Shown here in pieces: positions 1-64,000 of a stretch of 64,000 bases of DNA. Numbering within the stretch: position 1 is the stretch's first letter; each line of letters begins with the position of its first letter. The DNA is from Nereocystis luetkeana (taxonomy: Eukaryota; Sar; Phaeophyceae; Laminariales; Laminariaceae): contig JARUPZ010000021.1 in the NCBI GenBank assembly GCA_031213475.1, positions 3,944,438 through 4,008,437 on the forward strand, read 5' to 3'. The position numbers were made by a program, and so were the translations under genes. The notes beneath the pieces were generated by a model. That model searched no databases. It had not been told where the DNA came from and was given only the letters and a program-made list of their open reading frames with translations.

Positions 1-827
1 GGCGGGACTTTGCCCCAATGTGCTCTAATAATAATTGATAATAATAATAATAATTGTGTCTCGTCAATGCGTCCAGTGCCCACTGGATGATGAGCACCTC
101 CGGCTCGGGTGTTCGAGCGATGCTCGCCCTTGGCTGCGTGTGTATTCAGCGAAGACCGAAAGGCTCAGAAATAAAACCTCGTAGAGCACATGTTCGTTTT
201 GTGTGTTATTATAGTTGGTGACTCATCCAATACCACGGAGGGTATGGCACGGTATATGCTACTGCTGTAGCTCACCTATGAACCGTTTTTGAATTATTGC
301 TGAATCGTCGGCGATGAATAATCTATCAGACATCCCCCTACTTTCGTACAAGAAGAGGTCCCAGTCTGTTTTTTATGCCATTTTTGTTTTTTTATTCGCT
401 GGCGTTGTGCTCCTGCGTGCCGCACGAGTATGTACCTTTTCGACAAAAAAAAGGTAACACCAGTGAGAGCCCCCAAGCGTGGACGGCATGTCCATAATTC
501 TGGTGCATGGTTATAAAATGTATGATGAAGTAAGGTGAAAAAAATACTTGTTTCGTGGCCGAAACCAGAGACAAACGTGGCCGATTTATCATACTTTTCG
601 AGCGAAGATGAAGCTAAATAGCATTTTTTTGGCCTCCGGCTCTACCTTCAGCAGGATCCTCCGCGGGCACCTCCAGCGGGCCTCCCTTGGCTGGGTGGGG
701 ATGGGGCTTTTTTGGATCGCTGCGCTCGCCTGACTTTAGTCGACTAGGTTGGCTGGTATTGGCTGTCTTCGTGAGCCAACTAACAACTACTGTTGTAGGC
801 ACGAACTCCGGCCAACTCACAGCCCTC
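1..827. other. Non-coding stretch, no recognisable gene
   Basis: I see no open frame with protein-like composition, no splice-flanked exon and no member of the repeat families found elsewhere in the window. The short open frames here have no recognisable content. Confidence 0.5.
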
Positions 828-1010
<183 letters not shown>

Positions 1011-1123
1011 TTGCAAGGGACCATAGTTAATAGGACCTATGATATACATAAAAACCTACCAGGTATATATTTAACCATTTATCACTAACAATATTTGGTC
1101 CTATTAACTATGGTCCCCCATAA
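1011..1123 (-). mobile_element. MITE family B, copy B1, inserted in the TAG microsatellite
   Basis: The arms GGGACCATAGTTAATAGG (left) and CCTATTAACTATGGTCCCC (right) are inverted copies of each other. The interior is the family-B core in reverse orientation. TAG arrays lie on both sides, so the element inserted into a microsatellite that offers a TA in every unit. The interior carries the extra TACCAGGTA motif at 1057-1065 that most other family-B copies lack. Confidence 0.9.
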
Positions 1124-1249
1124 AATAGTAGTAGTAGTAGCAGTAGCAGCAGTAGTAGTGCAGTAGTAGCAATAGTATTGTAGTAGTAGCAGCAGTAGTA
1201 GTAGTTTTAAATAGTAGTAGTAGGAGTAGTATAGCAGTACTGTAGAAGT

Positions 1250-1316
<67 letters not shown>

Positions 1317-1345
1317 CAGTAGTAGCGGAGGTAGTAGCAGTAATA
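1124..1345. repeat. (TAG)n microsatellite, second, more diverged array
   Basis: TAG/CAG triplets with several interruptions, then a clean run at about 1249-1315. It was probably continuous with the array at 828-1010 before the MITE insertion. Confidence 0.9.
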
Positions 1346-1794
1346 TTATAGTAGCGGTCGCAGTATTCATGTATTAATAGTACTATTTACTACCCCACTA
1401 TTTGTACGTAATATCAGAGCACATGAACCAAGATGGAGATATTATGTGTTAACTGATTGAGTGGTAGGATCGGGGGGGGGTGTCATTGCCCCCTCCCGGC
1501 CACGCCTACCACCACAATTTGCTTCTGATATGTTGGCCCCGACTGCTAATCAATCTTCCTGGTATATAGTTGACACTTCTTGGTGACATTCACAACTCGA
1601 TCCTTATCCCGCCATACACCATACTCAGCTTGCACTCTTACACGGCAGTACATGCTCCTTTCTCTCCCCGTTGCTGTGGTCTGCCCGCCTCGCTCAGAAC
1701 GACACAACGTGCGCGCACCTCGCAGCATTCCGTGCGCGGAAAACAAGAACTAAGACAAGAAAGTACAGAAAGAGAAAAGCACTACTAAGAGACT
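1346..1794. other. Non-coding stretch with short G-run
   Basis: Nothing recognisable apart from a G-run near 1471-1480. Open frames beginning near 1546 and 1570 show no family resemblance. Confidence 0.4.
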
Positions 1795-1798
1795 ACAA

Positions 1799-1812
1799 AA
1801 AGCAACAGCAGC

Positions 1813-1843
<31 letters not shown>

Positions 1844-1866
1844 CAACAACAACAACAACAGCAGCA
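1799..1866. repeat. (CAA/CAG)n microsatellite
   Basis: A CAA-rich triplet tract that reads as a glutamine/asparagine run in a 176-codon plus-strand frame (1671-2201). That frame is otherwise basic and low in complexity, and I do not treat it as a gene. Confidence 0.85.
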
Positions 1867-2334
1867 GGCGAGAAAGGGAGACAGGGGCGTCTTCACAACT
1901 GCCTCAAGGAATTGGTGTCGGGTCAACCGACAGACGCAAGAAGAAGGGCCCGGAACGGTGCATACCAAAGGCACCCGGTCAACACAAAGGGCACCGGTTC
2001 AAAACTCGAAACGGTCAAGTGCGGCAATTTTCTGTTGGTCGTGCAGGCACAGCAAGGTTGCATCGTCACGAGAAAACCTCGGGAGAGAGACGATCCATGA
2101 AGCTTTCATGTCAACGGATGCAACGGCTGGTCACAAATACAGTCCGCGGCAACCTGTCCTTGCCGGCGGTGGTTTTCGTGTGGACGGTGAGAATCCCATG
2201 AACATGACGTACACAGGCAGTACCATGGTGTGTGCGCACGCAGCACCAGAGTGTGGACGTTGTGGTCTGGCATTGTCGTCGTATATATTCATCGCAAATT
2301 TTGGGATGTATTGAAATGTACGTCTCGTGCCTCG

Positions 2335-2490
2335 GTAGTTTGGGGATCACAGAGCTTGTTAGTCTCTCTTGGCTAGGATGAAGTGAGTCGGCACGGACAC
2401 CGCCGTGGAGGTGCTGGATGTCGACGGGTACTGTGGAAAACGGTTTCTTGTCAAAACACACGCACAGAGTCGTAGAGTATACACGCGACA
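2335..2490. repeat. Dispersed repeat E, copy 1
   Basis: Shares segments such as GGCACGGACAC, GGTGCTGGATGTCGACGGGTA and ACACACGCA with 11884-12060 and 12110-12226. No terminal inverted repeat or coding content is visible. Confidence 0.6.
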
Positions 2491-2649
2491 ACATTAAAAG
2501 ACCGTCGCCCGGATTTAAAAAAAAAAAAAAAAACTTCTATCAGCTTTTTTAGGGGCAAACAATCTGAAAATAGAGTTCGGGGTAATTTTGCCGCAGTAGT
2601 TGAAGGCGGGATAAAGGGGTTGGGGGGGCGTTTTTTTTCTCGATCCTTA

Positions 2650-2990
2650 CCGAAGGGAGAACCGGCAAGAATTGGAGAGAGACTATATATATATGCTTGC
2701 CTCGATTCATGACGAATACATTCATACTGAAGAAACGTGGGATGAAGAAGTGGGAGATCTGATTGGGCTCGATGCATACATTCATTCTGAATGAAAGCGA
2801 GGCAAGAAATTGGGAGACACAGCAGTTTTTTTGCTCGACGCATCACGGCGGGATAAGATATCGGGAGATTTTGTTTTCTCGCTCGATTAATAATGCTGGA
2901 TGTGAAGGCGAGACAGTCCAATGGGGGACAAAAATTTTGGCTCGTTTCGCGAAGGGTAAACAAGAAATTGGGAGAGACAATTTGGGAGGC
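2650..2990. repeat. Degenerate minisatellite, AAGAAATTGGGAGA motif
   Basis: Variants of AAGAAATTGGGAGA recur near 2668, 2747, 2805, 2855, 2920 and 2962, with related CTCGAT/CATTCAT segments between them. The spacing is irregular, roughly 45-80 bp. It reads as an old tandem array that has diverged. Confidence 0.5.
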
Positions 2991-3019
2991 CGATTCCTGC
3001 GGGTATACCAGGTACCTTG

Positions 3020-3890
3020 GTAAATAAGACGTACGTGCCGAATTTTAGTGTAGGGCACACCCTGTCTCGCGTGAAAACAACCTGAGCCTAGAACGAAATA
3101 TACCATAGTATTTTCTTGAGTTGTGTGGCGTGTTGCATACTTGAGGGACATTTTATGCTCTGACCACGTTATTCCCGGTAACGTGTGTGCTGCCGCATGC
3201 AGTCACTAACCCGTGATGGCATTTTTTGCCATGCATGGGGGGGGGGGGGGGGGGGCGTTCGTCGGAGTGGCAATCACGCCGTTCACAGCCCTTTTTCCCG
3301 CTGCGCTGCACTTCTGTACGTGCGTATGTAGGCACGCATCTCACTCTAAGCCCAAGTAATTTTTACCCGAACCCGGAGTGCAGTCCAAAAGGATGAAAAA
3401 AAAAAAAGACAAACAAACGGATACTATTGGCAAATACAGCTGTATATCGTCGTTGGATATTGGATCCGACATGCCACTGGTGAGCCTTTACTGCCGGAGA
3501 GTTTTTTTTTTCAGGATTTCCACATTTTTTTCCGCGCAAAAAAAAACTATTCAGATTTTCCAGATCTTACTTTTCCGAATATGTGAATGCGAAGTGTTCC
3601 TGATATTTTGCTCGCTGATAAATCTCACAGGTTGTGACAGAACGCCTCCGTAACTTGTTGATCCACAATCATAAATATATCGAAATTCTGGGGGGAAATG
3701 CTCTCGCATAGTAAGTAAATAACCACCCCTCCTGGAGTCTTAGCATAGAGGTTGGCGAACCTCCGTGTATGCTAAAAAAAATGAAAAAAAAACATTCAGG
3801 CTATACACGACTGCACCCATGTCCGGGTCCAACGTACTTAGAATTAGCCTTTTACGGCTGCTGCAACTTAGTTCACGGTTTTGATAGATA
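3020..3890. other. Non-coding stretch with G-run
   Basis: Contains a pure G-run at about 3237-3255 and A-rich tracts near 3396 and 3776. No gene or known repeat family is recognised. Confidence 0.4.
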
Positions 3891-3893
3891 AAA

Positions 3894-3981
3894 GTCCTTG
3901 AAAACGATACTTACGTGATCATTTTTACTGTGGTAATACTTGAAAATGATACTTACATGACCATTTTTGCTGTGCTAACGG
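3894..3981. repeat. Short tandem duplication (about 43 bp x2)
   Basis: Two adjacent diverged copies of a unit containing TTGAAAACGATACTTACGTG then ATCATTTTTACTGTG. Confidence 0.75.
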
Positions 3982-4221
3982 GTTTTGAAGTGGTGTCACA
4001 TGTTTCGGGGGCAAACTGCTGTAAATACCAGGTGAGCAAGAATGTAAGTGGAGTCGTTTGTTGCAGCATAAAAATGGTCAGCTGCGGCCGTGTGTGCCTG
4101 TATGCTTGTTCGTTGTACGTGTTGTATCATGGGTATGCATGATAGGGCGGGAGGTTCACACTCCTTGTTCTTCCCAGTATTATTATTAATATTAGTGTTG
4201 TTATCAATATTATTTATAGTA

Positions 4222-4300
4222 CTGCGTTTGCCATTCGACAATGTGCAGCATGAGCTTCAACGTTGATCGCTCAGAAGCACTCCAACACAATGAAACCCAA
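4222..4300 (+). repeat. Dispersed repeat H
   Basis: The core GACAATGTGCAGCATGAGC then TTCAACGTTGATCGCTCA recurs at many places in this window, usually starting GCCATCCGAC and followed by a CCCGAAAGAAG-type segment. No coding potential is seen. Confidence 0.8.
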
Positions 4301-5204
4301 TATACTACCATAATAGTACTAAGCCCTAGTTAGACCTATATGCCAATGAGAGAGCGATGTTTCCATAAAAAGATTGAATTCAAAAAAACAAACGCCAGAA
4401 TATTGTAGAACAAGCTTGCTATTATTAATAGCACGATGCTTGAAACGGAAGGTTCCAAACTTTTTGGAAAAACCCGAAAAAAACAATTCTGGGGCCGATA
4501 TTGGGCCATCATTGGCTTCAGAAAAACCCACGCGGGTGTTTAGTTCAAAGCGGCGGGATTCCGAGTCCTCGAAAGCTATCGATCGACTAAGCCCACGACT
4601 GTATCCTGAACTCTGATCGGGGTGCAATCGTTAGGGGTTCCGACGTTCCGACCCACCCTAGGGTCACCGTGTTTACACACTGGCCGGTGATATATGACGG
4701 GCGCTGGCCAGGCGTATGATGAAATAACAATTGGTCGCTGGTGTCAAAAAACCAGACGGCAAATATTCTCGATTTGTCTCAAAAGGCAAAAAAAAAATTA
4801 GTGTTATCCCAGGTTTAGGAGAAGAGCGTAGGACGCCGCGAACAAGCTCTCGCCCCTAGATCATGGCTCCACCTGATATCTTCGAGGCCGTCATCTGCGC
4901 TCGTTGGCCTCGCTCGACACCAAGCGGGTTGGCCGTGGGATGGGTCTATGTTGAGATCGAAGGTCTGTCGTCGAACGGACTTACTTTTATGAGCGTGTCG
5001 ACGACCATTTACAACGAGAGAACAAGTTGCGCCGCCCGCAGTTGTTTACAACAACAAAACAAAAACACACACAACCTATTTTTTCCCACGGCGGCGGTAC
5101 GAGACTCTATTCGGCTGCTTCTTGAAAGCAATATTTTGGAAAGAAAAAAATCAAGCTTCGGCTTGCCCGATGTCATGGACGCTACTAACGTTAGTATGAT
5201 TCTT
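4301..5204. other. Non-coding stretch, nothing recognised
   Basis: A plus-strand open frame begins at 4863 (123 codons) but has no recognisable domain, and its second half is asparagine/lysine-rich low-complexity sequence. I do not call it a gene. Confidence 0.4.
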
Positions 5205-5290
5205 GCAATCGGACAATGTGTAGTAGTGGCATGAGCTTCAACATTGATCACTCAAAAGCACTCCGAAAGAAAAGCACCCAATATACCATT
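5205..5290 (+). repeat. Dispersed repeat H
   Basis: Carries the repeat-H core (GACAATGTGTAGTAGTGGC, ATGAGCTTCAACATTGATCAC, CCGAAAGAAAAGC). Confidence 0.75.
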
Positions 5291-5690
5291 CACATTTTTT
5301 TTTAATGTACCGTTTCACACCAGGGTGATAAGTTAACACACCCCCTCGGACGCTTTTCAAATATGGATTTCTCGACAATGGGGAGGGCGTACTGAATACG
5401 ACGAGCATGATGCGTCTACGCAACCTTCTCGACGAAATATTTTCAACGCTACCATTTTCGTTGTTTATGCCCGCCATGTTTGGGAGGAAACCGGGTCTGA
5501 AAGTCGTCCCAGGGGGTGTGTTATTTTATCACCCAGTGTGATACGGTATGCATTATTTGCATGCGTAATGTCGTCAAGTTCACAGGTTTGGTGGGTAGCA
5601 CCTTCCGTTTTTCAAGCAATTAGATTGTACGTGCTAGGTACTATTACTGGAAATAAGCGTTGCACATTGTCAGATGGTAGATTGAGCGTT

Positions 5691-5794
5691 AACCCCTTTA
5701 GAACTCCAGTCCCGTTTTGGGGACAAGGCACTCAAATTTCAAGTAAGTTGTCCCCAATTGTCCCCAAAACGAGACTGCAGTTCTAAAAGGGTTG
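5691..5794. mobile_element. MITE family A, copy A1 (TTAA-flanked, piggyBac-like ends)
   Basis: Long inverted arms: CCCCTTTAGAACTCCAGTCC on the left, with a matching right arm that ends CTAAAAGGG. The left flank is TTAA and the right TTGA. The interior has GGGGACAA and its complement around a short CTCAAATTTCAAG loop. TTAA targets with CCC...GGG termini are the hallmark of piggyBac-superfamily elements. There is no coding capacity. Confidence 0.85.
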
Positions 5795-5982
5795 ATAAGA
5801 ATATGATGATGAACTTTACAGCAGTTTGCGTGCATGACACATGGTGATGATGCGCTTTTCGCTGTACACTATGCCTGCGGAGAGAACATGCATGAAGCGC
5901 ACCGGTCCTACCCCTTGATATTATTAGCGATGTTGCTACTTCCGATACCACCATTGCTGCTGCTACTCTGCTTGACGCACTA

Positions 5983-6094
5983 TTACGGGGGGGCATAGTT
6001 AACAGGACCAAATATTGTTGGTAAAAATTGTTAAACATATACCTGGTAGGTTTTTATGTATACCATAGGTCCTGTTAACTATGGCCCCCCGTAA
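5983..6094 (+). mobile_element. MITE family B, copy B2
   Basis: Bounded by TA on both sides, with TTACGGGGGGG at the left end and its complement CCCCCCGTAA at the right. The interior carries the family core GGACCAAATATTG. Like B1 it has an extra TACCTGGTA (6040-6048), compared with the uninterrupted TATATAGG of copies B6, B8 and B12. Confidence 0.92.
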
Positions 6095-6252
6095 TAAACA
6101 ACTTAGAGGTTGAGCGGCGAACGCATGCCGCAGTCTGCACATCGGACGCTTCGCCTCCCTTCCTCGACAACACGCCCCGATCCAAAGCAAACCACTAAAC
6201 GCGCGCGTGCATATCCGTTTTTTCATGTGTATGTTGCCTGTTTTCCCTTCAG

Positions 6253-6373
6253 GGGCTGTGGAACATCCTCGACCTTGACGCTCCTGGGGGGGTCGGGCTG
6301 GGGAAAGAACTGTTGTTAGTTTTTGTTGGTACCGTCCTCATGCTATGGACCGGAACTTTCTTCTCCAATGCCG
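6253..6373 (+). CDS. Candidate exon encoding one membrane helix
   Basis: A 121-bp segment flanked by a good acceptor (TTTTCCCTTCAG) and a good donor (GGTAAGG). Only one of its three frames is open. It reads GLWNILDLDAPGG, then a hydrophobic helix (LLLVFVGTVLMLWTGTFF), and ends SNA plus one base, so the following intron is phase 1. Composition and splice signals are exon-like, but no start or partner exon is certain; the segment at 7191-7312 is phase-compatible. The end of the helix (GTFFSN) resembles that of the exon at 32090. I do not recognise the family. Confidence 0.5.
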
Positions 6374-6970
6374 GTAAGGCTTTTACACTGCAAATATGAG
6401 TCTACTCTAATTTCAAGTAGTTGACTCCAAATGGGTGTGATGCGTTTCTTACTTCGAGTCAGGCTCGAATTCGTGTGGGAGGCAAACGGGGGAGGGGGCT
6501 CCTACACACACACACAAAGTAGATGCATTTCGAAGTCCACTTTTTTATGTTGAAGTTGTCTTTCGGAGCTTTGGTGCGAATCTCCGAGCAGGAAAGCCTG
6601 TGCAGTGTTGTGTACCGGGCGTTGTGTAGCATCTCGTACCGTTGACCGAAAGCTTTGCCACACGCGAGGGGGGGCACGAATGCACCAAGGAGCCCGTATC
6701 TGTCTTGCCGTTAATGTACGCATGAGCATACCTGTATGTGGGTATCATGCGGGTGGACGAAATTCACATGATCGTTTTTCTTGAGCTAAATAGTGTGACT
6801 TGACTACAGCGTGGAGCGTACCGCGTATTCGAGGCTTGGTCTGATTGGCCTAGGGTCAGGGTTAGGGTTGGTCTGATTGGCTTGTGTGTACGGTTAGAGG
6901 TAGATGCGTTCGTCTCGTACGCAGGGTGTGTCACTCCCTTTCTCGAAGAAGTTGGCGACCAATCCTCCTC

Positions 6971-7165
6971 AAACCCTTTAGGACTGCAGTCCTGTTTCGG
7001 GGAAAAACTATTACGGGGGGCCATAGTTAATGGGACCTATGGCATACATAAAAATCTATATATGTAACCATTTTTACTAACAATATTTCGTCCTATTACC
7101 TATGGTCCCCCCGTAATGCTTATATGTTGAGTGGTTTTGTCCCCAAAACGAGACCGCAGTACTTG
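6971..7165. mobile_element. MITE family A, copy A2, split by a family-B MITE
   Basis: The left arm (6971-7008, CCCTTTAGGACTGCAGTCC then a G-rich segment) and the right arm (about 7119-7165, with TGTCCCCAAAACGAGACCGC) are the two halves of a family-A element. They are separated exactly by the family-B element at 7011-7116. Confidence 0.85.
7011..7116 (-). mobile_element. MITE family B, copy B3, nested inside A2
   Basis: Starts TTACGGGGGGCCATAG after a TA and ends CCCCCCGTAA followed by TG. The arms are inverted repeats and the interior is the family-B core in reverse. It lies between the two arms of family-A copy A2, so B was active after A2 inserted. Confidence 0.92.
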
Positions 7166-7190
7166 ACGTGATAATCCTTTTTTTTTCCAG

Positions 7191-7312
7191 GAGACAATGC
7201 TTCGTACGAACACTGCTGTAGAAGCACCTGTGTCCTCTTCGACGCTCCACGACGAAACACTTATTTTTTCTCCACACGCCGTACATCGATCTGTGCACAA
7301 CACTCCAAGACA
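7191..7312 (+). CDS. Weak candidate exon following 6253-6373
   Basis: Preceded by an unusually strong acceptor (CCTTTTTTTTTTCCAG). In the frame that continues phase 1 from the exon ending at 6373 it is open (DNASYEHCCRSTCVLFDAPR...) up to a possible donor, ACA|GTACAT. A second frame is open too, and the donor is poor. A family-B MITE begins about 40 bp downstream. Exon status is uncertain. Confidence 0.25.
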
Positions 7313-7350
7313 GTACATACCGCCTCTACCTCGGGGGGACATACCTGGTA

Positions 7351-7455
7351 TTACGGGGGGGCATAGTAAATAGGACCAAATATTGTAAGTAAAAATAGGC
7401 AAATACATAGGTTTTTGTGTGCATCGTAGGTCCTATTTACTATGGTCCCCCGTAA
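7351..7455 (+). mobile_element. MITE family B, copy B4
   Basis: TA-flanked, TTACGGGGGGG to CCCCCGTAA, core GGACCAAATATTG. The left TA is also the end of a TACCTGGTA motif (7342-7350), so the element used the TA of that motif as its target. Confidence 0.92.
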
Positions 7456-7569
7456 TAGTATTCAGATCCCACTACACGTAGGGGCCCAAACACCAAGATA
7501 TCCCCCTACATTTCCCCACCATGTTTGGTTCTGATTACTATTCTACATAAGCCCTCCCGTAAATAGTAT

Positions 7570-7676
7570 ATTTTCGGAGGACTATAGTAAATAAGACCAA
7601 ATATTGTTAGCAAAAATAGGGAAATGTATAGGTTTTAGTTTGTACCGTAGATCCTGTTTACTGCGGTCCCCCGGAT
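7570..7676 (+). mobile_element. MITE family B, copy B5 (diverged ends)
   Basis: Ends are degenerate (TTTTCGGAGGACTATAG, GCGGTCCCCCGGA), but the core AAGACCAAATATTGTTAGC is intact. It lies only about 115 bp from copy B4. Confidence 0.8.
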
Positions 7677-7699
7677 TGGTATAGCGGTCCTACTTACGG

Positions 7700-8400
7700 C
7701 TGTGCAAGTGTGTCTGGTGCAAGTTGTTCTCTATATGGGATGTCATGACGGGAAAAAAAAGCCGTAGCCCGAAACCCTCCCTCTCAGGTTGTGGCCACAT
7801 TCTTTGTATCCCCCTCGCGATGAAGAATGCGGACAAGATTCTGGGGTGCACTGATGTCGTCGGGTAGAGAGAGAACGGTTTAGCGTGAGGACAACACACA
7901 CAGCAGGCAGTAAGCAGTACACGTATGCCAGGTACACCGGTTGTGGTAGAATACCGACGGCGTCCTCCAAATGATAGCTGCTAAGAAACTTCCGCGTCGA
8001 GTCTCCATTTCTTATTACTATTTCCACTATTAGGCTCAGTTTCTTATTCGTTTTGCCATCATCGAGCACAGGCTACTATCAACTGGCCATTGCCAGTGCA
8101 ATTATATGGGATCTAGTACGGCACCCGACCCTTGACTACCATTTGTCACGGTCAAATTTCTCGCTGCATCTATCGCAGAGAAAGCGAGCGTCGATATCTC
8201 ACGAGCGAAGTCTTACTCAGAGCGGGCGCACTCTGGAGCCCAGCAGCAGGTGTTTGCTCAATCGTGCGTGGGTCTGCCTTCTCCACATTGTTTTGCCTAG
8301 CGTCGACTTTTCGCGCTACCCCTCACTGCAGAAATCATTCTACTTTTGTGGCACGAGTGCCGTGTTGTTTTCACCGAAAAAGCGCGTTGAGTTTCGCAAC
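7700..8400. other. Non-coding stretch, nothing recognised
   Basis: Several overlapping open frames on both strands (8053-8661) belong largely to the inverted-repeat element that follows. No exon or known repeat was found here. Confidence 0.35.
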
Positions 8401-8408
8401 AGGAGGGT

Positions 8409-8595
8409 ACGATCGTTTTTCAGCGCTCGAATTTTCCCCCCAACGGGAAGGTCGAGGTTGCCAATGCCGAATAACAAGATGTTTTCGGAAAGGTCCGATC
8501 GAGAGCCTCCGGAAAACACTATATTCGGTTTTTGTTCGGTATCCGCAAACCTTCTTGTTCTGGAAAAATCGAGAGCGAGCTGAAAAACGATCGCG
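8409..8595. mobile_element. MITE family C, copy C1
   Basis: The left end CGATCGTTTTTCAGCGCTCG is mirrored by the right end, which reads CGAGCTGAAAAACGATCG near 8577-8594. The interior has the recurring segments ACGGGAAGGTCGAGGTTGCC, CCTCCGG and CGGTATCCGC. Diverged copies lie at 24218-24405 and 31018-31330. Confidence 0.75.
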
Positions 8596-8599
8596 CCTC

Positions 8600-10080
8600 T
8601 GTGCCAACTCAACGATTTTTACGGTATACCGGTATATGGCGTTGCGCCCGAGATAACACACAACTCTTCTCGGGGCGTAGTTTCATGCTGGTTTCCTCTA
8701 CCAAAGAAAAGCCGATCAGATGTTTGATCTCCAAGCCTCCACCACTTGCGTTATTTCGTCGCCTGTTCGCCCCCCCCCCCCCCCCCCCCCCCCCTGGTTT
8801 GGGGAGAAAATCGGCTCGGACATTTCATCCCGGAGCAGGCCATGTTGTATACCTGGTAGGAATTTCGATCTATTATTATTTGGTGTATTGTACCTTGTAC
8901 CAGGGGTACTCGAAGGTAGCTGCTATATTTAATAATGCCACTCTCTCACTATAATGTTTGCTCGAAGTACTGTTGATACCTGTACGTGTGATACGTACCT
9001 GCTGGTATATAAAATACCACTTTGTCCGCACATAAATACAAGGGCCTATATTGATATCTAAACAGAACGACCCTAGCAGCAGTTGGGGACAGAGTAGTAT
9101 CATACCAGGTATGTACCATATTTTGTCATCCGACAACGGTGTCGTTGTTGTTGTCCGACACCAGGTACCTGGTATATCACACAGCCAGAGTTGTTTATGT
9201 TTTCGGAACTCATCCCACGGTGCACCGTTTGTTTTGTCAGATTTTGTCTGACCGGTTGAGATCCTCAAGTCAGCAACTACAGCACTGCTGTGTGATGCGC
9301 TTGAACAACTTTGTGTGGTATTTTTACTACTCTCTCGGGGGCGTCCGTGAAAAAGATAAAAACGACACACCACGCCCCCAGAGATCGGTATGGAAAACCG
9401 CTGCTACCGTTGTGATCACATGATGGAATAAGAAGAAATAAAACAATGTTTTCTTCATTTTTTCATCTTTTTCGCTTGGTACTGTTAATATTAATAGTAA
9501 CCCCCCCCCCCCCCCCCCCTGTCGAGCAAAACAAAATACTGTCACGGTTCACATTTTTCCCCCCGGGCGCCCTTGACTCTGTACCAGTATTGGTGTAGCC
9601 TTTTTTAGGCCCTACACGAAGCGTTGGTCGGGTGGCGTGAACTATTAATATCAATAACTTGTTCGGGTGGGTGCTACATTGAGTTCCTCAGCATCATCAT
9701 CACCATCATCATGCGCGATGCGCGATCAGAAAAGCATGACACGACCACCGAAAGGCTTCGCTCCTCGTCATGAATGACGTTCTGTGCTAATAAGGCCGTA
9801 TCGAGCGAAGTCCGCGGCCACAAGAGAGGCTCCTCCAGCAGTTAGTTCTCAAACCGACCGATAGTTGACGGACAACCACCTGATTTATATTATCACGTAT
9901 CGTGTACGGTAAAAGCACGATCTCGCAGATAGATGTGTCCGTTGCCCACACAGGTGTGATGCACAATTATTAATTATTTGCCTCGCTGATGGTGGACAGT
10001 TTTGAATATTCCAACATTGAATATTCGATGGTTGGGCAGTGTCCTCGAGGTTGGTTTTTTGAGGTGGGGCCCTCGCGTCG
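8600..10080. other. Non-coding stretch with C-runs and excision-footprint-like motifs
   Basis: Contains pure C-runs at about 8770-8794 and 9501-9519 and exact TACC(A/T)GGTA motifs at 8850, 9103 and 9165. The last is a doublet, ACCAGGTACCTGGTA. No exon is recognised. Confidence 0.5.
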
Positions 10081-10084
10081 ATAG

Positions 10085-10485
10085 ACCTCTACTTTTTCTT
10101 TTTCTTCTTCTTTCTCATCCCATTCATTATCTTCGCACATCTTCTTCTCTCTCTCCTTCCAACTCGTAACCCAGATCCGGGGTCACATAGCAGGCTCTTG
10201 TCCCCCCTTCCCGCTACGGTACGTGCCTTCATTTTTATGGCTCTTGTCCCCCCTTCCCGCTACGGTACGTGCCTTCATTTTTATCGCGAGAAGATTTCAG
10301 CCTTTTCTTCCCTCGTCGACTCGCATCGAATTGTGCCTACCCACGCTGCAAGGCGCTCTCAACAATTGAATCCTTTTTTATTTTTGCAAATAAAGTCAAA
10401 GTCCGACTCACCTGGGGCTCGAACCCAGGACTCAAACAAAGTAGAATTCGAGGTTAACCACTTGAACCACCGGGGCGACCGGCTC
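10085..10485 (-). mobile_element. tRNA-derived SINE, reverse orientation
   Basis: Reading the minus strand, the 5' end (near 10483) is a tRNA-like head with an A box (TGGTTCAAGTGG) and a perfect B box (GGGTTCGAGCCCC, 10414-10426). Next come an A-rich linker and a body ending in purine-rich sequence at about 10085. It matches the copy at 53931-54279. A 46-bp segment of the body is tandemly duplicated here (10193-10238 and 10239-10284). The Pol III boxes lie inside a transposon head, so this is not a functional tRNA gene. Confidence 0.88.
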
Positions 10486-10539
10486 TACTGGCCCATTGTT
10501 ATAGCAGTGCCATTTGGCTATCCAGTATCTATCTGACGA

Positions 10540-10675
10540 TGATTGTTGTGCAGCGCTTGTTCCGATCATACCATCCACATACAAGAGGGAATCCAGAATC
10601 TATTTATAGTGATTTCATTCATGGAGAGTACTTTTATCAGTCAGACCTGAACAGTGGAGTGGTGGAACGGTGAGG
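10540..10675 (+). repeat. Dispersed repeat G, copy 1
   Basis: Shares GCGCTTGTTCC, ATCATACCATCCACAT, AATCCAGAATC and ACCTGAACA-type segments with 16300-16430 and 16490-16610. Confidence 0.65.
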
Positions 10676-10956
10676 GCTGGGAGGGTTCGCTGCTGTACTC
10701 GTATATAGGTCGATTATTTTCAGCCGCTCAGAGCCTCTCGATCGAGAGACCACTTTGTTTCTTTGCTGTCTCGAGCTTTTGAGCATGTTGTGTTGTCGCG
10801 ATGTGCACCGCAAGGAGCGGTTCGTTCCTATTATTGCTCTGCGTCAACAAGATGCCTTCCTGTCGAATTTTATTTTTGGGTAAGGTACAGAGTACAGCGC
10901 CACTCCCCCGAGCGGCGAAAAATGCAGTAATGAAAATGGGGGTTGCCCTCCTATCT

Positions 10957-11056
10957 TAACCCCCTTAATACCACAGCAGTCCCGTTTTTGGGACACAGCA
11001 TTTTTTGGAAGTAGACTGGTCTGTCTCCAAAACGGGACTGCAGTTCTAAAATAGTT
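10957..11056. mobile_element. MITE family A, copy A3
   Basis: Left end TTAACCCCCTTAATACC; inner arms GCAGTCCCGTTTTTGGGAC and CCAAAACGGGACTGCAG; right end TTCTAAAATAG. The left flank is TTAA, the right end is degraded. Confidence 0.8.
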
Positions 11057-11109
11057 TTATTCAATAGCAATATTATTAGTTGTTGTTTGTTGTTGTTGTT
11101 CTCACATTA

Positions 11110-11745
11110 ACTCTCTGACGAAGGAGTCCGTGGTCACACAAAGGTGCTGGAGCCCTAGGAAGATCCGAAAAACTAAAAAAAAATCGAAAATTCGGCTGCC
11201 TCAAAATACACGAGACGAAAAAAGCGCACACAAGATAAAACCAATGTGCAAAACTGAACTAACATGGCCGCGTGTATATCCTCTCAACTATAACATAGAA
11301 GAGTACCCCCGTTCCCACCACTAACCAACTCGTGGCTGCTGACTACAACCATTCCTGAATACTTCCACGAAAAATACCAACAATAAAACTTGCCGCGTAA
11401 TAATAGATTGGGCATGCTAGAATGCGTACGTACGTCGTGCCTGCCGTATGCACGGTGAAATGTATGATGTGCCTGTCTTACACGATCTATGTCGTGCATG
11501 TTGTATACAGAACGATCTAATGCCACCTCGCCTGCGGGGGGGGGGGGGGGCACGACAGATTGTTTCCTCTAGTTTTAGTTTTTTTTTCTTCCTATTCTCT
11601 TTCGATTTGTCTTCTTTGTTTTTCTTTTCTCTTTGATTGTTTCCTTTCGTTTCTCTATTTCATAGAATGTGTATGTCGTGCCTGTCGTATCTATTAATAG
11701 TTCGTATGATGACATGGCATTGCATTACCCACTGCTACGCTTACT
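11110..11745. other. Non-coding stretch with G-run
   Basis: Contains a G-run (11537-11550) and a T-rich tract. No gene or known repeat is recognised. Confidence 0.4.
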
Positions 11746-11748
11746 GCA

Positions 11749-11778
11749 TACCAGGTACCAGGTACCACGTACCAGGTA
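11749..11778. repeat. Tandem cluster of TACCAGGTA motifs
   Basis: Four overlapping 9-mers sharing their TA dinucleotides: TACCAGGTA at 11749 and 11756, the variant TACCACGTA at 11763, and TACCAGGTA at 11770. Each unit adds 7 bp between TAs, as repeated insertion and excision at a regenerated TA would produce. Confidence 0.85.
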
Positions 11779-11787
11779 CGTAGCAAC

Positions 11788-11883
11788 TTAGCCCTTTTAG
11801 AACCGCAGTCTCGATTTGGGGACAAACCACTCAAACTTCAAGTAGTTCGTCCCCAAAACGGGACTGCGGTTCTAAAGGGGTTA
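11788..11883. mobile_element. MITE family A, copy A4 (near-perfect palindrome)
   Basis: TTAG flanks on both sides. The arms CCCTTTTAGAACCGCAGTC and its complement extend inward through GGGGACAAACCACTC, leaving a short loop. Confidence 0.92.
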
Positions 11884-12226
11884 GTGGCGTAGCTTTGTGA
11901 CCACAGAACTTGTATCTCTTCTAGGATTGAAGAATCGGCACGGACACTGGTTGTGCTGGCTGTCGACCGGTAGAAATCTCGGTTGAATGTACAGAACACA
12001 CACACGCATGTCGTGTATTTCGTATACAAGTACGATCTATGTCGTGCCTGTCGTATTTAGGACAATGACGTCGTCTGCCTGCTCCATAGCGGCACTACTG
12101 CTGTGGTATCCCGGAGCCGAAGTTTCGTGACCACAGGGCTGTCTGTCTTCTGTAGGATTGAAGAATCACCGGGAAGGGGCACTGCTCTAGCGGGTGGTGC
12201 TGGATGTCGACGGGTAGGAAGAACGG
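11884..12226. repeat. Dispersed repeat E, copies 2 and 3
   Basis: Two tandem-like copies starting CGTAGCTTTGTGACCACAG (about 11889) and CGAAGTTTCGTGACCACAG (about 12118). Both contain AGGATTGAAGAATC and a GTCGAC(C/G)GGTAG segment and are related to 2335-2490. Confidence 0.7.
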
Positions 12227-12538
12227 ACGCGTTCTACGATAATGGTAGCACATTTCCGACAAAATGTTTCTGAGTGACGGGGCTTCTTGACCCAAAATCT
12301 TTGGAATGACGATTTTTTTTTTTTTAAATGACGGAATGTATAGTTGCGCCATGGGATGTTTCATCGGGATGCAGTTTGATATTTTTGCTGACGTCCGTTT
12401 TCGGGTGAGGTGTGGAGCCCTTTCTAGTACCGCAGTCCCGTTTTGGGGACTGACTACTTGAAATTTGAGTGGATTGTCCCCAAAACGGTACTGCAGTTCT
12501 AAAAAGGTCAAGTGAGGAACCTCTACCGTAGAACGCCT
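12227..12538. mobile_element. Inverted-repeat element F, copy 1, carrying a nested MITE A
   Basis: Ends GGACGCGTTCTACGAT and ACCGTAGAACGCCT are inverted. The body matches the copy at 15829-16082 (TGACGGGG, ACCCAAAATC, GGCCATGGGAT, TTTCGGGTGAGGTGTGGAG). A family-A MITE (12417-12510) sits inside, after GTGTGGAG. Confidence 0.8.
12417..12510. mobile_element. MITE family A, copy A5, nested in element F
   Basis: Arms TACCGCAGTCCCGTTTTGGGG and its complement surround ACTTGAAATTTGAGTGGATT. The uninterrupted version of the host sequence is seen at 15829-16082. Confidence 0.88.
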
Positions 12539-12539
12539 C

Positions 12540-13380
12540 AACGGTATAATGTGAAAACAAGCACACACGCACACGCATACTCGTACGCACAGCACTCTCC
12601 CTGATGAATGACTCTGCTGACTCCTAACCGATGTTCCACCATTAAAATCTGAAAGCGTGACGCTTAACATACACGCTTCACCAATCAAGTTCGACCTACA
12701 AAAAAAGACGAAGTGCTCCAAACATTGTGTACCCCATCATCAATTTTTCGACACTCTCCTTACTACGGTAGCTATTATTGCTAGTACCAGGTATTGGATA
12801 TCGTTTGAGAAACGACGTCGAGACGATGCCGATAATAAAAAAACCGAATCGATACGATCTAGATACTTCATAGATTGAAGTCCTTTTGTTCAATAATGTT
12901 CGTGAAAAGCACAGGGATGCCAGGGGAGGGAGGGCAAGACAATTTCGATACGATACATAATCGAAACACGACGATACGATATCCAACACTACCTAATGTA
13001 ATACCAGGTACGTCTATACCGATGCTTCGCGAACACCGAACTACAACATGTCCGAGCAATAGTTCCTCAAACTAATTTCCTTCCCCGCTGGTCTATTGGA
13101 AAGATCGCTGCAATCCCATACGACCCTTCCTCCGTCTGACTCTTTTGAGTCTCCCCTACTCGGCATCTATGCGTCAAATCCACGCGCCATTGGCAGCAGC
13201 CCCCCTTTCCTTTTCCCTCCTCCCTCTAGTCGCTTGACGGTCCCGTAGTGCGAGCCTGCTTGCATGGCGGGCTGGTCGACGTGAGATCGTGACCTGAGAG
13301 GTCAATGATATTTTTGAGTGGAAGGCGTTCCTTGCCGATGCCCTGTCTTGGCCATACACCCCCTCCCATTCCCATTCATA
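12540..13380. other. Non-coding stretch with footprint-like motifs
   Basis: Holds TACCAGGTA at 12785 and 13002. No exon or known transposon is recognised. Confidence 0.4.
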
Positions 13381-13905
13381 TCGAGCTCTTGTAAACCGTG
13401 GCCCCCACTCCAGGTGATAAGCAATTTGCATGATTTGGTATGCCATTTTACGATGGTGTATGATGGGATGGTGGGGATGATGTAACATGATATGATATTA
13501 TTCTATACCTGGTACAGGTACGACAAACAATTAGGGGTGGAACGCTGGGACGGAAGACGGCCCGCTTTTCGAGACCCCGTGCCCCCCTGCTTCCCTCAAC
13601 GACGAGCTTCCTTAAACCGTAGCCCCTACTCTATAATTATGTTTCTTCTCTCAGGAAAGTGATGAGTGGTCAATGTTGAAGATCATGCCGCACATTTGTC
13701 GGACGGCAAGGGAAATAGTAATAATTATATGTGATATTGTATATTTTGGTGTGATGTGATATGGTATGTATGATGATACGGTACCATATGATACGAACCG
13801 TTAGGGATGGAGCGCTGGGACGAAGACGGCCCGGTTTCGAGACTCAGAGCCACCCTGGACGGTGGTAACCTGCAAAGGAGAGAGAAGTTCAACCTCTATG
13901 CGATC
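13381..13905. repeat. Degenerate direct duplication with a reverse copy of repeat H
   Basis: Two related blocks: one ends near 13580 (TGGAACGCTGGGACGGAAGA), the other near 13845 (TGGAGCGCTGGGACGAAGA). Both are preceded by AAACCGT(A/G)GCCCC-type sequence and a GATATG-rich tract. About 13660-13720 holds the only minus-strand copy of repeat H. A frame at 13807-13903 (MERWDEDGPVSRLRATLDG...) ends at a good donor, GTGAGTACG, but lies within the duplicated unit, so I keep it as repeat. Confidence 0.55.
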
Positions 13906-14079
13906 GTGAGTACGTACGTGCATAGGAAAGCGCCATTTTTTATTTTTTTTCATTTTTGTTTTTTTCATGACGCATGCCATGACATATGGGGGTGCTGCAC
14001 CGAATTTTTATGGGGCTCTTCCCGCCTGAGGAGCTCTATCTACTACTACTACAGCTGTAGTTCACCCCAAACCCTGACC

Positions 14080-14170
14080 TCAACTCTTTTAGTAATTAAA
14101 TGCAGTCCTGTTTTTGGGGAAAACCGCTCGAATTCTGTGTAGCTTATCCCCGAAAACAGTCGTACTCGCG
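14080..14170. mobile_element. MITE family A, copy A6 (degenerate)
   Basis: Degenerate arms CTTTTAGTAATTAAATGCAG and GTCCTGTTTTTGGGG, then TTATCCCCGAAAACAG. Recognisable only beside better copies. Confidence 0.55.
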
Positions 14171-14247
14171 AAACGTTGAAGAAAAGCCGAAACATGCAAC
14201 CCCATGGCCTACTTCTGTAGGTTATGTACATATCGAAACATGCTGTT

Positions 14248-14343
14248 AACCCTGTTAGCACCGCAGTCCCATATGTGGGGACAAAGCACATCAATTATGA
14301 GTAGTTTGTCCCCAAAACGGGATTGGGGTCCTATAAGGGTTAA
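14248..14343. mobile_element. MITE family A, copy A7
   Basis: TTAA on both sides. Left arm CCCTGTTAGCACCGCAGTCCC, right arm GGGATTGGGGTCCTATAAGGG. The right end is caught up in the tandem duplication that follows. Confidence 0.85.
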
Positions 14344-14548
14344 CTACAGTCTGCGTAACACAGAAATTCTGCTCCCGCGACATTGGGTAGTTTTAGAGCC
14401 CGGGAGCCCACTCGTCAAGTCATAAATATTTTCCCTGGGGTCCTATAAGGGTTAACCACAGTCTGTGTAACACAGAAATTCTGCTCCAGCGACGATGGGT
14501 AGTTTTAGAGCCCGGGAGCCCACTCGTCAAGTCATAAATATTTGCCTT
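14325..14548. repeat. 112-bp tandem duplication including the end of MITE A7
   Basis: Unit 1 starts at 14325 and unit 2 at 14437. Both begin GGGGTCCTATAAGGGTTAAC and continue through ACACAGAAATTCTGCTCC to GTCATAAATATTT. The copies differ at only a few sites, so the duplication is recent and happened after the MITE inserted. Confidence 0.92.
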
Positions 14549-14635
14549 GCAAGTCAAGAAGTGCTACGCACCCTTACCGTGGCCGCGACACGCCTCTCAT
14601 GAATCCCCGTTATTTTCTCCGCCACGCTTTCCTTT

Positions 14636-14715
14636 TTTTCCTCCTATGTACGAGTAGTCGTAGTAGCTCAGATCCCGGGGTCACATAGTAGGCTCCCCCC
14701 CGCGCCCCCCGCCGG
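14636..14715 (-). mobile_element. 3' fragment of the tRNA-derived SINE
   Basis: Carries the SINE 3' signature in reverse (CTCAGATCCCGGGGTCACAT then AGTAGGCTC) without the tRNA head. Confidence 0.6.
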
Positions 14716-15080
14716 CGCCTACTCGAGTTGATCAACAAGCAGCCGTGGTTGCCGCTTTGTACACCAACGTCTGGGCGGAAACGAAAATTCAGTTCACGTA
14801 CTATTAAAAAATAGTAGGAATATACAACGGTGCTGCTTTTCCGTCTATGCGCCGTGCCCGTGGGGTGTCTCGGCTGCGTGCTGGTACAGCGGTAGCTGAT
14901 ACTATCACCAAAAATCTCCACCACGCTGCCCCTAGATCGAATTAGAACGCCTGTGTATCGAATTTTGAATATTCAATAGTATCCTTGTATCTAGGGATAG
15001 ACTGGCACCTGGCAGCAAGAATTATGTTTTGCCGTAAGTACGGCGGTCGCGCTTTCATTTATTCCCCTTCGAGCGCGCCT

Positions 15081-15270
15081 GGAAAAAAAAAAAAAAAAAA
15101 AAAACGAATCCTGTGGAATAGCCGGACATTTGCCACTCTGTATGCGTTGTATCTGGAAATTGTCGAATGTGTGTATGTATGTATGTATGTATGTATGTGT
15201 GTGTACCTGGTACCGGGTGTGTATGAAGCAATTGCAGACTGGCGCGGGGGGAGGGGGGGGGAGGGGGGGC
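15081..15270. repeat. Simple-sequence cluster: poly-A, (TGTA)n, G-rich
   Basis: A poly-A run at about 15081-15104, a (GTAT)n tract at about 15169-15200 ending in TACCTGGTA (15204), and a G-rich run near 15246-15270. Confidence 0.85.
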
Positions 15271-15828
15271 GGCACGGCGGGAACGTTTGTCGTCCATGCT
15301 AAGCTGCCAATACCCTTGTAGAGCATAAAATGTTCATGCCATTGCTAAATGCGGGGGAAGGGAACTTTTGTACCACCCATAGGCTTCCAAACTAGCACAA
15401 AAATGTATGCCATGCTAAATGGGAGTAGGAGGGGGAGGGGGGGGGCAGATATGCGACACCACATAGAACAATAAACTATTAGTACCACACTGTAGCAAAA
15501 AAAATGTATGCCATGCTGAAAAACAAAACAGACGCCTCGAAAGACACGATCAAGAAATATTAGGCCAACGTGAGATGAACGTAAATACAACTTGTGGCGC
15601 GCTTACTTGTCAATCGTCATTTATTTCACAAAAATTCCGGAGCAACTCGCTTGTAGGGGGGGGGGAGGGCGTTATACCCGTGGCAACGGCGTCCTTGCCA
15701 AGCCTTTGTCGCCGGTGCCTTTTTCTTCCCTTCTCAACACGGGCCCGGTACTTACTGCCTTCGCTTTTATCGCGCGTATATAGGGTGAATGCAGTTTTGA
15801 TTCCCACTTTTTTGTCCGTCGACGTTTG
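15271..15828. other. Non-coding stretch, possible SINE remnant
   Basis: G-runs near 15429-15446 and 15656-15667. TTTTCTTCCCTTCTCAACAC at 15721 faintly recalls the SINE body. No exon recognised. Confidence 0.35.
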
Positions 15829-16082
15829 GCGCGTTCTACGATATAATGAGGTATCTCGTTTCCCGTTATTTTTGTTTTCTGAATGACGGGGGGGTCCTTC
15901 ACCCAAAATCGTCGGAAGGCCAATATTGGTTTCGAAAAATGACATGTTTGTACTTGGGCCATGGGATTCGTCATCGGGTTTGAAATTTTGGTTTCGCTGG
16001 AGGTCAGTTTCGGGTGAGGTGTGGAGCTCCCTGAGTGAGGAGCCTCTGAAAAATTAGGGTGAACCCCTATCGTAGAACGCCT
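15829..16082. mobile_element. Inverted-repeat element F, copy 2 (uninterrupted)
   Basis: Ends GGCGCGTTCTACGATA and TATCGTAGAACGCC are inverted. It shares its body with 12227-12538 but lacks the MITE insertion, so it serves as the empty-site reference. Confidence 0.8.
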
Positions 16083-16084
16083 CG

Positions 16085-16144
16085 TTTGTGAGTCGAATTT
16101 TGTGAACTCGCTCGTTTGTGAGTCGAATTTTGTGAACTCGCTCG
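16085..16144. repeat. 30-bp perfect tandem duplication
   Basis: Two consecutive copies of a unit beginning GTTTGTGAGTCGAATTTTGT, directly after element F. Confidence 0.95.
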
Positions 16145-16294
16145 CGTCCTCGCACGATCAGTGACGGGAGAAGACTCGGAAATAATGCGTCCTGAGCGAC
16201 AAAGGTACAACAGCAGCCGAGATGCGAGCCCCAGCGCAACTCGTGCTGGCAGTAAAACGTACTGCGTGTTCTGCGTTATTCTTGCGTTTTGTCA

Positions 16295-16620
16295 TCTCAC
16301 AGTGCGGAGCGCTTGTTCCAAAATAATACCATCCGCATGTAGAAGGTTAACTACTCTGCAGAATCGATGACTGGAAATATGGAATTTTTTTTCAGTGAGG
16401 CCTGAAAACTTGGCGAAATTATACCATACTAGGCATGTAGTATCATTTCATTATTCCTTCATAGCCGCTATTCTTCTTGTGCGGTCTGAGAATGTACGGC
16501 GCTTGTTCCAATCATACCACCCACATGGACAAGGGGATCCAGAATCCAATGGCCTCACACATGGAAGGTACTATCAATCATACCTGAACACTTGAAGAAT
16601 TTGTAGTTTCCTACTGGATA
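16295..16620 (+). repeat. Dispersed repeat G, copies 2 and 3
   Basis: Two related blocks start GCGCTTGTTCCAAAATAATAC (about 16308) and GCGCTTGTTCCAATCATACC (about 16499). Both continue with CCATCCGCAT/CCACCCACAT and end in a CCTGAA(A)AC segment. Confidence 0.7.
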
Positions 16621-16659
16621 CATGCACCAAATCCTTTTCAGTAGACTAGTGTTATTTCT

Positions 16660-16745
16660 GTTGCCATCCGACAATGTGCGGCATGATCTTCAACATGGAT
16701 CACTCATAACTTTCCCGAAAGAAGAAAACCTATTGTGTAATCAAG
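16660..16745 (+). repeat. Dispersed repeat H
   Basis: GCCATCCGACAATGTGCGGC, then a CTTCAACATGGATCACTCAT-type segment and CCCGAAAGAAG. Confidence 0.85.
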
Positions 16746-16886
16746 TTCAGTCGTAGTTTTTCGTTTGTTTCTTCACCCTGGCACAATGTCCAGCTCGAAC
16801 CTTCAACAGGGAGAAGAAAACCCCCAAGAAAATCGCACAACGTTTTTTTTCTTTTTCTTAACTTGGCTTCCTACAGACGGACAGTA

Positions 16887-16990
16887 TTACGGGGGACCAT
16901 AGTTAATAGGACCAAATATTGTTAGTAAAAATGGTTAAATATATAGGTTTTCATGTACACCATAGGTCCTGTTAACTATGGTCCCCCGTA
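16887..16990 (+). mobile_element. MITE family B, copy B6
   Basis: TA then TTACGGGGGACCATAG; core GGACCAAATATTGTTAG; right end CTATGGTCCCCCGTA. Its interior reads TAAATATATAGGTTTT, without the extra TACCTGGTA of B1 and B2. Confidence 0.92.
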
Positions 16991-17031
16991 CTAGTACCCT
17001 ATCGTGGCCTTATACACCCCCCCCCTACACC

Positions 17032-17300
17032 GGAAATGAAATCAACTCATTGAAACTGTCATCCATAATATGCAAGTCCGCCCCAAAAACGGTTCTTAGT
17101 AGGATGCAGCTCACCCTTCATGCGACTCGCCAGACACCTCACGGCGCTTCGCGCTTGGTACAAGCAATGTCTGCCTGGTCGGGGAAAACCCGACATGCTC
17201 CGCCCCGGTATTGTAGGGATGCGAGGGTCTATGGTCATACGACTACACGGCCATGCACGAGATCGAGAGCATCTCTCCTATCGAGTACACCCCCTCCACA
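17032..17300 (+). repeat. SINE-like repeat K, copy 1
   Basis: About 270 bp. Landmarks in order: GGTTCTTAGTAGGATGCAGC, GGCGCTTCGCGCTTGGTAC, GGGGAAAACCCGACATGC, GATGCGAGGGTCTATGGTC, CGGCCATGCACGAGATCGAG, GAGTACACCCCCTCC. Full copies recur at 27797, 52249 and 61985 (reverse). Size and dispersal suggest a SINE, but I see no clear A/B boxes or tail. Confidence 0.8.
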
Positions 17301-17404
17301 TCGCTAGCGTTTTGTCCGCAGAACATCAGTTCGGTAGACTTCCGCCGTGTGCCTCTAGCCTAAAATCGATACTTGGCATACCGTAACTCTTGTCGTTATT
17401 GTTG

Positions 17405-17485
17405 TGTTGGCATCCGACGAAGATGCGCAGCATGGTCTTCAGCGTTGATCATTCATAAACATTTGCGAAGAGAAAAAAAAACGCG
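17405..17485 (+). repeat. Dispersed repeat H
   Basis: GGCATCCGACGAAGATGCGC, GTCTTCAGCGTTGATCATTC. Confidence 0.7.
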
Positions 17486-18034
17486 AGGGCAACTACTATA
17501 AGCGATGTGTAAATATAAGCGAGTGTGTACGAGCCAGTTGCCACAGATGCTGTGCGTAGTTCTCGTGCGTCATGAAGGATACACTTATGTTTGACGGCAA
17601 GTAGCAACAGCAAACAGCACGTGCGCGTGTGTGCGTGCGTCTGCAGTCGTTTCATCATAAGCTCAATCAAACCGGAGAGCCATAGGGGTTTTGTTTTGAA
17701 GCCATGTGCATCCACTGCTATATTATACCAGGTACCACAGATACATGAAAGCTACGCCACGTTGCGCTGGAACGCAAGGACCGTTTGGCGAGTATCTTTG
17801 CATCTCCAGACAGTGGTATAGCATACCAGGAATAACTTACGTGGAAACCAGAACAGCATGTAATAGGAAAATCGAGGCAGCGATATCTTCTGGCCGCCAC
17901 CACCAGCTCAGTCTCCTTACCTTGTTGCTATCCCCATTCTTATCCCTAAGCTCATTCGTGATGACGTAGCAGGCGCCTACCTTGTCTGTTTTTGTTCAGG
18001 TTTTTGGCGTTTTTTGCATTCCCTTCGTTCCCTT
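17486..18034. other. Non-coding stretch
   Basis: Includes TACCAGGTA at 17726. No gene recognised. Confidence 0.35.
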
Positions 18035-18037
18035 TTA

Positions 18038-18128
18038 TTTTGTCAATTGTTCGTTGGCGGTGGCGGGTTTGTCCGCCTGCCACTGGCACGGTGTGTACGC
18101 CATCTGCAAAGAGCTCGAAAACTCCCGC
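18038..18128 (+). repeat. Member of a short repeat pair (with 19110-19200)
   Basis: GGCGGGTTTG and CACGGTGTGTACGCCATCTG are matched at 19110-19200 by GGCGGGTTCG and GACGGCGTGTACACCATCTG. The second copy is open in one frame (MAGSIVYWDGVYTICEEH), but nothing identifies a protein. Confidence 0.55.
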
Positions 18129-18209
18129 CCTTAACGCTTGTACACAGTAACGCGTTTCTTGTTATATGATCGCGCTTCTTCCAATACCTGTTGTTGAGGA
18201 ATGTGTGTT

Positions 18210-18420
18210 GCCATCCGACAGCAGTGTGTAGGCAGCATGAGCTTCACGGAAGAAAACCAAGAGAAACAGTATAAAAAAAGGAGACCTATTGGCCTGCAGT
18301 AGGCTATTGTATTCCAATAGCCTACTGGACTACAGTAACTTCAGCAGCGATCACTCCGAAACATTCGTTCCCCGAAAGAAGAAAAAAACGAGGGCCCCAA
18401 AAAACAAAAAGGCAACCCAT
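18210..18420 (+). repeat. Dispersed repeat H, long copy
   Basis: GCCATCCGACAGCAGTGTG, then a CCTATTGGCCTGCAGTAGGC segment and ACTTCAGCAGCGATCACTCC. Longer copies of H include this second half. Confidence 0.75.
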
Positions 18421-18559
18421 GCTCGAATCTACACGTGTCTCCCTTTCTCTTTTATGTACCTACCCTCCAGGTACGAGTTATCACATTTTTGTGAATATTC
18501 TGAAATACCCAATACCTGGTACGAGTTATTACTTTTTCTGTTCTTGTTCCTGTTCTTGT

Positions 18560-18657
18560 TGACCCTTTTAGAGCGGCAGTCGCATTTTCGGGGACAGAAT
18601 TACGTAGGATTTTGAGGGGTTAGTCGCTTATTAACACGAGACTGCAGCTCTAAAAAT
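18560..18657. mobile_element. MITE family A, copy A8 (diverged)
   Basis: Left CCCTTTTAGAGCGGCAGTCGC, right ACGAGACTGCAGCTCTAAAA; the interior has diverged. Confidence 0.75.
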
Positions 18658-18848
18658 ATCGTGATCCGCCGGCGGCTGCCCGTCCGTTTCGCTAATAATG
18701 TTGCTCTCTTGCACTATTTTCGGTCCTCGCTTGTCAGAGTAGTAGCTTGGCGACGACGTTGTTTTAGTGCCGTGCTTGCTCTTGTTTGGTGACCTTGATC
18801 CGGCGGCGCCTGCCTCTGTTCTCCTTCGTTGATGTTCTTCTTGCACTT

Positions 18849-18954
18849 CTACGGGGGACCATAGTTAATAGGACCTATGGTATACATAAAAACCTATATT
18901 TTTATCCATTTTTACCAACAATACTTGGTCCTATTTAATGTGGTCCCCCCGTAA
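18849..18954 (-). mobile_element. MITE family B, copy B7
   Basis: TACGGGGGACCATAG to GGTCCCCCCGTAA with TA at the right flank; core in reverse orientation (ACCAACAATACTTGGTCC). Confidence 0.9.
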
Positions 18955-19484
18955 TACTGTCTTCGTTCGTTTCGCCGAACTTTGTTGGCGATGACGGCCT
19001 TTCCTTCACTCGTTCGTGTCCCTGTGCCTTGTCGATCATCTCGACCCGGCGCTCGTCTTGCCTACGTGATTGGTGTTGCTGTTTGCTCTAAACCCCCGTC
19101 CCTTTCGCAGAGTGTAGTGGCGATGGCGGGTTCGATCGTGTACTGGGACGGCGTGTACACCATCTGCGAAGAGCACGTGTGGGAAAACACTTGGCGGTGA
19201 GCCAGTCTCTCGCCGCTGCCGCTGCTATGCGTGTACAAAAAATTGTAGTATCGGTGCTACGGGCAGTTCGGTGGTGTTGCCCTCCTCGGACTTATGTATC
19301 TTGCGTGTGTTCCATTCCGGCTTGAATCGAGCGTCGTCTATTACCGCAGGAGTACTGTTGAAGTCTATCTTCTGTTAGTACTATGTACAGCAGATATCAA
19401 CACTTTTCCCTCGCTTGGGGGCTGCTGCTCGCACCTCCCTCCCTAGGCAATCTCTCGTTCACCCCGCAGAATATGAGCAACGTA

Positions 19485-19581
19485 TTAACCCTTTTAGAAC
19501 CGCAGTCCCGTTTTGGGGACAAACCAGTCAAATTTCAAGTAGTTTGTCCCCAAAACGGGACTGCGGTTCTAAAGGGGTTAA
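19485..19581. mobile_element. MITE family A, copy A9 (best-preserved palindrome)
   Basis: TTAA on both sides, then CCCTTTTAGAACCGCAGTCC and an almost perfect inverted right arm ending GGTTCTAAAGGGG. Only about 15 bp around TCAAATTTCAAGTA are unpaired. This copy best shows the TTAA target and CCC/GGG termini typical of the piggyBac superfamily. Confidence 0.95.
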
Positions 19582-19599
19582 CAGCGGTACTACAGCAGG

Positions 19600-20395
19600 C
19601 AGAACCCAAGATGGACTCAATGAATAACATACCTCCCCCCCCCCATGTCTAAAAAATGGTCATGATTACTCCTCCCCCCCCGTAACACCAAGAAAACGAG
19701 CACTAAGAACGGCGGGCTGATACTTACACGGGAAAAATAAGAAATGCGGGGGTCATTATTGCACCGATTGCGGTGTACAACGCACCCTTTCTCGGATTAG
19801 AAATCCACCCTGGAGCAGCTTTCCTGTTTTCCGTTACGGGTAGGTGTTTGGTACTGCTGTACGGTGTGGTCAGGTGTATCCGATATGCACCAAAATGCTA
19901 CCGCAGGAGACTGCTCTTTTGGGCTTCATAAAAATGTGTTTTATGTTGGGTTTTTTGGGTAATACCTGGTAGCAATTAGACGTCTCAGACGTTTGGGTTT
20001 CGGAGATAGATGGGTGAAAAGGTCAGGAATATCAGCTGTTTTTTTTTTTCTCATCATATATCATAAATAATACCAGGTACCTGGTAGTTGATATTATTTT
20101 GTTGTTGATTACTTTTTTACAGTTTTTCTTTTTCTTTTTTTCGATAGCAGCGGCCCTTTTAGGGCCTAAAAAAAAAAGAGCAAAATCTCCTGTGCGATAA
20201 ACGTGTACCATGGTACAACGTTTTTGGTACGTACAGAGGAGGGAGGAGAGCGCCCGCCGTGTGACCTCGGATCTAAGTCGCAAACCGGTGGGGGATGAGG
20301 AAAATGGGAACGTTCATGCCATTCGGGGGAGAGGAGGGGGGAGCCGGGTAGGGCAAACACAACACAGTCAGTTAGTAGATGGGATGTTTTTCCAT
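19600..20395. other. Non-coding stretch
   Basis: C-runs at 19636 and 19674; TACCTGGTA at 19963; a TACCAGGTACCTGGTA doublet at 20071-20086. No exon recognised. Confidence 0.4.
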
Positions 20396-20640
20396 GCCCC
20401 CCCCCCCCCCCCCCTGTATGCACCGAAAATGCTGGGTACATCAGTACCGCTCAGCAGATTTGCTCTCATGCAGAGCCGTTATTGTGTTATTGTTGGAGAG
20501 CTTCCACATTTTCTCGGTTTACTTTGGGAACTTCTGTATCAAACTACGGAGGCGTTCTGTACCAATGCGTGAATTTTGGCAGAGATAAACATATCAGGAA
20601 CGCTTCGCAATTACACATCTGGGGGGGGGGGGGGGGGGGG
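20396..20640. repeat. C-run and G-run pair
   Basis: A pure C-run of about 18 (near 20397-20414) and a pure G-run of about 20 (near 20621-20640). Confidence 0.9.
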
Positions 20641-20659
20641 AGTCTGCTAAAATTATCTG

Positions 20660-21769
20660 GAAGTTGAAAAAACATAAGTGTGCGAAAACGAAATGCTAGA
20701 AAATATGGAAATTTAGGACCATAATCCCTTCCCACACAAACGGCCCTCATAGGATGCATCGATTTTTCCTCAATCTCGGTTTTCGGGTAAGGCATGGAGC
20801 TACCCTCATATCATGTATATCAAAGTGAAATAATACCTGGTATGATAAGAAGCCGGAGAAAATGTCTTGAGTGCCCGTTTTCGAAAACGAACGCGAAAAT
20901 GAACCTTTTCTACTACTATAGAATAATTTTATTTACAGCAGGTATCTTGTGTCTTGCCCCCTTGTCTGTTGGGTGTTGGATCCTGTCTCTTGGGCCTAGA
21001 TTAGTATTGGATCTTGCCTTGCGTCTCTTGGAGCGTCGCCTCTTGGACTTTTTGTTTTGTTAGATTTTGGGTATCGGTTCACGTCTATTGGGGTTTTATT
21101 TAGTTCAGTAGATCGTGGATCTCAGATCTTTTTTAGACGTTGAATTTTGGATCTTGAACTTGCTACAGGAGCAGCAGTAGGTGCCGCTTTCCCATGGCAT
21201 GAAGGGACTCCTGAAAAATATTACACCCAACTTTTTCAATGGGAAAACATGTTCTGGGGCCCCAGGAACCGATTTCTTGTCCCAACATATCCGTTTTGTC
21301 ATCCTGGAGACGATAAAAAAAAAACACCGATCAACTCCTCGAGATCCGCACCCGGTAAAAATAAATTCGGGCAATGTTTGTTAGTTGGAACAACATTGAA
21401 GGGCTCATGATGCTGTCTACTATTTTACACATTGTTCGGATGGCGATACATAATGAATACTTGATCGTAGACCCGACTCATTCCACGGCAATGCGAAGGT
21501 TGACGGCTTATTTTCTGAGGTCCTATCCACATGAAGAGCTCGACCGACCATCCCACCCGACACATGGCGCTTCGAGGAGCGTTTGGTCGCGCAAATCTGC
21601 TGTAGTTTGTAGGTGCCATCCGATGACCAATTGTTACATGCGCTGCTGCTATTTAATACCTGGTATAAAATTACATACACACCAACAAAATAAAGGAAGG
21701 GGGGTTCACCACTTACTCGAGCAAATGGTTGACACGCCCTGTGTACTCGAGTTGCACCCCGACCTCAAA
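20660..21769. other. Non-coding stretch, nothing recognised
   Basis: TACCTGGTA motifs at 20834 and 21657. TTGGATCTTG-type words recur around 20970-21150 but show no clear period. No exon recognised. Confidence 0.35.
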
Positions 21770-22085
21770 ATTTGGAACCGGGTACCCGACCGGTTTTGGG
21801 GGGCGGTTGAGGCGGAACCGGAACCGGGTACCCGGGTCCCGGCAGACACGGGTACCCGGGTTACCATACACTATTTGCTCCCCTTTTAGCGTTTGAGCGG
21901 CGGCGGATGAGGCGGACACGGATATCTGGGTACCCGTGTACCCCGAGTACCCGGGCTACCTTACACTGTTTGCTCCCGTTCTTGCGTTTGAGCGGCGGCG
22001 TGGTAAGGCGGACACGGGTACCCGGGTTACCATGCAACACGTGCTAAACTTGTAGCTTTGGAGCGGCGGCGTGGTAGGCAAGGCA
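21770..22085. repeat. GC-rich minisatellite with GGGTACCCGGG core
   Basis: About three degenerate units start G(A/C)GGACACGG (near 21841, 21911 and 22008). Each contains GGGTACCCGGGTTACC, a spacer with TTTGCTCCC and a TTTGAGCGGCGGCG segment. Related words (GGGTACCCGGGG, GGTTCCGGTTCC) recur on to about 22310. Confidence 0.8.
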
Positions 22086-22310
22086 GGTATTAATAAGGGT
22101 ATTCTCTATTCTCGGTCTGTAGTCTGCAGGCGCGGGAGGCGAGAGTCTAGAGGCACAGCCGCTGGAGCGTAAATCAACGTACACCCCAGTCTTGGGGCCT
22201 CCGTACAGCACAATTGACGGGTACCCGGGGTACAAATACCCGCGGTTCCGTGAATTGGACCGGGACGGTTCCGGTTCCGACGGTTCCGGGTACCCGCCAC
22301 CGGGTACGAG

Positions 22311-23126
22311 TGTAGAACTAAGCCCAACCTTCAGGCCAATCAAACACAGTCAACCATTGGCTGGCGTGATTTCCTTTATCTCGTACCTGGTACAAAGTAG
22401 TCTACCTCAACCATTTTCTCGAGTAAGTGGTAAAATCTCTCCTTTTGCTAGACCATCCATTAATAGTTTATGTGAAAATTTTCAAGGGGTCTCACAACTG
22501 GCTTTTTTTGCCGAAAACCGGCGATTTACTCGACGGGATAGTCTAAAATACCGGTAGACTTCTCAGGATAATCCTTTTAGTTTTCCGAGAGCTTTCTCGA
22601 GCACTTTTCCGTTTCTCCCGAGTCGTAGTTGGACTGTTCGCCCATATTTCCAGTTCTGAGGGCATCATGATTTTTCATCAAAAATCCGGTAAGATCCAAT
22701 ATTTCTGGCCCCAGTTCTGACCAACAGCCTTATTTCTGAGCCTCCAGAGAAAACTGATTGGCTGCTCCAAAAAATAAACCAGGAATCGGGAGTAACGGAA
22801 AATTCCTCCTGAAAGCTCGCAAAAAACTACGGAGAGCATTTTGAGAAGTCTGAGGGTGTTTTAGGCTTCCCCGCCGAGAAAAACGCGCATATTCGGCCTT
22901 ACAACTCAGTTCTGAGAGCTCAGAAATAATTTCCCATAATAGTTGGTCTAAAGTGTAACACTATTAAAATAAAACTAACCGGTACCTGGTATATACCATT
23001 AGCTGCTGACTTAAGGACCTCAACCGGTCAGGAAATATTGCCTCGGAAAGCAAAAAGTGCAGCTCCGACCGCAGAACGAGTTTTTTTTTTTGCTACGTGC
23101 TGCTGCTGTTTGTGGAGGGCGATATA
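22311..23126. other. Non-coding stretch
   Basis: TACCTGGTA at 22384 and 22983. Several TTTCTGAG/CTCAGAA words occur around 22660-22930, without a clear element boundary. Confidence 0.35.
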
Positions 23127-23167
23127 TTAAAAAAAAAAGGCACCAAAGTTTGTGTTGGCGTACTTAC

Positions 23168-23333
23168 ACTCGGCATTTCCTGTCTGGGCGTTATAGGTTG
23201 GCGAAATTATTTCATTAAACCCGAAGTACTTGATTTTGGCGTCGGTGAGTGAACAATGAGTTGTATTTTCTTGTTTGGCAGGGGGCGGGGCCGATTCCTC
23301 TTTAGCCCTTATAGTGCTGCACTGACAATACAC
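23168..23333 (-). CDS. Weak candidate exon, later duplicated
   Basis: An open minus-strand frame (LTDAKIKYFGFNEIISPTYN...) ends at a consensus donor, AGT|GTAAGTACG. No convincing acceptor is visible upstream. A diverged copy of the same block lies at about 23450-23540 (AAATCAAGTACCTTGTAC, ACTACGCCCAGACAG), which fits a local duplication or repeat as well as a gene. No family recognised. Confidence 0.2.
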
Positions 23334-23335
23334 CT

Positions 23336-23395
23336 ACTAGTAAATATGACTCTAATTCCAAGTGCATTGTCCCCACAGTGGGACTGCAGAACTGA
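23336..23395. mobile_element. Half of a family-A MITE
   Basis: ATTCCAAGTGCATTGTCCCC then ACAGTGGGACTGCAGAACTG is a right arm; the left arm is missing. Confidence 0.55.
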
Positions 23396-23616
23396 CAAAA
23401 AACGTTTTTTTATACTTTAGCTTATGGCGGACGATACACCAACCTGTGTTTGCTCGCGTATTTTAAATCGACATTTTCTGTCTGGGCGTAGTAATTGAAA
23501 ACGAAAGTACAAGGTACTTGATTTTGGTGTGAATTTTAGGGGTGATTATTTTTTTTCGTCCGGGGGCTGACTGTGACTTCTCTTCACCCTGTGAGTACTT
23601 GCGCTGTCTACACCCC

Positions 23617-23692
23617 CCAAAATTTGGCACTTATTTCAAGTGTTTTTGTCCTCACAACGGGACCGCAGTACAAAAATACCTGGCAGGGGTTA
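23617..23692. mobile_element. Decayed family-A MITE abutting copy A10
   Basis: ACTTATTTCAAGTGTTTTTGTCC and CAACGGGACCGCAG form a right half that ends in the same TTAA used by the next element. Confidence 0.6.
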
Positions 23693-23786
23693 ACCCCTTT
23701 AGAACCGCAGTCCCGTTTGGGGACAAACAGCTTGAAATTTGAGTGGTTTGTCCCCACATATGGGACTGCGGTTCTAAAGGAGTTAA
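23690..23786. mobile_element. MITE family A, copy A10
   Basis: TTAA at 23690-23693 and 23783-23786. Arms CCCCTTTAGAACCGCAGTCC and its complement with inner GGGGACAAACAG. Confidence 0.93.
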
Positions 23787-23821
23787 AACGCTCTCCCATG
23801 TTTTTCGACCATCGCGCGCAG

Positions 23822-24141
23822 ATACAACCTGCTGTGCACGGTGCTCGGCGGTGTAGGCCTGGTGTGGGTGATGCGTAGCGAGGATGCCGATGACGAGCAG
23901 GACAGAGCGGACAAAGAACACTCTCGGAATGACGGCGATAGTACGGACGCTGAAGATGCCGACGGCAGGCACTACGACCTCTCCGTCTGCCAAGAAGAGG
24001 GGAAGGCCGGCGTCACCATCAGTGGTGGTGGTGGTGGTGGTGGTGGTGGTGGAGAGCATGAAACTGGCGCTGCTGCCGCCGTGGCATCTTGCGCCTCCAA
24101 ATGCGCCACAGGCTGTGCTAGCCGTGTCAGCGGGAGAGGAG
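23822..24141 (+). CDS. Candidate exon: membrane helix followed by an acidic tail
   Basis: Acceptor ATCGCGCGCAG and donor GAG|GTACGC bound a 320-bp open frame. It encodes a hydrophobic segment (YNLLCTVLGGVGLVWVM), an acidic stretch (RSEDADDEQDRADKEH...), a short DLSVCQEEGKAGV segment, a glycine run from a (GGT)n tract and a small Cys/Ala-rich end. The entering phase is 2 and the leaving phase 1. The helix and acidic segment look protein-like. The glycine run is microsatellite-derived, and the opposite strand is open as well (threonine run). No family recognised. Confidence 0.4.
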
Positions 24142-24217
24142 GTACGCGTCAGTGTGTCTGACATTTTTATTCCCCCCCAGAAACACCGTAAAAAACGTTG
24201 GAGTTGGCACAGGGGAT

Positions 24218-24405
24218 CTGCGATCGGTTTTTCAGCGCTCATTTTTTGTTTCGAGAAACGGGAAGGGTGCTTGCTACCCAAAAAAGTCGAACATAGTAAA
24301 TTTGGGATGAATCTCGACCGAATATTTTCCGAAACCTCCGGTATTCGGTATTTGACAACCTATTTTCCCGTTCTATAAGAAACGAGTGCCGAACAATGAT
24401 CGCAC
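24218..24405. mobile_element. MITE family C, copy C2
   Basis: CGATCGGTTTTTCAGCGCTC at the left, GAACAATGATCGCACC at the right. Shared interior words include GAAACGGGAAGG, CCTCCGGTATTCGGTAT and GACAACCTATTTTCCCG. Confidence 0.65.
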
Positions 24406-24449
24406 CCTTGTTCGAACTCAATGCTCATTCACGGTAGTATGCGAGAATA

Positions 24450-24690
24450 TTAGGGGAGGGGGGGGGCGGAGGGGCAAAAGGGGTAGGGCGGGGGGGGGGG
24501 GGGGGGGGTAATGGGGTGAGCCTCTCGAGAGGAGGGGTGGAGAAGAGGAAATATGTAGGGGGGGGGGGGGGGGGGGGGGGTAGGGCGGGGAGGGGGCGGG
24601 GGCGGGGGAAAGGGTACTCGTTTGTTGCTTGGCTTGGGGCATTTGACCAATGACCGCGCGCCCCCTTCGGAACGGAAGAGGGGGTGGGCT
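24450..24690. repeat. G-rich tract with repeat L, copy 1
   Basis: Several G-runs of 10-20 bases (24488-24508, 24558-24580). From about 24595 repeat L follows: GGGTACTCGTTTGTTGC, GGGGCATTTGACCAATGACC, CTTCGGAACGGA. It recurs at 48120 and 60060, each time after a G-rich run. Confidence 0.7.
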
Positions 24691-24897
24691 GGGTTCCTCG
24701 CCGAGTAGGCTTGAGTTTGACCAGAAAGAAAATAGATTGGTCCGTCGGGGGCGGATTCAGATATTAGTTTTGCGAGATGCCATCCCGCGTTGGGCGCACC
24801 GAATAAAAGCGTTGGACCCTTGAAATATCGGGTCGTGTCGTAGACTGCGTACGTAGTGTCACAGTAGTACCCTGGTATATATATATATATTTTCAAT

Positions 24898-25170
24898 GAG
24901 TCTGCCATCCCCGACAACATGTAGCATGGATTTCGACGGTGATCACCCACAAACATTAAACGAGCTTGCCATCCTCGAGAAATATGTAGCGTGAACGTCA
25001 ACGGTGATCGTCCATAAACATTTCCCGGACAATGAACAAAACCGAAGGGAAACAATAACAAAACCAAAACCTATTGGCCTACAGTAAGCAGACTACTGGA
25101 TTATACCAGGTAGTAGCCTATTGGACTGCAGTAGCTTTGGCGGTGATCACTCGTAATATTTCCCGATGTA
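24898..25170 (+). repeat. Dispersed repeat H, two partial copies plus second half
   Basis: GCCATCCCCGACAACATGTAGC and GCCATCCTCGAGAAATATGTAGC are followed by CCTATTGGCCTACAGTAAGC. The long-copy segment contains TACCAGGTA (25104-25112), absent from the equivalent place in the copy near 30040-30070. Confidence 0.75.
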
Positions 25171-25231
25171 GGAAGAATACCAAGGGCAACCGAAACAACA
25201 CGTACTGCTGTAGATAAACCCGCCGATTTTT

Positions 25232-25300
25232 TCAACATTTTCGTATCGGAACCAAATTATCTCACACTAATTCCAAGCAGGTTGTCCCCAAAACGACGTA
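25232..25300. mobile_element. Half of a family-A MITE
   Basis: CACTAATTCCAAGCAGGTTG then TCCCCAAAACGACG is a diverged right half. Confidence 0.45.
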
Positions 25301-25457
25301 TTGCATACAGGTGCAGTTCTCGCGAGGTTTCATTTGAGTCCCTCGTGTTAATTGTCTGAATATGCCGAGTGAATATATACCTGGTACGCTGGTATTCGCT
25401 GTGCTTACAAGTATACTTCGAAGTATATACACAAAGTACATTTTGTTATTATTTATC

Positions 25458-25640
25458 TTGCCATCCGACAACGTGCAGCATGATCTCCAACATTGGATCA
25501 CTCATAACTTTCCCGAAGAAAGAAGAAAACCTCGGACACAAGAACCAGTGGTATATTTTATTATTATTTCTCTTGCCATCAGACAATGTGCAGCATGATC
25601 TTCAACATGGATCACTCATAACTTATTGATATTTTTCATC
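25458..25640 (+). repeat. Dispersed repeat H, two tandem copies
   Basis: TTGCCATCCGACAACGTGCAGC (25460) and TTGCCATCAGACAATGTGCAGC (25573), each preceded by a TTATTATTT tract and followed by ATGATCT(C/T)CAACAT and TCACTCATAACTT. Confidence 0.88.
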
Positions 25641-25667
25641 CCGTTTACTGCTGTTTTCCGTCGTTTT

Positions 25668-25760
25668 CTATCCCCCTGCTCTCTCTCTCTATTAGTAGTC
25701 GTAACTTAGACACGGGGTCACATATTGATATTAAAGAGTAGGCTCCTCTACCCGCTCGCG
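25668..25760 (-). mobile_element. 3' fragment of the tRNA-derived SINE
   Basis: ACACGGGGTCACATATTG and GAGTAGGCTCCTCTACCCGC match the SINE 3' region in reverse. Confidence 0.55.
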
Positions 25761-25931
25761 ACTCACGCCGAATAGAGCACATAGTACTCGTACGAGGTGA
25801 CCACAGTTTTTTTTTTTTAGTTTGTTTGTTTGTTTGTTTTATTTTTCACGAGATTGTTTTTTGTGTTCAATGTTTTTTTGTGTTGCCTTCTTTTTTCTTG
25901 CGCCACCGCGGACTCGGCAAAGGCAAAGCAG

Positions 25932-26044
25932 GCTTGGCGCCATCAGGGCCCGCCGCTCTCGCGCCGTGGGCTAGGGCCCAGCTGTACGTCAAGGGGATGT
26001 TCGGCAACGTCTGCGGCGTCGTCTTGTGGAAAGGGGTGGAGAAT
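25932..26044 (+). CDS. Candidate exon, GC-rich, unknown product
   Basis: A GC-rich island in A/T-rich surroundings. A possible acceptor, GCAAAGCAG, follows a T-rich tract, and the donor is AAT|GTGAGA. The frame reads LAPSGPAALAPWARAQLYVK then GMFGNVCGVVLWKGVEN and ends in phase 0, which is compatible with the exon at 28608. No family recognised. The minus strand is also open, so coding status is tentative. Confidence 0.3.
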
Positions 26045-26188
26045 GTGAGAAACGACACAACTCGTGGTGTTTTTTGTTTTGTTTTTTTCAAGTACTTTTT
26101 CAGTAGTGGCCCTCTGTCATGCCGATACTTGCCAGGCCAATACACCGGCACTATTCCTAGGTCTATAGACCGGCGAGGACCTTCAACA

Positions 26189-26474
26189 ATCTAGGAGAAG
26201 GGATCTTTAGGTTGGAAGGTAGGCTGTTCAAGTGTTTTGGTTCCTGTTGGGATCAAGGTACGGGCGAAGACCCAACCCAACCCCCGACTCTAACCCTAAC
26301 CCTAACCCCAAACCGCGGCCATAACGGGCCGAAACTCGCCATAAACGCGGCTGCGCCGCGTTTGCATCAAAGCAGGAAATTTCTCAGTTGCGGACGGCGA
26401 TCCCTAAGTGCAGACTATGCTGCGCATTCTTCTAGTCGAAAACATCCCTAAAGATCCCTTCTCCCAGATTGCTA
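26189..26474. mobile_element. Inverted-repeat element with internal telomere-like repeats
   Basis: The left end CAATCTAGGAGAAGGGATC continues TTTAGG; the right end is its inverted copy (CCTAAAGATCCCTTCTCCC then AGATTG). About 25 of 27 terminal bases match. Inside, near 26288-26315, are CTAACCCTAACCC-type repeats. No coding content. Possibly a MITE; no clear target duplication. Confidence 0.7.
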
Positions 26475-26604
26475 AATCTACTCAGACCGGCACTATATGC
26501 TCCGCGCTCTGCCACACCAGCTGCTGGTTATTTCCATCTGTGTCGCGCGATTTCCATTGGCGATATATATGGGCACCGGCATTATGAAACCGGTGTTGAG
26601 ATCA

Positions 26605-26760
26605 AGTCCTCGCTGGGAAAACCCCTGGGTAAGACACGCCTTCCAAGTACTACAAACACGATCCCGATACCTTAACCCAGGTGATTGCCGGGCTTTCAGC
26701 CTCATTCGGAGCAGTACCGTAACACAGGCATTGTAGAGGGACCTCCACTGTATAACGCTC
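26605..26760 (-). mobile_element. Fragment of the gypsy LTR, reverse orientation
   Basis: ACACGCCTTCCAAGTACTAC and GGTGATTGCCGGGCTTTCAG are the reverse complement of the LTR segment seen at 39600-39670 and 47690-47750 (GCCCGGTAATCACC, TACTTGGAAGGCGT). Confidence 0.75.
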
Positions 26761-26765
26761 TATAT

Positions 26766-26824
26766 TGTTTATTATTATTATTATTATTATTATTAATATT
26801 ATTATTATTATTATTGTTATTATT
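26766..26824. repeat. (TTA)n microsatellite
   Basis: TTATTATTA run with minor interruptions, leading into repeat H. Confidence 0.9.
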
Positions 26825-26827
26825 AGT

Positions 26828-27030
26828 GCGTTTGCCACCCTACACAATGCGCCGCATGAGCTTCTACGTTGATCACTCATAAGCACTGCTGAAGAAGCAA
26901 ACCAAGGGAGTAAATAACAAAAACCCAAACCGATTGGCCTGCTGGAGACTATTGGACTGCCGTAGCTTCAACGTTGATCACTCGTAAGCCTTTCCCGAAA
27001 AAATGAGAAAAACTAAAAGGCTAAACAAAA
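26828..27030 (+). repeat. Dispersed repeat H, long copy
   Basis: TTGCCACCCTACACAATGCGCC, CTTCTACGTTGATCACTCATAA, then GATTGGCCTGCTGGAGAC and CTTCAACGTTGATCACTCG. Confidence 0.8.
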
Positions 27031-27074
27031 GCAAATTGTTTTTTTTTTAATCATCACTTCTACTTTCCAGCCTA

Positions 27075-27365
27075 ACTCGTAGGAGGTTTTACCCTCAGTG
27101 ATCTTCTGGACAAGCCGTGGCCACAGGTGTCGTCCCTTCTCCCCCCAGGTGCATGCCTTTATTTCTTGTCGCGCATTGGGTTCAGCATTCCCACAACTGC
27201 TCGTCGATTTTGATCGGATGTAGCCTACTCACGCTCTCGCGCTTTCCGCTAATCATTTTTTTATGCATGAACAAGTCCCTACGTCCGAGCATGCACTCGG
27301 TGAGACTCGAACCCACGAAATTCATCTTGATAGGCACGCGGACCACCTACTAAGCCACCGGGGAC
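27075..27365 (-). mobile_element. tRNA-derived SINE, diverged subfamily
   Basis: In reverse, the head reads GTCCCCGGTGGCTTAGTAGG (A box) with B box GGGTTCGAGTCTC (complement at about 27301-27313). The body shares GTGAGTAGGC, AAGGCATGCACC and GGGGAGAAGGGACGACA words with the SINE at 53931. The acceptor stem does not pair, so it is not a functional tRNA. Confidence 0.75.
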
Positions 27366-27796
27366 GTCGGCTACGAACCTTTTATCAGAGCGGGTACTGG
27401 GTAGCGAAGGATCTACTTACAGCAAACACGCCTCATTAACTTGTTCAAACTAAACGACGAAAGTTGAGAGAGGGTGTTTTGTTCCGAGCTTGAGCGAATA
27501 GCCAGCACGCCTCAAAACCTCCGACGAACTGAAGAAGCGCTTCTACAGGCTTACATTTACCTTTATGTATTATGTGTGTGTTTGTCTCTTCCAAGAGCTA
27601 CACGTCCTATTAATATTACATTTTTTTCACTGGGCTTTTATTCATGGTTCTCTTTCATGTTCCCCCCCCCCCGGTCACGCTGTCATAGTTGATGCTGTTT
27701 TATTTTTTTTCTCTCCCAACGCTACTAGTGTGGTACTTTTTTTTTTCCCCCGTGGCTTGATCTATTATGCCAGGTACTCCTATTTATCCCCCCCCC

Positions 27797-28030
27797 CCCT
27801 CGCCACAAAAGCGGTTCTTAGTAGGATGCAGCTCACCCTTCATGCGACTCGCACCGGACACCTCACGGCGCTTCGCGCTTGGTGCAGGCAATGCCTGCCT
27901 GGACGGTGAAAACCCGACATGCTCCGTCCGGCATTGCAAGGACGCGAGGGTCTATGGTCATACATACGACTACGGCCATGCACGAGATTGATTACATATC
28001 TCCTATCGAGTACACCCCTCCCCCCCCCAC
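27797..28030 (+). repeat. SINE-like repeat K, copy 2
   Basis: All landmarks of copy 1, with a small TACA duplication in GGTCATACATACGACTACGG. Confidence 0.88.
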
Positions 28031-28229
28031 TGTAGTCATGCGTATTGACACGTTATGCTGTTGCAAGCGGCAAAAAAAACAAAGAGGTCTATTAATAGTA
28101 GCTCGACAGAAAACCATCACGGCAGCGATCAGTCTCGTCCCTCCCGTCAGCCAACTACGACCGACCAACTCACGGTGAATCGACTACGCTCTGATCGTAA
28201 ATATACGAAACGTTTTGATAGTGGTCACA

Positions 28230-28450
28230 CAACATCGAAATGTACCTTTACATTTTCGGTCGGACTGGTCGGACCCGTTTTTGTTTCTCCAGGGCTATTC
28301 GTGGGTCGGGTCAAACCTCGTGGATCAGGCTCGACTCGGGTGAGGGTGAACCGACCCGACCGACCCGATCCGGCACCACCGGGAGATCTATTATCTTCCC
28401 CAGAAGTTTCCTCCCAGGCGTTCCTCACCCGGGGTCGGGTCATGACCGTG
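28230..28450. repeat. Degenerate GGGTCGG-rich tract
   Basis: GGTCGGACTGGTCGGACCCG, GTGGGTCGGGTC and GACCCGACCGACCCG words cluster here. It looks like an eroded short-period satellite. Confidence 0.5.
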
Positions 28451-28491
28451 AGGAGCCCTGATGGAAAAGCTGGAAACACTCGTACCGAACG

Positions 28492-28493
<2 letters not shown>

Positions 28494-28550
<57 letters not shown>

Positions 28551-28575
28551 ACCCCCCCCCCCCCCCCCCCCCCCC
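28494..28575. repeat. Very long poly-C run
   Basis: About 80 bases of C with a single A. Length may be unreliable in any assembly. The proline or glycine runs predicted here are meaningless. Confidence 0.95.
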
Positions 28576-28607
28576 TTCCGCCATACCGATTTGCTATGCG
28601 AGCGCAG

Positions 28608-28761
28608 CTGATCGTAGAGGAGAGCCTGGATACTGATTGGACGGGACTCGTGATCTACGCGGTCGGGACTGTGGCTGTGCTGGCCGCCGGGAGTTGGGCT
28701 GAGAACTGCGGCCTCGAAGAAGGCGACGAGGCAGAATTTTTGAGCGACGCTCCGCCAGCTC
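28608..28761 (+). CDS. Candidate exon encoding one membrane helix
   Basis: A 154-bp open segment between acceptor ATGCGAGCGCAG and a consensus donor, CTC|GTGAGT. It encodes LIVEESLDTDWTG, a hydrophobic helix (LVIYAVGTVAVLAAGSWA) and an acidic tail (ENCGLEEGDEAEFLSDAPPA), leaving in phase 1. An AVGTV-x-x-x-A-x-S-W pattern is known from the first helix of SPP-like intramembrane proteases, but the resemblance is short and I do not assign it. It is phase-compatible with the segments at 25932 (before) and 35288 (after). Confidence 0.5.
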
Positions 28762-29022
28762 GTGAGTGCCCTGCTGTGTGCGTACACACGGCAGATCGTG
28801 CAACGGTGGGGCAATCAACGAACACACGGGGTGACAACCGGTTTCGGCTCAAAAAAAAGTACCGGTATATCTCATTGAAACTACCCGACGTCACTGGGAA
28901 TATATCGGTTGTCTTTCCGTCCATGTGTTTCGTTTAGGAACCGGTGTTCCGTCTGAAAGGGATGCGTGATCAATTGTCCTACGACGGAAGGACTGCGACA
29001 CATGAGTACTCCCCCCCCCTCC

Positions 29023-29620
29023 CTACCCCCTGACCCGTAGCCCTCTCATATTTTCCACCGACGAAACCCCCGTGGTTTTTCCGCGGGCCCCTACCGGCGC
29101 AGTGAGGAGTTCCTCCACAAGAGGCGAGGCGGGGTTGGGAGGGGAGGGACGAGGAGGAGGATGAGGGATGCTTATCTCGCTACTTTGGGCTGCCGGAGTG
29201 GTGTCTACCGCCTTGGAGCTGGCGGGAGTCGTCGCGATTTGGACGGGCGTTGAGTGGTGAGTGACGGCCATATTATAGGTGTGGCAACGATCGACCGGCG
29301 GGTCGTCGGCTGTGTGCGATAGCAGCTGGAGATGGTGATGTTGGCGGTGTATTGTAGCAGTTGGCGGTGGTGGTGGTGGTGGTGATGGTGGTGTTTGTGT
29401 TGGGGCCGATGTTGATGGTGGTGATGGTGGTGCTGTTGGTGGTGCTGCTGTTGATGTTGGTGTTGGTGTCGGCGCTGGCGTGGAGGCTGGTGTTGGTGTC
29501 TCGGTGTTGGGGTTGGTGTTGGTGCTACCGTTGTGGACGTTGGTGTTGCTGCGGTCGGCGTTTTTTTCGTTGTGTTGATGTGTTCTGGCGGTGTGGCAGT
29601 GATTGATGGGGGGGTAGGGT
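29023..29620 (-). CDS. Open frame rich in Pro, Thr and Ser, unknown
   Basis: One minus-strand frame stays open from at least 29620 down to the TAG at 29023. It begins with a PTPTPTST repeat (complement of a degenerate GGTGTT tract), then [10 protein letters not shown], then a non-repetitive segment (PVQIATTPASSKAVDTTPAA, PLVEELLTAPVGARGKTTGV). Mucin-like linkers look like this, but half of it derives from a simple repeat. No start codon or splice site is certain. Confidence 0.25.
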
Positions 29621-29820
29621 TGGTGTTCGCGCTTTAGCTGTGGTGGTGGTGGTGAGTGGGGGTGCCGGTGACGCTGCTGTTGGTGTCGTCGTTGGGGTAG
29701 AGGCTGATGTTGGTGTCTTGGTGCTGGGGTTGGTATTTGTGTTGCTGCTCCGGGTGTTGGTGTTGCGCGGCCGGTGTTGGCGTCTTCTGGTGTTGGTGTC
29801 TCGGTGTTCGGTGTGTCAGT
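29340..29820. repeat. Degenerate GGTGTT/GGTGAT repeat tract
   Basis: Nearly 500 bp dominated by GGT-, GTT- and GGC-type triplets on the plus strand. Two sub-blocks resemble each other: GAGGCTGGTGTTGGTGTC near 29482 and GAGGCTGATGTTGGTGTC near 29700. Confidence 0.8.
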
Positions 29821-29944
29821 GCTGTTCTTAACTGTTCGCGCATAAACTCATCGCCACAACTTCGTCCGTAGGCTGCTAACAGTATGATTTACTCTCTGAA
29901 ACAAAAAAACACATGTCTTCGTATTTACTACCGGGTATTAATGT

Positions 29945-30260
29945 TTTTGCCGCTCGACAAATGTGCTGCAGCATGAGCTTCAACGTTGGTCACTCATAAT
30001 CATTCCCGAAAGAAGACAAAACCAAGGAAGACAGTAGACTGTTGGATTACGATAGCCTGCTGGACTGCAGTGGTTTCAACGTTGATCACTCATTGACGTT
30101 CCCTGACGTATGAAGGAACACCGAGGGAACTAGTAATAGAGAATTTGGTAGCCTCCTAGCCTACAGATCACTGACGGACTGCGAATAGTCTATCGGACTA
30201 CGGTAGCTTCAGCGTTGATCACTCAGAAACATGCCACGAAAACAGGAAGGAAAACCAGGG
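29945..30260 (+). repeat. Dispersed repeat H, long composite copy
   Basis: Three successive TTCAACGTTG(A/G)TCACTCA-type cores (29980, 30067, 30207) separated by TAGCCTGCTGGACTGCAG-type segments. Confidence 0.8.
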
Positions 30261-30377
30261 GAACCCGAAACTAAGAAGGAAACCTACGCACGAGCTCTTC
30301 ACTCCCTGGTGTACCTCAGTGTCGGCACACCCGTTCCGAAGGTGCAAACGTTTCACACCTCTGGCAGACAGATCATG

Positions 30378-30378
<1 letters not shown>

Positions 30379-30419
<41 letters not shown>

Positions 30420-30425
30420 ATATAT
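30379..30425. repeat. (TATC)n microsatellite
   Basis: Ten or so TATC units followed by TATATATTATTATT and another repeat-H copy. Confidence 0.95.
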
Positions 30426-30432
30426 TATTATT

Positions 30433-30525
30433 TCCCTTGCCATCCGACAATGTGCAGCATGATCTTCGAAACTGATCAAGCACAACTTTCCCGAAAGAGG
30501 AAAAACAAAAGGAAACAGGAGGAAA
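30433..30525 (+). repeat. Dispersed repeat H
   Basis: TTGCCATCCGACAATGTGCAGC, ATGATCTTCGAAACTGATCAAG, CCCGAAAGAGGAAAAAC. Confidence 0.85.
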
Positions 30526-30608
30526 CCCATCCATGCACCAAGTCTACCTCCCTTCTTTGCCAACTTTCGGCTTGTCTACTCCATTTGCTGTCCTTCATAG
30601 ATCATCTA

Positions 30609-30715
30609 TTACGGGGGGCCATAGTTAATAGGACCAAATATTGTTAGTAAAAATAGTTAAATATATAGGTTTTTATGTATACCATAGGTGCTATTAACTA
30701 TGGTCCCCCGTCAAT
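30609..30715 (+). mobile_element. MITE family B, copy B8
   Basis: TA then TTACGGGGGGCCATAG; core GGACCAAATATTGTTAG; right end CTATGGTCCCCCGTCAA. It lies 10 bp beyond the donor of the candidate minus-strand exon at 30726, in what would be its intron. Confidence 0.93.
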
Positions 30716-30725
30716 AGTTCCTCAC

Positions 30726-30969
30726 CTGCAGCTGTGGGAGATCTGTGCAGGATCTGCCCGGAACTTGTCCATCCCAGGAAAACGCGTGCTGCTGTAGACA
30801 ATCTAAAATAGACGGTAAGGCCGCTGTCACCCGGCGGTATGATCTGGTGCTGTGGGAAAAGTGCAACAGCAGGGACATATAATCTGCCCTGAACGATTAG
30901 ATCTGGACCATCAAACGGGAACCGATTATTATCCGTCCAACGCGTGAAACACATTGTTTCGGGGACTGG
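30726..30969 (-). CDS. Candidate exon (about 81 residues), unknown product
   Basis: A minus-strand segment between acceptor CTATCTACGGCAG and donor CTGCAG|GTGAGG. The frame is open through 244 bp with mixed, protein-like composition (PVPETMCFTRWTDNNRFPFD, GPDLIVQGRLYVPAVALFPQ, HQIIPPGDSGLTVYFRLST). The other two frames contain stops. Entering phase 0, leaving phase 1. It looks beta-rich and soluble. I do not recognise the family. Confidence 0.5.
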
Positions 30970-31017
30970 CTGCCGTAGATAGCGTAGAGTTTGCACAGCA
31001 CAAGAGTGCAAGGATGA

Positions 31018-31330
31018 ACCGTTTTCGAGCGCTCGTTTTTTCGACAACGGGTTCTAGGTTAAGGTTGCTACAGTTCGTATCACGGGGGGGGGGGGGGGGG
31101 GCATGGTAAGTAGGACCTCCCGTACACACACACACAAACCTATATATTCCCCTATTTTTGCCAACAATATATGGTCCTGTTTACTATGGTCCCCCGTAAT
31201 AGCCCCAACATGATAATATTAAAAGTTTCGGAGGGCTCTCGACCAGATATATATATATATATATATATATATACACGGTATTTCGACAACCTTTCCGTTC
31301 TTGGGGAAAAAAATCGACCTCTGATGGGGG
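31018..31330. mobile_element. MITE family C, copy C3, split by MITE B9 and an (AT)n tract
   Basis: Left part CGTTTTCGAGCGCTCGTTTTTTC, ACAACGGGTTCTAGGTTAAGG; right part GTTTCGGAGGGCTCTCGACC and CGGTATTTCGACAACCTTTCCG. Both align with copies C1 and C2. The gap between them is the family-B element at 31079-31199; an (AT)n tract follows at 31247-31273. Confidence 0.7.
31079..31199 (-). mobile_element. MITE family B, copy B9, with expanded G-run
   Basis: The left end TCACGGGG is expanded to about 18 G; then CATGGTAAGTAGGACC; core in reverse (CCAACAATATATGGTCC); right end CTATGGTCCCCCGTAA. The loop has a small (AC)n. Confidence 0.88.
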
Positions 31331-31436
31331 AGGGGGGGGGGAACGGTCAGACCCGCCGTGTGGATGAAGTCAACGCACCCCTTTTCGATAACTGCTTTAT
31401 TCCAAGAAGATTGGTGAGCTTTCTCGGCGCCCCTCG

Positions 31437-31563
31437 ACGCTTTTAGGGCTTCAGTCAGTCAGTCTCGTTCCCGTTTTTTTGTGGGACGAACTACTTCAAA
31501 TTTTGAGTGGGCTGACCCCGAAATAACGGGACTGACTGACTGCAGCCCCCCAAAAAAGGGTTC
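31437..31563. mobile_element. MITE family A, copy A11, with matching tetranucleotide expansion in both arms
   Basis: The left arm reads CAGTCAGTCAGTC where the family has CAGTC. The right arm reads GACTGACTGACTG where the family has GACTG. The interior CTACTTCAAATTTTGAGTGG is typical. Confidence 0.85.
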
Positions 31564-32088
31564 AGGCGCTTCTCCGATAGTCAGAAATATTATGGCCGTC
31601 AAAAACAAAAGTGCCACCCCTGTCCCCTATCCCCTATCGGAACACGCCTCATCAGACCCATGTGTTTCAAGTACTGTTAGAGAGCGGGACCGGCCACTGC
31701 AGCAAGCGTTTCGCTGAGGCGTATAGCGGCCTATCCTCCCCGGTGACATCGCTCCGCGGTTTAGTCACTACGATCGCGATCACAGGGCTTGAATAAAAGG
31801 CCACCGCTCACGGACCCCGTCCTCCCCCGCCCCTCGCCGCTTCTCCCCCACCGCCGCCCCCGGTCGCTGTTTCCGTGGCCACTCGACCCGTAACAAATGA
31901 ATCCCTGGATATTGTTGCCACGCCTGTAACACGGAAAAAAAAAAAAAAAAACGAATACTACACAAAAAACAATCAAACAACACAAACAACACAACACAAA
32001 CAAACACACGAAAAACAAAATCGCGCAACGGCACCAAACAATTAAAAAAAAAATGGAAAATGAAAATGAAAATGAAATAAATGACACC
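31564..32088. other. Non-coding stretch with A-rich tract
   Basis: A poly-A run at 31935-31951 and an A/C-rich stretch to about 32085. A minus-strand F/V-rich frame (31761-32096) is its complement and not credible as a gene. Confidence 0.4.
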
Positions 32089-32089
32089 A

Positions 32090-32475
32090 GGTACATCTGG
32101 GAGGAAGACTACATCGCCAGGCCTTGGTACCGAGACTGGTGCTACATCGCCGGAGGCTTGGCCGTTCTCCTAGCCACGGGAACGTTCCTCAACCTCTCGG
32201 GCGCCCCGCTGGGAGGCAAGGCCCGCGTCAAGCAGGAGATCGCTCCGCTCCTCCCCCCGCCCCTGACCACCCTGGGGGCCTCCGCCGCCCCCCCGAGCCT
32301 CCGCTGGACGGGAGGGGGCAAGAGGATACAGCAGTCGCCGCCGCAGCATGAGTCCGAGATGAGGGCGGGGGGGGGGTCCTCGGTGCCCCCGGCGCTATCC
32401 GCTCGGTCGAACAGCAGTCAGCAGGTGTGGCCGAAGAGCGCGAAGCGCGACGCCGGCCAGCCGCAGGGTTTCTAG
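32090..32475 (+). CDS. Candidate exon: membrane helix plus proline-rich tail
   Basis: Starts after acceptor ATGACACCAG. It reads YIWEEDYIARPWYRDWC, a hydrophobic helix (YIAGGLAVLLATGTFLNLSG), a basic segment (GGKARVKQEIAPLLPPPL) and a Pro/Gly/Ser-rich tail to a TAG at 32473. That TAG overlaps a consensus donor (CTAG|GTGAGT). A 10-base G-run near 32368 could hide a frameshift, and a neighbouring frame stays open through the donor. Entering phase is 2. The helix end GTFLN resembles GTFFSN of the exon at 6253. Family unknown. Confidence 0.45.
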
Positions 32476-32596
32476 GTGAGTTGATTGATCTGGCGGGGGG
32501 GGGGGGGGGGGGGGGGGTTGCTCGACCGAACAGTATTCAGCGGGTGCGGCATCGAGAGCGCGAGACGGAGCGCCGGCAGGGAGAAGGGTTTCTAGG
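32397..32596. repeat. Tandem duplication of about 80 bp separated by a G-run
   Basis: GCTCGGTCGAACAGCAGTCAG...GGGTTTCTAG (32399-32476) recurs as GCTCGACCGAACAGTATTCAG...GGGTTTCTAG (32519-32596). A G-run of about 20 lies between them. Confidence 0.85.
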
Positions 32597-32599
32597 AGA

Positions 32600-33435
32600 G
32601 GGGGGAAGGGGTTGGGAGGAGAGGGAGGGGAAGGGGGAGATGAGGGGGGGGACAGAGCTGGCGCCCCCCCCCCCCGAGCAGTGAACAGGCCTCAATGTTA
32701 CGCTCTGCTGCCCCAACGAAAAATGGCTTGAATCCCGTCTCTGAGCGCGCTTCCAAAGCCTCGTGCGCGAGTGTAGCCTTAACCCTGTTGTGTACCGGAA
32801 TAGTTCACCGCGCAGAAACCAAAATCCGAGTCTAATTCTCAGCGTTTCGCCCCCAGCGGTGGGATCGCGGTGGGGAAAGGGTGGGGAAATTGGGGGGCAC
32901 TCCCCCTCCCACCGTGGTCACTCTCGCTCCGTCAGAGGGACAGCTACGAGGTTCGAAAGCAAAAGCGAGCACGCAGCCGTCGATCGTGGTGAAACGCGTG
33001 GAGCGAAGCTACCAGGGTTGAGAGATACCACCGACGGGCGAGGAAGGCGGGCCTCCGCACGCGTTGCAAAGAGAGCGCGGGCGCCGAAGCAACAGAAGCT
33101 GGGCGTCAGCCAGTCAGAGTCAAAGAGTCGTCGTCAAGTTTTTGTTTGTTTAGTTCGTTTGTTTTGTTTTTCGTTTGTTTGTTTTTTATTTTCTTAGGGA
33201 CGTTTTTATTTCCCAAGGAGCCCCGTCAAGCTCTCTTCTGGCGTGATTCTTTCGTATCCCTCCTCCAAAAAAATATAGCTTACTTGAACAACAACAAAAA
33301 ATCCGACCCCTCCCCCGCACCCCCCCCACCCCCTACATCACCGGTGCAACCCCTTCTCTCCTCCTGCAACTGCAGCACCGTCCCCAGGTGCCAACCGGAC
33401 CTCTCTATATGGGATACGTCATGGGTTTCACGAGA
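32600..33435. other. Non-coding stretch, GC-rich
   Basis: G/C-runs at 32666-32675 and 33318-33330 and a TTTGTTTG-rich tract at 33138-33190. A plus-strand frame 32763-33197 is arginine-rich and unconvincing. Confidence 0.4.
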
Positions 33436-33439
33436 TCTG

Positions 33440-33969
33440 TGGAGGCTGAGGTGAACCGGGGGGGGAGAGACCCGGGCGGATAGTTACAGCATCCGTATGT
33501 TCCTCGGGAAAACTCGGCATGCCGTGGTGTGGCTCTGCGGGATACGGCCAGAGGGCTCAGAGGAGGACCATTTATATAATCGCGTTAAAGGGTTTCCATG
33601 CGAGATGGGGAGTCTGAAGGTGAAACGGGTATTGGAGAGAGGGGCCCGGGCGCACCTCTTTGGACCGCGGCCGTTTCTTTGTAAAACATGGCGCCACGCC
33701 GCGCGGTAAATTTACGGGGTACCTGGTGCGTCGATAGCTCCAGTATGAGGACGGCCCATGGAATCGAGCCGAGGGCTTCGTGCGAGATGTCGGGGCCGAG
33801 CGGGGGCGAGAAACCCGGGCGCATTTTTCTTTTGTCCGCGGCTATTCTTTGTAAAAACAAGGCATGCCGGAGCGGTCCTATCGAACGGGGTACGTCAAGA
33901 GTTAGGACCTCTATAAGACGCCTCCAAGGTGTCAGGTGAGGCACGGACGGTGAGGTAAAGTGGGGAAGG

Positions 33970-34007
<38 letters not shown>

Positions 34008-34100
34008 GGGGGGGGGGGAGGAGGGAAGGCCCCCCGGTCGCATATTTTGAGTCGCGGCCGTTTTTTTTTTGTAAAGCATGCCCGCGGCGGGTAGTTCACA
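33440..34100. repeat. Degenerate tandem array, about 165-bp unit, four units
   Basis: The words GGCC/GGCTGTTTCTTTGTAAAA, CATGC(C)G and CCCGGGCG recur with anchor points near 33521, 33682, 33851 and 34071. The last interval is lengthened by a G-run of about 45 (33972-34019). Confidence 0.6.
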
Positions 34101-34589
34101 GGGGCGTTCGGTCCGTTTCAGACGTGTGTGCCCCCCGGGTTTCCGCGCGAGGACGTGTGGCCTGTTCGGGCTTCCCGGGCTACTCGGAACCACCCGGGCT
34201 ACTCGGAATACCCGGGGGCTATATCCCGGGCTGCTCGAACCACCCGGAGGGATTTTTTTTCTGTACGACTGACACGCGTTATTTCATTAGAGCAGAGATC
34301 TCGCCGATATGGTGGGGGTGCTCTCGACAATTGTAGCTGTTTACACCATTTGGGATATAGTATGTGTGGCCGGTCAAGATGTTAGGCCAGCGCAAGCGGC
34401 CGGGCCGGGCACTTCGCGCGGAGCACAGAATGAGGAAGGATGGAGAGCGGGGGGGGGGGGGGAGTTCAAGTGAATGTGAGGTACGAAATATGGTACGTAC
34501 TGCTGTTTTATTTTTTCGTTCGCATTGTTTTGTGCTAATTTGCGGCGAAAGCGTGTGGCTGCTGGGGGTAGCACTGTATGAGCGCACGG

Positions 34590-34625
34590 ACTCCCCCGAC
34601 CCCCCCCCCCCCCCCCCCCCCCCCG
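34590..34625. repeat. C-run
   Basis: About 24 consecutive C within a C-rich stretch. Confidence 0.9.
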
Positions 34626-34921
34626 ATCCCACCGTCTCATGGACGCACACCTTCTGAGGCCATTGTTTCCCGTAGTTTTGTCCAGCGAGCGAGCGGCGCA
34701 AAAAGAGCGCGCGCGACCAGCTTGTCACGGAGGTGAAAAAAAAAATCGACTCCCGCGACTTTCCACGCTTCTGTCCTGTGCGAAGGGCGGCTGGTCCCAG
34801 CCGTGTGCTGATCCGGTGCCCAGCACCGCCATGAATAGGAACATACAGGGCGGGTAGTGGGCTAGACGTATCGCTTCGACTGGTTACGGACTGGAACAAA
34901 AATATTCCCTCGAGAAAAAAT

Positions 34922-35118
34922 GGGGGGGGGGGGGGGGGCTCCAGCGTGTACTGAAGGCCTCTTAGTGGAAACCCGCAGAGTGATGGAGGTTTTCAACTCC
35001 TCGAGTACATGAGGGGAAGGGTGAGAGGGGGGGGGGGGGGCGAGTGCTCCAGCGTGTACCGTATGGTCGGCCTCCTAGTGGAAACCCGCCGAGTGATGGA
35101 GGTTTTTACTTCCTTCGC
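34922..35118. repeat. Tandem duplication preceded by G-runs
   Basis: Two units, each with a G-run then CTCCAGCGTGTAC, CCT(C/A)(T/G)TAGTGGAAACCCG and GAGTGATGGAGGTTTT, at about 34922-35005 and 35028-35112. Confidence 0.88.
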
Positions 35119-35287
35119 ATGTGAGCTCGTCATTGTTTTTGTGTACACTGCCTGAGTGGAAACGTGTCCAAGGGTATAGCCCGGGAAAAAAATGTCCCCC
35201 CTCCCAGGCTGGGGTGCGGTGCGGACCCAGTTGTAGGCTAGAGCGTGTTTTTGTTTGTGCAGCAACAATATGTTTTTTTTCCCCCAG

Positions 35288-35463
35288 GCAGCCTCGGAGG
35301 CACAATGTCTTTTAGGTATCTACCCCCCAGCCACGGTGCATTTCCGACCCTCCAGGCTGCGATGTTTTGCTCGGTGTGCTGGCCTTTGTCGATGAGGGCT
35401 GAATACGATGAGCAGAGACAGCAGCGGTGCTCGATAGTTTTTTCTCAATACCTAGCAGCTGAA
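35288..35463 (+). CDS. Candidate exon with near-ideal splice sites, unknown product
   Basis: The acceptor TTTTTTTTCCCCCAG and donor GAA|GTGAGT are both close to consensus, and only one frame is open between them (58 residues). It includes SLGGTMSFRYLPPSHGAF, PTLQAAMFCSVCWPLSMRAE and YDEQRQQRCSIVFSQYLAAE. It needs phase 1 at entry, which the exon at 28608-28761 provides, and leaves in phase 0. No motif identifies a family. Confidence 0.5.
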
Positions 35464-35579
35464 GTGAGTATCGTGGAGCGATCAGTCTTCCGCGGTTTTT
35501 TTCTTTCTTGTTCCATGTCTTGTGGCCTTAATAGAAGACGGCTTTGGCTGTTTGCGCGTTGGCTCGCTGCCCGCTCCGC

Positions 35580-36110
35580 GTAAAAGTGCGATGCTCAAGA
35601 GCTTGGTGTGAGTGCTTTGTGTAATTTCTCGGCGTCAGTGCTTTAGCGCTTTCAGCGCAAGCGCTTTACGCGAGAGCTTTGCGGAAGGTGCGTTACATAT
35701 AGGCGCTTTGCGTATGTAAGTGCTCTTAGAATCATGAGTCGTTTGCGAAGCGCTTTTTACATCAGTGCTCCCAACAGGCGTGCTTTGTGGGCACCACGCG
35801 TGCCTGGCATGCCAAGCGCGCTTTGCATGCCACGCGCGTGTTCAGCACGCGCCCTGCGCGCCTTGCATTCTGCAGTGTGCTTCGCGTGCCCTGCTTGTTT
35901 TCCGCTCGCCGTGCGTGCTTTTCATGCGCTCTGCGTGCCTCGCATTGTGCAACGTGCTCTGCATGCCTTGCCATGCCCATGGGTGCTCTGCACGTCGAGC
36001 GTGATTTCATGCGCCCTGCGTGCCTGCTTTGCATGTGCGGTGTGCTACGCGTGTTGAGAGGTGCTTTGCGTGCACCACGCCTGCCTTGCATACGCGGTGT
36101 GCACGAAATA
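35580..36110. repeat. Degenerate short-period repeat, GCGTGC/TTTGCGTGC words
   Basis: About 530 bp made almost entirely of variants of GTGCTTTGCGTGC, CGCGCCCTGCGTGCC and GCATGCC at 8-14 bp spacing. It is open in several frames on both strands, as repeats of this type often are. It reads as a heavily mutated minisatellite. Confidence 0.8.
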
Positions 36111-36116
36111 CAATAA

Positions 36117-38430
36117 AAACGGGTGTGTTGCATCAACCGAAGCTTCGTTTTTACACTTTTTTTGACCCGCGGTGACGTGCCATCCAGGGCGGGGGTACAA
36201 CGCTTTTCCCCAGGGGGGGGAGGGGGGGGGGGGGGGGGATTTTTCCCCTGATATGATACGTACGGAGGCGTGAATGGAAAGAAAGTTCCATTTCCAGTTG
36301 GCATCGCTGTTTTGTGAGTGTATTGGTATTATTATCCACGAAGAAAGTTACCTGAACGGTAGCGGTAACGATAACGGTGATTTGGTGTGGAAGCAATAAT
36401 CATAACGAACAGTATTTTGTGTATTCTAGGTATAGAGCTGAAACAGCGCGCGGGCACTGTAATAGCACGGTACGGGGAGAGGAGCATGTGGACGAGGCGG
36501 ATACTAGAGCAGGAGGCAGAAAAGCTGGGGGGAGTACGAATAACAGAGTAGGCGGTTCGACCCCCGCCCCCCCCCCCCCCAGCCGAGGTTACTGTAGCCC
36601 TAATTCGGTCAAACATGTCCTGTTTTTGCGCCTGGAGTATTAGCTCTATACAAGTTTTGCTAGAGAAAGAGAAGGCTTGTTTTCGCGTATGTAGGTGTAA
36701 AATCTCTATAATGATACTATCGCACGTCTTCCGTATTGTTGCTGCCAGATGATACTTTTAGTTCGATATGTAATACGTCAGGAGAGCGTCTGCTGGTTTT
36801 GCATGCCTGTAGTGGTGGCTTGACAATCGGGGGGGGGGTCCGTGTTGGGAGAGGGGGAGAGAGAAAGCTCGAGGCACTGTCGTGCGTACTTGGCGTGAAC
36901 CGCACCGTGGTGCGCGTAGGGTATGATAGGCGGATAGAGAGAGAGCGCCGGCTTGTTTTTCGTGCTGCTTTTCAATGCTGATGTTGTTGTATGCTATTCC
37001 ACTCGATGTGCGTGCATGTACCGGCCTTTCATACCATAGGTAGATGTTGTTTGCTTGCGTCTTGTGGCGTTTTTTTTTTTCGTCTTGTGGCGTTTTTTTT
37101 CTTCGATTTGGAGGGGAAATAAAGGGATCGCGGGAAAGGGAAGGGATAGGATGTATGTTCACAGCGCGCGCGGTGTATCAATCTGCAAAAAAAAAAAAAC
37201 GCCCATGTAGACGCCCGAGTTTCCGGCCAGGGATATTAGATAGGTTGATCTGGGCGTCACGATTTTTTTAGAGACTTGAGCAGATACGTAACTTGCGATA
37301 AAAAAAGGGGCGGGTCACACTTTGGGCGAGATGCCCTGCGCACTACTCAAACAAGTGCCCCGAACATACTATACGTGGGAAGAGGGACCGTTCCGAAGAA
37401 CGGGACTAGTACGATAGTTGATACGGATGCACGAATGACGAATTTCACGGAGTTTAGAGGGATTTTGAGAAGAAGAAAGCGTGCCAGGGGCAAGGGAGGC
37501 GGGGAGGGGGGGGGGGAGGGGGAAGTTCTGGTTCGGGGCTCCGCCTGCGGCGAGGGGCATTTCACCAGAGAAGCTGTGAAAATAAGCCTCAGAAGGCAGA
37601 AAAGGTGGCAGTCCCCAAAACAGAGTGGGCGGTCGTCCTATATATACACAGAAAAGTAAAATAAAAAAAGAGACCACAGGTGCAATGATAATGTTTTATC
37701 TTTTCTCACCAAAAAAAAAGGGACACAATCTTGTATTCGCCAGTTGTTTCTGCTGGGCTCTCCTTCAGCTCAACTCGCGAGGTTTCGGTTTCAGTCGGCG
37801 ATCTTCCGAACAAAAAAAAACAGCACGCGGGGATCATGGTTCATGGGTCACAGGCGTCTACCCGGCCACCCCCCCCCCCTCCCGCCCCGCCCCGTTACAT
37901 CGCTAGGTTAGCAGCTTCATCGGGTGCCTTGGTTCGCTTTTGCTGACTTCCCGCTCTCCATCGTTGTCATGTCGATGAACAGGACTGTCAAGGTGCAGGA
38001 CGCACGTACTGCCAGATATTCGTGTATTCGGAGATAGCGACGATACAATACACGCTAGGCGGCAAGGGTGGCGTAGCTAAGACAGACCCGCGCTGGTATT
38101 ATAGTGCTGGGATCCCTTTTTACCACCGCACTGTACGGGAACACTTACGCGGCGCCCTTTCCCCACCGCACTACTGTGTGCGCCTGTGTGTGGCACTAAT
38201 CTTGAGTACCTCGTCCCCGAAAACGTGAGCTGATGTCCTAGAAGGGGTTACCACCGCACTGTACAGGCGCAGTAGTCTCGCACTACAGTAAGTCTAAGTA
38301 AGTACTTCGTCCCCAGAGCGGGAGAGTGAGCTCCTCGAGGAGGGGAAACAAACTACAGCACCTTGTAAGTGATCGGGAAATGCTGCGGAAGACGTTTTCG
38401 ATGTCGTCAGCTCCGCTTGTGGGTCACCAG
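36117..38430. other. Non-coding stretch with homopolymers
   Basis: G/C-runs at 36215-36238, 36569-36580, 36829 and 37507-37520, an A-run at 37185-37199, and a degenerate family-A-like segment around 38190-38345 (ACTTCGTCCCCAGAGCGGG). A plus-strand frame at 36736-36981 and others were inspected and not recognised. Confidence 0.4.
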
Positions 38431-38439
38431 AAGAATGCC

Positions 38440-39105
38440 AAATGCCAGTAGAATACGAGAGCTAAGAAAACAGCAGCACTGGGGGGGATAGGTACCGAAG
38501 TTTTCATGGTTTCCACGTCGACTTGCAGAACCAAAATGCGGGGTAATACCGTAAACCGGTGTCAAACGCACAGGTGTACCGCTAAATGGCATATGTCACG
38601 AGCCTGAGTGTTTTTAGCTATTGAATTCGGCCTAAAAACGGCCAATTGGGGATATCTGTGCCGAAGTTTCTGTTGTTTTTTGTGGGCGTTTCACTTCGAA
38701 AACGTGGAAGAACTTTGCAGGCGTAAAACGTACCGATGCATCGGCTTCCGGCACATTGTACAAAACAGAAACTATGTTCTAGACTGTTGCCGTTTGTCTG
38801 AAAACGGTGTGCCGGGGGTATCTATCGAAGTTTTGACTCATAGTTTCGGGAAGTTGCACTGCCGTAACATAGAGTTGTATCGTAAACCGGCGTCAAACGC
38901 GGAGGAGTACCGCCTGTTGGCATATTACACGTAACGGAACATTTTCAAACGTACCATTTGTCCAGAAAAAGGTATACCGGGGATATATACCGGCGTTTCG
39001 ACTTTTGTCGTGGACTTGCCCTCCCGAAACGTGGAATCACTACCGTAAACTGGCGTAAAACGCACCAGTTTACCGCTTTTTGGAATTGTTCACGGAACGA
39101 AGGCT
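38440..39105. repeat. Degenerate satellite, about 164-bp unit, four units
   Basis: Each unit has a GGGG(A/G)TAT segment, CCGAAGTTT or similar, GAAACGTGGAA and CGTAAACCGG(T/C)GTCAAACGC. Anchors for the first element lie near 38475, 38643, 38812 and 38977. The 108-codon frame at 38608-38934 lies wholly inside and is a by-product. Confidence 0.7.
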
Positions 39106-39344
39106 TGTAGAGTTTTGAATGTCGATAACCCTAGGTGAACCTACAGCGGGGAATTGACCCTGCCAACTCGATCGAGCGCATGAAAATGCATGGCCTCTCT
39201 TCTTCAGCCTGTCTGCCCATAAAAGCTCCTGCCTAACACCACCAAAGACGCATGACAACATGCGCGTAATGGTAGTGATGTGAATGATGCAGAAAGGCCG
39301 GTATTTACCTGGTGATAGGTATTGGGGTTGTATCTTATAGAATT

Positions 39345-39488
39345 ATGAAATACGTCAGCTGTGAGTTCGACTGATTATATAGTTGATACTCAACGCTGCA
39401 AGCTGCGTAGTATGTCTCGTCTACATATATCCCATTTTTACTGAATTTCCAAATTGTACTATGATAGGCCGTTCGCGCGTACCTGGTA
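39345..39488 (+). repeat. Sequence shared with the Tc1-like element at 56525
   Basis: GAAATACGTCAGCTGTGAG, GTTGATACTCAAC, GCAAGCTGCGTA and GCCGTTCGCGCGTA run in the same order at 56608-56740. The match breaks at a TACCTGGTA (39480-39488) where the other copy has just TA. Confidence 0.85.
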
Positions 39489-39569
39489 TTCTATATGTAT
39501 TTCCTTGTCAAGGATATAGGCCAGTGACTCCCCTGAATGCTGCCCGGGTCAACAGGACTATTCACATAA

Positions 39570-39868
39570 TTATTATGCACACTGATGTTATGATACTGCT
39601 TTGTATGAGGTCGAAAGCCCGGTAATTACCTGGGTTCTTCTGGCACTGGAATCGTATTTGTAGTACTTGGAAGGCGTATCTTAGGTGGAAAACCAGGGGT
39701 TTTCCTGAGAGGCACTAGCGTGGTCTCAGTCTCCGTCGTGCACGAAAGGGATGAAGTGGCTCTTCTATCTCCAAGCAAGCGAACATCAACGTGAGTACCA
39801 ATGAGTACCGGCTTAATAGGCAGACCTGCCCAGGGATACAAAGTGTCCCGCTGCCCATGATCTTAACA
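39570..39868 (+). mobile_element. Gypsy LTR fragment, left copy 1
   Basis: GAAAGCCCGGTAATTACC, GTACTTGGAAGGCGTATC, CTCTATCTCCAAGCAAGCG, GAGTACCGGCTTAATAGGC and AAAGTGTCCCG match the copies at 39992, 46205, 47675 and 50540. It ends TCTTAACA, followed by TGGCGTTGTCGGCAGG (39871-39886), a plausible primer-binding site. Confidence 0.8.
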
Positions 39869-39991
39869 AGTGGCGTTGTCGGCAGGACAGATTGATACTA
39901 TATAACCCGGATAAGCGAGGGTATTATGACTTTGGAACATGTTGAAATCTTTTCATTTTACAAATATTGATTAACCTGTTGAATTTTTATG

Positions 39992-40220
39992 AGGTGAGTT
40001 GCTGGTTGTATTTGTAGTACTATCGTGTTTGTACTACCTGGGAGGTGTATGCTAGATGGAAACCGGGGGCTCCCAGCGAAGCTATCAGCCCCCTCTCAGT
40101 CCTTTCATCTGCTCTATTTCTATCTCTAAGCAATCAACACACGTGAGCAAACGACGAGTACCTGCGCAATGGGCAAACCTGGCAAGGAATACAAAGTGTC
40201 CCGAGCTGATGATCCCTATA
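39992..40220 (+). mobile_element. Gypsy LTR fragment, left copy 2
   Basis: GTACTACCTGGGAGGTGTATG, ATCTCTAAGCAATCAACAC, GAGTACCTGCGCAATGGGC and AAAGTGTCCCG. It is followed by TGGCGTCGACGACAGG (40225-40240), similar to the putative primer-binding site after copy 1, and then by the internal region of the element. Confidence 0.8.
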
Positions 40221-40244
40221 TATGTGGCGTCGACGACAGGACCT

Positions 40245-43200
40245 CTGGCCTTTTCTTTTGTACGTGTTTTGCTGTTCTCTCGTTTTATGGCCGTTTGCTT
40301 TTCTTAAGAGTGTTTGCGCTTGGTATTTCCACCACACACGATGGAGAGTCAAGAGGACGGAGGGCCTGCTTGATCCCCTCGCGATGGCTACGGCATTGGG
40401 TCCTAGACCCCCGTCTGCAGGCCATTGTTCGAAACCAGTAGATGACCCTACGTGCTGCCTGGCAACATGGGCCTAGCGTGACTCCCCCCTTGGTGATACC
40501 GCATGCAGTGCTTCTGGGCCATGGCATACGGATACATTTCAATAGCCGCTTCTACCGCTCCCTGCCACCTCGACCGTCCGACCGTTTGCGTGTTTGGCGA
40601 GCTGGAGTGAGGTCACCACTCCCCGACAGGCGTGTCATCTTACGCCATCAAACCCGTCGCTTCTGATGGAGGCTTACATCGACGCTTACGGGGGGCGCTA
40701 TATAGGCGTCACGCCGCCCGACGAGCCGGAACTACTTGCACTCGACTTCGTTCACAGCGATGGCTCCCCGGCACTCACTGGGCACTACTTAGTTGGCATC
40801 ATGTCCCAGTCCGACCTGCCCTCGGTTGGGGAGTACTTCGAAGCTCCCGGGCAACAGATTCTCCCCCTCGTCAGAGTGGCGGATCTCGAGCCTGGCGATA
40901 TCGCCGGAGTCGCCCACGCCTCACTTATGAACGCGCTGCCGGATGGTTTACAGCACAATCACCGAGCCTCCAGCCCTTCCTGTGGTCTGTCTGAGGTGTC
41001 TCCGGTCTCTGTCGTTACTTCACCTCTCACGGCTCCAGCCTTGCCCTCGCCTCCCCTGCGTGCGCGTTTACGCCGCGAACAGCGCGCTTTGTTCCTGCGC
41101 GTCTGGGTACGTCTGCTGGGTTGCATCTGCGAGCGGTAACATTTGGCCTTCACGGAGCGGACTGGATTCCGGAAGCCATATCGAACAACTGGGGGGCGTT
41201 CTTTGTGAACTACCTGACGTTTTCTCAAAGTACAAGACGGGTTTGGGTTACTGCGTGTTGGATGCCTTTCGTTATTTCGGTCCCGGAAGGAAGCGCGCCG
41301 GTCACGTCCCGGCCACGCCGCATCAATTCCCTCGTGGCCATTGAAGGCTGCACCTCCTCGGACCAGTACCTTGCGGCAGGTCTGACCCAGCACTCGGCCT
41401 CTCCTTATCGCTGCCTATCCCCTGCGTGGACCAGATCCTCGAGTCCTTGGGGAAGGGGCGGGTGTGCTTCCTTTTGGATGGCCGCACACAAGGACACCGT
41501 TCCTGTCATCGTGTTTGATACTCCCACTGGTCTCTACGAGTAGCTCGCCATGCCCCAGGGCCATCAATGCTTCGTCCCGCTGGTTCGCCAAAGCGATTAA
41601 CGAATTTATTCGGGGTTTGGAACAGGTGGCCGCCTATCTCGACGATGTGCTCGTGTTTGGCTCTGATTCGACGGCCCACGTAAAGACTATACGAGCCCTA
41701 TTCGATCGGCTGCGCAAGCGCAACCTCAAGCTCTCTCACTGGAAGCCTCGCCTGAGCGCCACGGACGCGGATTCGCTGGGCCATTCTTTTTCGCCCGAGG
41801 GTGCACGTCCAAAAATGCGGAAAATGTGCCGGCTTTGATGAAATTGCCCTTGCTCCAGAGTTTCAAGAAGATCCGCGCGCTGATGGGGGCAGACTTTGGT
41901 ACTATCAAAAAATTATGTTCGACATGTATGTCCAAGTGGATACGCCCTATCACCGCCCTCCTCCGGAAGGGGGTTAAGCACGACCTAACGCCGGCTATGG
42001 AGGTTGTCGTACGCGAGATTCTCATCGAACTCGCCACTGCACCAAGTTTGGTCTTCCCTGACTGGGGCGACATAGCCGACGGCTCTCGCCCTTGCCACGT
42101 GTCCTGCGACTCCTGTATCGGCTGTTTGGGAGCCCCGCTCGAACAGGAGCAACCGGGCGGTTCGGTGCTACCCATCGCGTGCATCAACCGCGTTACCCTC
42201 TCCATTCCTAGAGGCACTGGACCCCGCTGGACTTGGACGCTGGCGGCATAGTCTGGGCCATCAAACGACGTCGACGTTACCTATGGGGCACCAAGGTTCG
42301 CATATTTTCGGGCCACAAAGCACTCACGAGCATCGGCAAAGAAGGGGACTTCAACGCACGCGTCTAGCGGTTGCTCGAGTGGTTCACGCTTCATTCGACT
42401 ACGCACTCCAGTACCGAAAGGGCAGCACTAACGGAAATGTTGATGTTCTGTCCCGTTTGCTGGAGTTCGCGAGACCGAACACAACCGCAGTGGGTCTAGC
42501 AGCCTCACCCCCGTCGAGGACGTCGGCATCATTCGCATCCGAGCGCCTACGGGCTCCTCGCTCGCTCTTCGCCGACCCCGGTGTCGGCTTGGGCGAACTG
42601 GTACCCCGCCCCAATATCTCCGTTTCGGGCGGTCTGCCTTTCACCTCTTCGGATGTTCGCGAGTTTCGTCGCACACGGACTGCGTGCGAGGATTGACGGA
42701 CAATAGTTCTGTTTCTACGGGGAGATTCGCCGCTCGTCGATCTGCTTTAGTCACCACCGTCGATTGCCGTCATGGCCGTGGGAAAAACTCACCTACCACC
42801 AACGCCGCCTTCGCTTCGGTTTTTGTCGCGCCCTCAAGGGGCGGTAAGGGCTCGGCAGAAGCCCCCGCTGCCGAGAGAGCCGTCGCCCAGGATACTCTTT
42901 CTCCCGATGAGCACTACATGAGGAGAAGATTCCGCCGCGATCACAGATCCGGCCGCGTCTACCCCTTTGACGCCCGGCAACCCGGTGCCGCTGACTGTTT
43001 TGCCGCCTTCGGGCCGCATCTCCACCCGGACGCCCCGAAAAACAACCGCTGCCACCGCCTGCTGTTGATTATGACTTCCGGTCCGGCGAGGCCCCTAGAT
43101 CATCCGCCCGGCGCGCTATCACTCCGCCGTAAGTCCCACGGTCACGACCGCCGCTGGCCGTCATTATAGCCCCTGATCCTGCCGCCGCCCCTGTCCCGAC

Positions 43201-45480
43201 GGTACCCATCCCGTCCGACCTCGACCGCGCCGAGCCTGTCGAGACTCTTCTTCCAAGACTTCCGCCGCCGACTTGCCTCCCGTCCGTTACCCCGGCCGAC
43301 TTGGATGCCCTCGGCGCAGCTGCCGAATCGAAGTTCAGCGATTCCGCGGCACGCTATTCGCACTCCGACAGGGCGCGGGAGCAACAGGCCGAGCCCGCGT
43401 GCAATGCCGCCATGCGCTACATATAGCACGGCCGACCAGGCACATTGCCAGCAGATGTTTCGTCGCGTTTTCCTTCACGCCAGTACCTTTTCTTCTCGGA
43501 GGTTCAGGAGCTTGCTGGCAAAGGATGCCCAATCACCACCGACGACGACATCGTCCTGCTCGTCCGACAGCTGTCTCCACCCCCGACACCTGAATCGTAG
43601 CGCCCAATGGACCGCACGGCTTGTTTGTTGAAGAGCGAGCTTCTTCGCATTTAGGTACAACTACTCATGCGCCCCCCGGAGTCATCCAGGCTTGCCACTC
43701 CACAGTTTCCTGCCCCCTGGGAACCGCGGGAACCCTGCGCGTGCTCGAACGTTTCTCCCGGTGGGTCAGTATGAGCATCTGCATCAGGCGGTGGCTACGC
43801 AACTGCTTGAAGTGCCAGGCACGTAAAACCCCGCAGCAGACGGTCCGGTGGCCCATCATCTCGACGCCCCTGGCAGAAGGGCCCGGCATTGTTGTCAGCG
43901 TCGGTGACCTCCATCCTCTTCCGGCCACGCCCCGGGGTAACACCTACACCTTGCTCTTCACTGATCGTTCCAGCCGCCAACCCGACATGTTCGCTGTCAC
44001 TGCAGCTGAATTCATCGCCGAGGACACGCCCAACGTTCGCCCCAACCGGTGTTTTCCCCTCTGGGGGTGCCCGCGCAGCATACGCTCGGGCAACGGCCTC
44101 CGGTTTTGCTCGAAGCATTCGCACGCCGTTCATCAGCTCTTCGGTGTTCGGAAATTGCCACCAGCTCCTACTACCCAAACGGTGGAGTGGAACGTGGAGA
44201 CCACACGAAGTCCCAGATGCTGGCGATGGATATCAACGGGATCCAATACAACTGGAATGAACGGCTCCCTCAAGTCTTATTTGCGTACAGCATTTTTGTC
44301 AGCGCCGCCACGGGTTTGACTCCCAACGAGTCCACATGGGTCGGCTGCCACGTCTCCCTCTCAAGGTTCCCTAGCTTGTTGGGGCGCCGGCCACCAGAGT
44401 TTGGCCCGCGACCACCTCGCCTACTGTGACATGGCGACGGACGGCGAGAAGCGTTTTTTATGATATCGTCCGCAAGCACCACGCCCGAACCGTTGCTCGC
44501 GTGAACCGGCGGTGCAACTCCGCCCTCTCCAATGCACTGCGTCCGGCCCCCCCCAAAAAAATCGTCGTTGGTGGCTGGGTGGTGGTGTACAACACGGCTG
44601 CCGCCACCCGCCAGGGCGCGAATACTGACACGGGCGTCAATGTCCTCAAGGCCAAGCTCTCGCTCAACCGGACGGGCCCCTACAAAGTTCTCGCAGCTGG
44701 CCCCTGCTCCTCCGCAAACACCCCGGACGGACCCCCTCTAGGTAGTTGGATCTGCCTTCCGATATGCCCGACGCTGATGCTCGCCGGCGCGTATCGGTAC
44801 AACGCTGCAAGCTCTGTGCCAACCGCTACGACCGTGGCGACATGCCGAAGTATTGTCCTATCGGAGTTGACGCAATAAGTTCTCAACAACTTCTCCCAAA
44901 ACAACTGCCCGCATCACGTCACCCAAGGCGATTCCCGGACACCAATCGGTCCGGGGTCGAGGTGGGGCCATCCCAGTCATGTACGAGGCCCATTTGACAG
45001 GACTCTCGCGACCGCCCTGACAACGGGAAAATGACATGTAGCTCTTTCACCTCGAACATTCACGCTACTGGGCTGGCACACCCCGAACCAGCACCATCAA
45101 ACCAACCGCCTGTACCGCTGGATGAAAAATGGCGCGGCACAGCGGGAGCTTCCTCTGAGTAACGGCGAGCGCTTCCTGGCACCCGGCTATGGCTGCGTAC
45201 CGCAAGCCGATCGGCTTCGTCGATACAACACCGCCGTGATTCCCAGCGGGGCGCACTGTTGATAAAACGGCGACGACGGTCTGTGGTGGCGCTTGGGGCA
45301 TTCAGTGCGATAACAACCACGCATGGGGTATATTTGGTTCGGTTTTTGGACTACCCGGGACAGACTAAGCTTCCTCTTTCTACGGCGCTCTGCACGACTT
45401 TAGCGGGAGCTGTACGAGGTTCTTGTAGTCTACAAGTACACTTGGCCAGCGCGTCCGCGCGGGGGCGTCCCGCGTAGCGT
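40245..45480 (+). pseudogene. Decayed Ty3/gypsy gag-pol internal region
   Basis: Plus-strand frames broken by many shifts and stops preserve the Ty3/gypsy pol order. 41190-41350: the segment before RT (LPDVFSKYKTGLG and PEGSAPVTSRPRRIN in adjacent frames). 41350-41830: reverse transcriptase, with its catalytic YLDD at 41635-41646 (YLDDVLVFGSD). 41900-42465: RNase H region (RPITALLRKGVK, YALQYRKGSTNGNVDVLSRL). 42466-43640: a low-conservation linker. 43690-44430: integrase, with the H-H-C-C zinc region ending CLKCQARK, core TYTLLFTDRSSRQPDMFAV and YYPNGGVERGDHT. At about 44685: the GPY/F motif (RTGPYKVLA). 45100-45477: a C-terminal domain with GVYLVRFLDYPG. The segment 40245-41150 should hold gag and protease, but I could not identify them. 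The element is inactive. Confidence 0.9.
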
Positions 45481-45499
45481 GTATGAGCCTTGGACAGCT

Positions 45500-46445
45500 G
45501 ATTTTTTGCATCGCCGATGCACCCGTTTTTGTTGTTCAGTCTTCTAGACCTTGGGGGCTTGTCCTACACGTTTTCTTCGACGTTTTCCAAGCTTTCGGGT
45601 CGGGGTGTTTCGTCTCGGCATGTCTTTGGCTCTTCGTGTTTTGGGGTCTAGGCCTGGGTTGGGATGGTTCTCACGTATTTCGCCCGCCCGAGCCCCCCCG
45701 CTCAGTGCCGGGGTTGGTCTGGAAAAACGGGCCACTCCTTTGTGGCACAGGACGCATTTTCCGAGTTTTTGGTCCGGGTCTAGGTGGCCTGTGGCGTATT
45801 CCGCGTTATTAGTCTTCTTCGTTCCACTGCCTCCCCCCGCTCGGAAGCCGGGGGCGTTCTGGGTGAATCATACCGGGTACAGGACTTCATGATTGTCGAT
45901 TCCAACCGTTCGCGTGTCCGTCGACACACTCTCACCCCACACACCCCTTGCGGGTGGTATAATTATGGGCTTCGAGTAAGTATCATTTCTGCCCCTTACG
46001 GTTGGTCCTTCCTTTCATTTCGTTTCTTGACGTTCCTTGTCCGCCTAGTAGCCTTGCCATTCAGAGGCGTGGGAGTAGGTTTTGAGAAGCCACATCTTAG
46101 ACCATGTTCTATAGTTCGTGGAATGGTTTTCTATCCATGAATTTATCATATTTCTGCATATATATACGGCTCATTAGAGCGGGCTAGTGTTATTGTATTG
46201 CCTTAAACTATGTGGAAACGCCGGTAGTTACCTGGATATCGGTAACTGGGATCGTGTTTGTGGTACTTGGGAGGCGTATCTTAGATGAGAAACTACCAGG
46301 GGTTTCCCAGGCATTAGTCTTCTATCGTACTCTGAAAATAAATATAGTTGCCGTTCTTATATCTCTAAGCAATCAACATACATACTTGAGCAACAACGAG
46401 TACCTGCTCAATAGGCGAATCTGGCAAGAAATATAACGTGTCCCG
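45500..46445 (+). mobile_element. Gypsy 3' region and LTR, right copy 1
   Basis: Non-coding sequence after the pol region, then LTR landmarks: CGCTCGGAAGCCGGGGGCGT, GTAGCCTTGCCATTCAGAGG, GGCTCATTAGAGCGGGCTAG, GTACTTGGGAGGCGTATC, GTGTCCCGATCTGACC. Several were matched in the copies at 47300-47931 and 50310-50790. Confidence 0.75.
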
Positions 46446-46688
46446 ATCTGACCTTACTACACTATCCCTTGGTAAGTAACGCGTGGATACGTATATATTG
46501 GAAAACCCTAAACTTTCGAAAATTACAGCAGCGCCCCACGCACAGCACACACCGCACAACCGCGCATAACGAGGCTGGGTGCATTAGCCTCGCCTCATAC
46601 TCTCCTGTACTTTGTTACAAGTACCAGGTACATGCTGAAGTAAAACAATAGAAAAAGTTGATAACATTTTCTTTGTCTATTTTTCAGG

Positions 46689-46754
46689 CGTTTCAACCTC
46701 GGGATGTTTATTACCGGTCCCCCCCGAGATATTTTGAAAATCCTCAGCTTTTAA
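46689..46754 (+). CDS. Small candidate exon
   Basis: A 66-bp segment between an excellent acceptor (CTTTGTCTATTTTTCAG) and a consensus donor (AAA|GTAAGT). One frame is open (AFQPRDVYYRSPPRYFENPQ). It is too short to identify, and its position between LTR copies makes it doubtful. Confidence 0.25.
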   Translation, partial: RFNLGMFITGPPRDILKILSF

Positions 46755-47170
46755 AGTAAGTTGCGGTAGGTAACATGGTGTTCTGATAATCGCATGCCAC
46801 TGGTATGTAACATGCTTAACCACAGCTAACTGATATCCCTGCGTATAATACGGTGTCGGACAAATGCGGGGAGAAGAGCGGAATAAATGCGGTGAGATAC
46901 ACATGCTTCGTCCTGAGTGGTAAGGAGGTCGGAGCAATACTACTGCAGATTGATGCGAGCAATAATAGCAATGGCAGCGTCGGAAAGAGATACGATGTAT
47001 GACAACATGTCGGAGTTCGATGACAGGGTGGAGTTGCGTTATCGTCACGTGGATCGCTGAGTGGATGTGATTTGTCGACATCGTTGTACAGACCTGTATC
47101 AAGTATCGGTACCAGATACATGTATGTGCTGATCGATGCGTGTATGATCGACTGTTATTGTTTCGCGTAT

Positions 47171-47260
47171 GTTAAGGTCTTAGTCCGTTGGGCTAAAGCT
47201 AAAAGGTTAACCGATCACCCATACCCAGCCTAAGCCTCTTATAACACTCTCCCCCCCTGG
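47171..47260 (+). repeat. Dispersed repeat M, copy 1
   Basis: TAAGGTCTTAGTCCGTTGGG, AAAGGTTAACC, CCCAGCCTAAGCCTC, ACACTCTCCCCCCC. Related copies lie at 56021 and 56312. Confidence 0.7.
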
Positions 47261-47299
47261 AACGGACCGGACATACAGCTCGTCCTACCGACCCCCCCC

Positions 47300-47931
47300 C
47301 CCCCCGCTCGGGAGCCGGGAGCGTTCTGGATAACATTGACAACAACATCTACTGGGGAATAGGACTGTCTCGTTTTTGTGTTAATTTTTCGCTTTCCGCA
47401 GACACTTTCTCGCCCTACCCACGTTGCGGATGGCATGGAGATGGCTTTCGCCGTCGATTTATTCCTGGTCCTTAAGGCTCGGCTTTCCTTTTTTTTCTCT
47501 TTTTTGATGTACCTTGCCGGCGTCGTTACCTTGCCGCTCAGGTGTGGGAGAGGGTTTTGAGGAGCCGCATCTTCGACTCATGTTCTAGCCCGTGGAATCG
47601 GCGTTTCCACGAATTTCCCATAATTCTGCGTATACGGCCTATCAGAGTGGGCTAGTGTTATGGTACTCCCTTGAATGAGGCTGAAAGCCCGGTAATCACC
47701 AGGGTTGAAGGATTGGGGCCGTATTGTAATACTTGGAAGGCGTAGCGTAGATGGAAAACCAGGGGTGTTCCAGCGACACACGAGGTTGGCTCTCAGTCTC
47801 CTCGTGCACGAATGGAATGAAGTTGCTCCACTTATATCTCTAAGCAAGCAAGACACGTGAGTACCAACGAGTACCAGCTTAGTAGGCAAACCTGTCCAGG
47901 TATACAAAGTGTCCCGACCTAGGTCTTAACG
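47300..47931 (+). mobile_element. Gypsy LTR, right copy 2
   Basis: CGCTCGGGAGCCGGGAGCGT, GGCCTATCAGAGTGGGCTAG, GAAAGCCCGGTAATCACC, TACTTGGAAGGCGTAGC, AAAGTGTCCCGACC, ending GTCTTAAC. No internal region follows, so it is a solo-LTR-like copy. Confidence 0.8.
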
Positions 47932-48077
47932 CCGTTGCTAATCGTCCCGATTACCGGCCAAGGCTTTTTATATATCTTATATTTGCTTTTGGACCCAAAA
48001 GCTGTACTGGCTTCAGCATCAACAATATTCTTCTGTTTAAGGCAAGGTGGTCCAACCACTGTTGACTGCCAGCGCAA

Positions 48078-48210
48078 GTGAACGAAGTTCCCCCCAGCCC
48101 CGATCGGACGCCCACTGGGGGCGGGGCGGGGGGGCGGGGGCGTACTCATTTGTTGATAATCTTAGTCATTTGGCCGTTGACCATGCATCCCTTTCGAGAC
48201 GGAGCACCGT
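48078..48210. repeat. Repeat L, copy 2
   Basis: G-rich run, GGGCGTACTCATTTGTTG, CATTTGGCCGTTGACCATGC, TTTCGAGACGGAGCA. Same order as at 60060 and 24595. Confidence 0.8.
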
Positions 48211-48360
48211 TCCCATTCTTAATAGAGACACACTGTTGGGCGCTCATTATACGTTGTTTCCATAAAATACATATAAACTTCTTCTTAATCTTATCCCCTT
48301 CCTGTTTCGCCACCTGCAGCCACGATCTATCTCCTAGGATAGCGATCGTTTTTCTCGCTG

Positions 48361-48560
48361 CTATTTTGTGTAGTAAAACTCCTCCGTGTCACATTCGTCT
48401 ATTTTCCTCGTCTCCTCTTCTAATACATCCCGTCCTTCCATAAACATTTCACATTCTCCTACTATGTGAGTCCTATTCTCTATTGCTTCGCCGCACGGGC
48501 ACATCCGTGCATCTACTTCCTCCTCCTCCCGGCTACCGGTATACCTCTTTTCTTCTTCCT
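48361..48560 (-). pseudogene. C-terminal fragment of a LINE-type reverse transcriptase (zinc-binding region)
   Basis: A minus-strand frame reads ARMCPCGEAIENRTHIVGEC then EMFMEGRDVLEEETRKIDEC. The C-x-C...H...C spacing with following acidic helix is typical of the C-terminal zinc region of non-LTR retrotransposon polymerases (known from the family). No RT domain remains upstream on this strand, because gag-like sequence of opposite orientation follows. The call rests on this motif alone. Confidence 0.45.
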
Positions 48561-48589
48561 GGACGCCTACGGGGGTGAGGGAATAACAC

Positions 48590-49740
48590 GCCACTTTGAC
48601 CCGTCATCGAAGGTCGAGCAGCCTCGGAGCATTGCTCTCCGCCGGGGGGGGCATCTACGTCAAGCCCCCCAACACCGCGGACGCCACGTTCAAAGTGGAG
48701 GGAATCCATCAGCAACAGACCCAGGAGGAGCTGAAAGAACCGCCAGGGCTGTGGCAACAAACCCCTGCGGTAGCAACACCAGCAACCACATGCGCAGAAG
48801 CTCCCCGGACGACAGCCATCCATCGCGCAGGCCAAGTCTAGATCGGCCATGCGTGCCGATATCGGGCGCCACGGGACGTGGAATTCCTTGCCGGAAGCTC
48901 CCAAGGCAGGTGTGGCGGAGCGCTGGGCGCTCATCAAGAGCCGCATTGCCGAGCAATTCCGCCGCTCACGTCTGGGTCCACCGTTTCGCCGACGTTGCTG
49001 CGGCCGAGCAAGGCCGAGCAAGCTTTAAGGAAAGCCGAAGCAAACAGTGTTGCCTCGGGGTAGCTAGCACTCCACCTCAAGGCCAAAGACGCGTCCGCCG
49101 AGCGCGCTTCCCGAGAGGCCGCGCTCGAGACTACTCGTGCTCGGGAAGCGTTACAGGGCGCTCCAACAGAGATAAGGCACCACGTGGAGATAGTTTCCGC
49201 GACGGCCTCGACGCCTCTACTGGTCATCTCCCCTTCCGTCCCTGCAGTCGATGAACCACGCATCACGCCGGCACTTGACGGCACTGGCCGCCTCGTCCCC
49301 TGCAGCCGAAGAGCCACGCACCGCGTCGACCGCCTCCTCCGCTCTGGCCGCCCGCTTGGACCCGCCCCCTCCGTCCCACTCAGCTCAACCCCAGTTTGGT
49401 GTCCGTCACGGGGCGTTACCGGAGATCCTGTCACCACGTCTTTCTCGAAACCAGTATCTACGGCATGGCGGACAAGACGAAGACAACCTTCTCCACGGAG
49501 TCAGCAGCTGTTGTGCTGGCCAGCGCCCGCTTCGTTCTGCTAGAGCTGTCGGACGACAAACTCTTGTCCGTTGACGGAGCATGGGCCTTGATGGAGAAGG
49601 CTGTGAAAGGGGCTTAGTACGCGGCTCAGAATTGGTGGGGGACGACCACGGCCTTGGTCGCGGCTCGTAGGGTGGCGCATGATGACTGCGCCCTCCAAAA
49701 TCTACTGGCGCGATCACTGCATCAAGACGTTTGCGTTTAG
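48590..49740 (+). pseudogene. Gag-like retroelement remnant
   Basis: Shifting plus-strand frames contain coiled-coil-like segments such as AERWALIKSRIAEQFRRSR and AKDASAERASREAALETTRA, then MADKTKTTFSTESAAVVLAS and LLELSDDKLLSVDGAWALME before a stop near 49617. GC and codon usage resemble the gypsy region at 40-45 kb, and an LTR-type copy follows at 50310. It may be the gag of a related element; no zinc knuckle or protease motif is visible. Confidence 0.45.
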
Positions 49741-50229
49741 GCCGTCTCCCCGCTCGAATCTCGCCGGCGGCCACGCTCGCAACGTGGCGGGAACTCACCG
49801 CGACCATCGGGGAGGTGATGTGGGTGACGGTAGCGGAGGCCACTGAAGCTCCCACCGGTGCTCGGGAGTTGGAAGTGGCTCCGAAACTGGGGAAAGTAGC
49901 AGTAGTGGAGGCGCACACCACCGCACCGGAGAGGGGGGAGGCTCGGGGGGGGGGGGGGGGGTGTGACGATAGCAGCGGCCACGGAGGCTCCCACCGGTGT
50001 TCAGGAGTTGGAGGGGGCTCCGGAGGTGGCGGAAGCAGCAGTCATGGAGGTCCACACTGCCGCACCGGAGGCGGGGGGGGGGGGGGCTCGGGCGCCGGCG
50101 GTTACGCTCGGTGCAGTGGAAATGAAAAAGGGAGTCGCGGGAAGGGCAGATGACGCCACTTCTCGAGTGACGGCCGCAGAGGGGATCATGGTCGCTCACA
50201 CAGGCACGCCTACCGAAGGGGCGGCTTGA
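49731..50229 (+). pseudogene. Frame with two in-register protein-level repeats, retroelement-associated
   Basis: Two blocks of about 36 codons (starting near 49824 and 49963) encode VTVAEATEAPTGARELE... and VTIAAATEAPTGVQELE..., each ending AP(E)-type. A G-run (49949-49962) and a second near 50070-50085 separate or follow the blocks and shift the frame between them. It probably belongs to the variable 3' part of the retroelement remnant. Confidence 0.4.
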
Positions 50230-50309
50230 TCTCCTTGGAAGAGTGGCAGCAAGGGTGCTCGCGTCCCCGAGCTCACCAGCGTGAGCGACAAGAAGAGGCA
50301 AATGATCCC

Positions 50310-50790
50310 TTCTTTAGAGGATGGCCTCCTCTGCCGAACTGCCCTCTGTAGCTTTGCCGGTCAGAGATGTGGGTGTGGGTTTCGAGGAGTCACAACTTCG
50401 ACTCTCGTGCTCTATTGAAAGCACTCTGTTTATAGTTCCTGGAATCGGCCACATCATAGTTTTCCTGTATTTTTGCATATATATACGGCCCATCAGATTG
50501 GGCTATTAATAGTGTTATGGCATTGCCTTAAAGCACCCGAAAAGGCTGGTAAATATCTGAGAACAGATGTTGATATCGTATGTGTACTCCTTGAGAGGCG
50601 TATCTTAGATGGAAATCAGGAGTTTCCAACGCGAGGCAAGCAAGCCTTTAGCCTTCCCATCTCCTTCGTGATCGGAGAAGGCATGAAGCTGCGCTTCGTT
50701 TATCTCTGAGCAATCAACACACGTGAGTAGCAACGACCTGCTCGATAGGCAAACCTGGCGAGGGATACTCTGTGTCCCATCCTGTATCTC
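50310..50790 (+). mobile_element. Gypsy LTR, right copy 3
   Basis: GTAGCTTTGCCGGTCAGAG, GGCCCATCAGATTGGGCTA, TTGAGAGGCGTATCTTAG, CTGAGCAATCAACACACG, AGGCAAACCTGGCGAGGGAT, CTGTGTCCC. Confidence 0.75.
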
Positions 50791-51029
50791 ATCACACATG
50801 CCTGCAATATGAGGGTCATCACACCGACAGGATGACAAGCGTCACGCGTTGGCAGGGTGTTTGAACCTGGCAAGTCATACGACCCTGGCAAGATACTGAT
50901 GCCTCGTGCGCTGTCTTGAAAAGTTGTAAAAGTCTTCACAGGGTGTGAGAGCTTACACCGTGCTGGGTGTTCGCCTCACAAATCGGCCGGGTTCATAAAC
51001 TTTAAGGTAGCCAAGTGTTCAACCGTGTC

Positions 51030-51371
51030 TCAATCGCATTGGATCGGATCGTCTGAGTTTGCTAACATTGTTTTAAAAAAACAGTATGCGTCGTAGTCCA
51101 GAGCTACTGAAAAGGGGGGGTTCAGCCATGGAGGTCTTGGGTTTCCGCGGCAGAGACCCCTGTCGCCAAATACCGTGGGTGCGTTATACCAGGCATCGCG
51201 TGGAATGTTTCTGCTTGCAACCTGACGTGTCCAGAAGATCGATTTAAAAACAAAAGCCGCGGTGTCCTCTTCTCCCCATAAGATGTATTCGATTGTCGTC
51301 AACGGGACACAATGCACAAAACCCGCGGTAGACGATTCAGCCCACTCCCTCCGGTCACCACGAACGATCAA
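51030..51371 (-). CDS. Open frame of 113 codons, unknown
   Basis: An ATG-started minus-strand frame with mixed composition and no simple repeats (for example FVHCVPLTTIEYILWGEED, RNIPRDAWYNAPTVFGDRG, LDYDAYCFFKTMLANSDD). No promoter, splice site or family can be named. It lies just outside the gypsy cluster and could be a small gene, an exon or retroelement-derived. Confidence 0.3.
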   Translation of the reverse strand: MIVRGDRREWAESSTAGFVHCVPLTTIEYILWGEEDTAAFVFKSIFWTRQVASRNIPRDAWYNAPTVFGDRGLCRGNPRPPWLNPPFSVALDYDAYCFFKTMLANSDDPIQCD

Positions 51372-51636
51372 ACAAGCCGGCTGGCGGCCTAGGTACGGCC
51401 CGTCTTGGCCTCTTCAGATTTAAAGTACACAACACTACTGCAGTGGTAGGTGCCCGGTGTAGTGTCGGAAATTGTTGGAAGGCCGTCCGTCAAGGGACAA
51501 GAAGGCCGTCAACCTACATATTTGGTCATCACCCCGCATCTTACAACCAGTATTGCCACGGAGGCGAAGGCGAAGGGGGGGGGGGGTGAGCCCCCCGCAC
51601 TCCTCCGCGATTACATTACTAATCGACGTTCCGGTA

Positions 51637-51801
51637 TTAAGGGTTGATCTTAACGAGGAGTGTTTTTTTTTAGTTTTTTTCAGTATTTCCCGAAATTTCG
51701 GTATTTTCCTTTTCCTATAGGAAAATACCGAGAAATACCGAAATTTCGGGGAAATACTGAAAAAAAAACTCAAGAACAGTCCGCGTTAAGATCGACCCTA
51801 A
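51637..51801. mobile_element. Foldback MITE J, near-perfect 165-bp hairpin
   Basis: TA at 51635-51636 and 51802-51803. Arms TTAAGGGTTGATCTTAACG and complement, continuing through TTTCAGTATTTCCCGAAATT to a central CCTATAGG. Almost every base is paired. The ends (TTAAGGG...CCCTAA with TA) resemble those of family B. Confidence 0.9.
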
Positions 51802-52039
51802 TACGTTTTCTGCCTCTTCCGCGTAACAATAATGAAACATTCTTAAACACACCTTTTCGGAATCGATAACCATCCGACACGTGTTGGCGAGCTTTCATTC
51901 TCTCACGAGGGTGCCTTCTTCCGCCCCCCTCGGTTTAGGCGGTGCCAGGAGGCAGAACGAGTAGGCGCGCTTTTCCTTGACTTCATTCCTTCGTTTATCG
52001 TACCTCGTCCTTCAGTTTTGATCCCCCTTCCCGTTTTAC

Positions 52040-52066
52040 GCGCAAAACACCCCCCCCCCCCCCCCC
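52040..52066. repeat. C-run
   Basis: About 17 consecutive C within CACCCC...GACC. Confidence 0.85.
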
Positions 52067-52248
52067 GACCTTTTTTTTCGCGGTCGGTCACATTTGGTGG
52101 CCGAATTAGCTCATTCGTGCGAGGTGAAGGATCTTTTTATTCCTCACAAGGGGGGAATGACCGTACCCCGTACCTGGTAGTGTTTATGGTAAGGCATCCA
52201 AGAGGCTGTTATATGGCACTCGCATTGTTGTCTCTGGAAGTAGCTCGA

Positions 52249-52520
52249 CCGGAAATCAAATTAACTCATCGAAGCTGTCATCCATATGCAAGTCCGTCTC
52301 ACAAGCGGTTCTCAGTGGGATGCAGCTCACCCTTCATGCGACTCACCGGAGATCTCACGGCGCCTTGCGCTTGGTGCAAGCAATACCTGCCTGGTCGGGG
52401 AAAACCCGGCATGCTCCGTCCCGGCATTGTAGGGATGCGGGGGTCTATGGTATTACGACTACGGCCATTCATGAGATCGAGCTCATCTCTCCTGTCGAGA
52501 ACACGCCCCCCTCCCCCCAT
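52249..52520 (+). repeat. SINE-like repeat K, copy 3
   Basis: All landmarks from AAGCTGTCATCCATATGCAAG and CGGTTCTCAGTGGGATGCAGC to CGAGCTCATCTCTCCTGTCG. Confidence 0.9.
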
Positions 52521-52739
52521 CGCCCCAGCGGATAGGACAACGCGCAAAACAATTAGACGGTCGGGCGGACTTTTCCGTACGCACGATACCGCTGTATGAG
52601 TGTAGACGGTGGGTAGATTTGGCCTCGCACGGTTCCTGAGAGTCTTTTTTCAACACCAGAGGTCGCACTGGGCAGAGAGAAGGCCGCGAAGGAGGGGCAC
52701 AGCAGTCTCTTCGAGAGAACCCTGCAGAAGAACAATAGC

Positions 52740-52798
52740 AGCAGCTGCGGTACAGTAGAAGCAGCAGCAGCTGCAGCAACGGCAGCGACATAAACGGC

Positions 52799-52851
<53 letters not shown>

Positions 52852-52862
52852 GGCACATCAGC
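52740..52862. repeat. (GCA)n microsatellite
   Basis: AGC triplets with a clean run at about 52801-52848. Another short one lies at 53578-53629. Confidence 0.95.
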
Positions 52863-52869
52863 AGCAGCG

Positions 52870-53589
52870 ATTTGGATGCTGGGCAATGCCCACCAGCAGC
52901 CACTACCGAGGTCTTGCGCTCGCCTCAATGGGCGGGGGGTGTCAGCCGCACCCTTGCAGCTACTAACAGACAAACCGGAAAAATGGGAACGAAGCCTAAA
53001 ATGAGAACCAAGCCGTATCTCCAGAACCATGTGGTGTATCAGAGAACCAAAATGATCCTGCTAAACCCCTTGGCCAGCCCTGTGAGAGGAGCTCGTCAGA
53101 ACGGTCATGCTCCATCTCGTGCCTTCGGGTGGGCGCAAAAAGCGATATACGCTGGCTCTATTGTGATTTCTCTAGATGCTGGCTACCGCGGCGATGCCGA
53201 GGACTTCCAGCCTGAGCGACAGCTCATTCGAAGGCTGCTGTACAGCCCCACAGGACTGTCAACTTTTTTTCTTGGAGTTGTACACAATTGGTCTGCTTTC
53301 TAAAAAAAACCGTCCGTTCCCATTTTTTGTTTCGTTCCCATTTTTCCGTTTTGTCTGTTTACTGTGTACGGCACAACTACGGCCAGACGATTCATCCAAC
53401 CCTTCCATCATTGTGCATCAATTAGCCTAGTCTCGGGGGTCGCGTTCTTCGTGTTGAGCGATGTAGCATCAGCGTAGAGACCTTGTGCCTGCAGGCATCA
53501 CATAAGACGGCGCCGCTGCAGCACCAGCAGCAGTGTCTTCTCTGTGCCCGTACCAAAAGACTACCTGGTATAATAGCAACAACAGCGGC

Positions 53590-53623
<34 letters not shown>

Positions 53624-53900
53624 GCACAGTACTGAGGCAGCCCAACAGACCTACATGTAGCGCACAGCGAATAATTTCATACTTTCAGAAGGTGTCTTAC
53701 GACAAAATCCAGGAGGGCACGAGGTCCAACCTCGAAACAAGAGAAGAGATGAGACTGCGCTGTGACCCTGGTACGCTCTACTATAAGGCGTAGTTTGGTG
53801 AATAGGCAAATGTCAACATTTGGCCGGTATGCACGTTGTCCAACAGACTACGAGTCACCGACAAAATCGATTTGGGATCTTCAGCTCGAGTCTCACGGCA
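52870..53900. other. Non-coding stretch, nothing recognised
   Basis: A 143-codon plus-strand frame (52872-53303) was inspected; it has no recognisable domain. TACCTGGTA lies at 53562. Confidence 0.35.
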
Positions 53901-53914
53901 CTTCCATATTCTTA

Positions 53915-54370
53915 TTACGGGGGGCCATAGCGTCGGTCGCCCCGGTGGTTCAAGTGGTTAACCTCGAATTCTACTTGTGATTTGAGTCCTGGGTTCGAGC
54001 CCCAGGTGGGTCGGACATTTGACTTTATTTGCAAAAATAAAAATAAAAAGGATTCAATTGTTGAGAGCGCCTAGCAGCGTGGGTAGGCACAATTCGATGC
54101 GAGTCGACGAGGGAAGAAAAGGCTGAAATCTTCTCGCGATAAAAATGAAGGCACGTACCGTAGCGGGAAGGGGGGACAAGAGCCTGCTATGTGACCCCGG
54201 ATCTTGAGTTACGAGTTGGAAGGAGAGAGAGAAGATGTGCGAAGATAATAAATGAGGTGAGCAAAAAAAAAAAAAAAAAGTAAATAGGACCAAATGTTGT
54301 TGGTAAAAATAGCGAAATATCTAGGTTTTTGTGTGTACCGTGGGTTCCTATCTAATATGGTCCGCCGTAG
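53915..54370 (+). mobile_element. MITE family B, copy B10, interrupted by a SINE
   Basis: The left 16 bp (TTACGGGGGGCCATAG) end at 53930. The element resumes at 54280 with GTAAATAGGACCAAATGTTG and runs to GGTCCGCCGTAG. The intervening 349 bp are a SINE with a poly-A tail. Confidence 0.92.
53931..54279 (+). mobile_element. tRNA-derived SINE with poly-A tail, nested in MITE B10
   Basis: The host MITE fixes its boundaries. The head has an A box TGGTTCAAGTGG (53946-53957) and B box GGGTTCGAGCCCC (53991-54003), both Pol III internal promoter elements. An A-rich linker and a body follow (GTGGGTAGGCACAATTCG, AAGGCACGTACCGTAGCG, GTGACCCCGGATC), then a tail of 17 A. Other copies are at 10085-10485 and 27075-27365 (both reverse). 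Confidence 0.93.
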
Positions 54371-54686
54371 GAGTAAGATGACAATGCGCCCTCATATTAT
54401 CCCAGACCCTCCCCCACTGCGTTGTAACGTCCCAGCTCCACAGACACAGTAGTCCCCTGCACGGTAATTAGCACGTATGAGCTCGAGTTGCTGCGGCTTT
54501 GACGAACAACTTAACGGCAACTACAACGACGACGACAACAACGGGGCGCAACAACAAACGAACACCCTCCGCGCCCTATATAACCCTCACCCTCCATAGT
54601 CTCCTCCTCCCTACCACTAGCCTCTTCACCCCTCCCCTTCAATGGAAAAAATAACGAAGGAATGCAGCAACTACTGAGTGCGCCCC

Positions 54687-54689
<3 letters not shown>

Positions 54690-54722
<33 letters not shown>
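54690..54722. repeat. C-run
   Basis: About 33 consecutive C. Confidence 0.9.
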
Positions 54723-55029
54723 TACCCGGATATCCTCCAAAACCCCGCGGCCCGCTCCCCAATAAAAAAACACATGTTTACCGAGAGCGTTCCCCAAAGG
54801 AGGGGCATGCCGACACGCTATCACACGAACAGCAACAGTAACCGCGCCCCGCAACGGCCGAACGACAGAAGACACTTGCACACATCTCACGGATCATCTT
54901 CAGCTCATGGCCTAGATCATTCCTGGGAAGATAGATCCCTGGTGTGTATGATCTGTGTGATCTGTGATCTATATAGCTCATGCTGTCGGTCGGGAGCGGA
55001 ATAATCTGAAAACTCTGCTACTGTGGCAG

Positions 55030-55865
55030 CTCTCGTGTTGCCAGGTGGGAGGCCGTACAGCCTGCATGCAAGATCTACCGTGGCCCATGCTTTCCTCTCC
55101 TGGGCTGCATACGTGCTATTAATAATGCAGAAACCCTGTTCAGCACATCACAGCGGCAGGTCTTAGGATACAAAAGATCTGGGTCATGACGTGGACAGAT
55201 GATGATCTACAGGGGATCGTGAATCTGTCCGTTCCGGCGATCGCAAACGTTGACCGTTTTACTTCGTTTTCTTTGGCTCTGAAGAAGCAGACCTGCCAGG
55301 CAAGAAACAGCGAGAGGCAGAGAGAGAGAGAGATGGAAAGAAAAAAGGTGCAAACGAAACAACACAGGGCCGCCGCCACCACCGCCGCCGCCGGCAGTGC
55401 AGCACAGTGGAGGTGAAGGGAGGGGTGGCAATGGAAACAGAGGCCCGCCGGCAGACACGGTGGGAGGGGGGGGGGGGGGGCGGGAAGGGAAGGGAAGGGA
55501 AGGGAAGGGAAGGGAAGGGAAGGGAAGGGAAGGGAAGGGAAGGGAAGGGAAGGGAGGCGAGGATACAAGAGGAGGAGGGCGGGGGGGGGGGGGGGGGGCA
55601 GTGCATTCCGTGGTTGGTGGTTTAAGGTCAACTATTTCGGGGGGGGCAGGTGGCTGGGTATCCGCAACAATTCATATGTCTTGACAGATCATCGATTTCC
55701 GCTTGATCATCTAAGTATTTCGAGGCAGATATATATATTTCCCCGATTTCAGTACGGTCTGGCTCATGCTTCCGGGTGGGAGGAGCCGTCGATGTCCGCA
55801 TGATCTACTGTGGCACATGTCGTGTCCCTGGCTTGGATCCTACTACTACGCAGATCCTGTCTCAC
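55030..55865. repeat. Dispersed repeat pair flanking a purine-rich core
   Basis: Block 1 (about 55037-55120: CCAGGTGGGAGGCCGTACAG, AAGATCTACCGTGGCCCATG, TCCTGGGCTGCAT) is repeated in diverged form at about 55767-55845 (CCGGGTGGGAGGAGCCGTC, ATGATCTACTGTGGCACATG, CCCTGGCTTGGAT). Between them are an AGAGAG tract, a pentamer array and G-runs. Confidence 0.6.
55482..55554. repeat. (GGGAA)n pentanucleotide array
   Basis: About 14 units of GGGAA, flanked by G-runs near 55466-55481 and 55581-55598. Confidence 0.97.
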
Positions 55866-56020
55866 AACCTCTCCAAACTGCAGGCGAGGAGCTGTAAGTA
55901 GATGACCCAGGTCGTAATCAGTTGAAGGCGTGCAGCAAAAAGACGCCGCACAGCCGACTTAGGTGAGGAGCTAGATGGCCTAATGTACAGCAGATCGTAA
56001 TGTGTCCGGGGTGTGGCAAA

Positions 56021-56115
56021 GGTAAGGTCTTGGTCCGTTGGGCTACACCGGTAAAAGGTCAACCTATAGCCTGCCCAATCTGAGCTTCAAGACGCTCTCC
56101 CCCCCCTTCAGAACA
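56021..56115 (+). repeat. Dispersed repeat M, copy 2
   Basis: GTAAGGTCTTGGTCCGTTGGG, AAAAGGTCAACC, GACGCTCTCCCCCCCTTC. Confidence 0.7.
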
Positions 56116-56244
56116 GCGGGGGTCCTTGGTGTTCTTGGGGGGGCGTACGTGCCTGGCCCGATGTTCCCAACGATGTCTGGGGACCCAGGAAGCGTTTTCT
56201 ATCAGATTCTCGACATGAGGAAATGTCACTTTTCTTCAAAAAAG

Positions 56245-56312
56245 CGTTTTCACGGTGAACATGAGATTCGAACTCACGACCAGCAACCCACGTCCTGCCG
56301 TTAGACGCCATA
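56245..56312 (-). repeat. tRNA-like sequence (B box, partial T-arm)
   Basis: In reverse: TATGGCGTCTAACGGCAGG, then GTGAGTTCGAATCTCATG, a well-formed T-arm with B box. The acceptor stem does not pair, so this is a tRNA pseudogene or SINE head rather than a functional tRNA. Confidence 0.4.
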
Positions 56313-56405
56313 CGTTAAGGTCTTATTAGTCCGTTTAGTTACTGGCGAAGAGGTGAGCCAATCGCCTACCCTATCTAAGCCTTGTCACACAAACACCTTC
56401 TCAAG
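56312..56405 (+). repeat. Dispersed repeat M, copy 3 (diverged)
   Basis: TTAAGGTCTTATTAGTCCG, AGAGGTGAGCCAATCGCC, CTATCTAAGCC. Confidence 0.55.
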
Positions 56406-56906
56406 AGCTGGAGGTTGTGACTATACCGTGCAGTCATCGGGGGATCCCATCGCGTGCTGGGAGCGCGACGGGGGGTAGGGCAAAGAAATGGGAGGATGCG
56501 GCCACGAAAGACGGTTGCTACATACCAGTCTGACCGTAAATATAAGCAACTTTAGGACGTTTTGCGGCATAACTTCTACTGTTTCATGTATATTTAATAA
56601 AATGATGAAATACGTCAGCTGTGAGTTCGACTGATTACATAGTTGATACTCAACTTTGCAAGCTGCGTAATATGTCTCGTCTATATCCCGTTTTAACTGA
56701 ATTTCCAATTTTTATGATAAGCCGTTCGCGCGTATATTGACCCCGTTTTTTACATCGGATTCGTGGGAATCTCACTGGAACTCCCAAATCCGAGTTTTTC
56801 GCAAAACTCGAAGTTACGCCCTCGCTCGTGCTACCCCACCAACCAGCAAACTGAGCTCCCGCGCGGCAATCGCCGGTAGAAGGCCTTCCTGTCTGGTGTT
56901 GGAAAT

Positions 56907-57190
56907 GCCACCTTCTGGAAGTGCTCGCGAGAAGGTGCCCAGAAACAATCTGAACGAAAATAAGATAAGTCGGTTGATTTAACACCTCCTCTCAGGCAGT
57001 AAAGGAGGCAAACTTAGGCCGGGCGACCTCAAAAACGCTGCCAAAGAGTTCTCATGCTCCTGCTATCAAGTCATGGGCGTGTGGAAGCGCTACAAGCAGC
57101 AGAAGGAGGATGGTGTCGTGTCCGCGTCGCGGTGCGCACTTCGATTGCGTTCACGAGGAATGTGGTGGCGCGTGTCGCCGGTGCGCTAGG
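56907..57190 (+). pseudogene. Tc1-like transposase, N-terminal helix-turn-helix region only
   Basis: From an ATG at 56907: MPPSGSAREKVPRNNLNENK, ISRLI, an in-frame TAA, then HLLSGSKGGKLRPGDLKNAA, KEFSCSCYQVMGVWKRYKQQ, ending at a TAG near 57189. The LL-x-x-SK-x-GKL-x-x-G pattern followed by AA-x-x-F and a VWKR helix is the N-terminal DNA-binding region seen in Tc1-like transposases of stramenopiles and others (family knowledge). The DDE catalytic domain is missing and an internal stop breaks the frame. Confidence 0.65.
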
Positions 57191-57368
57191 TTAACGAAAA
57201 AAAAAAAAGTGAAAATTATGAGAAAAGTGAAAAAAAAACGGGGATGGTATCCAGGCATCCCCTGGCCACCCCGGGGATTTTTTACGACCCCACCCGCCCC
57301 CTGAATGCATACTGACCCGTTTTTATGCTTCTGACACACTTGAATCGCCTTGTTTTCACTGTTTTGTG

Positions 57369-57690
57369 TTGTTGCTTATATTTACGGTCTTACTAAAGTT
57401 GCTTATATTTACGGTCTTACTAAAGTTGCTTATATTTACGGTCTTACTAAAGTTGCTTATATTTACGGTCTTACTAAAGTTGCTTATATTTACGGTCTTA
57501 CTAAAGTTGCTTATATTTACGGTCTTACTAAAGTTGCTTATATTTACGGTCTTACTAAAGTTGCTTATATTTACGGTCTTACTAAAGTTGCTTATATTTA
57601 CGGTCTTACTAAAGTTGCTTATATTTACGGTCTTACTAAAGTTGATTATATTTACGGTCTTACTAAAGTTGCTTATATTTACGGTCAGAC
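57369..57690. repeat. 27-bp tandem array derived from the element's right terminus
   Basis: About 12 near-identical units of GTTGCTTATATTTACGGTC followed by TTACTAAA. One unit has GATTATA instead of GCTTATA. The unit matches the inner part of the 31-bp terminal repeat. Because 27 is a multiple of 3 and the unit lacks stops in several frames, it gives long spurious frames on both strands. There are no spacers, so it is not a CRISPR array. Confidence 0.97.
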
Positions 57691-57899
57691 TGGTACCTGG
57701 TATAGCACTGGGACACAAAAAGGGGAGGGTGCGGCGTTCGAAAAGGGCACACGCCCCCCCCCCCCGCTTCCCTCCCCTCATACCCCCCTCCTCTCCTCTC
57801 CAAATAATTTAGACACGACAATGCAACACGACACAGCATAAGAGTGACGCGAGCTCTCACAAAAACGCAACCAGCCGCGTGTGGGTCGGTCGGGTCGGC

Positions 57900-58130
57900 C
57901 CGGATCGAGGGGCAACCATTCGCGAAGGCCCTCACGCCACGCCACACCATCCCACGTCATACCATACCATGCTACGCCAAGCCGATACCATACCATGCTA
58001 CGCCAAGCCGCCAAGGAAGAACACTAAAACTCCCGACTCCGGCTCGGGCTCCATCCCCTCGTCTCCTCCCCCACACTTACGTGATCGTCGCGTACAAAGT
58101 AGTCTGACGCAACTGGTACCCTGTAGACAT
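57900..58130. repeat. Short C/A-rich repeats (ATACCATGCTACGCCAAGCC)
   Basis: ATACCATGCTACGCCAAGCCG occurs twice in tandem (57964-58010) within CACACCATCCCA-type sequence. An A-run lies at 58141-58160. Confidence 0.75.
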
Positions 58131-58492
58131 TTTGTCACAAGAAAAAAAAAAAAAAAAAAAACTCCGAACAAATACTATAGAGCTAAAAATACAAACTAGT
58201 GTAAAATCTTGCACACATCGGGGGGAAAACGTTAAAATGTTTTACAGTGCGGAAAAATCACCGATCCCCACTGCATGGCCGACATGTTTCAGAGCAGATG
58301 CGGTCATACATTCCTGGTTTTTGTATGACGTGGAGTTCATGTTCCCGGAGGGGGGACGGGGGGGGGGGGACCAAAACCGTAAAATCTGCTCGATCAAGTT
58401 CGGGGGGGGGGTATATTAACAGTGATCAGGACCCATCACATACACAAATATATATATATATATATATATATATTATTCCAGCATGTTTACTA

Positions 58493-58603
58493 TTACGGGG
58501 GACCATAGTTAACGGGACCTATGGTATACAAAAAAACCTGTATATTTACCTAATTTTACTCACAATATTTGTTCCTATTTACTATTAATATGGCCCCCCG
58601 TAA
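58493..58603 (-). mobile_element. MITE family B, copy B11
   Basis: TA then TTACGGGGGACCATAG; reverse core (ACTCACAATATTTG); right end ATGGCCCCCCGTAA then TA. A (TA)n tract lies just upstream (58449-58474). Confidence 0.92.
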
Positions 58604-58826
58604 TATTAAATCAGCCTATTTTGGTCCTGACTGTCACGTTCCCTGGTTACAACTAGCACACATTTCCTGAGTCGGATCTGTACTACAAACAGATCCCAGA
58701 TCCCACACGACAGCTCATTAACCGCCGGTTAACGGGATCTGCTGCAGGACACGTATAAAATACTACCGTACATCCTGATATATCCGACGTGTGAAACATT
58801 TTTTTTTTGTATTTCTTCTTCGGGTC

Positions 58827-58966
58827 TCACTTTTCTTTCTTGTCCTTCTTTGCCCTGTCTCGAACCCGCTTCTCCAGCTTGCCCACCAGCTTCTTCGCCG
58901 CATCCCCCAATCCCCACTCGTCAAAGTTCCCCTCCAAATCGAAGTAACCCCCGACGTTCCACGTCT
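58827..58966 (-). CDS. SPCS2: SPCS2 last exon
   Basis: Acceptor GAACCGATCAG, then AG|ACG TGG. Two bases complete a Glu codon with the phase-1 end of the previous exon. It encodes [45 protein letters not shown] and stop TGA. The composition is typical of the cytosolic C-terminus of this subunit. Confidence 0.93.
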
Positions 58967-59242
58967 CTGATCGGTTCAACACACCAAATGTGCGCACGCG
59001 GGGGGGTACAAGGGGTCAGATTGGGGTAGTGGGGGTGGGGGGGTGAGGGTGTCGGGGGTGTCGGGGAGGGTGAATGGGTATGGGTGGGGGCTGGGTGAGG
59101 ATGGGTGGGGGTGGAGTCGGGGTGGCGGGGGAAGGGAGGGGGGTTAGCCGGAAATCAGCCTCGGGGTATGGGTAAACTAAAATGCGCGATCGAAGGAATA
59201 GACAGTCCGTGCGTCACTACAGTACGTCTCTCTCTCTCTCTC

Positions 59243-59331
<89 letters not shown>

Positions 59332-62300
59332 GGAAGACAGCCAGGCGCCACAACCCCCCACCAAAATGACCACGTAGGGCGAGCAACAAATAAATACGCT
59401 CCTCCCCATCCCCACCCCCCCCCCCCCCCGTCCCGGCCTTGTAGGGATGCGAGGGTCTATGCTCATACGACTACGGCCATGCATGAGATCGAGTACATCT
59501 CTTGTATCGAGTACACCCCCCCCCTTCCCCGCCCACCTTCTCTCTTCGATGACTACGAGCGAATGCGAATGCCAGTTTCCATCACGTCGCCAAAACAAAC
59601 GATAGGGTCAGCACTTTTTTTATGTATGTCACTGGGACTGGCGGGGCTTCTCAACTGAGGGAATACCCAATAAGCCGTACGCCTCGTAAGGCATGCTTGC
59701 CTTAGCACCCAATAAGGCATGCCTCACCACCGAAATAATACCCCACAAGGCTTGCCTCGTTACCGAAAAAAGGCAAGCCTTAGCATCCAATAAGGCATAC
59801 CAGGTATGCCTGGAAGGAATGCCTTATCGCTGGAGAAAACCCTCTCATGATTCGGTGTATTATACCTACAGGCCATGCATAGCACCGTTCATCGAATTGC
59901 ACTTTCATCCTTCTTTCAATCCGAGTGTGTGGAGTATGGTCTAGACTAGAGCGGATCAACCTTCTCTTGGGACCATACTTCAAAGGGGAAAACTGACGAC
60001 ATAAAGGGACGACTACAAGATACGGCCACCGCGTGATTGGGCGGTGGGGGGGGGGGGGGGGCGGGGGGCGTACTCATTTGTTGCTTGCCTTAGCCATTTG
60101 ACCATTGACCACGCATCCCGTTCGAGACGGAGCAGGGGGGGGGGGGGGATACAAACTGGTGTCCGAGTCACAATGGTTGCATGCAAGGGGGTCGCGCAGC
60201 ACGGCACGGCCGCAAGATGATCCGACCCGTGTACGCCTGAGGTTAGGGTTGTCCTCAATCTGCTCGCAGACCGTTTCTTCAACACCAAAAAATGTCAAAA
60301 ATCGTTATTTTCGTCGATGATGATATCTCGGGTCACATATCACGACCCAAAAACGCGGAGATAACTTTGGAGTTATTGTTCGTGCATGTAACCGCCACAA
60401 CACACACGAGTAGCGACCAGGCAGACACAAACATCCCTGCTGGGAGAGCCCCTGTTCCGGGTGGGCATGTGTAATAACCAGAACCCACGACGGACCCGAA
60501 AACACGTTATTTCCCCCCCCCCCCCCCCATGTTTTACGCCCCGCATTTTGGTCCTGATAGCCTTGTTCCCCCATAAATAGCGACAGCTCGTGTCAGCAGT
60601 GGTCCCTGACCTGAATAGTGCCGGCTGGGTATGATAGTGCCGGCTGCCTCGCTGTAGTGCCGGTGCAATCGCTTCGTACACAAAGGACCAACCGGTGTGG
60701 CAAATGTGCATAATAGTGCCGTTTGCCGCTATAAATAGTACCGGTATTGCTAGGCTGGGCGAAAACCGACATTGCTTGTGTACGGACCACTACGGAACTA
60801 CCGTATCTCGTATTAGGCACCAACCTTCGATGGCCTTGGCGCCCGGCTTTCTCTCCTCCACGGACATGGTGTAACGCTCGTCGAACCGTGGGAAGTCCGT
60901 CCGCACTTGCATTCCCTTCCGCAGCGACCCGGTTTTCTGCCGCATTTACGAAGAAGATATATGTCAGCCACGTTCTCTTTTCGGGTGCTCGTTTTCCACG
61001 GGTATATCTCGTGTGCCGGCGGTGGGGAGGAGGCCCCGGGCAGGTTACAACCTTCTCGACGTATGGTTGTGACGCGTGGAGTTCATGCACACCGAGATGG
61101 CGGGTGTGGGTCGGGAATAACACGGCCTTGGGTGTGACCCTTGAGCTTGCATATAACGAGGTGCCTATAGGGGAAGGGGGCCGGGTATATATCCACAAGT
61201 TGGATGTTTTCAAGATATTGTTACTGTGAAAGAAGCATCAGCATCAGGCGTCGACGAACAGTAAACTAGAACGGTGGAGCATACATACTGTGATATTCAC
61301 ATCAAGAAAGGGGGGTGCATGGTGTTTCGGTCGATCATGGGTTATGACTAGTATGGCTGACCCCAAGGAATATCTGAGGATTTCCGGATCCTCCGGTAAA
61401 AAATGCATGTCTGAATTCGGAAACATAACACAGTTCACTTGAAGCCGTTTGGAACAAAGTGTTTTGACAAAGAAAACGAAAAACAAAAACGATAAAAACG
61501 AAAACAAAACGCAGAACAGAAAAATACGACGGCCCCAGGGGTCGAACTGACGCCGTCAGACTCGCAGGTCCTCAGGTGAACCTGACCTACTTCGGTAACT
61601 ACTGCGTAACGTGAGGTGTTCTGCGAGTAGCACGAAGTGTGATCTGCGTCCTACCACGTAGACCCACGCATCTCATCTCTACAATCCCCGGACGGAGGGA
61701 GGGGGGCGGGGGGGGGGGGGGGTAGCACAATAACAGTGCACGGTGAGAGCACGGATCGCGCTCTTTCACTGGTGCGCTCATTCACTTGTTTGTGAGTGCT
61801 ATCATCGCGTGGGCGGTCGAGTTGGGGCGGGATGCGACGTTCCTCACCCCTCTTGCGGTAGCCAGGATAAGGTCCCTCTCCCAGTACGTCACGATCAAGT
61901 GCAACCCAAGGCTGCATGCGAAGTAACTGCCACGAAACAAGAGGTGGGGTGCGCGCGGGGGAAGGGTAGGGACAGACGGGGGGGGGTGTGCTCATTATCA
62001 TGCATGGCCGTAGTCGTGTGACCATAGAGCCTTGCATCTCTACAATGCCGGGACGGGGCACGTCGGGTTTTCACCGACAAGGAAGGCATATTGCTTACAC
62101 CAAGGGCGAAGCGCCGTGAGGCGTGGGGTGAGCCGCTTGAAGGGTGACACAAAAATCAGGACCGAACATCCTTTCCAGCAGCTCTTTGTCTGTACGACGG
62201 ATCCTGATCGGCATGGCTCATCGTGAATCACTATTATTCCAGGTTGACCACTACTACACCGCGGCGGCGACCGGCCACGTATAATCAAAACCTGAAGCAG

Positions 62301-62440
62301 CAGACGGCGAGGAGGGGCCGGCTCTCCGGAAAGGGCTGAGGCCAGAACTGGGCCGTCACTGCGAACACGCAGGCCAGGGCCATCACGGACAGCTTGGCGT
62401 TGTTCAAGGTGTGATCCTCGTCGTAGCCCATCTCCAGCAC
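58827..62440 (-). CDS. SPCS2: Signal peptidase complex subunit 2 (SPC25), partial gene of four visible exons
   Basis: Non-catalytic subunit of the ER signal peptidase complex, which removes signal peptides during translocation. Exons, in transcription order: 62440-62292, 61927-61848, 60936-60825, 58966-58827. The product has [19 protein letters not shown], first helix ([14 protein letters not shown]), QPFPES, second helix ([19 protein letters not shown]), then ERDLILAYRKR, the [18 protein letters not shown] strand region, [18 protein letters not shown] and a lysine-rich end (RAKKDKKEK, stop at 58827-58829). Helix spacing, the LPRF/FPRFD-YT motif and the lysine-rich tail are SPCS2 hallmarks (family knowledge). 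The N-terminal exon before VLEMGY is not found and may lie beyond the repeats or the window. The exon 61848/60936 junction does not keep frame with the simplest sites; see findings. Confidence 0.92.
59229..59329. repeat. (TC)n microsatellite in the SPCS2 intron
   Basis: About 100 bp of TC with two TTTC interruptions near the start. It lies within the 1.86-kb intron 58967-60824. Confidence 0.97.
59427..59525 (+). repeat. SINE-like repeat K, copy 4 (3' half)
   Basis: GATGCGAGGGTCTATGCTC, CGGCCATGCATGAGATCGAG and GAGTACACCCCC. Only the 3' part is present, preceded by a C-run. Confidence 0.85.
59655..59835. repeat. Cluster of AAGGCATGCCTT-type palindromic words
   Basis: AAGGCATGCTTGCCTTAGC, AAGGCATGCC, AAGGCTTGCC, GGCAAGCCTTAGC, AAGGCATACCAGGTATGCC and AATGCCTT follow one another. 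Spaced CCAATAAGGC segments suggest an eroded tandem array. Confidence 0.8.
60040..60145. repeat. Repeat L, copy 3, between G-runs
   Basis: GGCGTACTCATTTGTTGC, AGCCATTTGACCATTGACC and TTCGAGACGGAGCA, with G-runs of about 15 on both sides (60046-60061, 60135-60148). Confidence 0.85.
60825..60936 (-). CDS. SPCS2: SPCS2 third visible exon
   Basis: Encodes [20 protein letters not shown] and [17 protein letters not shown], ending in phase 1 at GAAG|GTTGGT. The [10 protein letters not shown] motif corresponds to the LPRF-x-D-x-YTL motif of the family. The simplest acceptor (TGCGGCAG) would need a phase-0 donor, but the previous exon leaves in phase 1, so the exact 5' edge is uncertain. Confidence 0.85.
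61530..61605 (-). repeat. tRNA-like sequence in the SPCS2 intron
   Basis: In reverse: GAAGTAGGTCAGGTTCACC and GTCAGTTCGACCCCTGG look like D-arm and T-arm. Stems are imperfect; it is probably a tRNA-derived repeat. Confidence 0.3.
61600..61725 (-). repeat. Rearranged repeat K fragment with G-run
   Basis: In reverse: GATTGTAGAGATGAGATGCG, GGGTCTACG, CACTTCGTGCTACTCGCAG and AACACCTCACG echo segments of repeat K in altered order. A G-run lies at 61707-61722. Confidence 0.45.
61848..61927 (-). CDS. SPCS2: SPCS2 second visible exon
   Basis: Acceptor TTGTTTCGTGGCAG; donor GG|GTGAGG. Encodes (S)[18 protein letters not shown] then LILAYRKR plus one base. This is the end of the second helix and the charged turn after it. 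It follows the previous exon in phase (AG + T gives Ser). Confidence 0.92.
61985..62152 (-). repeat. SINE-like repeat K, copy 6, inside an SPCS2 intron
   Basis: In reverse: GGTGAGCCGCTTGAAGGGTG and its K landmarks through GATGCAAGGCTCTATGGTC and CGGCCATGCATGATAATGAG. It occupies about half of the 364-bp intron. Confidence 0.9.
62292..62440 (-). CDS. SPCS2: SPCS2 first visible exon
   Basis: Acceptor GTTATCGCAG; donor TTCAG|GTTTTG. Encodes [42 protein letters not shown] and LLAVCCF, leaving in phase 2. The Y-x-EDH-x-L-x-N-x-K-L motif before the first helix is characteristic of SPCS2. Confidence 0.94.
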
Positions 62441-62494
62441 CTGCGATAACGAATACCAAGGATACACACATACATAAAGGAATCGGTCATACTA

Positions 62495-62632
62495 TTACGG
62501 GGGACCATAGTTAATAGGACCAAATATTGTGAGTAAAAATAAGTAAATATATAGGTTTTTGTGTGTACCGTAGGCCCTATTAACTATGGTCCCCCGTAAT
62601 ATCATTCCTATTAACTATGGTCCCCCGTAATA
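62495..62632 (+). mobile_element. MITE family B, copy B12, with a duplicated right end
   Basis: TA then TTACGGGGGACCATAG, core, CTATGGTCCCCCGTAA to 62599. The last 25 bp plus ATATCATTCC are repeated once more (62606-62640), giving an extra right terminus. Confidence 0.93.
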
Positions 62633-62639
62633 TCATTCC

Positions 62640-63180
62640 GAGAAACTTCCCTAACGATCGGGACTAGGGTTGGGGCTATACGGCCAATTAAAAATAAAAA
62701 TCAGGAATCGCACATGTCTTTCCGAGAAATTTTTCCCCCGCGGTCGGGGTTCGCACGTAAAAAAGGTAAGAAATAATTAAAAAAGAAAAAACAGGGATCG
62801 TGCATAGCGCTCCGAGAAAATTCCAACGCAGTCGGGGTCAAGGTAGGGGCATAAATCACTACGTTAATTCCGAAAAAATACTTCGTACGTTTTGGGGACA
62901 AATCACTTGGAATTAGTGTATGAGCGGGAGAAGGGTTAGGGTTCACTTAAAAGCCAAGTATGACTCTGGACGTACATGTAAGGACCGTTGTATGCAGTTA
63001 TTTGTACCTAAATGTTCCTTATACTTCCGTACAGACTGGTACACGTCAACGAATTTGTTGCCGTAGTCGAGCAAATCACCGTGTAACCTATTCCGAGGGG
63101 GTGTGCTATCTTGCGCGTTACACGATGTAAAATCAATACAGAAGCGGCAATGGGCAGCCAACGGCTAACATGAACCCACA
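62640..63180. other. Non-coding stretch upstream of SPCS2 exons
   Basis: Degenerate CCGAGAAA(A/C)TT...CGGTCGGGGT words recur near 62636, 62722 and 62813. A family-A-like half (CGTTTTGGGGACAAATCAC) is near 62888, and a GGGTTAGGGTT word near 62935. I searched this region for the SPCS2 N-terminal exon without success. Confidence 0.4.
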
Positions 63181-63184
63181 GGAG

Positions 63185-63360
63185 GGTAACATATTTTCCA
63201 ATTGGTAGACAGTACGCCTATTGATAGACAATAGGTATGTTGGTCGACAGGCAACAGGCCTATCAATTGGCCTATTGGTAGGCAGCAACAATAGGTCTAT
63301 TGGTAGACATACAATAGGCCGATTGGTAGACAGACACACAAAGGCCTACCATTGGACAAC
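63185..63360. repeat. Degenerate ATAGGCCTATTGGTAGACA repeat
   Basis: Variants of CTATTGGTAGAC and ATAGGCCTATC follow each other at about 20-30 bp spacing. Confidence 0.75.
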
Positions 63361-63755
63361 AGGTCCATAGTCAATTTTTCCGGGGTGTGCTTCTGCATAC
63401 ACCACGCGACCCTGGAACTCAACTACATTACGTACCGCTGTACACTACGATAGTTATAGCCCTCCAAACATGCGTGCTTGTATAGGTGTGAGTGCTCCAA
63501 CAATATGTGTTGTTGGGTGGGAGTTGCACGTGCAGCAGGCGCCGCCACGAACACTCAGCGGCAGTAACAAAACTGGAAGAGACGCATCATGACATTGATA
63601 AGTCAAGTGCTCCATCCCTCACTCATGCAACAGTACCGTAAAATACCGCGCATCCTTTGATATATAACATGTGTTTCACGATAAGACATGAATCGAATTT
63701 TGGTAAAAAAAAAAAATGTGTCGTGCCGTTTTATAGCAGCTACCCGCACTGTTTC
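63361..63755. other. Non-coding stretch
   Basis: Nothing recognised. Confidence 0.35.
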
Positions 63756-63834
63756 CGGTCGCTTCGAGACATGGAGGAAGACACAAAACGAATGCGGTCG
63801 CTTCGAGACATGGAGGAAGACACAAAACGAATGC
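63756..63834. repeat. 39-bp tandem duplication
   Basis: CGGTCGCTTCGAGACATGGA...ACAAAACGAATG occurs twice, back to back. Confidence 0.95.
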
Positions 63835-63882
63835 GTCGGTGTACTCAGGGGCTGGCGGCAAAGGGGGGGGAGGGAGGGGAGA

Positions 63883-64000
63883 GGTTGTACTCATTAGCAT
63901 GCACGGTCGTAGTCGTATGACCATAGACCCTCGCATTCCTACAATGCCGGAACGGAGCACGTCGGGTTCACCGACCAGGCAGACATTGCTTGCACCGAGC
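63883..64000 (-). repeat. SINE-like repeat K, copy 7, running off the window
   Basis: In reverse: CTCGGTGCAAGCAATGTCTG, CGACGTGCTCCGTTCCGGC, GATGCGAGGGTCTATGGTC. Only part is within the window. Confidence 0.9.

Follow-up and report, generated by a model that had tools for sequence, protein, structure and literature searches.

The palindrome TACCWGGTA as a probable excision scar of plant-type Tc1/mariner elements in the brown alga Nereocystis luetkeana

Distribution of TACCWGGTA

The window, i.e. the whole 64-kb stretch of Nereocystis luetkeana DNA analysed here (64,000 nucleotides of contig JARUPZ010000021.1), contains 31 exact copies of the interrupted palindrome TACCWGGTA, 13 reading TACCAGGTA and 18 reading TACCTGGTA. 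An earlier note on this DNA had estimated about 31 copies by eye against about 0.5 expected, and the count agrees with it: Markov models of orders 1-4 predict 0.43, 0.40, 0.49 and 0.89 copies, respectively. Order 5, which already contains most of the motif, predicts 4.5, and the runner-up among the interrupted 9-mer palindromes with an A/T centre occurs 6 times. Putative footprints that match TACCAGGTA exactly lie at 3006-3014, 9103-9111, 12785-12793, 13002-13010, 17726-17734, 25104-25112, 46622-46630 and 59798-59806, while exact matches to TACCTGGTA lie at 8850-8858, 13506-13514, 15204-15212, 18513-18521, 19963-19971, 20834-20842, 21657-21665, 22384-22392, 22983-22991, 25378-25386, 39480-39488 and 53562-53570. 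The exact TACCTGGTA at 7342-7350 has its right TA in common with the end of a MITE, so that a repeat boundary falls at this TA, and the one at 9166-9174 is preceded, 7 bp upstream, by a one-mismatch unit at 9159. All sites listed in the earlier note match, save that its position 9165 should read 9166. The tandem arrangements it described, in which neighbouring units share a TA, comprise an exact doublet TACCAGGTACCTGGTA (20071-20086, units at 20071 and 20078) and a four-unit chain at 11749-11778, in which three units are exact (11749, 11756, 11770) and the fourth carries one change (TACCACGTA, 11763). The copies are unevenly spread, with 25 of the 31 in the first 25.4 kb.

The enrichment holds for the whole genome (465 Mb), where 182,395 exact copies stand against 1,744 of the reversed control, i.e. 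an approximately 100-fold excess; with up to one mismatch allowed, the counts are 367,383 and 66,255. The one-mismatch forms are thus themselves in excess, and they are rich in transitions.

CCAG-ended elements and their transposase

The earlier note had predicted elements with CCAG termini, and a search revealed them, with ends of the form TA-CCAGTC...GACTGG-TA, in the window copy, in families of 574-599 bp and of ~80 bp, and in a copy of 2,016 bp. The window copy (56525-57693, plus strand) is a non-autonomous Tc1/mariner element of 1,169 bp, both ends of which start with CCAGTCTGACCGTAAATATAAGCAACTTTA. It is flanked by TA at 56523-56524 and 57694-57695, and the latter is also the left TA of an exact TACCTGGTA footprint (57694-57702). 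On its plus strand it includes 11.7 copies of a 27-bp tandem repeat with subterminal sequence (57371-57686) and an N-terminal remnant of a transposase (56983-57132), of which 46 residues align at 72% identity with an open frame of 468 codons at another place in the genome. Two decayed MITEs are also present: one of ~80 bp (28187-28268) has similar terminal repeats that depart from the TIR pattern at 3 and 2 positions, its left TA being kept and its right TA changed, and one of 79 bp (62961-63039) has TA on both sides and a right end with 1 mismatch to the pattern, the left end having been assigned by eye. Elsewhere, TA likewise flanks both sides of the CCAG-ended copies L051 (574 bp, longest open stretch 112 codons) and L089 (599 bp), and of L072 (2,016 bp), which has a perfect 22-bp TIR and a 492-codon open transposase frame. 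Together with the unoccupied TA that paralogues show at the L089 site, this indicates duplication of the TA target. The ~80-bp and 574-599-bp elements are MITEs in that they carry the CCAGTC TIR of the autonomous partner and no transposase gene. Scanning of the viral contigs for the TIR gave no matches.

The transposase was located by a protein search with the fragment from the window element; a profile search of the genome with PF13358 (DDE_3) gave no match. The HTH_Tnp_Tc3_2 model (PF01498, cut-off 31.5 bits) scores 32.1 bits with the L029 ORF and 31.4 with the L030 ORF, placing one of the two above the cut-off. DUF7769 is matched just under its cut-off, the IS630 model reaches 38.7 bits against a cut-off of 100, and Mos1 is matched by sequence with an E-value of 0.02. 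The AlphaFold model (pLDDT 89.6) of P0001, a close relative that shares 86% identity with the L029 ORF, matches the folds of Mos1 and Sleeping Beauty, Mos1 being the top match among solved structures (E 4.8e-14). The protein thus combines a Tc3-type HTH with an RNase H-like DDE/D core, as in Tc1/mariner transposases. In the L029 ORF, D334 and D374 are invariant in 11 aligned proteins and D213 is conserved in 10 of the 11. With 39 residues between D334 and D374, which we take by the plant convention to be the catalytic Asp, the spacing is DD39D, while D369, at spacing 34, is likewise invariant among the 11 proteins. After the named brown-algal proteins, the named matches among the best 120 of 175 come from angiosperms and oomycetes, at 33-42% identity. 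Judging from the reading frames, copies with an apparently intact transposase are still present in the genome.

Empty, scarred and occupied sites

In a 264-kb sample, 85 motif copies with flanking sequence were compared with paralogous repeats; a spanning paralogue was available for only 10 of the 85, yielding 57 alignments. The motif is absent as an exact 7-bp unit in 37 of these, is kept in 2 and is altered by substitutions in 2, and the remaining 16 contain gaps of other kinds. Control palindromes (8 of 15 sites alignable, 161 alignments) show exact absence in 0/161 and a kept motif in 33/161. The 7-bp insertion at TA described in the earlier note is therefore borne out, with most of the 37 absences supplied by two copies (1057 and 6040) of one MITE family. 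A looser test, asking for at least one copy with the motif reduced to TA, failed to separate scars (7/13) from controls (5/8) and TACWGTA (5/9), and was superseded by the exact-absence test; the partial flank paralogues L053 and L078 did not reach an alignable site.

All three expected states occur at a single TA of one repeat family, among paralogous copies within one genome: this TA is empty in sister copies, carries TACCAGGTA at 1057-1065, within a TATTACGGG-type MITE, and TACCTGGTA at the identical MITE position at 6040-6048, and is occupied by an element in L089. The TACCTGGTA at 52171-52179 corresponds to a plain TA in the paralogue L012 (76% identical), and in the 574-bp family the copy L060 has a doublet scar where sister copies read TA. 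Since TA is the majority state among sister copies, the motif is the derived state at the compared sites.

Scars and occupied ends obey a common target rule, TANNNNR-TA-YNNNNTA. In the sample, R precedes 74/85 scars at -1 and Y follows 69/85 at +1, with TA at -7 in 34% per side; of the 56 occupied ends, 51 are non-redundant, and among these R is found in 42/51 and TA in 15/51, against backgrounds of 60% and 7%, respectively. The fraction of TAs that are scarred climbs with context from 1/1,894 to 5/28. Among related motifs, TACWGTA, of the Sleeping Beauty type, is 2.7-fold enriched and shows exact 5-bp absence in 5 of 23 paralogue alignments; it is without the R/Y and TA context and was not counted as a scar of the CCAG element. 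TACCSGGTA (11 sites) was rejected as being without the TA context (5%). TACCGGTA (14 sites) has a partial TA context (25%) and forms an occupied/TACCGGTA pair at the L051-type site, and is taken as a minor scar variant.

A palindrome so abundant, with symmetric flank preferences, could in principle be a conserved recognition sequence for a DNA-binding protein of the host, maintained or propagated by selection. However, sister repeat copies differ by exactly 7 bp at TA, an element occupies the same site in another copy, the flank rule is that of element insertion sites, and the transition-rich one-mismatch forms resemble neutral decay, all of which makes such an origin extremely improbable. We propose instead that TACCWGGTA is, very probably, the excision scar of a cut-and-paste, plant-type (DD39D) Tc1/mariner element and its short non-autonomous derivatives. 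The enrichment, the CCAG-ended elements and the three site states support the footprint reading of the earlier note.

The element inserts at TA, with a preference for the context given above, and duplicates it, as the paralogues show. The transposase most likely cuts so that the four terminal bases of each end, CCAG, stay behind on the flanks as 3' overhangs. As the earlier note suggested, these would anneal through CAG and GAC, three bases with an A:A mismatch in the middle, and the host would fill one base per side and resolve the mismatch either way to give TA-CC(A/T)GG-TA. The scar and end sequences conform to the Sleeping Beauty-type layout, i.e. TA and terminal bases around a single A/T, followed by TA. 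On this view scars have been accumulating for a long period and are eroded by point mutations. Because a scar contains TA-N5-TA, it offers TAs that look like favoured targets, and the tandem scars are explained in this way.

The 56 TIR matches came from a pattern that requires CCAG and thus provide no independent test of the end. Two transposase-bearing copies have an altered left end, TACCWGGAGTC (L030, TACCAGGAGTC; L071, TACCTGGAGTC). If the ends were CCWGG, a 5-nt overhang could pair fully around one A:A or T:T mismatch, with no filling, and TACCWGGTA would follow directly from the geometry. We nonetheless regard this variant as improbable: the altered sequence was observed at one end in two copies, and ends outside the search constraint read CCAG (both ends of L072, the right ends of L051, L089 and L029, and the two termini of the window element, from a scan demanding only CC).

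The 264-kb sample contains 85 scars and 5 recognisable elements, while the strict genome-wide TIR pattern suggests a ratio of thousands to one. With so few elements recognisable beside the scars, the source of most scars must be gone or decayed. Such an excess might also be expected if TA-flanked elements were removed in a programmed, developmentally timed manner and the assembly represented the somatic state; there is a precedent in ciliates, in which the removed segments are TA-flanked. Yet occupied sites persist in the assembly, and the scars must be inherited, since they are not the same in all copies of a given repeat and seem to degenerate as they age; programmed removal is therefore hardly credible.

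Relationship to known transposons and significance

The predicted fold of the transposase relative and the TA target recall Mos1 mariner, which is a DD34D element with a different footprint. Minos, a Tc1-like element, has a four-base overhang and footprint, as proposed here, with different ends and host; we know of no genome-scale record of Minos scars. The catalytic-domain fold is also shared with Sleeping Beauty. In PMC3878927, the footprint of Sleeping Beauty and Frog Prince is given as C(A/T)GTA; these elements likewise target TA and leave the element end around a central A/T, whereas the present ones have CCAG ends, a scar two bases longer, the DD39D triad and scars in the hundreds of thousands. 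The plant mariner-like elements (Osmar and Stowaway MITEs) resemble them in TA target, DD39D spacing, Tc3-type HTH, the sub-threshold DUF7769 match, short non-autonomous partners and the angiosperm homologues mentioned above, and differ in the TIR (CTCCCTC in plants, CCAGTC here). Plant footprints are reported to be variable and to retain 1-4 bp of the TIR (PMC1925063), and insertions in rice to exceed excisions 2.6-2.8 to 1 (PMC4423477). Tc1-mariner families with a small non-autonomous partner, like those described here, are reported in the brown alga Ectocarpus, and the words "footprint" and "excision" are absent from the main text of that paper (PMC12477816). Among the matches listed from open-licence PubMed Central, none connects the motif, or footprints of excision, to brown algae or mariner elements.

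N. luetkeana stands out in three respects: the scale of the phenomenon, the uniformity of its product, and the degree to which scars outnumber recognisable elements. It is tempting, if rather speculative, to suppose that the mariner system ran in an excision-dominated mode, in which most entered sites were left again, few elements remained and the scars served as self-renewing targets, excision being uncoupled from lasting reinsertion or promoted by the host. We consider this possible but unlikely; if true, the genome would be a dated ledger of hops, ~400,000 by a rough model. DNA-transposon excision has mostly been studied by assays or at a few loci, and a stereotyped scar about once per 2.5 kb lets one genome be read for the targets chosen, the outcome of repair and the age of very many excisions. 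The native transposase, with its open reading frame in the copy at C3:5833390-5835405, is a candidate genetic tool for brown algae. Each scar being a 7-bp insertion, the process would also have generated small insertions on a major scale in this lineage.

Abundance of the TACC(A/T)GGTA palindrome

The 9-bp palindrome TACC(A/T)GGTA, which the earlier note read as a transposon excision footprint, occurs in 31 exact copies in the window, compared with 0.40-0.49 expected under Markov models of order 1-3, 0.89 under order 4 and 4.5 under order 5, and no other interrupted 9-mer palindrome with an A/T centre exceeds six copies. The over-representation described in the earlier note is confirmed, order 5 already containing most of the motif, and the genome-wide count agrees with it: 182,395 exact copies versus 1,744 for the reversed control in a genome of 465,085,209 bases and 1,987 contigs, the window lying on contig 21 at 3,944,438-4,008,437. 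A 264-kb sample, composed of the window and twenty 10-kb stretches, one from each of twenty contigs, contains 85 of these scars, 31 in the window and 0 to 10 in each 10-kb stretch. Within the window, 25 of the 31 scars lie at 1-25400, where the G+C content is lower than in most of the remainder. The window also contains a palindromic repeat of ~96 bp (5689, 11788, 12415, 14247, 19485, 23690), whose ends, similar to TTAACCC...GGGTTAA, resemble those expected of a piggyBac-type MITE, and several broken open frames of retroelement-like appearance (40500-44900).

Elements with CCAG ends and their transposase

A scan for TA-CC...GG-TA inverted repeats identified an element at 56525-57693 of the window, the right TA of which is common to the scar at 57694. 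It contains a 50-aa transposase remnant that, used as a query, gave at least 32 genomic matches at E up to 1, of which at least 29 had E below 0.002. Five of the matches lie within open frames 409-560 codons long. The terminal inverted repeat pattern TACCAGTCTGNNCGNAAATATA occurs 56 times in the genome; all occurrences were examined (2 in the window), and 51 were kept after dropping five redundant flanks (four tandem sisters of locus L049, and L084). MITEs of ~80 bp account for 11 of the first 38 occurrences by a strict second-end match and for 33/51 by a permissive one (two loci overlap the 574-599-bp family), while that family comprises 11 of the 51. Elements with CCAG termini, which the earlier note proposed to search for, exist: in addition to the window element and the L089 copy discussed below, L051 contains a 574-bp copy with both ends, and L072 contains a complete 2,016-bp copy (contig 3, 5,833,390-5,835,405), flanked by TA at each end, with CCAGTCCGACATTTTATATAGG as its perfect 22-bp inverted repeat and an open frame of 492 codons. 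In loci L029 and L030 the transposase frames are open and the element ends are rearranged or missing. An end of the 574-bp family recurs with identical flank in five copies ~114 kb apart on contig C9 (5355034, 5478739, 5592385, 5706125, 5819694), probably a large tandem segmental duplication.

The L029 ORF (468 codons) scores 32.1 bits against HTH_Tnp_Tc3_2 (cut-off 31.5) and 26.3 bits against DUF7769, under the cut-off of 27; the L030 ORF falls 0.1 bit under the HTH_Tnp_Tc3_2 cut-off. The IS630 profile scored under its cut-off against the transposase, and sequence comparison with Mos1 gave E 0.02. Asp 213, 334 and 374 form a DD39D motif. The predicted structure of P0001, a relative 86% identical to the L029 ORF (pLDDT 89.6), matches Mos1 (E 4.8e-14) and the catalytic domain of Sleeping Beauty (8e-8). 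Among the matches listed, Laminaria digitata has the closest named homologue (86%); Ascophyllum (75%) and Ectocarpus and Pylaiella (57%) come next, and after them angiosperms and oomycetes. This ranking by itself suggests a brown-algal host, although transposons can cross species.

Empty, scarred and occupied target sites

Locus L089 (contig 11, 3,511,340-3,512,250) carries a 599-bp CCAG-ended element within a TATTACGGG MITE. The TA matching its insertion site is empty in five aligned sister copies (window 16.9 and 30.6 kb, L019, L024, L025) and reads TACCTGGTA in two (window 1057 and 6040), with the alignment continuous through both flanks. All three states anticipated by the earlier note (empty, occupied and footprint) are thus found at one TA, between paralogous copies; the two scarred copies may share a single event by descent. 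The L050/L051 site is occupied and its paralogue L028 (left flank 86%, right 82%) has TACCGGTA, i.e. the scar minus its middle base, and L060, one 574-bp family copy, bears a doublet scar where sister copies have TA. The CCAG element has repeatedly targeted an abundant MITE-like repeat, TATTACGGGG...CCATAG..., present in the window at 1009-1119, 5987-6096, 7007-7111, 7355-7459, 16891-16995 and 18845-18949. In L079 (contig C35, 2632140-2632371) a left-end element fragment is followed by a scar and then MITE flank, an arrangement suggestive of incomplete or nested excision.

Scars with their flanks were also aligned to the 264-kb sample, with the motif left in the query. A spanning paralogue was available for 10 of the 85, giving 57 alignments: 37 lacked exactly 7 bp, two kept the motif, two had substitutions and 16 had other gaps. 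Control palindromes of the form TAxyWyxTA (15 sites tested, 8 with alignments) showed exact absence in 0 of 161 alignments and kept the motif in 33. This comparison supports the proposal that the motif is a 7-bp insertion at TA relative to sister copies, most of the exact absences being supplied by window scars 1057 and 6040, in the TATTACGGG-type MITE. The scar at L013:1888 also contributes to them and corresponds to TA in three copies, with identity up to 98% once the motif is reduced to TA. A looser test (at least one TA copy) did not discriminate (7/13 scars, 5/9 TACWGTA, 5/8 controls).

In the sample, the base before the scar is A/G at 74 of 85 sites and the base after it C/T at 69 of 85; a further TA lies seven bases off in 34% of cases per side, versus 7% for all TAs. 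The scarred share of TAs is 1/1,894 where neither side is R/Y and no TA lies at 7, 25/4,088 in the R-TA-Y context, 25/608 with one TA at 7, and 5/28 with TA at 7 on both sides. Occupied element ends have R at -1 in 42/51 cases (background 60%, p = 9e-4) and TA at -7 in 15/51 (background 7%, p = 1.3e-6); the target rule is common to occupied ends and scars. A scar directly adjoins the element at 4 of the 51 ends. Of 81 scar loci, four are chains of two units, equivalent to 4 second hits on 162 outer TAs (2.5%), close to the 4.1% of ordinary TAs scarred in the same context, so the target rule alone suffices for tandem scars. The Sleeping Beauty-type scar TACWGTA is 2.7-fold above expectation in the sample, without the target context, and TATTAATA is 42-fold above expectation.

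Probable excision mechanism and scale

At the level of sequence, these comparisons establish the TA target and its duplication, the CCAG ends, the derived state of the scar and the target rule. Excision would most likely leave CCAG as 3' overhangs, in which CAG would pair with GAC around a central A:A mismatch, one base would be filled on either side, and the mismatch could be repaired in either direction; the overhang logic is the same as that known for Sleeping Beauty (excerpts of PMC3878927). The products expected from filled-in overhangs of 3 nt (TACCATGGTA) and 4 nt (TACCAGCTGGTA) occur two and zero times in the 264-kb sample, and the minor spacings TACC-N0-GGTA and TACC-N2-GGTA 14 and 25 times (N3 to N6, 4 to 7 each). 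It is quite improbable that the overhang is instead the 5-nt CCWGG, for which the left end TACCWGGAGTC, in place of TACCAGTC, in the transposase-bearing copies L030 and L071 would speak.

Genome-wide, the excess over control amounts to 180,651 exact scars and 120,477 one-mismatch forms, which under constant input and neutral decay corresponds to ~404,000 events over ~0.2 substitutions per site, rough figures because the one-mismatch excess includes other variants. The sample holds 84 one-mismatch forms, 45 of them transitions, and 37-62 such forms for each of five control motifs (32-39% transitions). Against 85 scars, the 264 kb contain 5 recognisable elements (end with up to 3 mismatches); matches with 4 mismatches are mostly due to chance (6.2 at up to 4 in shuffled sequence). 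Tc1/mariner footprints are a known kind; neither this scar nor such a scale was described among the matches listed in open-licence PubMed Central, or, by term, in the main text of PMC12477816. According to excerpts of the respective articles, mariner insertions in rice are more numerous than excisions (PMC4423477) and Stowaway footprints are variable (PMC1925063). With decayed or lost elements uncounted, this genome differs from these systems in scale, in the uniformity of the scar and in the direction of the imbalance.
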